A stretch of 38,139 bases of DNA from Sphingosinicella sp. (GTDB lineage Bacteria > Pseudomonadota > Alphaproteobacteria > Sphingomonadales > Sphingomonadaceae), in NCBI RefSeq assembly GCF_013911755.1, contig NZ_JACESP010000031.1, positions 1-38,139 on the forward strand, written 5' to 3'. The position numbers and the translations under genes are program-made. Position 1 is the stretch's first letter. Each line of letters opens with the position of its first letter. The notes below the pieces were generated by a model, which made no database searches, was not told where the DNA came from, and saw only the letters and a program-made list of their open reading frames with translations. Positions 1-38,139 of this stretch are shown here, one piece after another.

Positions 1-14
1 GTGACGCCTTGGCC

Positions 15-434
15 ATGGAGGCGGGGGAGGGGCATCAGGCGCCGCGCGCCCGCCAGCGCGCAACCTGCCGGGTCGAGGTTCGGCTGATCCCGGAAGAGAT
101 CGCCGCGCTCGACCGCGCGGCGGATGTGCTGGGGATGAAGCGTACCGACTGGATCACCACGTTGCTGGCGCGGCGCTTGCGTGCAAACGCGCCCTTGCCG
201 CGCGAGGAGCGGGCGGCCATCGCGCAGGCGTGGCGCGAGCTCAATCGGATCGGGATCAACCTCAACCAGGCGACCCGCGCGCTCAACGCCTCGGTGATGG
301 TCGAATCCGGCCTCGACGTCGCGCGGGAAGCGGCCAGGGTCGCAAGCTTTAGGTCCGAGATCGTCGATGCGCTCGCCGGTCTCGGGGCCGCGCTCAAGGG
401 CGATCTTCGCTACTGGGACACGGCCGATGCGTGA
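15..434 (+). CDS. MobC-like relaxosome accessory protein (5' end may lie outside window)
   Basis: Likely DNA-binding partner of the relaxase at oriT. The central part reads as a ribbon-helix-helix-like segment (RVEVRLIPEEIAALDRAADV, then a helix ending in TDWITTLLARRL). It is followed by ELNRIGINLNQATRALN, which fits the MobC family signature in which an L-N-x-I-G-x-N-L-N-Q helix is conserved. The frame stays open to the left edge of the window, so the true start may be upstream; ATG at 15 is the first in-frame ATG and TTG at 9 is also possible. The stop overlaps the relaxase start by 8 bp, so the two are probably translationally coupled. The family call is good; the DNA site it binds is not in view. 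Confidence 0.75.
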   Translation: MEAGEGHQAPRARQRATCRVEVRLIPEEIAALDRAADVLGMKRTDWITTLLARRLRANAPLPREERAAIAQAWRELNRIGINLNQATRALNASVMVESGLDVAREAARVASFRSEIVDALAGLGAALKGDLRYWDTADA

Positions 435-1548
435 GGAGGAGGGGGTTCTCCCGCTTCCCAGCCTGATGGAGGCCTGGCGGCCGCCGGCAGGCGGCAAGCG
501 GACCCTGCGCGGCGCTTATGTTCGGATCAAACCGGGCGGAAGCGGGGGCGGGGCCGCCCGGCCAATGTCGATGGACCAGGCCGAGGCGCGCGCCAAGCTC
601 GAGCGGATCGTGCGCAAGGCGCCCGAGGTGATGGTGAAGGTCTCCGGCAAGCAATATGGCGCTCATCATGTCGCCGAGCATTTCGGCTATGTGGCGCGCC
701 ACGGGAAGCTCGCCGTCCGATCGAGCGAAGGCGAGATTATCACCGAGCCGGATCGGCTCAAGGCGATCGCTCAGGACTGGGCGATGCTCGACGAGGCCAT
801 GAACGAGCATGGCCGGGAGCGGCCGACGTCGATGTCGCTGGTGCTGTCGATGCCCGGGGGATCGACCGACGCCGAGACGCTTCATGATGCGGCGCAGGCA
901 TTCGCGCGAATCCTGTTCGAGGGGAACCATGCCTATATGCTGGCGCTCCATACCGACACCGATCATCCCCACGTCCATCTGACGGTGGCGACCGAAGGGG
1001 CGGACGGAACCCGCTTCAATCCGCGCAAGGCGGATCTCCATCATATGCGTGAGACCTTTGCGCATGAGCTGCGCGCGCGCGGTGTCGCGGCGGAAGCGAC
1101 ACCCCGGCGTGCGCGCGGTCATGTCCAGAAGCGGGTCCGTTCGTCCGCGCTCCATCTCGATGCCCGGCTTGGAGCCGAGGGACGGCGGCTCAATCTCGCG
1201 CAGCTCAACGAACTGCGCGCGCAAAGCTTCGTGCGCGGGGCCGACCAGGAGCGCCGGGCAGAAGATGTCATGGCGCTGGCTCGCCAGAAGCAGATCCGCG
1301 GTGCCTATGCCGAGGCCGCGGTCGCGCTCGCCGGCACCGGAAAAGCGGAAGATCGTGCCTTGGGGCAAGAAATCGCCGGCTTTCTGGCGGCGATGCCGCC
1401 AGCGGTGTCGCGGCGGCTCGCGCGCGCACGGGAGATACTGCAATCCGAACGGCCGCCGCAGGAGCGCCGAAACGAGCCGGAGGGCGTTTCGCCGCCCACA
1501 GGCTCCGAGGAGGGGCGGCCGCCGCCTCACCGGGATCGGGAACGATGA
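427..1548 (+). CDS. Relaxase / mobilization nuclease (VirD2/MobA-like, three-His motif)
   Basis: Predicted relaxase that nicks oriT and leads the transferred strand into the type IV secretion channel. The metal-binding motif HTDTDHPHVH is at residues 175-184, matching the H-x-D-x-D-H-x-H-x-H pattern of MobA/VirD2-type relaxases. A candidate nicking tyrosine is Y77 in KVSGKQYGAHHVAEHFGYVA; this assignment is by position only. The C-terminal third is Arg/Ala-rich and charged and ends in a low-complexity Pro/Arg tail. At 373 aa there is no helicase or primase domain. ATG at 427 was chosen because it overlaps the mobC stop; an in-frame ATG at 367 would extend deep into mobC. The LPD7 domain that often follows such nuclease domains is encoded separately at 7915-8799. 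Confidence 0.85.
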   Translation: MREEEGVLPLPSLMEAWRPPAGGKRTLRGAYVRIKPGGSGGGAARPMSMDQAEARAKLERIVRKAPEVMVKVSGKQYGAHHVAEHFGYVARHGKLAVRSSEGEIITEPDRLKAIAQDWAMLDEAMNEHGRERPTSMSLVLSMPGGSTDAETLHDAAQAFARILFEGNHAYMLALHTDTDHPHVHLTVATEGADGTRFNPRKADLHHMRETFAHELRARGVAAEATPRRARGHVQKRVRSSALHLDARLGAEGRRLNLAQLNELRAQSFVRGADQERRAEDVMALARQKQIRGAYAEAAVALAGTGKAEDRALGQEIAGFLAAMPPAVSRRLARAREILQSERPPQERRNEPEGVSPPTGSEEGRPPPHRDRER

Positions 1549-1549
1549 T

Positions 1550-1566
1550 GGCCGGCGCTGCCGGCC
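1550..1566. repeat. GC-rich hairpin just after the relaxase stop
   Basis: A perfect 7-bp inverted repeat (GGCCGGC / GCCGGCC) with a 3-base loop starts 2 bp after the relaxase stop codon. No T-run follows, so it is not a standard intrinsic terminator. It may stabilise the 3' end of the transcript or be a chance feature of GC-rich DNA. Confidence 0.35.
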
Positions 1567-1660
1567 GGCTTGCCGGACCTTGCCTGTGCGGCCTGGGCAT
1601 CCTATCTGGATGCGATGTCAAAATATCTCGCAAAATAGCTGATTTAGGCGCTGATACGCG

Positions 1661-1707
1661 CTCCTATCTTGTTAGAAAAAATCATGCTATTATCTAACAG
1701 ATAGGAG
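1661..1707. promoter_or_regulatory. Operator-like inverted repeat upstream of the AbiE-type toxin-antitoxin pair
   Basis: The arm CTCCTATCTTGTTAGA (1661-1676) is repeated inverted as TCTAACAGATAGGAG (1693-1707). The arms match over 15 bases with one extra T in the left arm, separated by 16 bp of AT-rich DNA. The right arm ends 8 bp before the ATG of the antitoxin gene and also supplies the AGGAG ribosome-binding sequence (1703-1707). AbiEi-type antitoxins are known to repress their own promoter through inverted repeats, so this is probably the autoregulatory operator. Antitoxin binding at the right arm would cover the ribosome-binding region. Confidence 0.75.
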
Positions 1708-1715
1708 CACAGCCA

Positions 1716-2324
1716 ATGTCTGCGGTAGCCGATCGGATCATGAAGCGCGTGCGCGGCAAGGGCCGCGGCTGGGTATTCACGCCCAAGAGCTTCGTCGACT
1801 TCGGGACGCGTGGGTCGGTCGACATGGCGCTGTCGCGCCTCGCGACCGCCGGCGACATCCGGCGCATCGGCCGGGGTCTTTATGACTATCCGCGCCAGCA
1901 TGACAAGCTCGGTGCGCTCAGTCCCGATCCCACCAATGTCGCCAAGGCCCTCTCGACGCAAAGTGGGGACAAGCTCGCACCGTCGGGCGCGGCGGCGGCG
2001 AACAGGCTCGGGCTATCGACCCAGGTTCCCGCCCGGGCCAGCTATGCCACGACCGGGCGGACCCGGGTCAGGCAAGCGGGCGGGCGCAGCCTGACGCTCA
2101 AGCACAGCCGCGCACCGGTGCTCGACAATGCGCCTGACTCGGTCAACGCGGTTCTGCAGGCGCTCGCGCATCTGGGGAAGGACAATATCGATAGCGACAA
2201 GATCCGGCACTTCGCCGCCCGCCTCGATGATCGCGACATGCGGATGCTCGCCCAGGCCCGGGCCGAGATGCCCGGATGGATGGGCGACGTCGTCCTAAAG
2301 ATCGGCGCCGCCCGCAATGGATGA
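1716..2324 (+). CDS. AbiEi-like antitoxin, DUF6088 family (type IV toxin-antitoxin)
   Basis: Predicted antitoxin and autorepressor for the nucleotidyltransferase toxin encoded next. The N-terminal half reads as a winged helix: RIMKRVRGKGRGWVFTPKSF, then a recognition-helix-like VDMALSRLATAGDIRRIGRGLYDYP. The pattern [V/A]-x-x-A-L-x-x-L-x-x-x-G-x-I-x-R-[I/V]-x-R-G-x-Y is typical of DUF6088/AbiEi proteins. The C-terminal half (KLAPSGAAAANRLGL onward) is the AbiEi_4-like region thought to neutralise the toxin without stable binding. The length of 202 aa is normal. The start at 1716 has AGGAG 8 bp upstream. The stop overlaps the toxin start by 8 bp. A large inverted repeat covers its promoter region. 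Confidence 0.85.
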   Translation: MSAVADRIMKRVRGKGRGWVFTPKSFVDFGTRGSVDMALSRLATAGDIRRIGRGLYDYPRQHDKLGALSPDPTNVAKALSTQSGDKLAPSGAAAANRLGLSTQVPARASYATTGRTRVRQAGGRSLTLKHSRAPVLDNAPDSVNAVLQALAHLGKDNIDSDKIRHFAARLDDRDMRMLAQARAEMPGWMGDVVLKIGAARNG

Positions 2325-3366
2325 GTTCGCACGCAGACCGGCCGTGGATCGGCGCGCCTATATCGATGAAGCGGCGGCGCGGCGGGATCTGACGCCGATC
2401 ATCATCGAGAAGGATTTCTGGGTCTGCTGGACGCTACGCCGCCTCGTCATGTGTCCCGACCTCGCCGGTCACATGACCTTCAAGGGTGGGACCTCGCTGT
2501 CGAAAGCCTATGGGATCATCGCGCGCTTCTCCGAAGATATCGACCTCACCATCAGCCGCGCGGCGCCGCTGCTCAGCGAAGTCGCCTCGCCGATGGACAG
2601 CGACATTACCGGCAAGGAGCGCGAGCGCCGGACCAAGGCGCTCAAGGCGGCGGCACAGGCTTATGTCGCCACGGTCGCCATGCCGATCCTGGCGCGCGAA
2701 ATCGAAGTCGCTCTCGGCACGGCCGAGGGCTGGAGCCTGGCGCTCGATCCCGACGACAAGGACCAGCAGACGCTGCTCTTCGTCTATCCGCGCACCTCGG
2801 GTTACGGGCTCGCCTATGGCGAGAATTACGGCGGCGCGGATGAAAGCGGTTACATCAAGCCGCGCATCAAGCTGGAATTTGGCGCCCGCGGCGACACGGA
2901 ACCGTTCGCGCTTCGACCGATCTTGCCCTATCTGGCCGAAGACTTTCCCGAGGAACTGCCGGATCCGGTGACCGCAGTGCCGACGCTGGCCGTTGCGCGG
3001 ACCTTCTGGGAAAAGGTCACGATCCTTCATGCGATCCATCATAACGGCAAGCTGCGCGAGGGCATGTCGCGCCATTATTATGACGTGCTGATGCTCGACC
3101 AGGGGGGCATCACGAACGAGGCGATGGGGCGGATCGATCTGCTCGAGCAGGTCGTGCACAACAAGAGCCTGATGTTCGCGGACAGGTCGGCCTCCTATGA
3201 CACCGCCGTGGTTGGAACGCTGCGCCTGTCGCCCGATGGCGCGACTTGGGAGAAGCTTGAGCGGGACTATGGCGCGATGTCGGAGATGTTCATGGCCGCG
3301 CCGCCGAAATTCCAAGTGTTGATGAAAGGTCTGGCGGCGATCGAGGCGACGATCAACGGACGTTGA
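2317..3366 (+). CDS. AbiEii/AbiGii-type nucleotidyltransferase toxin
   Basis: Predicted toxin of the AbiE type, a polymerase-beta-fold nucleotidyltransferase. MTFKGGTSLSKAY (residues 53-65) holds the GG-x-S motif and FSEDIDLTI (71-79) holds the D-x-D metal-binding pair, which are the family's two hallmark motifs. Upstream, IIIEKDFWVCWTLRRL is the usual E-K-D-x-x-x lead-in helix. Length 349 aa, typical for the larger AbiEii group. ATG at 2317 overlaps the antitoxin stop by 8 bp. AbiE homologues of this type act in phage abortive infection and plasmid stabilisation; which role applies here cannot be read from sequence. Confidence 0.88.
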   Translation: MDEFARRPAVDRRAYIDEAAARRDLTPIIIEKDFWVCWTLRRLVMCPDLAGHMTFKGGTSLSKAYGIIARFSEDIDLTISRAAPLLSEVASPMDSDITGKERERRTKALKAAAQAYVATVAMPILAREIEVALGTAEGWSLALDPDDKDQQTLLFVYPRTSGYGLAYGENYGGADESGYIKPRIKLEFGARGDTEPFALRPILPYLAEDFPEELPDPVTAVPTLAVARTFWEKVTILHAIHHNGKLREGMSRHYYDVLMLDQGGITNEAMGRIDLLEQVVHNKSLMFADRSASYDTAVVGTLRLSPDGATWEKLERDYGAMSEMFMAAPPKFQVLMKGLAAIEATINGR

Positions 3367-3402
3367 TGTCGGAGACCGCGAATGAGCAAGTAAACTAAGT
3401 AT

Positions 3403-3431
3403 TTGAAATAAAACGACAAAAGACTGATAAT
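3403..3431 (+). promoter_or_regulatory. Sigma70-like promoter in an AT-rich gap
   Basis: TTGAAA (3403-3408) is followed after exactly 17 bp by GATAAT (3426-3431), close to the sigma70 consensus. It lies in a conspicuously AT-rich stretch (about 3390-3450) between the toxin gene and a small ORF starting at 3631. The roughly 190 bp between the -10 box and that ORF holds no gene that I can support; it could be a long leader or a small RNA. Confidence 0.5.
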
Positions 3432-3630
3432 AATGATTATGTTAAATCAGGGCCGGCATCCCACAAGCGAGTGGCAGCTCACGCACAGAAGTCTGGCGTC
3501 ATAAAGCCGAAGGCGCTCCGAAAAGCTGCTCGGGCTGCCGAAAGCCGACAGGTTGGCAACCAGCTGGGTTTCGTGCCTGCACAAAGATGGGCTAAATGCG
3601 AGACCAATGGAATCGAGCGAGGGAACTTGC

Positions 3631-3834
3631 ATGATCACCGCCAAGCACATCCCTTGGGAGCCGATCGGCACTTTGCCGGAAGACCGGAAAGACGGCCGTC
3701 GCTTGCTGCTCTGGGAGGTTGACCTCCCTGTGATCGGGCGATGGGATAGCGACCGTGAGGGCTGGGAAAATCCCGAAAGCATGCATATCCTGGAAGAAGT
3801 CACCTTTTGGGCCGACATCACCCCACCCGTGTGA
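3631..3834 (+). CDS. Small hypothetical protein, DUF551-like
   Basis: A 67-aa protein. Its layout, ITAKHIPWEPIGTLPEDRKD then RRLLLWEVDLPVIGRWDSDR and EGWENPES, recalls phage and plasmid DUF551-type small proteins (W-x-P-I-x-x-L-P-x-D, then a LL-W strand and a final G-W). Function unknown. ATG at 3631 is preferred because GAGGGA lies 8 bp upstream; in-frame ATGs at 3607 and 3553 lack a comparable ribosome-binding site. A sigma70-like promoter lies about 200 bp upstream. The 3' neighbour is convergent (3892-4518, minus strand). Confidence 0.5.
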   Translation: MITAKHIPWEPIGTLPEDRKDGRRLLLWEVDLPVIGRWDSDREGWENPESMHILEEVTFWADITPPV

Positions 3835-3891
3835 GAGAATGTCGTTCACCGGTCGCCATCCGCCCCGAACTCTCCCGGCATGACGGTTCGC

Positions 3892-4518
3892 TCAATATGG
3901 CGGATCGGTAGCGGCCAGCGGCTGCGGGTCGGCGAGACCCCAGAACCGGGTCGTCGCACGGATATAGCGCACGAGGTCAGCCTTCCGAAGGCGAAGATGC
4001 TCGCTCGCAACGGGCGTGCCCGGCAGGAGGTCGAGATAATCCGGGGCCGCATCATTCCACAGCTCGGGCGCCAGTGCGCGCAGCCTGTCACAGGATGGAC
4101 CCTCGCCGTGGCGCACGACATTGGCGACGACGAACATCTGAGTCAGGTCCTCGCCCAGCCGGTCGACAGACAGGTCGATTCCGGCCTCTCTCGCGCACCC
4201 GGCCAACAGCGCTTCGAAACCACGAAGTCGGCTCATATCGGTCAAGCCCAAGTCGTGGATCGCGCGCGCCCAGATGCTCAACTGTCGCTCGAAGACGCCA
4301 GCCAAGGTCAGCGTGAACGCCTTTGCGGCTTCGTTGCCAGTATAGTTGTCGACCTGAGCCGCGGCGCGGTCGAGGAACTGATCAAGGGTCGCGGCTACCC
4401 CGGTCTCTAGCGTGGCATGGCGCGGTAGGCTGTCCAGCACAGGGAGGATGACCCGCTCGAACAGCCGCCCGAGATTGGCTTGAAAGACACGCGGCAGCGC
4501 ATCCCTGGTCGAACTCAT
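3892..4518 (-). CDS. Hypothetical protein, possibly HEPN-like
   Basis: A 208-aa predicted all-helical protein that I cannot place firmly. FERQLSIWARAIHDLGL in the first half and MFVVANVVRHGEGPSCDRL in the second half resemble the helix pair of HEPN-type proteins, where a polar N-x-x-[RK]-H or R-x4-H motif on the last helix forms the active site. This is a weak resemblance, not a family assignment. ATG at 4518 has AAGGA about 9 bp upstream. The gene is divergent from the PD-(D/E)XK gene at 4676, with 157 bp between them. Neighbours suggest a defence-related role (inference). Confidence 0.55.
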   Translation of the reverse strand: MSSTRDALPRVFQANLGRLFERVILPVLDSLPRHATLETGVAATLDQFLDRAAAQVDNYTGNEAAKAFTLTLAGVFERQLSIWARAIHDLGLTDMSRLRGFEALLAGCAREAGIDLSVDRLGEDLTQMFVVANVVRHGEGPSCDRLRALAPELWNDAAPDYLDLLPGTPVASEHLRLRKADLVRYIRATTRFWGLADPQPLAATDPPY

Positions 4519-4675
4519 GAAGAAAATCCTTCACCGATCGTACGTTCGTGTCGAGCAAAGGTGAATGAATATCACCGGCTTGCAAATCGCCATCGCCTCG
4601 CTGACACCGGGAGAGCCGGCATGGCAAGGATAGGCCTTGGCATCGGCAGGGAGCCGCGGCTGACGCAAGCGCCGA

Positions 4676-5656
4676 ATGACCGATACGCCACCAGATATCG
4701 AACGCCTGATACAGGATGTGCTTGCCGATCTCGGCTTCGATGCTGAGGCTGGGGAAGTTGCCCGGCGCGTACGCAGACTCAATCATGGGCTCCCTGCCGA
4801 GGATGAATTCGCTGTCATATGCGCCTGGCTTGGGCGCACGCGGCTACTTCACAAGCTTGACCAGCACCAGACACCGGCTCGGTCCAAGTCCGAATTTCAG
4901 GTGCCCGATATCCTGGCGATGTTCGACGCCGGCGGCCCTTTCCTGATCGAAGTAAAGGTTTGCAACGATAGGACTCTCTCCTTCAAGGCGGACTATCATG
5001 CGCGCCTCACGCGCTATGCGGACCAGATGGGCCTGCCTCTGCTTGTCGCATGGAAGCACTATTCCCTGTGGACCTTGGTGGACATTCGCCACCTTGCGCT
5101 CGCCCGCAAGAACTTCAACATCAGCCATGGCGAGGCAATGCGGCAGAATCTGCTCGGCATCCTCGCTGGCGACGTCGCATTCAAGCTGGCGGAGGGATCG
5201 GGCCTCCACCTTGACATCGCCAAGGAGCAATTGGTCGAGACTCGCCCCACCGAAAATGGCTTTGAGGAAACGTGGCAGATGCGCGTTACCGGTGTGCATT
5301 TCACGATCGGGGGCGGCGCGGTTCGAAACGACCTACATCCGGAAACCACCCAGCTCTTCGCGACATGGGATCTTCAGTCCTCGGAAGAGCATTCGCCTAC
5401 CCATATCCGTCAGAGTTTTACGGTAGGAGCCGAAGGCATCGAATTCGCGCACCGCGCCCTCGTCGGTCTGCTGGCGTGGGAGAAGCGCGTGGACGAGCCC
5501 ACCAACTGGCGGACCCTGCTTCGAGCGCCAGAGATTACCCGCAGCATCGCGCATTTCGGCGCGGCGCTCGAACGGGGGCTGGCCGAGGGCGTGGTTCACC
5601 ATATCCTTCACCAGCGCCCCGTCACGGCCCCGGACTTCATCACAGAAGAAAACTAA
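4676..5656 (+). CDS. PD-(D/E)XK nuclease-like protein, unknown role
   Basis: A 326-aa protein with a candidate PD-(D/E)XK nuclease core: E44 in the first helix (AEDEFAVICAWL), D78 in FQVPDILAMF, and E92-x-K94 in PFLIEVKVCND. Next comes RLTRYADQMGLPLLVAWKHY, which fits the helix and strand that follow the catalytic strand in this fold. The C-terminal 200 residues show no domain I recognise. The ribosome-binding site at ATG 4676 is weak. The stop codon TAA (5654-5656) lies inside the left arm of an inverted repeat that precedes the next gene. It could be a restriction-like defence effector or a repair nuclease. Confidence 0.6.
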   Translation: MTDTPPDIERLIQDVLADLGFDAEAGEVARRVRRLNHGLPAEDEFAVICAWLGRTRLLHKLDQHQTPARSKSEFQVPDILAMFDAGGPFLIEVKVCNDRTLSFKADYHARLTRYADQMGLPLLVAWKHYSLWTLVDIRHLALARKNFNISHGEAMRQNLLGILAGDVAFKLAEGSGLHLDIAKEQLVETRPTENGFEETWQMRVTGVHFTIGGGAVRNDLHPETTQLFATWDLQSSEEHSPTHIRQSFTVGAEGIEFAHRALVGLLAWEKRVDEPTNWRTLLRAPEITRSIAHFGAALERGLAEGVVHHILHQRPVTAPDFITEEN

Positions 5657-5690
5657 GTTTTCATCGATCCGTTGATAACATAACTTAGTT
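5651..5690. promoter_or_regulatory. Inverted repeat operator upstream of the XRE gene
   Basis: AACTAAGTT (5651-5659) and AACTTAGTT (5682-5690) form a perfect 9-bp inverted repeat with a 22-bp spacer. The spacer and right flank hold TTGATA (5672-5677), and TATACA (5693-5698) lies just after the right arm, 15 bp from TTGATA. The layout suits repression by the XRE-family protein encoded directly downstream. The left arm contains the stop codon of the preceding gene. Confidence 0.6.
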
Positions 5691-5720
5691 GATATACATC
5701 GACATTGAAGGAGAGTGCCG

Positions 5721-6560
5721 ATGGCCATGACCGGAGACGAACTCAGGGCGATGCGTGTCCGCAAACGGTGGACGCAATCGCAGCTTGCCACGCATCTGAA
5801 GGTCACGCCGCAATATGTCGGCATGATGGAACGTGGGGAAAAGGACATTCAATCCCACATTGAGGATGCTGCCCGTAGTGCCCTGGGCGATCCCGATCAT
5901 CCGAATCTCTATGTCCCCGATGGTGCGCTCTATCGGGAAGCACAGCAGGCCGTCCTCGCCGCGTTGCGCCAGCACCCCGATCTGAGCTTGAATGGCTTTC
6001 GGTATAACGGCTTCGACAAAGATCCGTTCGAAGGCGCAAAATCCGAGCATGACAGCCGGGCTCGCCTCTTTTCGGATGACAGTCTTGCGCAGATCGCGAC
6101 GGCCATCCGGTGGATCGATAGCGTCAAGAAGATCAAGACCTACAAATGCGGTTCCTATGGCGCGAAGCACCGGGCCGAACGCTGGGGCAAGGAAAACGGC
6201 CTTGCCTCCTATATCGCTAACGGCGCGCTGATCGTCGCGGCCGTTCATCGCAAGGTCGGCCTTCGTCGGGAGCAGAACAATCCGAACGCCGAGTTGGCCC
6301 TGGACCCCGACCCGATGCCGGAACCGAAGTCCGGCACCTTCGCGCACTGGCTGCACACGCAGACCAAGCGGAATGACCCAATCGGCGATCTCGCGCGCGA
6401 TGCAGCGCAGGACCGCACCTTCCCAGTGGATACCAGCAGTGGGCCGAAGCTGCGGTCCTATATGCGTTCATGCCGTGCGTGCGACGAGGCGATCGAAGCG
6501 CTTGAAGAGGCGCTGTCGGAATGGCGGGCTGCGAAGAAGCAGCGCGTCAATCGATCCTGA
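5721..6560 (+). CDS. XRE-family regulator with C-terminal YozE-like domain
   Basis: Residues 5-50 form an XRE helix-turn-helix (ELRAMRVRKRWTQSQLATHL, then KVTPQYVGMMERGEKDI). The middle region has KTYKCGSYGAKHRAERW and ASYIANGALIVAAV, a motif pair that I know only from uncharacterised plasmid and phage proteins. Near the C-terminus, GTFAHWLHTQTKRNDPIGDL followed by ARDAAQDRTFP matches the YozE SAM-like pattern (F-x-x-W-L-x-x-Q-x-x-R-x-D-x-I-G-D-L-A-x-D). ATG at 5721 was chosen because GGAG lies 7 bp upstream; GTG 5715 and ATG 5727 are alternatives. A 9-bp inverted repeat precedes it, so autoregulation is likely. It may control the RES gene downstream, 132 bp away. Confidence 0.7.
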   Translation: MAMTGDELRAMRVRKRWTQSQLATHLKVTPQYVGMMERGEKDIQSHIEDAARSALGDPDHPNLYVPDGALYREAQQAVLAALRQHPDLSLNGFRYNGFDKDPFEGAKSEHDSRARLFSDDSLAQIATAIRWIDSVKKIKTYKCGSYGAKHRAERWGKENGLASYIANGALIVAAVHRKVGLRREQNNPNAELALDPDPMPEPKSGTFAHWLHTQTKRNDPIGDLARDAAQDRTFPVDTSSGPKLRSYMRSCRACDEAIEALEEALSEWRAAKKQRVNRS

Positions 6561-6692
6561 TCCGGTTTTTGGCGGAGCGGTTCGCCGTGTCCCGACATCG
6601 ACATGTGGGCCGAGCCGGATTGTGCGAGGTGGATCTTGATGACTTTGGCTCCGCCTGCCTTTACCTCCCACGTCGAAGGAGCAAATGATCTG

Positions 6693-7877
6693 ATGGGCAT
6701 CGTGAAGGCATATATGATGGAGATGGAGGAGCGCGGTTACGGCGAATCCGACGATCACATCTGCCCGGATTGCGTTTCAGATGAATTCCTCGCCGAATGG
6801 ATCGCAGGGAATGCCGAGAGTGAGACCTGCAGCTTCTGTGACGCCGCATCTGAGCAGCCGATCGCCGCGCCCTTCGAGACATTCACCGGGATCGTCCTCG
6901 GCGGCCTAGGGTTCGACTGGAACGAACCCACCAACGAAGGAATCATGTATATTTCTCGTGAAGGGGGATGGCAGGCTCCGCTCTCCACGACCTCCGACGT
7001 CCTTTACGATGCCAGCTTCTCCGAAAACGATGACGTGCTTGCGGCGCTCGATTACATGATCCAATGCGAGGCCTGGGTCGAACGGGAGTTCTATCGCGGA
7101 ACCGACAGCCAGCGTCTGACCTGGGCGTGGGACAGCTTCAAGGCGTTCACGAAGAACCACACGCGCTACTTCTTCCTACAGACCAATCATGAGGGCTATG
7201 ACGAGCTGACGCCGGGAGAGGTACTTGGTTCGGTTTCGGACATGATCCGCTCGAAACTCGCCGATGAAGGCCTGATAAAGACGATCGGTGCCGATACCGA
7301 CTTGGTTCGCATCCGCGTCGATGATCAACCACAGATCACGGGGACGGCGATCGGTACGCCCAAGCCGGAGCATGCCCGGCAGTCGAACCGCATGAGCCCC
7401 GCTGGCATTCCGATGTTCTACGGCGCCTTCGACGCTGCAACGGCACATGCAGAGACCTTTGATCCGGACGTGCATGCCGGCAAGGTTTTGTCAGTCGGCA
7501 CTTTCCGGCCGGTGCGCGACCTGACTGTGCTGGACCTCGCCGAGCTTCCGTCCATACCGAGCGTATTCGACATGGCGCGACAGGAAATGATCCACTCGTT
7601 GCGGTTTCTTCACGCATTTGCCGCCGACATTTCGCAGCCGATCGCGCGCGACGGCCGGGAGCATATCGAATATGTCCCGACCCAGATCGTTACCGAATAT
7701 TTTCGACGGGTTTTCCAGCTCCGCGATGGCCAAATGCTGGACGGCATCATCTACCGCAGCGCGAAGAATGCCGGTACCAAAGCGTTCGTGCTATTCTGTG
7801 AGAACGGACAATGCATTGACGCGAACGTTGACGCCGAGGACGCGCTTCTTCGTCTGATCGCCGTCGCGCATCAGTAG
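6693..7877 (+). CDS. HEPN/RES N-terminal domain protein with RES NAD+-degrading domain
   Basis: A 394-aa protein with three parts. The N-terminal zinc-ribbon-like part has ICPDC and CSFC cysteine pairs. The middle HEPN-like segment is WAWDSFKAFTKNHTRYFF. The C-terminal RES domain begins at RMSPAGIPMFYGAFDAATAH and ends with EYVPTQIVTEYFR, LDGIIYRSAKNAG and FVLF, the usual conserved RES blocks. RES toxins of known TA systems degrade NAD+; this longer HEPN-fused type is much less studied. ATG at 6693 fits the family N-terminus (MGxxKAYMMExEERG) with GAAGGAG 11 bp upstream; ATG 6639 would add 18 unsupported residues. No ParS/Xre-type antitoxin of the RES family adjoins it, though an XRE gene lies directly upstream. 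Confidence 0.78.
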   Translation: MGIVKAYMMEMEERGYGESDDHICPDCVSDEFLAEWIAGNAESETCSFCDAASEQPIAAPFETFTGIVLGGLGFDWNEPTNEGIMYISREGGWQAPLSTTSDVLYDASFSENDDVLAALDYMIQCEAWVEREFYRGTDSQRLTWAWDSFKAFTKNHTRYFFLQTNHEGYDELTPGEVLGSVSDMIRSKLADEGLIKTIGADTDLVRIRVDDQPQITGTAIGTPKPEHARQSNRMSPAGIPMFYGAFDAATAHAETFDPDVHAGKVLSVGTFRPVRDLTVLDLAELPSIPSVFDMARQEMIHSLRFLHAFAADISQPIARDGREHIEYVPTQIVTEYFRRVFQLRDGQMLDGIIYRSAKNAGTKAFVLFCENGQCIDANVDAEDALLRLIAVAHQ

Positions 7878-7914
7878 CGCCGTCGGTAAAGGAATTGAAC
7901 GATGGGACGTGGCG

Positions 7915-8799
7915 CTATCGGCCGCGAGATCGCTGGATAGACGGATGAATTCTTGAGGGCTCCTGTCGGATGGATGCAACTTCGACCGGCTTTCGCTCGC
8001 GCGTTTCCCTGACCATGGCAGGGCGAATTTGATCACCTCGGTCGACGTGGTTTTGCAGTTTCGTGGTCGCGACCTTCATAACACGCGAGATCGCTTCGGG
8101 ATTGTCGAACAATGCGGTTCGCACCACTGCCTCGATCACTCGCAACTGACTTTGCGCGGCTCGCTCGTTTCTGTCCCCGGACGCCGCGGCTCGGGATCGA
8201 GCCGAGCGCTCGTGAGTCTGTGACTGATCTCGGCCGGCCTCCCGGCTGAATGACGGAACGGCAGCCGGCGCGATGCTGTTGCGGCTCTTGTCTCGCTGTA
8301 GCCGATCCAATTCTTGTAGGTCGCGTTCGTTCGGCCGATATCCTCGTACTTCCAATCCTTGGCGACTGGCCTCGAGCCATGCTGCCCGGCGGAAGGCTTC
8401 GCTGCCAGTAAGATGAACATTCGACCACCCGCGATGCCGGGCGATGGCGACGAGATCACGCACGACCTCCTCACTCTCGCTCGAGGTGACAAGACGCCGT
8501 CCTTGGTCCCGAAATGCAGGCTCCTTCGCCCGGGCCGTCGTGAAGTAGGCCGGTTCGCCCGACCATTTGCCGGTCGACGAAAAGTAGCGCTTTTGCAGGG
8601 GCTCCGGTATGTCGCCGGCAGAAATTGATCGGGGCAGAACCCCCGCCCCCTCCTTGCCTTTGTTAGAGGTGCCGGGCTTCTTGGGAATGTCGTCACGCGT
8701 GTCTTTCCCAGAACGCGGTACGGACTGACCTTCACCAATCGAAATGGCATTGGCGCGCTTCCTGGCGCCCCGCGAATTCTCGGACTTCTCAGCGGACAT
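7915..8799 (-). CDS. LPD7-domain protein, detached relaxase C-terminal module
   Basis: A 294-aa basic protein and the last gene of the transfer operon. YFSSTGKWSGEPAYFTTARA, then FRDQGRRLVTSSESEEVVRD, SNVHLTGSEAFRRAAWLEAS and LEVRGYRPNERDLQELDRLQ make up a large polyvalent protein-associated domain 7 (LPD7). This domain normally sits C-terminal to relaxase or primase domains in TraI/MobA-like proteins. No nuclease motif is present. ATG at 8799 overlaps virD4 by 11 bp and has an AGGAAAGGA ribosome-binding region. Coupling to virD4 suggests it helps dock the relaxosome to the coupling protein; this is inference. Confidence 0.75.
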   Translation of the reverse strand: MSAEKSENSRGARKRANAISIGEGQSVPRSGKDTRDDIPKKPGTSNKGKEGAGVLPRSISAGDIPEPLQKRYFSSTGKWSGEPAYFTTARAKEPAFRDQGRRLVTSSESEEVVRDLVAIARHRGWSNVHLTGSEAFRRAAWLEASRQGLEVRGYRPNERDLQELDRLQRDKSRNSIAPAAVPSFSREAGRDQSQTHERSARSRAAASGDRNERAAQSQLRVIEAVVRTALFDNPEAISRVMKVATTKLQNHVDRGDQIRPAMVRETRERKPVEVASIRQEPSRIHPSIQRSRGR

Positions 8800-10753
8800 G
8801 GGCTGTCCTTTCCTGGATAATAGATGTGGATGGCTGCCCGACCGGTGGCAAAAGTGCCCGCTCGACCATCGCCGACACGAAGGCGATCGCGGCGGCCTCG
8901 TCGCCCGGGGGCGGTAGTTCGGCCAGGTCGCCCAGAACCAGCATGTCATTCGTGATCTCGGCCGCACCTGCCAGCTCGGCGTCGGTCATTTCCCGCATCA
9001 CAATTTCCTCCTGTATGGTCCCGCCCGAGCTTGTCGCCGGTTGCTGTGGGGCGCCGCTCAGACCGGGTGTACCAGCGCCCTGCCGCGCTGAAGCCGGCGT
9101 AGGTGGGGAAAGCATTGCCGCGATTGGACGGGCGGACGGCACAGGCGGAGCAACCACCCGTCGCGTGAAGCGTGGCATCCGGTAATAGGCGATCTTGCGC
9201 CCTCGAATTGGGGGGATGCCGGCGCGAAGGAGCAGGAGCTCGTTCTTCGGCAGCTGCATGAGCTCTTGCGGCAGCAGGAGCGCGCGGCGCTGATCAGATT
9301 CCGAGATGCTCCGGTTCGCCAGTAGCCCGTGGATGGTACGGCTGCGGGATTTCACGTTCATCGTGAAAAAGCCGAGCCGTTCGGAAAGTTCGTTCGCGAC
9401 CTTCAGCTCCTTAGGCGTGAAGACAACCTCGAGGCCGCAATTGGCGATGATCTCGTCGGTGACATCGGGACCGTAGATTGCGCGAAGCTGGGATCGGCTC
9501 TGAATGACCGGAACCAGGCGCAGGCCATAGCCGGCGACGTAGGAGAAGCCGCTCGCAATCACCGAGGCTTTGCCGAGCCTGGCGAACTCGTCGAGCAGGA
9601 CCAGGACCGGGACATTGCTAGCGCCCTCAGGAAGGTCGCGGGTGTTGAGATCCACGAGTTGCTGCAGGAACAGACTGTAGATCGGCGCGATGCGGTCGAT
9701 ATTGTCGGGCGACACGCCAAGGTAAATCGACATGCGCCGACGCCGCACCTCGCGCAGGTCGAAGTCGCTCTCCGAGGTGGCGGTATCCACCATGGGGTTG
9801 AGCCAGAGATTGAGCCGTGCGGTGATGGTCTGCTTGATCCCGGAAAAGGTGTTGTCCGAGGCCGAGGTGAAATCCTGGATCGCGGACACGCAGGCTTGGC
9901 TGAGGCGCTGGCCCACCCTGCGGGCTTCCTGAAGCGCTGCGGGAAGGTCGCTCTTGGGATCGCCAGTCGTGAGGCGGCGGTATATCTCGCCGATGGTGAA
10001 GGGCAGGCCCGGGTTGGATGCGACCAGGGCGCCGACGCCGACAAAGGCCGCTCGCGCAGCCTCCGCCCAGAACGGATCGGATCGCTCCGGCGCGGGGAAA
10101 AGCATGCCCGCGATCTTCTGCAGCTCGTTGACGACCTCGATGTCATCAGTCCGCCTGATGTGCGCCAAGGGGTTGTACCGCGCCGTCCGCCCCTCCGCAT
10201 CGAGCGGATCGAACAGGTGCACGGCCTGGCCGGCACGCGCACGATACCCCGCGCTTGCGCCCCAGTTCTCCCGTTTCACGTCGAGCACGACCACCGAATC
10301 TGGCCAGGTCAGCAGATTGGGAATGACGACGCCGACGCCCTTCCCCGCGCGTGTGGGCGCCTCGAGCAGAACATGTTCGCTCCCGCCGAATATCAGAAAA
10401 CGTCCAGCCTTGCGGCCGACAACGATGCCGGCAGCCGCGCGAAGGCCCTCCCGCCGGATCTCGCCTTCGCGCGCAAACCGGGCGGTGCCGTGCAATGCCG
10501 GCCCGCGGCGTAGGATCGCGATGGCCAGAAGTCCCACCACGATACCGCCTGCGAGAACCCCGCGCTTCAGCCACTCGATAAGCAGCGGGTCCGCCCGATA
10601 ATACCACAACCACGCGGGCAAGGCCGTGATGTCGGTGTTGGGGCCGATCTGGCCCATCCCAAAGAGGGCAACCAGCATGGCGATCGCGCAGCACGATATG
10701 GTGCCACCGGCAACGGCCAGGCCGATGATCCAGAAGTTACGCTGCACCGGCAT
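8789..10753 (-). CDS. virD4: Type IV secretion coupling protein VirD4/TraG
   Basis: The inner-membrane ATPase that passes the relaxosome to the secretion channel. Two N-terminal membrane segments (about residues 6-34 and 64-81) are followed by HGTARFA, the usual entry to the TraG/VirD4 domain. The Walker A variant is EAPTRAGKGVGVVIPNLL (about 131-148) and Walker B is VLVLLDEFARLG (383-394). Length 654 aa. The C-terminus after residue 560 is Pro-rich, then acidic, as in substrate-recognition tails. ATG at 10753 was chosen as the start of the hydrophobic N-terminus; it overlaps virB11 by 17 bp. Longer in-frame starts would lie further inside virB11. Confidence 0.92.
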   Translation of the reverse strand: MPVQRNFWIIGLAVAGGTISCCAIAMLVALFGMGQIGPNTDITALPAWLWYYRADPLLIEWLKRGVLAGGIVVGLLAIAILRRGPALHGTARFAREGEIRREGLRAAAGIVVGRKAGRFLIFGGSEHVLLEAPTRAGKGVGVVIPNLLTWPDSVVVLDVKRENWGASAGYRARAGQAVHLFDPLDAEGRTARYNPLAHIRRTDDIEVVNELQKIAGMLFPAPERSDPFWAEAARAAFVGVGALVASNPGLPFTIGEIYRRLTTGDPKSDLPAALQEARRVGQRLSQACVSAIQDFTSASDNTFSGIKQTITARLNLWLNPMVDTATSESDFDLREVRRRRMSIYLGVSPDNIDRIAPIYSLFLQQLVDLNTRDLPEGASNVPVLVLLDEFARLGKASVIASGFSYVAGYGLRLVPVIQSRSQLRAIYGPDVTDEIIANCGLEVVFTPKELKVANELSERLGFFTMNVKSRSRTIHGLLANRSISESDQRRALLLPQELMQLPKNELLLLRAGIPPIRGRKIAYYRMPRFTRRVVAPPVPSARPIAAMLSPPTPASARQGAGTPGLSGAPQQPATSSGGTIQEEIVMREMTDAELAGAAEITNDMLVLGDLAELPPPGDEAAAIAFVSAMVERALLPPVGQPSTSIIQERTAHVR

Positions 10754-11741
10754 CGCCCACCTTCGGGTGGAAATAGACCTCTTCGACCTCGAAGCGGCCG
10801 CCATGGCGCCGGGTCTGGACGACCACATCGATGAGCATGCGCAAAAGTCCGCGGATATCATCGCGCGCGAGATCTCGGCCGCCCTCGGATTCCTTGACCA
10901 GTAGCGTCAGCTGCTCGAAGGCGCCCGCGGCAGAGCCGGCATGGACGGTGGTGATCGAACCAGGGTGTCCCGAGTTGACGTTCCGCAAATAGAAGAAGGC
11001 GGTGCCGTCGCGCAGCTCCTGCAGCAGGATGCGATCCGGGCGCATGCGCAGCGCGCTTTCGAGCAGCTGCTTGGGACCGACCTTTGCAAGGCCCTGCCCT
11101 TCGCTCGAATAGACCAGGTGAACGACATTGCGATGGGGCACGATGAGTTCGCGCGTGTCCTCGATCGTAAGCAATCGCTCGTCGGGCGGGATGAGCTGGA
11201 TGAGCGCTTTCGCCAAGGTCGTCTTGCCGGACCCGGTTGCACCGCTGACCAGGATATTCTTACGCGCGGCGACCGCGATCTTGAAGAAGGCCGGCCAGTC
11301 CCCCGCGTCGCGAAGCGCCACCAACGCAGTGTCGGTTTCGGTAAGGCCCCGGGCGCTCGCGCGCGTCGTGTCAAAGAGGCCAGCGCGTGCGAGCTGGTCG
11401 ATCGGCAGGGTTACGGTCGAGGGCTTGCGTATCGTAAAGGACGGGCAGCCGCTCGGCGTCACCGACGGGATCACGATCTGGCAGCGCTCGCCGCCTGGAA
11501 GGACGGTCGAACAGATCGGCGTCTGCCCATCGATGTCCTGGTGCGTGAAGCTTGCCGCGGCGACGGCGAGCGTTCCAAGCCACTCGCTGTCCAGTTCAGG
11601 CAACTCATGCCATCGCCACCCCTGCCGGTCCTCGATCCCCGCCTCGCCCGGGCGGTTGATGACGAGCTCGGTTACATCATCCGGCTCCAGCAACGGAAGA
11701 AGCGGTTCGAGATAATGGCGGAGGACGGCGGTATCGCGCAT
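10737..11741 (-). CDS. virB11: VirB11 hexameric traffic ATPase
   Basis: The cytoplasmic AAA+-like ATPase of the type IV secretion system. Walker A is GATGSGKTT (residues 167-175). The Asp box is LLTIEDTREL, Walker B is RILLQELRDG and the His box is NSGHPGSITTVHA, all in canonical order. Length 334 aa, normal for the family. ATG at 11741 lies 3 bp after the virB10 stop. In the usual picture it works with VirB4 and VirD4 to power pilus assembly and substrate transfer. Confidence 0.94.
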   Translation of the reverse strand: MRDTAVLRHYLEPLLPLLEPDDVTELVINRPGEAGIEDRQGWRWHELPELDSEWLGTLAVAAASFTHQDIDGQTPICSTVLPGGERCQIVIPSVTPSGCPSFTIRKPSTVTLPIDQLARAGLFDTTRASARGLTETDTALVALRDAGDWPAFFKIAVAARKNILVSGATGSGKTTLAKALIQLIPPDERLLTIEDTRELIVPHRNVVHLVYSSEGQGLAKVGPKQLLESALRMRPDRILLQELRDGTAFFYLRNVNSGHPGSITTVHAGSAAGAFEQLTLLVKESEGGRDLARDDIRGLLRMLIDVVVQTRRHGGRFEVEEVYFHPKVGDAGAA

Positions 11742-11744
11742 GGT

Positions 11745-12974
11745 TTACCGCCGCAGCTCCAGATTGTAGACATCGGCGAAGTTGAAGTCCTTGGCGACGA
11801 AGATACCGACCTCCTCGCCCTGGTTCTTTTTCAGCACCGGCCGGATGTTGATGTTGTTCTGGAGCGCGATCGCGGCCCCTTCGCTCGGCGCACGCGTGAC
11901 ATTGTTGAAATTGCCGTTGCCGCTCGATGCGGCCTGCCCGGCAATATAGGCGGCGTCATCGACGAGCGAGAGCAGGAGCGCGCCGCCGAACCGTGCCCAG
12001 AAGAAGCTGTCGACCGCCCCAGCGAGCCCGGCGCGCCCAAGGGCATCGGAACCAGGCGAGGCAAGGTCGATGCGGACGCCTTGCGGCGTCACCGCCCGCG
12101 TCCAAAGCACAAAGAGGCGGTTCTGCCCTTGTTGGATCCCCCCGCGATATTCGCCGAGCACGCGCGTACCCTTTTCCATCAGCACGACCCGGCCATTCTC
12201 GGAGTAGACATCGCGGGGGATCAGGCAGGATGTATATCCAGGCTGCGCGGAGTTGATGGCCGTCTGAAGGACGCAAGGGATCAATGTGCCCGCGGTGATC
12301 AGGAAGTTCCGATTGGGGAGCATCGAGGCTCGCGCTTCGCCGATCGCCGAACTCTGCCGCAGCACGTCCAGCGCGTTGGGCGCCCCGCCCTCGGCACTCG
12401 CTGGAATTCCTGAAATCTCGGCCGGTTGCGCGCCCGAGGGAACTCCCGCTGGGTCCTGAGAGGGCCTGCCGCCGAGATTGCGCCCGCCATAGGCGATGAG
12501 TGTAGACCGTCGCGCCTGGTCAGCGAGGTTGGGCCGGGCCGCCGCCCCTCCTGTCGGTCCCGGCGCGGCTCCCGCCTGCATGGCAGGGACGATCTGACCG
12601 TCGGGGCCAGGAACGGCCGTTTGAGGATTGAGAACCGGCGCGTTGGGATCGCTTCCGCCGACGCCCAACGGTCGAGGCTGCGGCGCAACGGCTGCGTAAT
12701 CGACGGTTTCCCGCGCGACGATATCGCGCCGTTCACGGGCCGCCCCGCCCGGGGCCGTGAGATCACGATTGGAGGCCTGCTGGCTTGTCCCGGAATTCAC
12801 CCACAAGATGCCGAGCACCATTGCGGTGCCGGCAAAAATCAGAGCCGTATTGCGCTTGGCAGGCGTCATTCCGCCGATCGGCTCGATACCGCGCTCGTGC
12901 AGAATCTCGTCCCTTTCCGGTGTGACATCGGCGCCGGGCAGAGGGCGCGAAACAGGGGATGGATCTTCGGCCAT
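11745..12974 (-). CDS. virB10: VirB10/TrbI core-complex protein
   Basis: Spans the cell envelope and links the inner-membrane ATPases to the outer-membrane ring. One membrane segment lies near residues 43-60 (ALIFAGTAMVLGILWV). A Pro/Gly/Ala-rich periplasmic linker follows. The conserved TrbI/VirB10 domain starts near GTLIPCVLQTAINSAQPGYT and contains RDVYSENGRVVLMEKGTRVL. The small helical antenna region matches SFFWARFGGALLLSLVDDAA. The 409-aa length is normal. ATG at 12974 lies 3 bp downstream of the virB9 stop. Confidence 0.93.
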   Translation of the reverse strand: MAEDPSPVSRPLPGADVTPERDEILHERGIEPIGGMTPAKRNTALIFAGTAMVLGILWVNSGTSQQASNRDLTAPGGAARERRDIVARETVDYAAVAPQPRPLGVGGSDPNAPVLNPQTAVPGPDGQIVPAMQAGAAPGPTGGAAARPNLADQARRSTLIAYGGRNLGGRPSQDPAGVPSGAQPAEISGIPASAEGGAPNALDVLRQSSAIGEARASMLPNRNFLITAGTLIPCVLQTAINSAQPGYTSCLIPRDVYSENGRVVLMEKGTRVLGEYRGGIQQGQNRLFVLWTRAVTPQGVRIDLASPGSDALGRAGLAGAVDSFFWARFGGALLLSLVDDAAYIAGQAASSGNGNFNNVTRAPSEGAAIALQNNINIRPVLKKNQGEEVGIFVAKDFNFADVYNLELRR

Positions 12975-12977
12975 GGC

Positions 12978-13835
12978 TCATTCCTGCGGATGTGTGATGG
13001 TGCGCTCGACATGGGGCGAGCCGGTGTTCGTCCCATGGTCGGCCCCATAAGGCTCCGGTGCCTGATTATAGATGCACAGCACCTCCCCGCCTCGCCGAAG
13101 GCGCAATTGACGCGCCACTAGATGGACGACGACGAATTCGTCGCGGACGTCGAAGGGGACCAGCGTTTCCGACCCGTCGGGTCGCACCAGATATATAGCT
13201 GGCACTTCGCGGTTCGCCGGGAAACGCAGGACCGTGAACTGCCCGTTGTCGGAGACTTCCGACGGCTGGAGCTCGCTGGCGCCCTGAACCTTGTAGTTCA
13301 TGTTGCGAGGCCCCTCGATGACCCCATGATCGAGAGCGCCGCGAACGGCCCGGGCCTCCAGGGTAGCCGCCTGCATGGCCATCTGCGCGGCCCTGAGACG
13401 CTCCGCGCGTGCGGCGTCATCCTTGGGGTATCGGAACCGGACCTGAAAATAGGCTTGCCCGTTGCGGCCCGTGATGGGCCCGCTCCGGGCGGTCAGCTCA
13501 AATGCATAGCTGCGCAGTTCGCCGCCTCGCGACGTGGTGACTATGAGATTGGTCGGTCCGGCCCGCTCGCGGGGTTTGAGGAAGAGGATATGGCCGGCAA
13601 CGGCCACCTCCCATGAGACCGTATCGCCGAGCGCGACATGCTGGATCGTCTCATCGTCGCTCAAGACAATTTGTGTTGCCGTCCGGAAGGTGCCGACAAT
13701 CCGATAGACCTGGGTCTCCTCATATTCGACGAACTTGACCCGCGGGTCTGATGCAGCACCTCGCGGAACCTCGACCGCGCGCGCCGCCGCTACGGGTACG
13801 AGCGCGCAAATGATGACGGCAGAGAGCGCCTTCAC
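12978..13835 (-). CDS. virB9: VirB9/TrbG core-complex protein
   Basis: Periplasmic partner of VirB7 and VirB10 in the outer-membrane ring. The chosen start is GTG at 13835: GGAGG lies 7 bp upstream, the GTG overlaps the virB8 stop (GTGA), and it gives a clean signal peptide (VKALSAVIICALVPVAAARA). The protein then carries the family blocks YRIVGTFRTATQIVLSDDET, TNLIVTTSRGGELRSYAFEL and YKVQGASELQPSEVSDNGQF. Length 285 aa. An upstream in-frame ATG at 13952 would lie inside virB8 and would remove the signal peptide from the N-terminus. Confidence 0.92.
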   Translation of the reverse strand: MKALSAVIICALVPVAAARAVEVPRGAASDPRVKFVEYEETQVYRIVGTFRTATQIVLSDDETIQHVALGDTVSWEVAVAGHILFLKPRERAGPTNLIVTTSRGGELRSYAFELTARSGPITGRNGQAYFQVRFRYPKDDAARAERLRAAQMAMQAATLEARAVRGALDHGVIEGPRNMNYKVQGASELQPSEVSDNGQFTVLRFPANREVPAIYLVRPDGSETLVPFDVRDEFVVVHLVARQLRLRRGGEVLCIYNQAPEPYGADHGTNTGSPHVERTITHPQE

Positions 13836-14530
13836 CGGATCACCTCCGGATCGGCACGGTAGTTCTCGACCTGGAATCCCAGCGGGTTCCGGTAGCGATC
13901 GCCCTCCGCCATGGGCGCGTTGGCGTAGGCGAATGTGATCGTGGCGATCCAATCGGTGTTCTGCGTGTCGGTCTCGGTCAGGACTGTCCGGGTGAAGCGG
14001 ACGTTGGCGACCCGATCGTTGATGAAGGCAATGTTGCGAACGCGCGCTTGCACGACCGCATTCTTGCCCCAGACATTTTGGGGACTTGCACCATTGTTGC
14101 TGCTGTAAAAGCGCGCCCAGCGCTGCTGCTCGGTCGGTTGCGAGAGGATAGTCACAAACCGAAAGTTTTCCTCGGCCGCTGCCGGAATCCAGCTTTCGCG
14201 GGTTCTTACATACTGAGCGAGGAAATATTTCGTGACCGCCTCATCATAGCGCATCGGCCGCTGGGTGAGCGCGGTCTGGACATCCACCGCGCCGGTGGTC
14301 TGATTGACGCGAATAACATAGGGCACGACGGTCTTCAGGGGCGTCAATGCGGCAACCGCAAAGATCGATGCCGCAGCCAAGAGTGAGGCGATGGCTGCGA
14401 TGCTCCAGGCGATACGGGTCGAGCGCAGGGCGGTCCGGATCCTGTCCTGATCCCAGCTTCGTGCGTCCCGGAAATAGCGTTGCAGCCCCGATGCCGGCAC
14501 GGCTTCTGATCGATCATCAGCAGCTCGCAT
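13832..14530 (-). CDS. virB8: VirB8 inner-membrane scaffold protein
   Basis: A bitopic inner-membrane protein that nucleates the type IV secretion inner complex. A short cytoplasmic N-terminus (YFRDARSWDQDRIRTALRST) leads into one membrane helix near residues 40-62 (AWSIAAIASLLAAASIFAVA). The periplasmic NTF2-like domain follows, with PYVIRVNQTTGAVDVQTALT and the conserved Y-x-V-Q/Y-R-E-W-like region near DEAVTKYFLAQYVRTRESW. Length 232 aa. ATG at 14530 overlaps the lipoprotein gene by 14 bp. Confidence 0.93.
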   Translation of the reverse strand: MRAADDRSEAVPASGLQRYFRDARSWDQDRIRTALRSTRIAWSIAAIASLLAAASIFAVAALTPLKTVVPYVIRVNQTTGAVDVQTALTQRPMRYDEAVTKYFLAQYVRTRESWIPAAAEENFRFVTILSQPTEQQRWARFYSSNNGASPQNVWGKNAVVQARVRNIAFINDRVANVRFTRTVLTETDTQNTDWIATITFAYANAPMAEGDRYRNPLGFQVENYRADPEVIR

Positions 14531-14858
14531 AGTGCGGCTCCCTTGGTGCGACCGAGACCTTGTCTCCCGAGGTTGATGGCGATGGCACTGCGGGCGGCGG
14601 GGGCGGATCGCCGTCTCGTGGACGGGACAAAGGTGGTATGGGCGGCGCGGCTCTCGGCGCCGTGGTGGCAGGCACCGGCGAGCCGGGCAGGACGCTTCCG
14701 TAGATGTTTACATCGCGCAGGTGACGCCCATTGCACACCGCCAGCTTCTTGGGTCCGGAAGCACAGCCGACGACACCCAGCACAGCCAGACAACCACCTG
14801 CGCAAGCTAGACCGTAGCGGAGGCTCGAGGTGGAAATTCGCGGAAAAAGGAAAGTCAT
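14517..14858 (-). CDS. virB7: VirB7-like lipoprotein
   Basis: A 113-aa protein with a lipobox-like LGVVGCASG (lipidated Cys at residue 32) after a hydrophobic stretch. A Pro-rich, low-complexity C-terminus follows. Position between virB6 and virB8 and the lipobox indicate VirB7, the outer-membrane lipoprotein that anchors VirB9. The sequence outside the lipobox is not well conserved in this family, so position carries much of the weight. C42 (LAVCNG) could form the disulfide seen between VirB7 and VirB9 in the Agrobacterium system (inference). Confidence 0.75.
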   Translation of the reverse strand: MTFLFPRISTSSLRYGLACAGGCLAVLGVVGCASGPKKLAVCNGRHLRDVNIYGSVLPGSPVPATTAPRAAPPIPPLSRPRDGDPPPPPAVPSPSTSGDKVSVAPREPHYASC

Positions 14859-14870
14859 GATGATGCCTCG

Positions 14871-15815
14871 CTACGCCGCTTCGATGCTACCGCCGCGACG
14901 AGCGGCGCGCTCCAAATTGCGGCTGTTGCGCATGACGCGACGCTGTCGGAAGGGAGATGCCATCGTGCCCCATGCCGTTCCGGCGAAGGCACCCACGCCT
15001 GCAGCGGCTCCCCCGGCTATTCCCGTTGCGATGGCGGGAGCCTGGAAGAAGAAGATCGTGCCCAAGAATATGTACGCAGCAAACAGGACGGCACCGAAGG
15101 CTGTATCCACGACGCCCTCAGATGCTGCCGTTGCAGCTGCTCCCAGGTCAGTGATTAGGGTCGTGATGGCTATGATTACGGCGAGGAGGACGATGTAATT
15201 GAATACTTGGCCAAGCCAGCCGTGAAAAAAACGCCTCGTGGGCTCGAAGAGGGCTAGGGCAATGAAGATGGGACCAAGCGCGATAATGATCGCCAGCGCG
15301 ACCTTGGCAAAGATCGTTATAGCGAACCCCACCGCTGCCGACAGCCCAGCCAATGCCTTGAGCCCCAGACTCAGCGCATAGAGGACCAATTTATACGGGT
15401 TGATATCGCTGTACGTTGCGGCTTCAGTCTCTATGCGGGCAATAATAACATCGCTTTGCGCATAGTAGTCATCGAAAGCCTCCCCAACTGTATCGATCGT
15501 CTTACCAGCGAGAGCTTGGGAGATCGCATCGGGCATTCCGTGAAAGAGCGGCGTCGTAATCCAGTCGGAATAGGCGACGGTCGTTGCAGCAATGTACAGC
15601 AGGCAGAGCTTCACCATTCGATAGAAGAGTTCACCCCAAGGTTCGCTGATGATGCCCCGCATCACCATATAACCGAACAGGGCAATATAGATAACTAGCC
15701 CCACCGCAAGCGGGCCACGGACGACCTCCACGACGTTCTGAAGACGCTCGTTGAGGAAAAGATCGAGCTTCCCATCGACGTTCGTATAGAGTGAATTGAA
15801 CATGTCCGTGGCCAT
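14871..15815 (-). CDS. virB6: VirB6/TrbL polytopic membrane protein
   Basis: The polytopic inner-membrane component of the channel. At least six hydrophobic segments are visible, including VGLVIYIALFGYMVMRGII, MVKLCLLYIAATTVAYSDWI, ALAIIIALGPIFIALALFEP and YIVLLAVIIAITTLITDL. The block GPIFIALALFEPTRRFFHGW with the following LGQVFNYIVLL is typical of VirB6/TrbL. ATG at 15815 is preferred over TTG 15827, since GGAG lies 6 bp upstream. The C-terminal tail is basic (SPFRQRRVMRNSRNLERAAR). Length 314 aa. Confidence 0.92.
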   Translation of the reverse strand: MATDMFNSLYTNVDGKLDLFLNERLQNVVEVVRGPLAVGLVIYIALFGYMVMRGIISEPWGELFYRMVKLCLLYIAATTVAYSDWITTPLFHGMPDAISQALAGKTIDTVGEAFDDYYAQSDVIIARIETEAATYSDINPYKLVLYALSLGLKALAGLSAAVGFAITIFAKVALAIIIALGPIFIALALFEPTRRFFHGWLGQVFNYIVLLAVIIAITTLITDLGAAATAASEGVVDTAFGAVLFAAYIFLGTIFFFQAPAIATGIAGGAAAGVGAFAGTAWGTMASPFRQRRVMRNSRNLERAARRGGSIEAA

Positions 15816-15836
15816 GTAAGGCTCCAAGGCGCTCGA

Positions 15837-16055
15837 TTATTTCGAAAGTGACCGCATCTTGTTATCGAGGGTCCGGAGGCTTTCAGCGTTGGAACATTCC
15901 TGTTCATTGGGATGTGAACCGTCAGCACACGCTTTGATGAGTTCTCTAAGCTCTTCGGGGTGGGACGTTAGATAGTCCTTTCCGCGCGGCGCTCGCTCGC
16001 AACTTGTCAGCATTCCCGCTGCGGCAACCCCAAGCAGGAGAGATTTTGCAGTCAC
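15837..16055 (-). CDS. eexN: EexN-like entry exclusion lipoprotein
   Basis: A 72-aa lipoprotein with the lipobox LTSC (Cys 19). The mature part reads KDYLTSHPEELRELIKACAD then HPNEQECSNAESLRTLDN, matching the EexN-family pattern of a short tail with two cysteines and an N-A near the second. EexN-type proteins reduce redundant transfer into cells already carrying the element. ATG overlaps the virB5 stop (ATGA, 16052-16055). Position between virB5 and virB6 matches the usual place of this gene in such operons. Confidence 0.78.
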   Translation of the reverse strand: MTAKSLLLGVAAAGMLTSCERAPRGKDYLTSHPEELRELIKACADGSHPNEQECSNAESLRTLDNKMRSLSK

Positions 16056-16765
16056 TGCGACAAGCTTTCTAGCTTCGTCGCCAGGATCGCTTCGCTTTCC
16101 CGCTGTGATCGCAGCCGGACATCCGCTTCCTGCCGCATCCGCAGCGCCTGCAACTGCAGCGCATCGTTCTGGATATGGGCGTTCTCGACCCCTACCCTCG
16201 CCTGGATGTCCATGACCTGCTTGGCGTCCGACGCCGTATCGAGTGAGGTTCTCAGCTCCTCAAGGCCGGTGGTACGCTGCGCGGATACGCCATAGGCGGC
16301 CTCCGCGATTGCCGCATCTCGCGCTGCGAGATCGCCGTTGCGCAGGAGGTTGTCCCGGGAAGCGCGCTCATAAGCTGAAGCACCCGGCCGCAATTCCGGC
16401 AGGGCGACGCGGTTGGCGTTCCGAATGCGGGTCGCGGAACTCCCGAGCGAGCCCAGACTGGCATTGTCCGAAGACATCAGCCGATTGATGTCACGCGCCT
16501 CCCGCGGCAGAAGATGGCGCATGGCGTCAGTGGAAAGCGACGAGGCAATGCCGTTGACGTCGGTGACCTGGTTGAAGCTGCCATAGAGCTGCTTCGCCTC
16601 GGCAATCTGCTCCTTCCCCTGATCGATCATCGACAGGGTGTTCTTCACCGTGGCCAAGGCCTGCAGATAGCCGGAGCTGTCATAGACCGGGATACCCTGG
16701 GCGGCCGCCGGCCCTGCCATTCCCAACGCGATGGCGCCAAGCGCTGCGCATTTGCCATTACCCAT
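16052..16765 (-). CDS. virB5: VirB5/TrbJ minor pilus protein
   Basis: Predicted periplasmic adhesin-like component of the pilus tip. It has a signal peptide (KCAALGAIALGMAGPAAAQG) and a mature helical protein that begins GIPVYDSSGYLQALATVKNT and continues with IDQGKEQIAEAKQLYGSFNQ, typical of VirB5/TrbJ. The C-terminus is a long coiled-coil-like helix ending in SEAILATKLESLSQ. Length 237 aa. The start has an AGGAAAGGA ribosome-binding region. It lies 3 bp after virB4. Confidence 0.9.
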   Translation of the reverse strand: MGNGKCAALGAIALGMAGPAAAQGIPVYDSSGYLQALATVKNTLSMIDQGKEQIAEAKQLYGSFNQVTDVNGIASSLSTDAMRHLLPREARDINRLMSSDNASLGSLGSSATRIRNANRVALPELRPGASAYERASRDNLLRNGDLAARDAAIAEAAYGVSAQRTTGLEELRTSLDTASDAKQVMDIQARVGVENAHIQNDALQLQALRMRQEADVRLRSQRESEAILATKLESLSQ

Positions 16766-16768
16766 AGC

Positions 16769-19186
16769 TCATCCTTTCCTGATCGATGCAGACCGACGCT
16801 GCTGGTGAAAGAGAGGCAGCCATTTCGCCGGGTTGTCGCCGACATCCGCGCGAATAGCATCGAGAAGCGTCACGGTTTCCGTGGTGCCCGAGAGCACAGC
16901 CAGTTCGTCAGAGAGCCCGCCGAGATCCAGCTCCACCACGATCGAGTCATGACCCTGCTTGATGAGGAACCGGCGCGATTCCGGGTTCAGGTCATGACGG
17001 ATGAGCTTGAATTCTGCCTGGGTAAGGCCCAGCCCGTCGACATAATCCGCCGCACGGCCATAGGGGTTGGGAAGCAGAATCTTGGTCGCGACCTGCTCCA
17101 TGATGCTGTGCGAGATGTCGGAGCGCAGCGCATCGGCTGGGCTCTGCGTGCCGAAGACCAGGAAGGCGTTCTGCTTACGATAAGTCTTCAAGCCATCCTG
17201 GGCGAAGGCGCGGAAAGCGTCATCATCCAGCGCCTTCCAGAACTCGTCGATGTCGATCACCAGCCTCCGGCCGTCCAGGAGGCCGTCGATGCGATGAAAC
17301 ATGTACATCATGATCGGCGTCCGAACCTCCGGATTGTCGAGGAAATCGGTCATGTCGAAACCGAGGAACGGCGCATCGAGCGACAGGGCATCGCTCTCGT
17401 TGTCGAAAACCCAGCCCAGCGGTCCGCCTCGCGACCATTTCTCAAGCCGTGCGCCAATCCCTTCCGGATCGCGCTGGCCGAGCAACTGGCGCAGAGCGAG
17501 GATGGATCGATTCTCCGGCGCGAGCCGCCCCATAGACGCCAAGCCTTCGTCGATCATGCGCTCTTGGGTGACGCCGAGCGTACCGCCAGCCGGCGTCACC
17601 AGCTGCCTGATCAGACGGCCGAGGAAGACGAGGTTGCGCGGTCCATATTCAAGCGCCCGCAAGGGCGCGAAGCCGGTGGGCTCGCCATTCTTCAGCGTCA
17701 GATAGATTCCGCCAGCAGACCGCACGTAGATCTCGGCGCCGCGATCCTTGTCGATGAAGATCTGCTGGGCGCCTGTCTTCTCGAGCTGCGCCATCAGGAA
17801 GTTCTGGACGACGGTCTTGCCCGCGCCCGAGGGACCAATGATCAGCGTGTGGCCGAGATCCCCCACGTGGAAGTTGAAATAGTAGGGTGATTGCGCGGCC
17901 GTTTTCATCAACGCGATCGCCGAACCCCAATGATTTCCGCTCGGCCGCCCCGCAGGGTAAGTGTGGAAGGGTGCCAAGGCGGCGAAATTCCGCGAGGTGA
18001 TCGCCGCCGGCCGCGCCCGCCACGCGAAATTTCCGGGAAGCTGAGCCCAGAAGGCCGCCTCGAGCGCCGGCCCTTCCCTCGCTGATACCAGGCCAGCATC
18101 GGCGAGCGCGGCCCGCGCCGCCGACAGATTATCGGCGAGGCGCTTCTGGTTCTCAGCGAACACGGCGAGCGAGAAATGATGTTCGCCCAGGACGAACCGA
18201 TTGCTCTGAAGATCGTCGGCCGCGTCCTCAAGGTCGAGCGCCTGGCTTGCGGCCGCGTCTTCGGTGGAGGCCATCTGGTTCTGTCGCCGGCGAAGCCTTT
18301 CGGCCGCCCGCGCCTTGCTCATGAAGGTGAAGGACTGCGACACGACGAACGCGAAATCCTGGCCCAGCAGAGCGTTCATCTGACCGGGGCGGGTGAGCGC
18401 GGGATATTCCCGGATGCCGAAAATCCCCACCCAGCGGCTCGCATCATGAGCGCGGATCTCGACCGTCTCGCGTCCGAAGATCAGCCGCTCGCCGTAGAGT
18501 GCCGACCCAAGATGGCCTCGGACCAGCGGCACCTTGGCCCGGGCGCCCATCATGACCTGCTCGAGCACTTCGAGGGGCCTGGAGAATATGAGGCCATTTT
18601 TCTCATAGAGGGCGAGCCGCGCGGGGCTGCACCGCCGAAGGAGCTTTTCAATGTCGCGCGCCTTCTCCTCGAAGCGGGCTAATTCGTCGGGGTCGACTTC
18701 CTCGTCGACTGCCTTGGCCTTGGCGATCCGCTTGAGGAGCAGCCCCGTCCGATCGGCCGAACCAACTGCGGGTCGCATGATCAGCGTCAAATAATGCTCG
18801 TTGACGAACATGCGATTGGCGGTGACGCGCGCGCGATATTTGCCGTCCAGATCGGCTGCGAAGGCTGAGCGGAATTCACCTTCGGGATAGTCGTCGACCG
18901 GGTGGCGAACGATGTGGGTCCAGAGCGCGAGCCGATCGTCGGCGATGTTGCGCCAAGTGCCATTGAGTTTCTCGTGCCAGTCGTTGAGGTGGATCGGATC
19001 CGCGGTTTCGAAAGCGAGCCCCTCGAGGCGGAACATCATCATCAGATCGCCGCTATCGAGCGCGATCACCTCGGACGTCACATGGCGTGCGTAGGGCAGA
19101 TAGCGCCCAGGCTCGGCCTCTTGCCGCAAGATGCGCCACGGCGTCTTGCGCGGCGGGAGCTGGGTCGCCGTGCTAGCCACGCGCAA
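16769..19186 (-). CDS. virB4: VirB4 ATPase
   Basis: The large inner-membrane-associated ATPase of the type IV secretion system. Walker A is GPSGAGKT (residues 451-458), followed by a Walker B-like LVIDIDEFWKAL and the block LVFGTQSPADAL, all in the family order. The N-terminal half has the VirB4 features: YLPYARHVTSEVIALDSGDL and the block LIFGRETVEIRAHDASRWVG. Length 805 aa, normal. The start overlaps virB3 by 14 bp. Confidence 0.95.
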   Translation of the reverse strand: MRVASTATQLPPRKTPWRILRQEAEPGRYLPYARHVTSEVIALDSGDLMMMFRLEGLAFETADPIHLNDWHEKLNGTWRNIADDRLALWTHIVRHPVDDYPEGEFRSAFAADLDGKYRARVTANRMFVNEHYLTLIMRPAVGSADRTGLLLKRIAKAKAVDEEVDPDELARFEEKARDIEKLLRRCSPARLALYEKNGLIFSRPLEVLEQVMMGARAKVPLVRGHLGSALYGERLIFGRETVEIRAHDASRWVGIFGIREYPALTRPGQMNALLGQDFAFVVSQSFTFMSKARAAERLRRRQNQMASTEDAAASQALDLEDAADDLQSNRFVLGEHHFSLAVFAENQKRLADNLSAARAALADAGLVSAREGPALEAAFWAQLPGNFAWRARPAAITSRNFAALAPFHTYPAGRPSGNHWGSAIALMKTAAQSPYYFNFHVGDLGHTLIIGPSGAGKTVVQNFLMAQLEKTGAQQIFIDKDRGAEIYVRSAGGIYLTLKNGEPTGFAPLRALEYGPRNLVFLGRLIRQLVTPAGGTLGVTQERMIDEGLASMGRLAPENRSILALRQLLGQRDPEGIGARLEKWSRGGPLGWVFDNESDALSLDAPFLGFDMTDFLDNPEVRTPIMMYMFHRIDGLLDGRRLVIDIDEFWKALDDDAFRAFAQDGLKTYRKQNAFLVFGTQSPADALRSDISHSIMEQVATKILLPNPYGRAADYVDGLGLTQAEFKLIRHDLNPESRRFLIKQGHDSIVVELDLGGLSDELAVLSGTTETVTLLDAIRADVGDNPAKWLPLFHQQRRSASIRKG

Positions 19187-19523
19187 AGCCCTTGCGCTTC
19201 AGCCCGGCGACCGGGAGCGGCGAATAGGAACTTCCGCCCCACCAGGCGCGGTTCCGGCTGCGCGCCTTGGTCATGGTCCACAGCCACAGCAGCCGGAAAG
19301 CATTGGCATCGTGCCGCACGATGAGCCGCGCCACGGCAAGACAGGCGCCTCCAATGGCGCCGGCATAGAGCGGATTGCCGCTGACGATCAGCGTGAGACA
19401 GGCAGCAAGCGCGATCGGCAGCGAGGCTTCGAGCGGTACGCCGAGCCACATCGTAGGTCGCGTAACCGCCAGAAACAGCGTTTCCTCGCGTAGCCGCTCG
19501 TCCGGGGCGGCGCTCCCCTTCAC
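19173..19523 (-). CDS. virB3: VirB3 inner-membrane protein
   Basis: A small membrane protein that partners VirB4. The GTG start at 19523 overlaps the virB2 stop (GTGA) and gives a 116-aa protein. It begins VKGSAAPDERLREETLFLAV then TRPTMWLGVPLEASLPIALA, where the R-P-x-M-x-x-G-V-P motif is the VirB3 hallmark. Two adjacent hydrophobic segments follow (LPIALAACLTLIVSG and PLYAGAIGGACLAVARLIV). An ATG further upstream in the same frame lies inside virB2 and is not supported. Confidence 0.92.
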   Translation of the reverse strand: MKGSAAPDERLREETLFLAVTRPTMWLGVPLEASLPIALAACLTLIVSGNPLYAGAIGGACLAVARLIVRHDANAFRLLWLWTMTKARSRNRAWWGGSSYSPLPVAGLKRKGFARG

Positions 19524-19858
19524 GCGCCACCCGTGATCGTGTCGACGATCCACTGCGCGCTGAAGACGATGAAGATTCCGACGATGACGGTCACGAGCAG
19601 GCCGAGGCTGGCGCGCCCCGTGAAGAACATGAAACCGACGATGACGACCGCAATCACCGCGATCGTCTTGGCGAAGGTCCCGGTGAGCCAGGTCTTGATG
19701 TTCTCCGCCATCGATGTGATGCCGTCGGCGCCTTGCGCGTGCGCAGGATCGCTGAGCAATAGCGAGACAAGCAGCGCCAATGCCGCCACACCGACGATGC
19801 GCACCAGAAGTCGCGCCCACTGGGGCCATCCGCCCAAGGGGGCGGTGATTGCTGTCAT
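19520..19858 (-). CDS. virB2: VirB2 major pilin
   Basis: Pilin precursor of 112 aa. The long N-terminal leader contains a hydrophobic stretch (LLVRIVGVAALALLVSLLLS) and ends in DPAHAQG, a likely signal peptidase site. Two further hydrophobic helices follow: KTIAVIAVVIVGFMFFTG and LGLLVTVIVGIFIVFSAQWI, the standard VirB2 layout. ATG at 19858 has AAGGAC about 8 bp upstream and overlaps the virB1 stop by 4 bp. A longer in-frame start at 19939 lies inside virB1. Confidence 0.92.
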   Translation of the reverse strand: MTAITAPLGGWPQWARLLVRIVGVAALALLVSLLLSDPAHAQGADGITSMAENIKTWLTGTFAKTIAVIAVVIVGFMFFTGRASLGLLVTVIVGIFIVFSAQWIVDTITGGA

Positions 19859-20520
19859 GGATGCAGTCCTTTCAAAGATGCTGCCCCGTCTCCGAACACC
19901 ATGAGCGAGGCCTGGCTCGCCCGCGCGGCCGTGTTCCATCCGGTAGCGAGCGGCGTCGAAACAGTGGTGTCGGGTGGCGGGGTGAAGGCCGGCGCAGTCG
20001 GGGCAATCGCCGATGCAGTGGCCACCGGCGCCGTCCCCCGGATCAGGGGAATGACGACTGACGCGCTAGCATAGACCCTGGCGACATAGCCGTTGCGAAA
20101 GCCGCGCCGCCGGTCGCCGGTATTGTACAGCGAAAGCGCCGTCGCGATCGCATGATCTCGGCTCGGCGCGATGCGCATGACCGCCTGATAGTTCTTGGCA
20201 AGGACGCGGGCGGCCGCCGCCAGATTGCGGCACGGCTCGAAGGCATCTTCGACCGAAAGCTCCAGCCATCCGAGATTGGCGCTGTTGATCTGCCCCAAGC
20301 CGAGATCGATGTTGTAGCCTTGACGGATCAGGCTTCGGGCCGCCGCAATCGCCTGCGCCTTGGTCGCGGGTCTTGGCTGGCGCACGCCGGGACTATTGAC
20401 GCCGATGGCAAGGCTGTTGAACCGGCTCTCGGTGTGGACGATCGAAAGGAGCGTCTCGGGCGCAACTGACGGGGCGCATGCTCCTGCAATCGACAGGAGG
20501 CTGGCGACATCGAGAATCAT
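19855..20520 (-). CDS. virB1: VirB1 lytic transglycosylase
   Basis: Predicted to open peptidoglycan locally for channel assembly. The SLT-type catalytic glutamate is E31 in IVHTESRFNSLAIGVNS, and GLGQINSANLGW and ALSLYNTGD are the later conserved blocks of lytic transglycosylases. Length 221 aa, with a Pro/Ala-rich tail. No clear signal peptide is visible apart from a weakly hydrophobic start (MILDVASLLSIAGACAP). It overlaps the trbM-like gene by 4 bp (20517-20520) and virB2 by 4 bp. Confidence 0.92.
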   Translation of the reverse strand: MILDVASLLSIAGACAPSVAPETLLSIVHTESRFNSLAIGVNSPGVRQPRPATKAQAIAAARSLIRQGYNIDLGLGQINSANLGWLELSVEDAFEPCRNLAAAARVLAKNYQAVMRIAPSRDHAIATALSLYNTGDRRRGFRNGYVARVYASASVVIPLIRGTAPVATASAIAPTAPAFTPPPDTTVSTPLATGWNTAARASQASLMVFGDGAASLKGLHP

Positions 20521-20858
20521 TGGACGCTACCGTTCAGTCGCTCGATGTTGGCCAGCGAGTAGGTCTGGCGGCGGCCATCGTTAAACGTGATCTCGACCCG
20601 CCGGCGAAATGCGGAATCGCGATCATAGACCTTACTGCGGGCGACACCGCCGCCACTGCAACCGGGAAAGGCGCCGCCGGTGGCCAAGCGCTTCCAGAGC
20701 TTGGTCATCGGCGGCACGCACTGCGCGTATTGGGTCGCGCCACCGGGATTGGAAAGGCAGATGAGAACCTGGCAACCCAGATCGTTCGCTCGCGCCGGAG
20801 CAGTGGGAAGGGCGGTGGCGAAGGCAAGCATCGCCAAGCCGTAAATCGCACGTTGCAT
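20517..20858 (-). CDS. TrbM/KikA-like exported conjugation protein
   Basis: A 113-aa protein with a signal peptide (AIYGLAMLAFATALPTAPARA). A cysteine-rich block follows: DLGCQVLICLSNPGGATQYA then QCVPPMTKLWKRLATGGAFP and GCSGG. The pattern C-x4-CLS-x-PGG, then C-x-P-P-x-x-x-x-x, then P-x-C resembles the TrbM/KikA family of conjugation accessory proteins. The C-terminal basic part (RVEITFNDGRRQTYSL) is not typical of the family, so the call is moderate. ATG at 20858 excludes eight residues of an upstream in-frame start. It is the first gene of the transfer block, 49 bp after phyH. Confidence 0.65.
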   Translation of the reverse strand: MQRAIYGLAMLAFATALPTAPARANDLGCQVLICLSNPGGATQYAQCVPPMTKLWKRLATGGAFPGCSGGGVARSKVYDRDSAFRRRVEITFNDGRRQTYSLANIERLNGSVQ

Positions 20859-20907
20859 TGGGTTTCCCCCCGCGAGACACACCTCCCGCGTCGGGAAATG
20901 GCGTCAG

Positions 20908-21852
20908 CTATCCGTTGGATTTCACCTCTCTTTTGTTCCGACCCCGCTCGATTTCGGCAATCCCCCCAACCGGGGGGAGTTGCTCGGTTTGCTGTCGCAG
21001 GAACTCGGACAGAGCGCCTTCCTGATCGGGTCGGAGAGCGTCGATCGCGGCCAGATGATCCGGCGGTTCGCCCCCGAGCAGGATGGACGGGCATTGCCCG
21101 TCGTAATTCCCGAGATTGGGGCGATGCTGCTGATAGCCGACCAGCGCGGCAAGCTCAGGGTCGAAAGCACTGGCCACGTCGGGGGGATAGGTCAGCCACT
21201 GGTTCTCATAGGGCTTCAGCCAGCCAAGGCAGTAGCTGACGATGATCCCGCGGCGCACCGCGTCAGTATGGTTCGGGCCAGCGCCATGGAGGGTCGATCC
21301 CAGAAATATGATCGCCGATCCCGGGTCGGCTTCGATGGCGACCGGTTCCTGGCCGCCGTCACCCTGCCCGCCATTGTGGCTCCCTGGCCAAATGAGCGTG
21401 GCCCCGTTCTCGGCCCTGAAAGGAGTAATCGGCCACATCACGTTGACGAGATATTCGAGTTCGCCTGTCGGCCCGCGCCACATGTCCTGGTCTCTGTGTG
21501 GAAATTGCGCTGGCGCTCCCGGATGCAATTCGAGCGCCTGCGTAAGGTTGAGCTGGACGGTCTCGCACCAAGGCTCGAGAAAGGCGCGGACAAGGCGCAT
21601 GACGGCAGGGTTCCGGACAAGACTTTCTACCGCGGGCGCCCGCTTCAGCAATCCCCCGAAGCGCTTGGTGCGGGGCCCGTAGAAACCTCCCTGGCAGAAT
21701 GGGGTGGCGGCAAAACGCGGGTGAAGCGATCGACTGATGTCCTCGATCCGCGACCCGGGCACGACGTCCTGCAAGACGCAGAAGCCCTGTCGCCGCAGTG
21801 TCTCATCGCTTCTGGTTGCAGCAGGGGTTTTGCGAGGCGCAATCGTTGCCAT
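20908..21852 (-). CDS. Phytanoyl-CoA dioxygenase (PhyH) family Fe(II)/2-oxoglutarate oxygenase
   Basis: A 314-aa non-heme iron oxygenase of the PhyH family. The metal-binding triad candidates are H119 and D121 (FPHRDQDMW) and H189 (GSTLHGAGPN). A 2-oxoglutarate-binding Arg would be R200 or R201 (AVRRGIIVSY). The WPITPFRAENGATLIWPGSH block is typical of PhyH proteins. The substrate is unknown. It starts 11 bp after luxI and is therefore probably co-expressed with it, so a hydroxylation step on the acyl-homoserine lactone or its precursor is a natural idea (inference). ATG at 21852 was chosen; the longer in-frame start lies within luxI. Confidence 0.82.
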   Translation of the reverse strand: MATIAPRKTPAATRSDETLRRQGFCVLQDVVPGSRIEDISRSLHPRFAATPFCQGGFYGPRTKRFGGLLKRAPAVESLVRNPAVMRLVRAFLEPWCETVQLNLTQALELHPGAPAQFPHRDQDMWRGPTGELEYLVNVMWPITPFRAENGATLIWPGSHNGGQGDGGQEPVAIEADPGSAIIFLGSTLHGAGPNHTDAVRRGIIVSYCLGWLKPYENQWLTYPPDVASAFDPELAALVGYQQHRPNLGNYDGQCPSILLGGEPPDHLAAIDALRPDQEGALSEFLRQQTEQLPPVGGIAEIERGRNKREVKSNG

Positions 21853-21863
21853 GACTTTCCTCC

Positions 21864-22475
21864 TCACGCTGCTGCGGCAAGATCGGAAAGGCCGACGGGG
21901 CGCAAAATACCGTTCGCGCGCAGCTGCTCGCGCGTTTGGTCGTCCACATCGATTTGCAAGGCGACGAGGCTTCGCCCCTCCTCGGACGTGGGAAGACCCA
22001 ATGGTCGGCAGATCCAGCCGAAACTCAGGATTTGCTGGAACCATACCCACTCCGCGACCCCTGTGAAGCTACGGATCTGATGGGCAAGGGCATATTCAAC
22101 GAGCGCCGTGACCAGCTGATTGCGGACCTCGAGACGTTCTCGGGCGCGTAATTTGCGCGCAAGGCAGAAGCGGGTGATCTCCAGAATGGCGGCGCCACGA
22201 GGCGGCGCCTCTTTGCAAAGGTTTGGGAATATCGTGCCGAGAATATGATCGTGCGTCGTGGGCAGGAGCCGTGCAGATGCCCGGTGGTCGCCATCGTCCC
22301 CGGTTATGACGATATAGATAGCGCGATCATCGTCGAACTGATCGACTTCATAACGGCCAGCGACGACCGGCACATTCCAGCGCAGAAGATCGACGAACAC
22401 CCGCTTACGCTCCTCGAACATGGCGCGAAACAGGTGATGTTCCATGGCTTGTGAAAAGCCGGTCTCTATGTGCAT
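21864..22475 (-). CDS. luxI: Acyl-homoserine-lactone synthase (LuxI family)
   Basis: Makes the diffusible quorum-sensing signal from S-adenosylmethionine and an acyl carrier. Invariant family residues are present: an Arg in EERKRVFVDLLRW (R23 or R25), F27, W33, D45 and D48 (YEVDQFDD), R69 (SARLLPT), E99 (AILEITRF) and R102. Length 203 aa, normal. The acyl chain length cannot be read from sequence. The start has a strong GGAGG 7 bp upstream. A perfect 16-bp palindrome lies 55 bp upstream and is a candidate lux box. Confidence 0.93.
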   Translation of the reverse strand: MHIETGFSQAMEHHLFRAMFEERKRVFVDLLRWNVPVVAGRYEVDQFDDDRAIYIVITGDDGDHRASARLLPTTHDHILGTIFPNLCKEAPPRGAAILEITRFCLARKLRARERLEVRNQLVTALVEYALAHQIRSFTGVAEWVWFQQILSFGWICRPLGLPTSEEGRSLVALQIDVDDQTREQLRANGILRPVGLSDLAAAA

Positions 22476-22529
22476 GACAGCCTCCTTTTTGAGGACCGTC
22501 AGTCGATCAGAGGCGGCTTTCTTGCGTTA

Positions 22530-22545
22530 TCCCCAGTTCTGGGGA
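22530..22545. promoter_or_regulatory. Lux-box-like palindrome upstream of luxI
   Basis: TCCCCAGTTCTGGGGA is a perfect 16-bp palindrome, 2 bp past the luxR1 stop and 55 bp before the luxI start. A 2-base centre is too tight for a good hairpin and no T-run follows, so a protein-binding site is more likely than a terminator. LuxR-type proteins bind palindromes of about 16-20 bp near the -35 region of luxI promoters. Confidence 0.6.
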
Positions 22546-22547
22546 GA

Positions 22548-23291
22548 TCATCGGCCGAACACATCGGCGAAGCTGATTTGCCCGTCGAACAAGGCACGAA
22601 TGGCAAGTAGGGTGCGCCTGGTGACACCGTAGCGGTCGCGCGCATCCTTCACATGCTGGATCACTGTTTCCTGGCCGATGCCGAGGATCTGGCTGATTTC
22701 CCAGTCGGTCTTGCCCCGCGCGACCAGCGCCACGCATTCGGCCTGCCGTTCGGTCAGGCTCGGACATTCGGATTGCGGCGCGTGGATCCGGGAAATCTTG
22801 CGTGCCGCTTCGAACGCGAAGCTGCCGACGAGCTGCACGAGCGGCAGTTGCCGATGGTCGAGCATCTCGCCCGCCGCCATCGCGAAGGAACAGGATCCAT
22901 TGAGCTCGCCGGGTATATGGGCCGGAACGGTGAAGCCGTCGCCCAGCCCGGCCTCGTACGCTTCTGCCAGGATCGAGCGATCGGCGGCCGTCAGAGAGAT
23001 GATCGACTGAACCGCCGACCAGGCAAAGCCCACATTGGTGCGATGGCTGGCGCGGTGGATCGGGTCGCTTGCATAGAGGCGCCTCGCCTGGAAGCGGTCC
23101 ACCCAGTCTGGCGGATAGTCGATGATGTGGACCGAGCGGGCAGCGGGCTTTAGGTCGACATGATGGACCAGGGCATAGTGCCGGAAGCCCATAGCCTTCG
23201 TGATCTCGGCCATCAGGTCCGACAAGGCTGCGCTGTCCCTGATCACGCCAGCGACAGCGCAAAAATCCTGAACTTGCCCAAGCCCGATCAT
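22548..23291 (-). CDS. LuxR-family quorum-sensing regulator (luxR1)
   Basis: A 247-aa LuxR-type receptor. The N-terminal autoinducer-binding domain keeps W63 and the D76-P77 pair (YPPDWVDRF, then YASDPIHRA) and W91; the usual Tyr after the first Trp is Phe67 here. The C-terminal helix-turn-helix runs SLTERQAECVALVARGKTDW and then EISQILGIGQETVIQHVKDA. It sits directly upstream of luxI. ATG at 23291 was chosen since it starts 16 bp after luxR2 and gives the usual length; an in-frame ATG at 23339 overlaps luxR2. Confidence 0.88.
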   Translation of the reverse strand: MIGLGQVQDFCAVAGVIRDSAALSDLMAEITKAMGFRHYALVHHVDLKPAARSVHIIDYPPDWVDRFQARRLYASDPIHRASHRTNVGFAWSAVQSIISLTAADRSILAEAYEAGLGDGFTVPAHIPGELNGSCSFAMAAGEMLDHRQLPLVQLVGSFAFEAARKISRIHAPQSECPSLTERQAECVALVARGKTDWEISQILGIGQETVIQHVKDARDRYGVTRRTLLAIRALFDGQISFADVFGR

Positions 23292-23307
23292 CACTCGGCC
23301 GGCGAGC

Positions 23308-24069
23308 TCAGAGAAGCGCTTCCATGTTGAGATGACCATCGCGAACCGCGCGCAGCACCAGCTGCGTGCGTCGTCGCACGCCATAGCGCCTGCGGGCCGA
23401 TTCAACATATTCGTGCACGGTGTCGCGGCTCAGACCAAGGATCTGGCCGATCTCCCAGTCGCTTTTCCCTTGCGCGACCAGCGCTATGCATTCGACCTGT
23501 CGCGGGCTGAGCGGGACGTGGGCCAATGTCTTCGCTGCCTCGCCCAGCAGCTCGCGGGCACGATCATAAGCGACCGAGCCCAGCAGACGAGCGGTCAATA
23601 TCTCCTCTGCGCTGAGTGGCTCGTCGACAGATCGGGCAGCGGTGAAGATGGCTTCGGGTTCGCCCGGGGTCCGGATCGGCAAACTGTAGCCTGACGCAAG
23701 GTCATGGTCCCTGGCGCGTTCGAGGATGCTTCGCTGGCGCGGCGTAAGCTCCAGCACTTCGCCGATCCGGTCCCAGGCGAGCCCCGACGGGGTACGGGCG
23801 CATGCCGCATGGATGGGATCTTCCAGATAATGGCGCTCTTCGAGCACTTCTTCGAGCCAGGGCGAGGGATAGGTCGTGAGAAACAATGTTTCCTCGCCTC
23901 CTCGCCTAAGGTCGACGTTATGAAGCAGCGTGAACCAGCGGAAGCCGAATTCGCGCGCAGCCGCATCGATCGTGCCATGCAATTCGCCGAGGTTTCCAGC
24001 GCGCCCACATTCTGTTGCAAAGCGCGTAAGATCATCAAGGCGGCCGCAGTCTTTAATACTTTTCGCCAT
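23308..24069 (-). CDS. LuxR-family quorum-sensing regulator (luxR2)
   Basis: A 253-aa LuxR-type protein, first gene of the long minus-strand unit. The ligand domain has W71, D84-P85 (YLEDPIHAA) and W99, with Val75 where Tyr61 is usual. The DNA-binding domain is PLSPRQVECIALVAQGKSDW then EIGQILGLSRDTVHEYVESA. It is clearly paralogous to luxR1 downstream, notably in the DNA-binding part (G-K-x-D-W-E-I-x-Q-I-L-G and A-R-x-R-Y-G-V-x-R-R-T). The replaced ligand-pocket Tyr could alter ligand choice (inference). A Fur-box-like element overlaps its candidate promoter. Confidence 0.88.
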   Translation of the reverse strand: MAKSIKDCGRLDDLTRFATECGRAGNLGELHGTIDAAAREFGFRWFTLLHNVDLRRGGEETLFLTTYPSPWLEEVLEERHYLEDPIHAACARTPSGLAWDRIGEVLELTPRQRSILERARDHDLASGYSLPIRTPGEPEAIFTAARSVDEPLSAEEILTARLLGSVAYDRARELLGEAAKTLAHVPLSPRQVECIALVAQGKSDWEIGQILGLSRDTVHEYVESARRRYGVRRRTQLVLRAVRDGHLNMEALL

Positions 24070-24130
24070 AGAGGGTGATAGGTCGTCTGCGAGAGGTCTC
24101 CCCGTCGAGGCCTAAGCGGCGAGCGCCGTG

Positions 24131-24161
24131 ATTATCAAGACGAAATGAGAACGATTCGCAA
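24131..24161 (-). promoter_or_regulatory. Candidate promoter of luxR2 with overlapping Fur-box-like element
   Basis: On the minus strand TTGCGA (24156-24161) is followed after 17 bp by TTGATA (24133-24138); GATAAT (24131-24136) is an alternative -10. Around the -35 box, AATGAGAACGATTCGCAA (24144-24161) resembles the 7-1-7 Fur box of Gram-negative bacteria: TGAGAAC, G, ATTCGCA, with half-site TG-A/C-GAA. The luxR2 ATG lies about 60 bp downstream. Confidence 0.5.
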
Positions 24162-24189
24162 CAATTTGTGCTCAGAATGGATCGCCTGC

Positions 24190-24215
24190 GACACTTTACC
24201 GGTGGGCAAAGTGTC
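24190..24215. repeat. 26-bp inverted repeat between luxR2 and the winged-helix gene
   Basis: GACACTTT (24190-24197) and AAAGTGTC (24208-24215) are perfect inverted copies with a 10-bp spacer. The site lies in the 221-bp divergent gap, 75 bp upstream of the plus-strand gene at 24291. It could be an operator for that gene's product. Confidence 0.55.
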
Positions 24216-24290
24216 ATGACCGACAATCCGGCAGCGATCGCCGATTTGGGATTCACATTGATCCTGCTTTGTGCTTGATTCCACCATGTT

Positions 24291-24860
24291 ATGTTTCAAA
24301 CAGCCAAGCCTCTTGAACCTTCTAGTGGCTGTGATGTCGCGGTCGTGCTCGAGAGGTTGGCAAGCGCATCGAGCCGGCCCCGTTATGCGTTCATGGTCCT
24401 CAACCTGATCGCACAGGTCGCGAGGCCAGACGGAAGGGCCGGCCCCTGGATCAAGCGCGGGACGGAGCTTATCTCCTTGCGCGACTGGCTGTGTGACGCC
24501 CTTAGGCCCATGGCCCAACGTGGTCCGCGCGCCGCAGCGCTCTTTGAGCGGGTTCGGATCGACCTCGACGAGCGCGGCCTCCTACCGGATGGCGATGCGG
24601 CAAGGCGGCAAGCAATCGAGGCGGAGGCGCGCGCTCGGGTGCGAACGGCGGGAAAGAGCAACCTCAGCCGCGCGGTATCGGAATTGGTGAGTGCGGGCCT
24701 CTTGGACCGGCATTACCAGGGTTACCGGATTGATCACCACAACCGCGGCGGCCAGCGTCACGCGGTCTATACGTTGATTGGCGATGCTCTGCGCCTGCTG
24801 TCAGCGATCCAGCCAAAGCCGCTTCCGTCCGCACAAGGTGAGCTTGTGTTGGTGGAATGA
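24291..24860 (+). CDS. Winged-helix-like protein, unknown function
   Basis: A 189-aa protein that I do not recognise. The region ARVRTAGKSNLSRAVSELVS, continuing AGLLDRHYQGYRIDH then GGQRHAVYTLIGDALRLL, looks like a winged helix-turn-helix with a beta wing. The N-terminus is helical (DVAVVLERLASASSRPRYAF). It is divergent from luxR2 and convergent with the GAPDH gene. It may regulate the transfer region. No replication-initiator signature is visible. The 104-bp gap to the GAPDH stop shows no clear terminator. Confidence 0.6.
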   Translation: MFQTAKPLEPSSGCDVAVVLERLASASSRPRYAFMVLNLIAQVARPDGRAGPWIKRGTELISLRDWLCDALRPMAQRGPRAAALFERVRIDLDERGLLPDGDAARRQAIEAEARARVRTAGKSNLSRAVSELVSAGLLDRHYQGYRIDHHNRGGQRHAVYTLIGDALRLLSAIQPKPLPSAQGELVLVE

Positions 24861-24964
24861 GTGGGATGGAGCTATGGCCACGACCCCGTGCAGCAGAAGC
24901 AGCCCTTCATTGGTCGAGATCCGCTTACTCCGAGTTTTGCGAGCTAGAAAATGGCTTGTCTTTG

Positions 24965-26014
24965 TCAGCAGAACGCAGCGCGGATGCCAAGCGTCTCATT
25001 CGTTTGCGCTATCGAGTCTTCGGCAGTCCTCGCTAGGCCCGTCAGTGCTCTGATGGCATCGATCGTGTCGGGAATGACGATGGCCTGGTTGTCGACCATA
25101 TAGGCATAGAACAGCTCGTCGCCCTCTACCTTGAGCATGTCCTCCCACAACGCGACCTCATAAAGATTGTCGTGTGGTCGGCCGAGGTCGGCCATCAGTT
25201 CCTTGACCGTATTGATCGCGGCGAGGCCATCGCCGGCTCGGATCAGGGCAATGCGGGACGAAGCCCGAAACGCGTCGAGCACCTCTTCCTTGCTCGCGTT
25301 CCGGGTCAACAGTACCGACCAATAGTGAAGATGCGCCAACGTTTGGGGAACTTTGACCGCCATCGTCACGACATCGAGCTGGGGATCCACGCTTTGAGCA
25401 TCCGGCCCCTGGTGACTGGGGATGTCAGGTTCGGGGACGAGAGTGTTCATGATGCCGCCCAAGTGACTTTCCCACGGGTCGGTGGCCCGTCGTAGGAGAG
25501 TGCCGCGAGCACGCTTCAGGAGCCCTGCCCGTTTGAGCGCTGTCAGAGTGCGCACGATCGAGGTCGTGTTGCAGGATACCACCCGCGTCGCCGCTCGTCC
25601 TGCCGCGCTGTCGAACGAAACCTCAGCGACGAAGGAGTGTCCCGTGACATCGTGCTTCTCACCACCATGAACGATAAACTTGCGGCCGTTTGCCCGATAG
25701 ATCTCTGCATTCTGCGCGGCGATGCGTTTGGGCGTACAGTCCACCACCACATCGACCTGTCCGAGGAGCGCGTCGAGCGTACCGGCGATGGTGAAGCCAG
25801 CGCCCCGCATCGTCTGGGCATGTTCGGACGAGGCTGCGTAAAGATCGATTCCCTGCTCTTCAAGCGGGCGCAGCCGCCAGTCCGTGGCAATGTCCACCAC
25901 TCCGGCAAGCCGCATGTCCTTCTGCGCCAAAACGGCGGTTGCCACCCGCTTGCCGATAACACCGTAGCCGTTGATCGCGACACGAACTGGATCGTGCTGG
26001 GTCATCTTTGTCAT
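24965..26014 (-). CDS. Type II (archaeal-type) glyceraldehyde-3-phosphate dehydrogenase
   Basis: Oxidises glyceraldehyde-3-phosphate; the archaeal (type II) family rather than the GapA family. The Rossmann motif is VRVAINGYGVIGKRVA (residues 10-25) and the active-site Cys is C148 in VVSCNTTS. Length 349 aa. ATG 26014 or 26005 fits the family's usual N-terminus. ATG 26047 overlaps the upstream stop as ATGA and would add 11 polar residues, so the true start is uncertain. Archaeal-type GAPDH in a proteobacterium suggests transfer. It is the last gene of the minus-strand metal/metabolic unit. Confidence 0.85.
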   Translation of the reverse strand: MTKMTQHDPVRVAINGYGVIGKRVATAVLAQKDMRLAGVVDIATDWRLRPLEEQGIDLYAASSEHAQTMRGAGFTIAGTLDALLGQVDVVVDCTPKRIAAQNAEIYRANGRKFIVHGGEKHDVTGHSFVAEVSFDSAAGRAATRVVSCNTTSIVRTLTALKRAGLLKRARGTLLRRATDPWESHLGGIMNTLVPEPDIPSHQGPDAQSVDPQLDVVTMAVKVPQTLAHLHYWSVLLTRNASKEEVLDAFRASSRIALIRAGDGLAAINTVKELMADLGRPHDNLYEVALWEDMLKVEGDELFYAYMVDNQAIVIPDTIDAIRALTGLARTAEDSIAQTNETLGIRAAFC

Positions 26015-26043
26015 GCTCCCACTATAGGTTCGGGTCGTCTCTC

Positions 26044-27570
26044 TCATGTTTCTACCCGAATGATGTCACCCGCAGCTACGGCATAATCGAGCGCGTAAGC
26101 GAGCTCTCCGGCGGTCTCGGCATGGACGTGCAGCAGCGGTTGGCCCCGCTCCACATCCTGACCGAGACGAGCCTCCATGAAGATGCCCGCGGCCTTGACG
26201 TCCGGAGCCCCGGCCAGCTTGGCAAGGCGCGCCAGCTTGCGATTGTCGATATGGACGACGCGCCCCGCGCGGTCGGCGACGATGGGGTGGGTCTGCGCGG
26301 CCAGCGGAGGCGCGCGCATGCCGCCCTGAGCCTCGCAGATCGCCTGGAACTTGGTCCAGGCGCGTCCATCCGCCAATGTCTTGAGCGCGAGAGCCGCGCC
26401 CTTGCCCGGTTCAGACTTGCCACCAATCTCAAGCGCCACGCCGGCAAGCGATGCGGCGCGGCGGCGCAGATCGTCCGGCGCCCCGGGCGCATTGCGCAGC
26501 ACCGCAAGCAGGTCGCGTGCTTCCAGTGCGGGTCCGATGCCGCGCCCGACGGGCTGGGTGCCATCGGTGAGCAGGCAGCGCGCCTCCAAGCCTGAGCGCT
26601 CGGCCACCATGCGCATGCGCTCGGCAAGGTGCCGTGCATTCTCTTCGCTACGCACCTTGGCGGTCGGCCCCACCGGAATGTCGATGACCACATGGGTCGA
26701 GCCTGCAGCGATCTTCTTCGACAGGACCGAGGCGATGAGCTGGCCCTCGGTGTCGATGTCGAGCTCGCGCTCGATCCGCACGAACTTGTCGTCGGCCGGG
26801 CTGAGGTGGATCGCGCCACCCCAGACGATGCAGCCGCCTTCCTGCTCGACGACGCGCTTCAGCGCGGCAATATCAAGATCGACCGGCGCGAGCGTCTCCA
26901 TCGTGTCGGCGGTCCCGGCAGGCGATGTAATCGCGCGCGATGAGGTTTTCGGCATGATGAGGCCGTTCGCAGCAACAATGGCCACGACGAGCGGTGTGGT
27001 GCGATTGCCCGGCAGGCCGCCGACACAATGCTTGTCGACCACGACCGGGGCATCCCATGACAGGCGGTCGCCGACCCCGATCATCGCTGCGGTGAGGTCG
27101 ATTGTTTCCTCCTCGTCGAGCGGCAGCACTGCGCTCGCGGTCAGGAAGGCGGCGAGGTGCACGTCGGTGTAGCGCGCGGTTGCGACATCGCCGACGATGG
27201 AGGCGAATGCAGCTGCATTGAGGCGATGCCCGTAGATGCGGCTGCGCACACTGGCGAGCGACTCGAGCGCCGGCGCATGCGTGACTGCTATCGGAGCGCC
27301 TTCGGTGACACCGAGCATTTCCCAGGCGGTTTCCGAAAGGGCGGCCTCATCCGGCCCGAGCAAGCTGTTCCCTTCGACCTGAAAGAGCGCAGCCCGCACC
27401 TCCCGGCCCGCGGCCGAAAGCAACACCTGGGGCCGCCCGGCCAGTCCCTCGGCGAGACAGACGTGGCAGTCCGTGCGCATGAGGACGACCGGCTGGTGCT
27501 GCGTGTGGAGACCGAGGCGCCGTGCACGCAACGTCGGCTGGACAATAGCGCCGGGATCGGGCCTCGTCAT
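26044..27570 (-). CDS. Thymidine phosphorylase-like / AMP (NMP) phosphorylase
   Basis: A 508-aa member of the thymidine phosphorylase superfamily. At this length, with an extra N-terminal domain of roughly 100 residues, it matches archaeal AMP phosphorylases (about 500 aa) better than bacterial DeoA (about 440 aa). The motif DKHCVGGLPGNRTTPLVVAI and the next block LIMPKTSSRAITSPAGTADT are the family's phosphate/nucleoside site. Archaeal members split nucleoside 5'-monophosphates with phosphate into base plus ribose-1,5-bisphosphate; that activity here is inferred from family. ATG at 27570 overlaps the beta-CASP RNase stop (ATGA), and the GAPDH frame begins at its own stop. Confidence 0.82.
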   Translation of the reverse strand: MTRPDPGAIVQPTLRARRLGLHTQHQPVVLMRTDCHVCLAEGLAGRPQVLLSAAGREVRAALFQVEGNSLLGPDEAALSETAWEMLGVTEGAPIAVTHAPALESLASVRSRIYGHRLNAAAFASIVGDVATARYTDVHLAAFLTASAVLPLDEEETIDLTAAMIGVGDRLSWDAPVVVDKHCVGGLPGNRTTPLVVAIVAANGLIMPKTSSRAITSPAGTADTMETLAPVDLDIAALKRVVEQEGGCIVWGGAIHLSPADDKFVRIERELDIDTEGQLIASVLSKKIAAGSTHVVIDIPVGPTAKVRSEENARHLAERMRMVAERSGLEARCLLTDGTQPVGRGIGPALEARDLLAVLRNAPGAPDDLRRRAASLAGVALEIGGKSEPGKGAALALKTLADGRAWTKFQAICEAQGGMRAPPLAAQTHPIVADRAGRVVHIDNRKLARLAKLAGAPDVKAAGIFMEARLGQDVERGQPLLHVHAETAGELAYALDYAVAAGDIIRVET

Positions 27571-28925
27571 AGTTCGAACATCTGCGCCTGGCGCGGAACG
27601 ACGGCATCCCATCCAAGCTCCTGGTCGATGCGTGAGCGCAGCGCCTCCGAGGCCTGCGCCTCGCCGTGCACGATGAAGACGCGCTTCGGCGGACGCTGAA
27701 ATCCCGAAAGCCAGCGCATCAGCTCATTGGCATCCGCATGAGCCGAAAGCATTGGCAGATCAGCGACTTCCGCCTCGATCGGAACCCACTGGCCATGGAT
27801 TTTTATCTCGCGCGCACCTTCGAGCATCGCGCGACCGCGCGTTCCCGCAGCCTGAAAGCCGGAGAAAAGGATAGTGTTCTTTTGATCGGGCGCGGACGCT
27901 TTGAGGTGATGAAGCACGCGGCCGCCGGTCGCCATGCCGCTCGCAGAAATGACGATCTTGGGATAGGGGCTGGCGGTGATTGCCTTCGATTGCTCGACCT
28001 CGCGCGTATAGGTCGCGATATCGCAGGCGTCGCGGCAAACCTGTGGCGTCAGTCGATGATCGCCGAGATGTTCGCATAGCAAGTCGGACGCACTGATGGC
28101 CATCGGGCTGTCCAGATAGATCGGCACGTTCTTCAGTCGGCCCGCTTCCCGCAACTTCCAGAGATAGTAGAGAAGTGCCTGCGCACGTCCGACAGCGAAG
28201 GCCGGGATGATGACCGTCCCGCCGCGGCGGACGGTGCGTTCGACGACTGCGCCCAGCGCTTCGGCGGCGTCGGTCGGGTCATGAATGCGGTTGCCATAGG
28301 TCGACTCGATCACGACGTAGTCGGCTTGGGCGACCGCCTCCGGGTCCAGCATGAAGGGATCGGAATAGCGACCGAGATCGCCGGAGAAGACGATACGCTG
28401 GCCGCCCCATTCGATATCGGCTGTCGCGGCGCCGAGGATGTGCCCGGCATGGCGAAAGGTGACCCTCGCGCCGCCCGGAAGTTCGGTGGATTTGGAGAAC
28501 TGAACCGGCGTAAAGGACTCGATCGCACGCTCGGCATCGCGCACGCCATAGAGCGGCAACGCCGGCTTGTGCCGCGTGGCCCCGATGCGGTTGAGGAAAT
28601 CGGCGTCCTTTTCGTTGAGATAGCCGCTGTCCTTGAGAATGAGCGCGGCCACGTCGCGCGTTGCCGCGGTCGCATAAATGCGACCGCGAAAGCCGTCGCG
28701 CACGAGGCGCGGCAGATAGCCGGAATGGTCGAGATGGGCATGGGTGAGAATGACTGCATTGATGCTGGCGGGCGGGACCGGTAGCGGCTCCCAATTGAGT
28801 TCGCGCAGATTTTTCATGCCCTGAAACAGGCCGCAGTCGATCAGGATGCGCTTGCCGTCGTGCTCCAGCAGATGCTTCGAACCGGTGACGGTTCCGGCGG
28901 CGCCAAGCGAGGTCATGGTGAGCAT
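27567..28925 (-). CDS. MBL-fold beta-CASP ribonuclease
   Basis: A 452-aa metallo-beta-lactamase-fold RNA nuclease. HAHLDH at residues 62-67 is the H-x-H-x-D-H zinc motif; later zinc ligands are in FRHAGHILGAA and FSGDLGRYSDP. The beta-CASP part contains PAFAVGRAQALLYYLWKLRE and SASGMATGGRVLHHLKA. The C-terminal metal motif is FIVHGEAQASEALRSRI. Homologues (CPSF-like, TTHA0252-like) cut and degrade RNA. ATG at 28925 has AAAGG upstream; a longer in-frame start exists at 29000. It overlaps the small upstream ORF by 13 bp and couples to the phosphorylase downstream. Confidence 0.9.
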   Translation of the reverse strand: MLTMTSLGAAGTVTGSKHLLEHDGKRILIDCGLFQGMKNLRELNWEPLPVPPASINAVILTHAHLDHSGYLPRLVRDGFRGRIYATAATRDVAALILKDSGYLNEKDADFLNRIGATRHKPALPLYGVRDAERAIESFTPVQFSKSTELPGGARVTFRHAGHILGAATADIEWGGQRIVFSGDLGRYSDPFMLDPEAVAQADYVVIESTYGNRIHDPTDAAEALGAVVERTVRRGGTVIIPAFAVGRAQALLYYLWKLREAGRLKNVPIYLDSPMAISASDLLCEHLGDHRLTPQVCRDACDIATYTREVEQSKAITASPYPKIVISASGMATGGRVLHHLKASAPDQKNTILFSGFQAAGTRGRAMLEGAREIKIHGQWVPIEAEVADLPMLSAHADANELMRWLSGFQRPPKRVFIVHGEAQASEALRSRIDQELGWDAVVPRQAQMFEL

Positions 28926-29143
28926 AATGCAGCCTTTGAGTTCGCCGGCGGGGGCGTGATGAGGTCGTAGGAATCGCCGCGACCATTGATGGCAGCGCAT
29001 TCGGCGGGAGAGAGAAACTCATTGCGGGACCGACCGAGCAGCCGCGCGGCGCTTTCGGCGAGAGGCGGCCAGGTTGAGCAAATGGCGGACAGCATGGCGC
29101 GGAAACCCTTGCGCCACGTTTCAAAGGTATCTGATTGGGTCAT
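28913..29143 (-). CDS. Small hypothetical protein
   Basis: A 76-aa ORF lying between the PRPP synthetase and RNase genes. It starts MTQSDTFETWRKGFRAMLSA and carries LGRSRNEFLSPAECAAINGR; no family is recognised. Its stop overlaps the RNase start by 13 bp, which is consistent with translational coupling, and the codon use matches its neighbours. The ribosome-binding site is weak (AACAGG). Confidence 0.5.
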   Translation of the reverse strand: MTQSDTFETWRKGFRAMLSAICSTWPPLAESAARLLGRSRNEFLSPAECAAINGRGDSYDLITPPPANSKAALCSP

Positions 29144-29183
29144 CGTCGCCTGTTCTTGTCATTGTCAGGATGAGCGTGACGGA

Positions 29184-30176
29184 TCAGCCTGCCGTCCAGG
29201 GCGGCGGGTCGCTGGCGGGGAAGGAGTCGAAACCCGCGCGGTCGACCTTGTCGAGGGGCTCGGGCGGTCGACGATGGCGAATGAGGTTTGCTGTGCCCAC
29301 ATGGGCTTGCGCGAGCGCGCGGGCGACAAGCGGCGCGAGGCCGATCGCGTTCGTCGGATGTGGCACCGCATCGGACGAGACGATGCGGCTCGAAAGAGTG
29401 GCAAGGCGCTCATAGGAATCCTCGGCGAAGATGGCATGAATGACGGCGCAGACCGGCTTGGTGAACCCTTGAAGCGCCAGCTTGCTTGCCGCTTCGATCA
29501 TCGTGCGGCCCGACGAGGCGATATCGTCGGCGAGCACCGGCTGACGCCCGCGCCACGCGCCGAGATCGGGAATCTCTACATCGACGCGGCGATCGCCGTG
29601 CCGGACCTTTCTGAGCACCGTGAACGGAGCGCCGACGCGCGCCGCGATCGCCGAGACCCACTGTTCGCTCTCCTCATCGGGGCCGATCAGAAGGGGCGCC
29701 TCGACATTTGCCGCGATCCAGTCGGCGAGCGCGGGTGCAGCTTGCAGCGTGATATCTGGGATCGTGTAGAGCGATGACAGCGCCGGATAGCGATGCAGAT
29801 GCGGATCGACCGTTACCAGCCGGTCGAACGTGGCCGAAACGAGACGCGCGAAGCTCCTCGAGGAGATCGCTTCGCCAGGCTGGAAGCGGCGGTCCTGCCG
29901 CATATAGGAGAGATAGGGCGCAACCAGCGTGACCTCGCTCGCGCCAAGGTCGCGGGCCGCGTCCGCGGTAAACACCAGACCGAGGAAGCCTTGGTCCGGG
30001 TTCGCGAGGCTACAGACCAGATCTACACACTTGCCGCGGACATCGGTTAGCAGGCGCACATAGCTCTCGCCGTCGGGGAAACGCCGCGTCTCAAGAACGC
30101 CCAGCTCGAAGCCGCCGACTTCGGCAATCGCCTGGGCGAAGGCTTCATTGCCCGTCAGGGGAAAAATCACACGCAT
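29184..30176 (-). CDS. Ribose-phosphate pyrophosphokinase (PRPP synthetase) paralogue
   Basis: A 330-aa protein of the Prs family. The ATP-site motif RQDRRFQPGEAISS is present, as is a KVRHGDRRVDV catalytic loop. The PRPP loop is LADDIASSGRTMIEA rather than the usual bacterial V-D-D-x-x-D-T-G-G-T, as in divergent paralogues. TVDPHLHRY matches the conserved D-x-H block. ATG at 30176 has GAGG about 9 bp upstream and starts 4 bp after the copper ATPase stop. A housekeeping prs would sit elsewhere; this copy probably serves the local pathway. Confidence 0.85.
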   Translation of the reverse strand: MRVIFPLTGNEAFAQAIAEVGGFELGVLETRRFPDGESYVRLLTDVRGKCVDLVCSLANPDQGFLGLVFTADAARDLGASEVTLVAPYLSYMRQDRRFQPGEAISSRSFARLVSATFDRLVTVDPHLHRYPALSSLYTIPDITLQAAPALADWIAANVEAPLLIGPDEESEQWVSAIAARVGAPFTVLRKVRHGDRRVDVEIPDLGAWRGRQPVLADDIASSGRTMIEAASKLALQGFTKPVCAVIHAIFAEDSYERLATLSSRIVSSDAVPHPTNAIGLAPLVARALAQAHVGTANLIRHRRPPEPLDKVDRAGFDSFPASDPPPWTAG

Positions 30177-30180
30177 CTGA

Positions 30181-32271
30181 TCACGCCTCTGCTCCCCGCC
30201 GCCCTCTGTAGAAGCGCAGCAACTGCGCATTGAGGGCGACGATGACTGTGCTCACCGACATCAGCGCGGCCGCCACCGCCGGCGTCATCAGAAAGCCGGT
30301 GCCGAACGTGATCCCCGCCGCCATCGGGATCGCGACCGTGTTGTAGCCGGTTGCCCACAGAAGGTTCTGCACCATCTTGCGATAGGTGGCTCGCGACAGG
30401 CCGATGATGGCCACGACGTCGCTCGGGTCGCTGCGCACCAGGACGATGTCTGCGGATTCCACCGCCACGTCGGTTCCCGCGCCGATCGCGATGCCGAGAT
30501 CAGCGACCACCAGCGCGGGGGCGTCGTTCACGCCGTCGCCCACCATCGCGACTGCAAGGCCGCGCGATTGCAGCTCCTCGATCTTCTCCGACTTCTCGTT
30601 GGGCAGAACCTCCGCGAAATATTCCGTGATGCCCAGTTCTTCCGAAACCGCCTGGGCGACGCCGCGCGCGTCACCGGTGAGCATGATCGAGTCAATGCCG
30701 AGCGATTTGAGCTCGGTGATCGCCTGCTTCGATTCCGGTCGCACGATGTCGGCGAGCGCGAACAGAGCGCGTGGCGCGCCGCCGCGCACCAGGACGACAA
30801 CGGTTTTACCCTGATTCTCGAGCTTCTTTAGACGTGGATGGGAGATTTCCTTGCTGGTGCGAGAGAGATGACCGGGGCTGACGATGCGGATATCTTCTCC
30901 ATCGACATTCGCCACGATCCCTTCGCCGGTGATGTTGCGCACCTCGCTCGCCTTCGGCCAGCTGAGGCCTCGATCCTTCGCTTCCGCGACGATGCCGTGC
31001 GCAATCGGATGTTCGGACTGGCTTTCAGCCGCCGCTGCGAACGCGAGCTCCAAATTTTCATCCCCTTCGCCGATCAGAACGATGTCGCTGACTCCGAACC
31101 GGCCCTCAGTCAGGGTGCCCGTCTTGTCGAACACGACTGCGTTGAGATTGCGGGCACGCTCGAACGCGGCGCGGTCGCGGATGAGGAGGCCATTGCCGGC
31201 GCTGAGCGATGTGCTGACCGCAACTACCAGCGGCACGGCGAGCCCGAGAGCGTGAGGGCAAGCAACCACCATCACCGTCACCATTCGCTCGATGGCGAAG
31301 CTGGTTGTCTGGCCGAGCAGCAGCCAGACAACTAGCGTGCCGATGCCGACCACGAGCGCGATATAGGTGAGCCAGGCGGCGGCGCGGTTGGCGAGGTCCT
31401 GGGTACGCGACCGGGTCGCCTGTGCCTTCCTCACCAGGTCAATGACCTGAGCGAGATAGGTCTTGTCGCCGGTGGCGGTCACCTCGATCGTAACGGCCCC
31501 GGCGCCGTTGATGGCACCGCCGATCGCCGCTTCGCCGACACCCTTGGAGACCGGTTTGGACTCGCCCGTCAACATCGCTTCATTGAACCCGGAGACGCCC
31601 TCGATAATCACGCCGTCGACCGGCACCTTGGCGCCGGGACGCACAAGCACGCGGTCGCCGGGCGCGAGCGCCGCTATGGGGACGTCGTGGGTGGAGCCGT
31701 TGGCGTCGATGCGGGTCGCCACATCCGGCAAGAGGCGTACCAATTCCTCTAGCGCTCTCGAAGCACCCATGACCGAGCGCATCTCGATCCAGTGGCCGAG
31801 CAGCATGATGCCGATCAGCGTAACCAGCTCCCAATAGAAAGCTTCGCCCGGGAAGCCGAAGGTGACGGCCGCGGAGAAGAAATAGGCGGCCGAGATCGCT
31901 AGCGCGATCAGGGTCATCATACCGGGCTGCTTCTTGCGCAGCTCGGAGACGAAGCCCGTCAGGAACGGCCAGCCGCCATAGACATAGACGATGGTGGAGA
32001 GCGCGAAGAGCAAAAGCCCATCGCCGGGAAAGACGATGGTCCCGGCAAGGCCGAGCCAATGCTGAATCATTGGCGACAAGAGCAGCACGGGCGGCGTCAG
32101 GACTAAAGTCACCCAAAAGCGACGCCGGTAATCGGCGATCATCGCGCCATGATCGTGGCCGCCGGCATGATCGGCATGGGTAGAACCGGATGCTTGGACA
32201 AGAGCGGCCCCAGTCCCAACCGCATCCGTTTCACGCTGATGATGATGGTGGTGTGCGCCAGGCTGATTCAT
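30181..32271 (-). CDS. Copper-transporting P1B-type ATPase (CPH type, CopB-like)
   Basis: A 696-aa metal-pumping P-type ATPase that exports copper (or silver) from the cytoplasm. The membrane metal motif is CPH at 338-340, as in CopB-like P1B-3 pumps, rather than CPC. TGES (235-238), DKTGT (382-386), HP in SEHPIAHG and the MVGDGVNDAPAL hinge are all present. There is no CxxC heavy-metal domain; instead the N-terminus is His-rich (AHHHHHQR and later THADHAGGHDHG). ATG at 32271 has AAGGA 7 bp upstream and overlaps a short upstream frame stop (ATGA). Confidence 0.93.
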   Translation of the reverse strand: MNQPGAHHHHHQRETDAVGTGAALVQASGSTHADHAGGHDHGAMIADYRRRFWVTLVLTPPVLLLSPMIQHWLGLAGTIVFPGDGLLLFALSTIVYVYGGWPFLTGFVSELRKKQPGMMTLIALAISAAYFFSAAVTFGFPGEAFYWELVTLIGIMLLGHWIEMRSVMGASRALEELVRLLPDVATRIDANGSTHDVPIAALAPGDRVLVRPGAKVPVDGVIIEGVSGFNEAMLTGESKPVSKGVGEAAIGGAINGAGAVTIEVTATGDKTYLAQVIDLVRKAQATRSRTQDLANRAAAWLTYIALVVGIGTLVVWLLLGQTTSFAIERMVTVMVVACPHALGLAVPLVVAVSTSLSAGNGLLIRDRAAFERARNLNAVVFDKTGTLTEGRFGVSDIVLIGEGDENLELAFAAAAESQSEHPIAHGIVAEAKDRGLSWPKASEVRNITGEGIVANVDGEDIRIVSPGHLSRTSKEISHPRLKKLENQGKTVVVLVRGGAPRALFALADIVRPESKQAITELKSLGIDSIMLTGDARGVAQAVSEELGITEYFAEVLPNEKSEKIEELQSRGLAVAMVGDGVNDAPALVVADLGIAIGAGTDVAVESADIVLVRSDPSDVVAIIGLSRATYRKMVQNLLWATGYNTVAIPMAAGITFGTGFLMTPAVAAALMSVSTVIVALNAQLLRFYRGRRGAEA

Positions 32272-32431
32272 CCTTTGGTCCTTCTTGTGAGCTGGATGGC
32301 CATCGGCGCGCCGGTGGTCAGAAGTATATTGCGCGCCCACCGCATGCCCCCGGTGTGGTGCAGTGCCTTCATCAGGAGTGCACGCGTCCCAGGCGCGGAA
32401 TGAACCCGGGAACGTGGACTGCCCGCGATGA
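32268..32431 (-). pseudogene. Possible gene remnant upstream of the copper ATPase
   Basis: This stretch separates the IS3 end from the ATPase. One frame ends with a stop overlapping the ATPase start as ATGA (32268-32271), typical of operon genes. The frame reads ALLMKALHHTGG then MRWARNILLTTGAPMAIQLT, with an ATG at 32372 but no clear ribosome-binding site. It may be the 3' end of a gene whose front was lost when the IS inserted. I cannot assign it to a family. Confidence 0.35.
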
Positions 32432-32448
32432 TTGGTCCGGTTGCATAG

Positions 32449-33345
32449 TTAGCTGATCTGGATTTCTGATGCCAGCTTGGGCGGGAGGCGGAGCGTAGCG
32501 GAGCCGAGCGGCCAGGCTGGCATCTTAATCGTTTCCGGAGCTGGAGGGCGGTAGCCAAGGCTGCTGTGCGGGCGCAGTCGGTTGTAATGATCGCGCCACC
32601 AGCCGGTGACACAGCGGACTTCCTCAAGGCTGTAGAAGATCTCGCCATTGAGCAGTTCGTCACGCAGACGGGCGTTGAAGCTCTCGATATAGCCATTCTC
32701 CCAGGGGCTTCCCGGCTCGATGTAGAGTGTGGTGACGCCGAGCCTGCCCAACCATTCGCGCACCGCATGGGCAACGAACTCGGGACCATTATCGGACCGG
32801 ATATGTTCAGGCGGCCCATGCTCGATGAACAGGTCGGCCAACACGTCGATCACGTCGTTGGACCGGAACCGTCGCAGCGGCACCATCGCCAGACATTCGC
32901 GGCTGAACTCGTCGATGATATTGAGCATCCGGAACTTGCGTCCGTTGCGCGTCTTATCCTCGACGAAGTCGTAAGACCACACATGCCCGCGATGCTGTGG
33001 CCGCAACCTTATGCACGACCCATCGCCCAGCCAGAGCCGACGTCGTTTCGGTTGCCTCTTCGGCACTTTAAGACCCTCCCGCCGCCAGATGCGTTCCACT
33101 ACCGACAAGCTGACCTGCCAGCCTGCATGGCCGAGCAAGGCATGGATACGGCGATAGCCGTACCGGCCATAATCCCTAGCCAGCGCGATGATGTCGGCCG
33201 TCAGATCCCGTTCGTCGGCATCGTCCTTGGGACGATGTCGCTGCGTTGAACGATGCTGAACCAGAACACGGCAGGTCCGCCGCTCCGATACCGGAAGAAC
33301 CCGGCGGACCTGCTCGATCGCTTCACGGCGACGGGAGGGACTCAA
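32449..33345 (-). CDS. IS3-family transposase OrfB (DDE integrase domain)
   Basis: A 298-aa catalytic part of the IS3-type transposase. The DDE triad is visible: D in HVWSYDFVEDKT, D in HIRSDNGPEFV, and E 36 residues on in ENGYIESFN. An N-terminal HTH_21-like block (ARDYGRYGYRRIHALL) precedes it. The C-terminus PHSSLGYRPPAPE is characteristic. The frame starts at TTG overlapping the OrfA stop, and is probably made as an OrfAB fusion by -1 frameshifting at the T-run 33344-33348. Confidence 0.92.
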   Translation of the reverse strand: MSPSRRREAIEQVRRVLPVSERRTCRVLVQHRSTQRHRPKDDADERDLTADIIALARDYGRYGYRRIHALLGHAGWQVSLSVVERIWRREGLKVPKRQPKRRRLWLGDGSCIRLRPQHRGHVWSYDFVEDKTRNGRKFRMLNIIDEFSRECLAMVPLRRFRSNDVIDVLADLFIEHGPPEHIRSDNGPEFVAHAVREWLGRLGVTTLYIEPGSPWENGYIESFNARLRDELLNGEIFYSLEEVRCVTGWWRDHYNRLRPHSSLGYRPPAPETIKMPAWPLGSATLRLPPKLASEIQIS

Positions 33346-33632
33346 AAAGTCAGCTTCGACGCCTCTTGCAGGATCGCCTTGTCCAGCGCCAAATCCGCGA
33401 CCAGCTTCTTCAGCTGCGCATTTTCTCGCTCCAGATCTTTCAGCCGACGCACCTGGTCGACCTTCAGGCCGCCATATTCCTTACGCCACCTATACAGCGT
33501 CTGTTCGGCAATCCCGATCTGCCGACAAGCCTCGACGGCGGTCCCGCCTCGACCGACAATCACATCCACCTCACGCAGCTTCGCGATGATCTGCTCCGGC
33601 GTAAATCGCTGACGTCCCATACTATTCTCCAA
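33342..33632 (-). CDS. IS3-family transposase OrfA (HTH)
   Basis: A 96-aa DNA-binding subunit: GRQRFTPEQIIAKLREVDVI, then a helix-turn-helix EACRQIGIAEQTLYRWRKEY and a leucine-zipper-like LKDLERENAQLKKLVADLAL. The stop overlaps OrfB in the -1 frame after ACT TTT, where the slip would give TTT then TTG. ATG at 33617 (MGRQRF) is an alternative start. Confidence 0.9.
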   Translation of the reverse strand: MENSMGRQRFTPEQIIAKLREVDVIVGRGGTAVEACRQIGIAEQTLYRWRKEYGGLKVDQVRRLKDLERENAQLKKLVADLALDKAILQEASKLTF

Positions 33633-33676
33633 TTCTCATGCCCCGCAGGGCTCTCTCCAGAATTGGACCAAGTTTC

Positions 33677-33949
33677 TCAAGGCAGTCCACAGCCCAGCAC
33701 GACCTCCCGGTAGCCAGGAATGCGCACGACTGCCTCGACGGCATCGACGACCCGCTTCATGTCAGCCAGTGTCGGAGCGGCCATAAAAACGGGCGATGCC
33801 GCAAACAAATGCGGATGCGTTTTCATTAGCGACGCGCCGAACCCGGCGCGACCAACTGCCAAGTCAAGCCGATATCCCAGGTCATCAATGTTAAGAGTTA
33901 CACACGAACAGTCGATATTTGCCTGCTCGGCAGCACCAGCAGCTGTCAT
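33677..33949 (-). pseudogene. N-terminal fragment of an unidentified gene, cut at the IS3 edge
   Basis: A 90-aa frame that ends 5 bp from the IS3 terminus. It reads like a real protein start: CSCVTLNIDDLGYRLDLAVG, then GASLMKTHPHLFAASPVFMA and MKRVVDAVEAVVRIPGYREV, but stops abruptly after VLGCGLP. I think the IS or a linked deletion removed the rest. No family is named with confidence. The 209 bp between this fragment and the next gene (33950-34158) shows a further open frame but nothing that I can support. Confidence 0.5.
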
Positions 33950-34158
33950 GCTTGTACCATAAGTCTACGGCTTCCTTGCGGGGAACTGACAGGGCTCGGT
34001 CTGCCGCCCGCCTCCATTGACCACAAGTGGTGCTGCACATCGATCCGGCCGCAAGAACCTCGAGATAAGTGTCTCTCAGATCCGACAAGGAATTGGCCCG
34101 CCACAACGCTGCGGCGGGCCATCAGCCCGGCGGGGGGGATGGGGCGGGGGCTGAATTC

Positions 34159-34533
34159 TCACATGTGGTTCATGGGCATCGGCTTATCGGCAGGCTTCAT
34201 GGGCTTGCCCATGTCCTTGTCCATGCAGCATCCACTGCCGCTTGCCTTGGGAGGGGGGGCTGCATGAGCAGGCTGACTGGGTCCGTTCGCGCTTCCCGAC
34301 GAGCCAGAGTGATTCGGCATGTTCTGCATACCTTCCCGATGGTCCTTCATCATCCGGTCGTGCATGTCCTGACCACCGTGCTCCATTCCTTGCTTGTGCG
34401 CATGGCTTTGGGCGGGCGGGGGCGCTGCGGGTTTTGCGGCTTGCGCCGCCTTTGGTGGCTCATCCGCGAACGCCGCCACTGTACCAAGCATCAGTATGCC
34501 AGCAGCTGCCGTGAAGGTCGTAATCCTGCGCAT
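34159..34533 (-). CDS. Exported His/Met-rich protein, probable copper binding
   Basis: A 124-aa protein with a signal peptide (TTFTAAAGILMLGTVAAFAD). The mature part is low-complexity and rich in His, Met and Pro: HAHKQGMEHGGQDMHDRMMK, GCCMDKDMG and the C-terminal KPMPMNHM. Such composition fits periplasmic copper or silver binding. ATG at 34533 has GGAGAA 7 bp upstream. A longer in-frame ORF running upstream to 34962 is mostly antisense-type sequence over the neighbouring gene and was not used. A short hairpin (34567-34582, AAGCCG arms) lies just upstream of the gene. Confidence 0.7.
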   Translation of the reverse strand: MRRITTFTAAAGILMLGTVAAFADEPPKAAQAAKPAAPPPAQSHAHKQGMEHGGQDMHDRMMKDHREGMQNMPNHSGSSGSANGPSQPAHAAPPPKASGSGCCMDKDMGKPMKPADKPMPMNHM

Positions 34534-34655
34534 TTCGAGTTCTCCATTTTTGTCTACGGCGCGCGTAAGCCGTTGTCGGCTTGCCGAGTGCTTCAATCCC
34601 GAATGCCACCACGGATGCGCGGGCTGAATACGTAAGTTACGAATCGAACCGCGCT

Positions 34656-35093
34656 TCAATGGCCCATCGCCCCCATGGTGCGGCAACCCTCTGCGCAGGT
34701 TCGGCAAGTCTGGGCACAGCGGACCATCTGCTGGTCGGCCTGATGGTGCGAGCACTCGTCCGCGCAACGTGCACAGGCTTCGGCACAGGCCTGGCAAAGG
34801 ACCTGGTGGAGAGGCGATCCGCGCAGCATGGAATTCGCCGTGGTCTGGCACAGTTCTGCGCAGTCCGCGAGCATCGCCAACATCGCGGGCGAAGCAAGCG
34901 CCCCTCCCCGCTTCATCGCATAATTTACTGTCGTGAGACACATTCGATGTGAAGCGATGCACAGGTCGATGCAGTCTTCCATAGAGTTTTCCATGTTTGT
35001 CATCTGATGCTGTTGCCCGGCCGCCGGTCGCGCCAGGGCAGCGCCTATCGCTAGTGCGGCGCCGCCTCCCAATACGCCTCGTCGTTCAATCAT
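34656..35093 (-). CDS. Four-helix-bundle copper-storage protein (Csp1-like, Tat-exported)
   Basis: A 145-aa protein whose N-terminus (MIERRGVLGGGAALAIGAAL) has twin arginines and a hydrophobic core, indicating Tat export. Many Cys lie in C-x2-C or C-x3-C spacings along helices: MEDCIDLC, HRMCL, DCAELC, CQACAEACARCADEC, CAQTCRTCAEGC. This is the DUF326/Csp pattern, in which cysteines lining a four-helix bundle store many Cu(I) ions. It fits beside the CPH copper ATPase and the His/Met-rich protein. Confidence 0.85.
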   Translation of the reverse strand: MIERRGVLGGGAALAIGAALARPAAGQQHQMTNMENSMEDCIDLCIASHRMCLTTVNYAMKRGGALASPAMLAMLADCAELCQTTANSMLRGSPLHQVLCQACAEACARCADECSHHQADQQMVRCAQTCRTCAEGCRTMGAMGH

Positions 35094-35145
35094 GATGTGC
35101 CTCCGATATCTTATTCATAACCGCAGCCCCGCCCCCGCAAATTGG

Positions 35146-35559
35146 TCAAGGATCACGCCGCGCTGCTTCGCATGGACCCTTGCCCTGCTTGTCCCGTGCC
35201 ATGCGCGTGTCCTCCCACGGCCAATGCCCATTGATCTCGACGCCGAGCGAAATGCTGAGGAAGGTGCGGACGAGCACAAGACCCGCGAGTACGATCAGGT
35301 CGTCCAGCGTTGGATTGATCACCAGTGATTTCACGATGTCGCCGGCGACCAGGAATTCCAGACCCAGGAGAATGCTTCGACCCAGCGCGGACCGAAACGA
35401 GCCATAGGCAGCCGTTCGATCGCCGCGGAGCGCACGGTTGGCGAACAGGATGGTTGCCAACGTCGCACCGGTCAGGATCGTCAACGTGCCGGCCAATTCA
35501 AGAATGACGACGGCAAGCCTGAAGAACCCGTCCAGCCAGTCCGCATCAATGGTGATCAT
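35146..35559 (-). CDS. DUF1622 membrane protein
   Basis: A 137-aa membrane protein with segments FFRLAVVILELAGTLTILTG, SILLGLEFLVAGDIVKSLVI and DDLIVLAGLVLVRTFLSISL. The blocks R-S-x-L-G-R-x-I-L-L-G-L-E-F-L-V-A-x-D-I and V-R-T-F-L-S-x-S-L-x-x-E are the DUF1622 signature. Function unknown. ATG at 35559 overlaps the cytochrome gene by 14 bp. Confidence 0.8.
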   Translation of the reverse strand: MITIDADWLDGFFRLAVVILELAGTLTILTGATLATILFANRALRGDRTAAYGSFRSALGRSILLGLEFLVAGDIVKSLVINPTLDDLIVLAGLVLVRTFLSISLGVEINGHWPWEDTRMARDKQGKGPCEAARRDP

Positions 35560-36259
35560 ACCATCCTCTGCGCCGGATATTGTTGAAGCTATCCGTCGTA
35601 TGGCAGGCGTAACATTGTTCGACCCGTGCTTTCTCTCCGGCCGCACGCTGCGACACCATGCTGAAATGCTCCATGTAGTGGCTGGGCGGAGCCTTGTGAC
35701 ATTGCGAGCACTGAGTGGAATTTACCGACGGGTGTCGGTAGTTCGCAATCTGCCAGCTGTTCGTTGTGTGGCAGCTCGCACAATCGGAACCAAACGCGCC
35801 GAGATGGGGGTCGCGGATGGAATGACAGCTTGCGCAGTTAAGAGCGGCTTCGGGACCCAGGCCGTGCGGACTAACTGGCGTGGAACTTTGCCCTTGGCGC
35901 CAGACCTTGGGATCGAGCAGCGCCTGATGATTCATGCGGACGATGCCCTGGTCGCCTTCGTGTTCGACGTGGCAGGAGGTGCATTCCTTCGCTTTGGCAT
36001 GGAATTGCGTGGATAGCTTGTTTCCGAAATCCGTCATCACATGACAGCTGAGGCACGTCTTGCTTTCGACGCCCTTCAACGGCGTATGACATGTCGTGCA
36101 CTGGGCAGCGAAGGATTGGTGCGCGCCAGACAGCGGGCCTGGCGCCACCAGACGCTCAACCAGACCTGCGCTCGCCGGAGCGCTCGAACGGGTCGCAACG
36201 GCAGTGATCATGGCAAGCAGTGCCAAAACGAACACTGCAAGGAGCGCTTTGCTCCGCAT
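35546..36259 (-). CDS. Seven-heme periplasmic c-type cytochrome
   Basis: A 237-aa protein with an N-terminal membrane anchor or signal (ALLAVFVLALLAMITAVA). Seven CxxCH heme-binding motifs are present in order: CTTCH, CLSCH, CTSCH, CASCH, CASCH, CSQCH and CYACH. Extra His residues (e.g. HVEHEGDQ, YRHPS, HYMEHF) can serve as distal ligands, as in class III/cytochrome c3-like multiheme proteins. It should pass electrons between the membrane b-type protein next to it and periplasmic acceptors. Its ATG overlaps the upstream stop by one base (TGATG). Confidence 0.87.
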   Translation of the reverse strand: MRSKALLAVFVLALLAMITAVATRSSAPASAGLVERLVAPGPLSGAHQSFAAQCTTCHTPLKGVESKTCLSCHVMTDFGNKLSTQFHAKAKECTSCHVEHEGDQGIVRMNHQALLDPKVWRQGQSSTPVSPHGLGPEAALNCASCHSIRDPHLGAFGSDCASCHTTNSWQIANYRHPSVNSTQCSQCHKAPPSHYMEHFSMVSQRAAGEKARVEQCYACHTTDSFNNIRRRGWYDHH

Positions 36260-36984
36260 CACAGCCAGCGCAACCCGAAATAGATCGCCGCACCGATGTG
36301 AACCACGAGCAGGCCATAAACGATACTGCCCAGCACGATATGCAGCAGTCGCCATTTCGCGAAGAGAGCGTTGGTCGCCTCCTCCGCGCGGATCGCAAAT
36401 TCGGTGTCGGCTAACGCGGCGGCGAGCACCTCTTTTCTTTCGGAGGATGTTGGAGCCGGAATGCTGCCGGACACGAAGAAGTAGCGTTTCCAACCCGAAA
36501 CCGGAACCTCGGAGGCGAGATCGGGAGGGGGCGCCGGAAGATTGAGAAAGGCCGACTGAAGAGAGGCAAGCTCAGATCGACGACCGCGCAGCGCTCTGGC
36601 GATCTGCCCGAGAAGATAGCGGCCGATGAACCCGCTTAGGACGGTTAACAGAAGGACGCCGGTCAGCATCACGCCAAGGGGGCTCTCGAACTTGTGCGCG
36701 GCATGCACCAGCCCGAAGATCGGCGCCAGAACTCCGGAATAGGCGTGAATGGCGAGCAGGGTCGGCTTACTGATGTAGCGCGTTAAGGCGCGTTCGATCC
36801 ACTTGACGTGCTTTACGGCCACATAGGGCAGCGTGAGAAGCATCAGCACGGTCGCGGCAATGCCGGTCAGGCCTCCGACCAGGCTGCCGGGGAAGCGGGG
36901 CGAGACATGCACGAGATAGCCCAGCGGGAAGACAAGGAGGAAGCCGACCAGAAGCCCCATAAGGATGTCGCCGCGCTCCCGCAT
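36259..36984 (-). CDS. Cytochrome-b-like integral membrane protein
   Basis: A 241-aa membrane protein. Hydrophobic segments are at about residues 9-29, 33-56, 80-95, 100-122 and 215-240. Candidate heme-ligand His residues lie in AIHAYSGVLAPIFGLVHAAH and in RLLHIVLGSIVYGLLVVHIG, spaced as in b-type cytochromes of NapC-partner or ferric-reductase-like complexes. The soluble loop in the middle includes SGWKRYFFVSGSIPAPTSSE. Starts overlap at both ends by one base (TGATG). It probably links the flavin/2Fe-2S reductase to the multiheme cytochrome. Confidence 0.7.
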   Translation of the reverse strand: MRERGDILMGLLVGFLLVFPLGYLVHVSPRFPGSLVGGLTGIAATVLMLLTLPYVAVKHVKWIERALTRYISKPTLLAIHAYSGVLAPIFGLVHAAHKFESPLGVMLTGVLLLTVLSGFIGRYLLGQIARALRGRRSELASLQSAFLNLPAPPPDLASEVPVSGWKRYFFVSGSIPAPTSSERKEVLAAALADTEFAIRAEEATNALFAKWRLLHIVLGSIVYGLLVVHIGAAIYFGLRWL

Positions 36985-37741
36985 CAGGCTTCCACGACGA
37001 GCGGTTGGCCGGTGCTCTTGGCCTGGCACGCCAGGATATAGCCGTCGGCCTTGTCAGAAGCGGCGAGACCTGACTCTACGTCCATGGTCACATCACCGGC
37101 GAGGAGCTTGATGACGCAAACCCCACATTCGCCAGCACGGCACGCATAGGGGATCTCCACGCCGGCACCCTCCGCTGCTTCCAACACCGTCTGATCCACA
37201 GGCAGTGCGGCCGAAACCCCAGAAACGGAGAAGGTGATCGTCGTTGCTGCAACGGAGGGCGATGCCGGCTGCCGCGCCGGCGCGGGCTTGACCTCGAGTT
37301 CGGCGGAATCCTGAGGCAGCGAAGCGGGCCCAAAGGCTTCGGTGTAGAGCTGGGCTTCGGGCACGCCGAGCTCGGCGAGCTCCTTGCGCATGGCAGCCAT
37401 CATGCCGGGCGGCCCGCACAGGTGGATGCGGCGTCGCGTAATGTCGGGCACTGCTGCAGTCAACATTTCCCGTGTGATCGGTCCTGTGGGCCCCATCCAC
37501 ACGGTACCGGGCGATCGCTCCATCGCGGCAATGACGTGCAGGTTGGAGAAGCGCTGCTCCATGCGCTCTATCTCATCGCGGAACACGAATTCCTCTGTCG
37601 AACGCGCACCATAGAGGAAGAAAATATCGCCTGCCCACGCGGTGTCGGTAAGATAGCGCAGAACCGACATCATCGGCGTGATACCCACCCCGCCGGCGAT
37701 CAGGACTATGCTGTCCGCATCAGTGCCAGTAAACGTGAACG
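36984..37741 (-). pseudogene. Ferredoxin-NAD(P) reductase-like flavoprotein with 2Fe-2S domain, N-terminus removed by IS6100
   Basis: The native part begins at PFTFTGTDADSIVLIAGGVG and keeps the NAD(P)-binding domain (GGVGITPMMSVLRYL, FFLYGARSTEEFVF, HLCGPPGMM). A linker and a C-terminal plant-type ferredoxin domain follow (ACRAGECGVC for three Cys, then ILACQ for the fourth). The FAD-binding domain is missing: the gene meets the IS6100 end at 37741/37742. The frame stays open into IS6100 to an ATG at 37934, so a chimeric protein could be made, but it would lack FAD. Such reductases normally feed electrons from NAD(P)H; this one is probably inactive. Confidence 0.85.
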
Positions 37742-38139
37742 GGCTCTGTTGCAAAAATCGTGAAGCTTGAGCATGCTTGGCGGAGATTGGACGGACGGAA
37801 CGATGACGGATTTCAAGTGGCGCCATTTCCAGGGTGATGTGATCCTGTGGGCGGTGCGCTGGTATTGTCGCTATCCGATCAGCTATCGCGACCTTGAGGA
37901 AATGCTGGCGGAACGCGGCATTTCGGTCGACCATACGACGATCTATCGCTGGGTCCAGTGCTACGCCCCGGAGATGGAGAAGCGGCTGCGCTGGTTCTGG
38001 CGGCGTGGCTTTGATCCGAGCTGGCGCCTGGATGAAACCTACGTCAAGGTGCGGGGCAAGTGGACCTACCTGTACCGGGCAGTCGACAAGCGGGGCGACA
38101 CGATCGATTTCTACCTGTCGCCGACCCGCAGCGCCAAGG
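37742..38139 (+). mobile_element. IS6100 (IS6 family), left part
   Basis: The terminus GGCTCTGTTGCAAA begins at 37742, matching the IS6100 inverted repeat from memory of that element. The following 398 bp carry its leader and the front of its transposase. The rest lies beyond the window. IS6-family elements are common in sphingomonad plasmids and often mark module joins and deletions. Confidence 0.93.
37803..38139 (+). CDS. tnpA: IS6100 transposase (3' part outside window)
   Basis: The first 112 codons of an IS6-family transposase: TDFKWRHFQGDVILWAVRWY, then LEEMLAERGISVDHTTIYRW and the first catalytic Asp (D77) in SWRLDETYVKVRGKW. This matches the IS6100 transposase as I recall it. The frame is open to the right edge; about 150 residues with the remaining catalytic acids are outside. 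Confidence 0.95.
   Translation, partial: MTDFKWRHFQGDVILWAVRWYCRYPISYRDLEEMLAERGISVDHTTIYRWVQCYAPEMEKRLRWFWRRGFDPSWRLDETYVKVRGKWTYLYRAVDKRGDTIDFYLSPTRSAK

Follow-up and report, generated by a model that had tools for sequence, protein, structure and literature searches.

Variable signal-making genes and a persistent candidate control site before a sphingomonad transfer operon

The gene order studied here is not new: it was published in 2015 by Gan et al., who named the arrangement "topology T," and the available passages of that paper give luxR-luxR-luxI for S. chlorophenolicum L-1, SYK-6, MM-1, and others (PMC4288048). The canonical lux box is quoted as NNCT-N12-AGNN (PMC7432010), and the tra boxes of Ti plasmids are described, in the accessible part of the source, as 18-base inverted repeats (PMC7856919). 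The KorB protein of plasmid RK2 has been compared with ParB and, according to the available text, acts as a repressor of genes for replication and for conjugative transfer (PMC11790492).

We analyzed a window of 38,139 nucleotides, the whole stretch of DNA under study and an entire contig (C25) of a draft assembly. Based on comparison with related sequences, we read the window as the transfer region of a "topology T" conjugative plasmid in which the quorum-sensing head is modular and a block starting at a palindrome, B, heads the operon of a small gene, X, and the virB genes; we give this reading a probability of about one-half.

Results

Gene Content of the Locus. Open reading frames (ORFs) and Pfam matches place luxR2-luxR1-luxI-phyH-X-virB1 to virB11-virD4-LPD7 on the minus strand from 24069 to 7915 (Table 1), bearing out the genes, order, strand, and coordinates of an earlier, sequence-only reading of this DNA. 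With the chosen starts, the junctions are −17 to +16 b throughout except for luxR1-luxI (72 b) and phyH-X (49 b), the two positions at which that reading had seen its only notable gaps, of about 50–70 bp.

Table 1. Features of the window and their coordinates
Feature	Position	Strand	Sequence	Description
DIV	24291..24860	+		189-aa ORF, upstream of luxR2 and divergent from it; no family match; probable regulator
Palindrome C	24190..24215		GACACTTT-N10-AAAGTGTC	in the DIV-luxR2 interval; candidate operator of DIV
D	24146..24160	-	TGCGAATCGTTCTCA	Fur-box-like; upstream of luxR2
luxR2	23308..24069	-		LuxR-type regulator, the constant one; Pfam
luxR1	22548..23291	-		LuxR-type regulator; Pfam; start chosen in this analysis
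Palindrome A	22530..22545		TCCCCAGAACTGGGGA	lux-box candidate of luxI
luxI	21864..22475	-		acyl-homoserine-lactone (AHL) synthase; Pfam PF00765 (Autoind_synth)
phyH	20908..21852	-		Fe(II)/2-oxoglutarate dioxygenase family; Pfam PF05721
Palindrome B	20961..20978		TCCCCCCGGTTGGGGGGA	at the 3' end of phyH, ~120 b ahead of X; operator candidate for the virB operon
X	20517..20858	-		small exported-looking protein; first gene of transfer operon
virB1	19855..20520	-		lytic transglycosylase; Pfam SLT
virB2	19520..19858	-		pilin; Pfam TrbC
virB3	19173..19523	-		Pfam VirB3
virB4	16769..19186	-		ATPase; Pfam CagE_TrbE_VirB
virB5	16052..16765	-		Pfam T4SS
eexN	15837..16055	-		entry-exclusion lipoprotein; NF033894, 38.7 bits (cut-off 33)
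virB6	14871..15827	-		Pfam TrbL
virB7 candidate	14517..14858	-		lipoprotein; position and lipobox only
virB8	13832..14530	-		Pfam VirB8
virB9	12978..13835	-		Pfam CagX
virB10	11745..12974	-		Pfam TrbI
virB11	10737..11741	-		ATPase; Pfam T2SSE
virD4	8789..10753	-		coupling protein; Pfam T4SS-DNA_transf
LPD7-domain protein	7915..8799	-		Pfam LPD7
Relaxase	367..1548	+		opposite contig end; Pfam Relaxase; best NCBIfam MobP1, below cut-off
NikA/MobC-like relaxosome protein	3..434	+		Pfam NikA-like; truncated by contig end

Pfam matches were obtained for VirB1–6, VirB8–11, VirD4, and LPD7, and each LuxR protein combines an autoinducer-binding domain with a GerE domain. VirB7 gave no Pfam match; our candidate for it, by position, is the proline-rich ORF at 14517–14858, which contains the lipobox-like sequence LGVVGC. 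An EexN-family lipoprotein above its NCBIfam cut-off (NF033894) had been overlooked, and the label "trbM-like" for X had to be dropped, as a TrbM match was absent in Pfam and NCBIfam for X and for six of six homologues. PhyH satisfies the Fe(II)-binding HxD...H pattern, its HRDQ and HGAG aligning with AusE (5ybl). For DIV, nothing scored above the cut-offs of Pfam and NCBIfam, and its AlphaFold model is of low confidence (mean pLDDT 58.5). The window contains no Rfam matches and no tRNA genes. Regarding the features expected of conjugative MPF_T plasmids, virB1–B11 and virD4 are present, virB7 by position only, and the MOB relaxase on the same replicon is the gene at 367–1548 of the same contig; a ParA gene and an RPA gene lie on other contigs of the draft assembly (C42 and C34, respectively). 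The earlier interpretation as a plasmid-type conjugation locus of sphingomonads is supported.

We considered LuxR1, LuxR2, and LuxI as members of the TraR and TraI families and rejected the assignment, the scores being far below the cut-offs (TraR model, 65.1 bits for LuxR1 and 39.2 for LuxR2, cut-off 250; TraI model, 67.9 for LuxI, cut-off 292). At the residue corresponding to TraR position 61, the usual Tyr is absent: all 19 LuxR1 rows have Phe and all 29 LuxR2 rows Val or Ile.

Conservation of the Head. The same order was read in seven named plasmids and, with an IS3 element inserted into phyH, in an eighth, indicating that the arrangement is more than chance. Among 26 plasmids selected by VirB4, luxR2 was full-length in 25 and luxI was found nearby in 20; among 33 genome loci, luxI stood beside the transfer operon in 23 and was absent in 10. 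The luxI state switches several times on trees. Damaged heads occur within the clade, with phyH or luxI interrupted in some plasmids and luxR2 broken in TKS; virB4 is truncated at IS21 in pBAR4. No other full-length luxI was found in three of four luxI-less genomes tested. We did not accept pUPO218 as a luxI-less plasmid with proven conjugation, since the available source passage reports conjugation for pIBU218.

Comparison of the window with three relatives (L007, L102, and L103) gave dN/dS of 0.08–0.14 for luxR2, luxR1, luxI, and phyH, and values this far below 1 support conservation of the quorum-sensing head under purifying selection. Between the window and nine relatives, the DNA-binding part of LuxR2 is 88–100% identical and the ligand part 50–86%. 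Across the relatives, the genes that make the signal are present in some and missing from others; one sensor gene persists, as does a candidate control site before the transfer genes.

Palindromes A and C and Box D. Palindrome A was found in all 23 luxI-bearing loci (19 exact, 4 near), has a single exact match in the window's genome, and has A-like counterparts before 2 of 19 other luxI loci read. Its sequence, TCCCCAG-NN-CTGGGGA, compared by eye, does not fit NNCT-N12-AGNN on its own axis. The half-sites TCCCC/GGGGA are common to A and B. In order-1 Markov replicates of the window, the sites per replicate numbered 0 for A, 0.03 for B, and 0 for C.

In 27 of 33 type IV secretion system (T4SS) loci, DIV is present upstream in divergent orientation, about 1.3 kb away in one of them (L149). 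Palindrome C is unique in the whole genome and occurs in 25 of the 27 loci with DIV and in none of the 6 without (one locus, L168, ends at a contig end). Box D, allowing up to two mismatches at either of two near-fixed distances, was found in 25 of 33 loci, L168 not being assessable, and the genome holds 14 such sites, the window's own included, vs. 2 for the reversed pattern. Of the 14 loci, 12 had a candidate ORF, and one neighboring ORF was scanned at 10 of these: four have a link to iron or redox functions (FTR1 permease, TonB plug, catalase, and cytochrome bd), four belong to other families (GGDEF, metallo-beta-lactamase, glycosyltransferase, and pyridine nucleotide oxidoreductase), and two have no family match. 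The case for D as a Fur box is weak.

A Candidate Control Block at B. With a looser pattern, B was found ahead of virB1 in 33 of 33 loci, including the 10 without luxI, so that the virB genes probably have a control region of their own. Of 53 rows examined, all 47 with an X match have B at −105 to −122. In the seven luxI-bearing rows checked, B lies outside phyH, ~8–14 b past its stop; in window-type rows, it lies within the phyH coding sequence, where coding could conserve it. When 8 luxI-bearing rows were compared with 9 luxI-less ones, identity was 0.27–0.47 upstream of B and 0.77–0.95 from B to the start of X; the step suggests that the block from B travels with X, and as a breakpoint between close relatives, it is alone no sign of constraint. 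The half-site spacing of B is mostly 18 b; L168 and the SYK-6-type rows have 20 or 21 b. Five related T4SS with an X match but without luxR2 all lacked B within 200 b before X.

In the genome of the window as a whole, the B pattern shows no enrichment (five sites vs. four for the reversed pattern). A copy stands before parA, 361–396 b away, in 11 of 12 stretches, including one in the window's own genome; this parA is followed by parB and the relaxase. Further copies sometimes lie near an ssb-like gene. These copies suggest that B forms a plasmid-wide set. In the S. yanoikuyae record, B is present at X, and no strict copy occurs at parA; WTD-1, which has a 62%-type T4SS and the same parA-parB, has a single B at parA and none found upstream of virB1. 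Ahead of parA, the sequence surrounding B is retained in six of six ParA-type plasmids without a LuxR2 match. The host of one of these, S. baderi SC-1, carries luxR2 on another plasmid.

Transcription of the Head and the Transfer Genes. In the sequence-only reading, luxR2 through LPD7 formed one density-controlled transcription unit, which we now consider improbable. The single strand, the tight junctions (−17 to 72 b), and the lack of a terminator-like site from phyH to X in our terminator scan are what such a unit would show, but A stands before luxI, B stands before X independently of luxI, and luxI is missing from 10 of the 33 relatives. An independent promoter together with a terminator between phyH and X had been named as evidence against the unit. 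Half of this was found: X has B and the adjoining block ahead of it with or without luxR1-luxI-phyH, making a conserved candidate region, but neither a promoter nor a terminator was detected there. The terminator scan returned one weak site, inside phyH (21330–21314), below the 3.4 expected by chance, and the sigma-70 scan gave two promoter-like sites vs. 1.0 expected, neither of them at A or B.

Discussion

In the model that we propose, DIV and luxR2 are divergent and C, lying between them, would probably be the operator of DIV, given their co-occurrence. The genes luxR1-luxI-phyH would constitute an optional sender cassette served by a separate palindrome, A, at which, by position and precedent, LuxR with AHL could bind and autoinduce luxI-phyH. 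The transfer operon, from X through virB1–B11 and virD4 to LPD7, would start with its own control block at B, present clade-wide and presumably active. Since no terminator-like site separates phyH from X, transcripts from A might read through into virB, and high density would then raise conjugation through autoinduction atop a promoter at B. Quorum control of transfer is, in this model, a plausible added input. Points against the model are the misfit of A to the quoted lux box, the absence of the usual Tyr from LuxR1 and LuxR2, the lack of genome-wide enrichment of B, its possible conservation through phyH coding, and the broken heads or operons of some plasmids of the clade.

The membership of B in a plasmid-wide set favors an operator of a backbone regulator, either LuxR2 or a KorB-like ParB, and we consider this more likely than B being part of an AHL switch alone. 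A KorB-like ParB repressing transfer, partition, and ssb genes, with the lux genes mainly self-acting or having other targets, is a tentative but serious candidate. The placement of B, at the start of the T4SS genes, ahead of parA, and close to the ssb-like gene, would suit such a protein, RK2 KorB offers a precedent (available text of PMC11790492), and B is kept with ParA in plasmids lacking LuxR2. It sits less well with the five related T4SS lacking B before X, with WTD-1, and with the S. yanoikuyae record. Somewhat less probable is LuxR2 as the protein at B, controlling virB, parA-parB, and the ssb-like gene, with LuxR1 serving A and the luxI-less plasmids being listeners to foreign AHLs or ligand-independent. 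The nearly frozen DNA-binding domain of LuxR2 and the half-sites that A and B have in common are consistent with this role, as are the five X loci where luxR2 and B are missing together and, for listeners, the luxI-less genomes in which no other luxI was found. A B-type site is also absent from six of six control plasmids, but these are missing from the ParA list as well and thus cannot separate LuxR2 from ParB, and one control plasmid, W15, has three sites of the reversed pattern. LuxR2 as the sole reader of B is weakened by the ParA-type plasmids that retain the B stretch without it.

That B acts as an RNA hairpin in the leader transcript, an attenuator or processing site and no DNA operator, appears more doubtful still: the G–C stem and the variable loop, its half-site spacing not being rigid, would permit it, but no U-run follows B, and a copy lies ~370 b before parA.

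The suggestive gene order is thereby resolved into a sender cassette, a constant receiver, a transfer control block, and a plasmid-wide operator; plasmids that naturally lack luxI offer themselves for comparison in mating assays. Host records of the operon-bearing plasmids name contaminated soil, activated sludge, and similar sources. Among the papers listed in the literature search, neither a test of density-timed spread of these plasmids nor a mating test of this locus was found. It is an unlikely extension that plasmids repeatedly shed the sender luxR1-luxI-phyH and keep a LuxR2 with frozen DNA-binding and drifting ligand domains to read the plasmid-wide B at the transfer, partition, and ssb-like genes; if so, "listener" plasmids would time conjugation by the signals of others, or act ligand-free.

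The topology T account, in its available passages, covers the order and upstream variants (PMC4288048); those passages do not include the palindromes, the versions lacking luxI, or the link to parA. As in Dinoroseobacter shibae, a virB-type T4SS is found on plasmids; there, according to the accessible text, it is AHL-induced and, unlike here, the controlling luxI1 is chromosomal (PMC4886583). The locus resembles TraR/TraI of the Ti plasmid in having a LuxR/LuxI pair on a conjugative plasmid and inverted-repeat boxes upstream of targets, but in this locus lux genes stand at the front of a virB-type operon, with two LuxR proteins and phyH. The operators of the IncP KorB/OB regulon differ from B in sequence, and a KorB-like ParB is a candidate binding protein of B; the likeness lies in repeated operators at both transfer and maintenance genes. 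The IncP regulon, too, includes a site at ssb.

Gene Order and Content

The window is a complete contig (C25; 38,139 b) of a draft genome of 3.63 Mb in 48 contigs. The gene order from luxR2 to the LPD7 gene on one strand, as reported from the sequence alone, proved to be real. With gene starts chosen by us, the junctions of the operon measure –17 to +16 b, with wider gaps only ahead of luxI (72 b) and ahead of X (49 b), the small gene heading the virB operon, in agreement with the gaps of about 50–70 bp reported at these places. The name "trbM-like" for X had to be dropped, a TrbM match being found in none of six homologues.

Coordinates of features in the window and, where a contig is named, elsewhere in the same genome
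Feature	Position	Strand	Basis or remark
DUF6088 and AbiEii genes	1716–3366	+	beside the relaxase
HEPN/RES N-terminal and RES domain protein	6603–7877	+	directly behind the LPD7 gene
luxR2, luxR1, luxI, phyH, X, virB1–virB6, virB7 candidate, virB8–virB11, virD4, LPD7 gene	24069 to 7915	–	gene calls
EexN-type lipoprotein gene	between virB5 and virB6	–	family match
Relaxase and cut NikA/MobC-like gene	opposite contig end	+	family match
Site D, TGCGAATCGTTCTCA	24146–24160		Fur-box-like
Gp_dh/DapB-like oxidoreductase, thymidine-phosphorylase-like, beta-CASP metallo-hydrolase, PRPP synthetase-like and HAD P-type ATPase genes	24965–32340	–	
IS3-like transposase (integrase core and HTH_21)	32449–33345	–	adjoins the P-type ATPase gene
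Multihaem cytochrome-like protein	35546–36493	–	
Ferredoxin/NAD-binding reductase	36984–38138	–	at the contig end
Second AHL synthase gene	contig C1 (G000), 156696–157205		
Palindrome AGTCTGCTTGAGCAGACT (L199)	contig C42, 4963–4980		

The DUF6088 and AbiEii genes form an AbiE-like toxin–antitoxin pair, and both are also found in pSPHCH01; the RES domain protein is possibly a toxin. pSPHCH01 and S. yanoikuyae plasmids likewise have PRPP synthetase and thymidine phosphorylase genes upstream of their lux head, in some together with an MBL-fold gene. Given the second AHL synthase gene, crosstalk is possible.

An Optional Sender Cassette and a Constant LuxR2

We selected plasmids by VirB4 (identity of at least 80%, query coverage of at least 92%), giving 26 records among the matches listed, with 28 in those identity bands. 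By coordinate comparison, 20 of the 26 have luxI at a distance of about 6.5 kb or less from virB4, frameshifted in one of these (CL5.1, L106); the six without it are RW1, AntQ-1, MPO218 pUPO218, S. bisphenolicum pBAR4, and two S. yanoikuyae plasmids. LuxR2 was matched in all 26, with 99–100% of the query covered in 25; in TKS, luxR2 is broken and adjoined by IS6100. A scan of species genomes with a LuxR2 alignment yielded 57 loci; LuxR2 reaches at least 52% identity in 37, of which 33 also contain virB4. The sequence-only reading had proposed looking for the order in other sphingomonad plasmids; luxI adjoins in 23 of the 33 loci and is absent from 10. Because the 33 loci were found through luxR2, all of them contain it, and the independent evidence for its constancy is the 26 VirB4-selected plasmids.

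In none of the 10 luxI-less loci is the virB4 match interrupted by a stop; that of L148 reaches past the contig end. One contig, found twice (L072/L174), has luxR1 ending at residue 77 and phyH starting from residue 131, a pattern that a single deletion would leave; in the RW1-like kind X directly follows luxR2. A search of four luxI-less genomes with the Autoind_synth profile found no synthase in two and another luxI in one; G220 has no more than a partial match (profile positions 35–101 of 183), scoring 24.3 bits with its neighbours against a cut-off of 24. RW1 is described in PMC4288048 as having no luxI and three luxR solos. Two S. yanoikuyae plasmids (L128 and L129) carry two LuxR2-type genes, with a SYK-6-kind head placed before another luxR2-X-virB, and appear to be natural recombinants.

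We counted nine changes of the luxI label on a 40-row VirB4 tree, at least five of them forced by well-supported branches; seven, at least four of them forced, on a 41-row LuxR2 tree; and five, at least two of them forced, on an earlier VirB4 tree with 28 rows. Rooting is unsure, with two outgroup rows inside the clade on the 40-row tree and long branches in both larger trees, on both of which the luxI-less L172 stands next to the root or outgroup. The cassette of luxR1, luxI, and phyH may have been gained once and lost many times, or gained on more than one occasion.

Both regulators keep W57, D70, P71, W85, and G113, in TraR numbering. Y61 is absent from both, being Phe in 19/19 LuxR1 rows and Val or Ile in 29/29 LuxR2 rows. 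Between the window and nine relatives, LuxR2 is 88–100% identical in the DNA-binding part and 50–86% in the ligand part; for LuxR1 and five relatives the ranges are 77–99% and 60–95%.

Candidate Control Sites

Palindrome A, TCCCCAG-NN-CTGGGGA, comes after the stop codon of luxR1, its first base 70–83 b before the start of the luxI match in 11 loci of topology T, the published arrangement. It was found in 19/19 loci of a first survey (one with a mismatch) and in 23/23 luxI-bearing loci, 19 of them exact and 4 keeping TCCCC-N6-GGGGA; the exact form is single copy in the whole genome of the window. Its centre, CAG-NN-CTG, presumably resembles a tra box. Among 19 other luxI loci read (L023–L041), TCCCCATTTCTGGGGA stands at about –100 in two. 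Compared by eye, A on its own axis does not fit the canonical lux box as quoted in PMC7432010. We infer A to be a lux box.

Palindrome B, TCCCCC...GGGGGA, lies 105–122 b before X in all 47 rows with an X match (53 rows examined; L077 and L164 are one record) and, with a looser pattern, before virB1 in 33/33 loci. In the window the 3′ end of phyH contains it; in each of seven luxI-bearing rows checked from the EP60837 kind, it is found about 8–14 b past the phyH stop. In SYK-6-type plasmids (L092–L097), B has 2 additional bases in its C-run, and the match to phyH is split in two at its last residues. Comparing 8 luxI-bearing with 9 luxI-less rows, and leaving out S. yanoikuyae-type rows, L148, L170, L172, and L174, we found identity per 20-column block to be 0.27–0.47 upstream of B and 0.77–0.95 from B to the start of X. 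Since the compared rows are close relatives, the jump is the mark of a breakpoint and shows the block to travel with X; constraint does not follow from the jump alone. A better sign of constraint is the recurrence of B across the clade, down to L172, whose X is 57% identical. In five related T4SS with an X match and no luxR2, B was found within 200 b upstream of X in none. A separate control region for the transfer operon is therefore probable.

Upstream of luxR2, a divergent ORF of 189 aa with no family match (DIV) is present in 27/33 loci, about 1.3 kb away in L149. Palindrome C, between DIV and luxR2, accompanies DIV in 25 of the 27 loci and is missing from all 6 loci lacking DIV, one of which is cut by a contig end; in a separate check of 13 records it occurred in 12, the exception, S. 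naphthae, also having no visible DIV. DIV is probably a regulator binding C. In 25/33 loci site D is located before luxR2 at either of two nearly fixed distances (L168 is not assessable); the resemblance hints weakly at a Fur box, through which iron might conceivably act on the transfer head.

Candidate Readers of B

The pattern TCCCC-N8-GGGGA has one to three copies in each of 12 complete plasmids, and its reversed form occurs in none. Genome-wide, we found no enrichment in the window's genome (5 sites vs. 4 reversed) and little in two relatives (7 vs. 3 and 7 vs. 6). In 10 of 11 plasmid stretches (L203 has no usable parA start) and on contig C42 of the window's genome, a copy precedes a small ORF and is situated 361–396 b ahead of parA; in annotated cases parA is followed by parB, a gene labelled MobC, mobilization protein, CopG regulator, or hypothetical, and a relaxase. 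Right after this copy lies the palindrome AGTCTGCTTGAGCAGACT, invariant in 11/11 aligned rows and perhaps a ParB or parS-like site. A further copy is found near a putatively ssb-like gene beginning MINFAKFEIIGRIG in four stretches and in W24.

B may be read by LuxR2, or by a ParB acting like KorB of RK2 (PMC11790492). Six plasmids without LuxR2 have no B-type site, and these are also absent from the ParA list. Six others, with this ParA and no LuxR2 match at a limit of 1e-30, all keep the stretch around the B copy (56-b query; 90–100% identity over 89–100% of its length), with the strict pattern confirmed in the two searched. As the stretch is kept with ParA in the absence of LuxR2, both candidate readers stand.

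A Proposed Modular Head

Sensors, synthase, and channel had been proposed to share one transcription unit, with a strong independent promoter and terminator between phyH and X as the feature that would speak against it. Of that pair, a candidate control region is present at B, whereas no terminator-like site was found between phyH and X (one lies inside phyH, the number found being below chance), so that read-through is possible. A single shared unit is only partly supported, the transfer operon probably having a control region besides. Gene order, conservation, selection, the sites, and the repeated absence of luxI were observed directly; LuxR and AHL would drive autoinduction via A as the lux box, transcription would read through from the lux genes into virB, B would be the promoter operator of the transfer operon, and DIV would be a regulator. 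We give even odds (about 0.5) to a modular head, with an optional sender cassette and a control block at B before X, as the best explanation, lowered from 0.55 given the weaker sign of constraint in the identity jump and the lack of genome-wide enrichment of B. Among the open-access papers listed, no mating test of a luxI deletion in these plasmids was found.

Relation to Known Systems

The arrangement is real, conserved, and already named: it was published as topology T by Gan et al. 2015 (PMC4288048), and the association of phyH with luxI was known earlier (PMC3704786). What is new here are candidate control sites, and the finding that LuxR2 is constant and the sender cassette optional. In UT26 and SYK-6, plasmid-borne synthase genes are sensitive to rsh deletion, according to PMC11024222; the LuxI of the SYK-6 plasmid is 87% identical to that of the window, so this orthologue is probably expressed.
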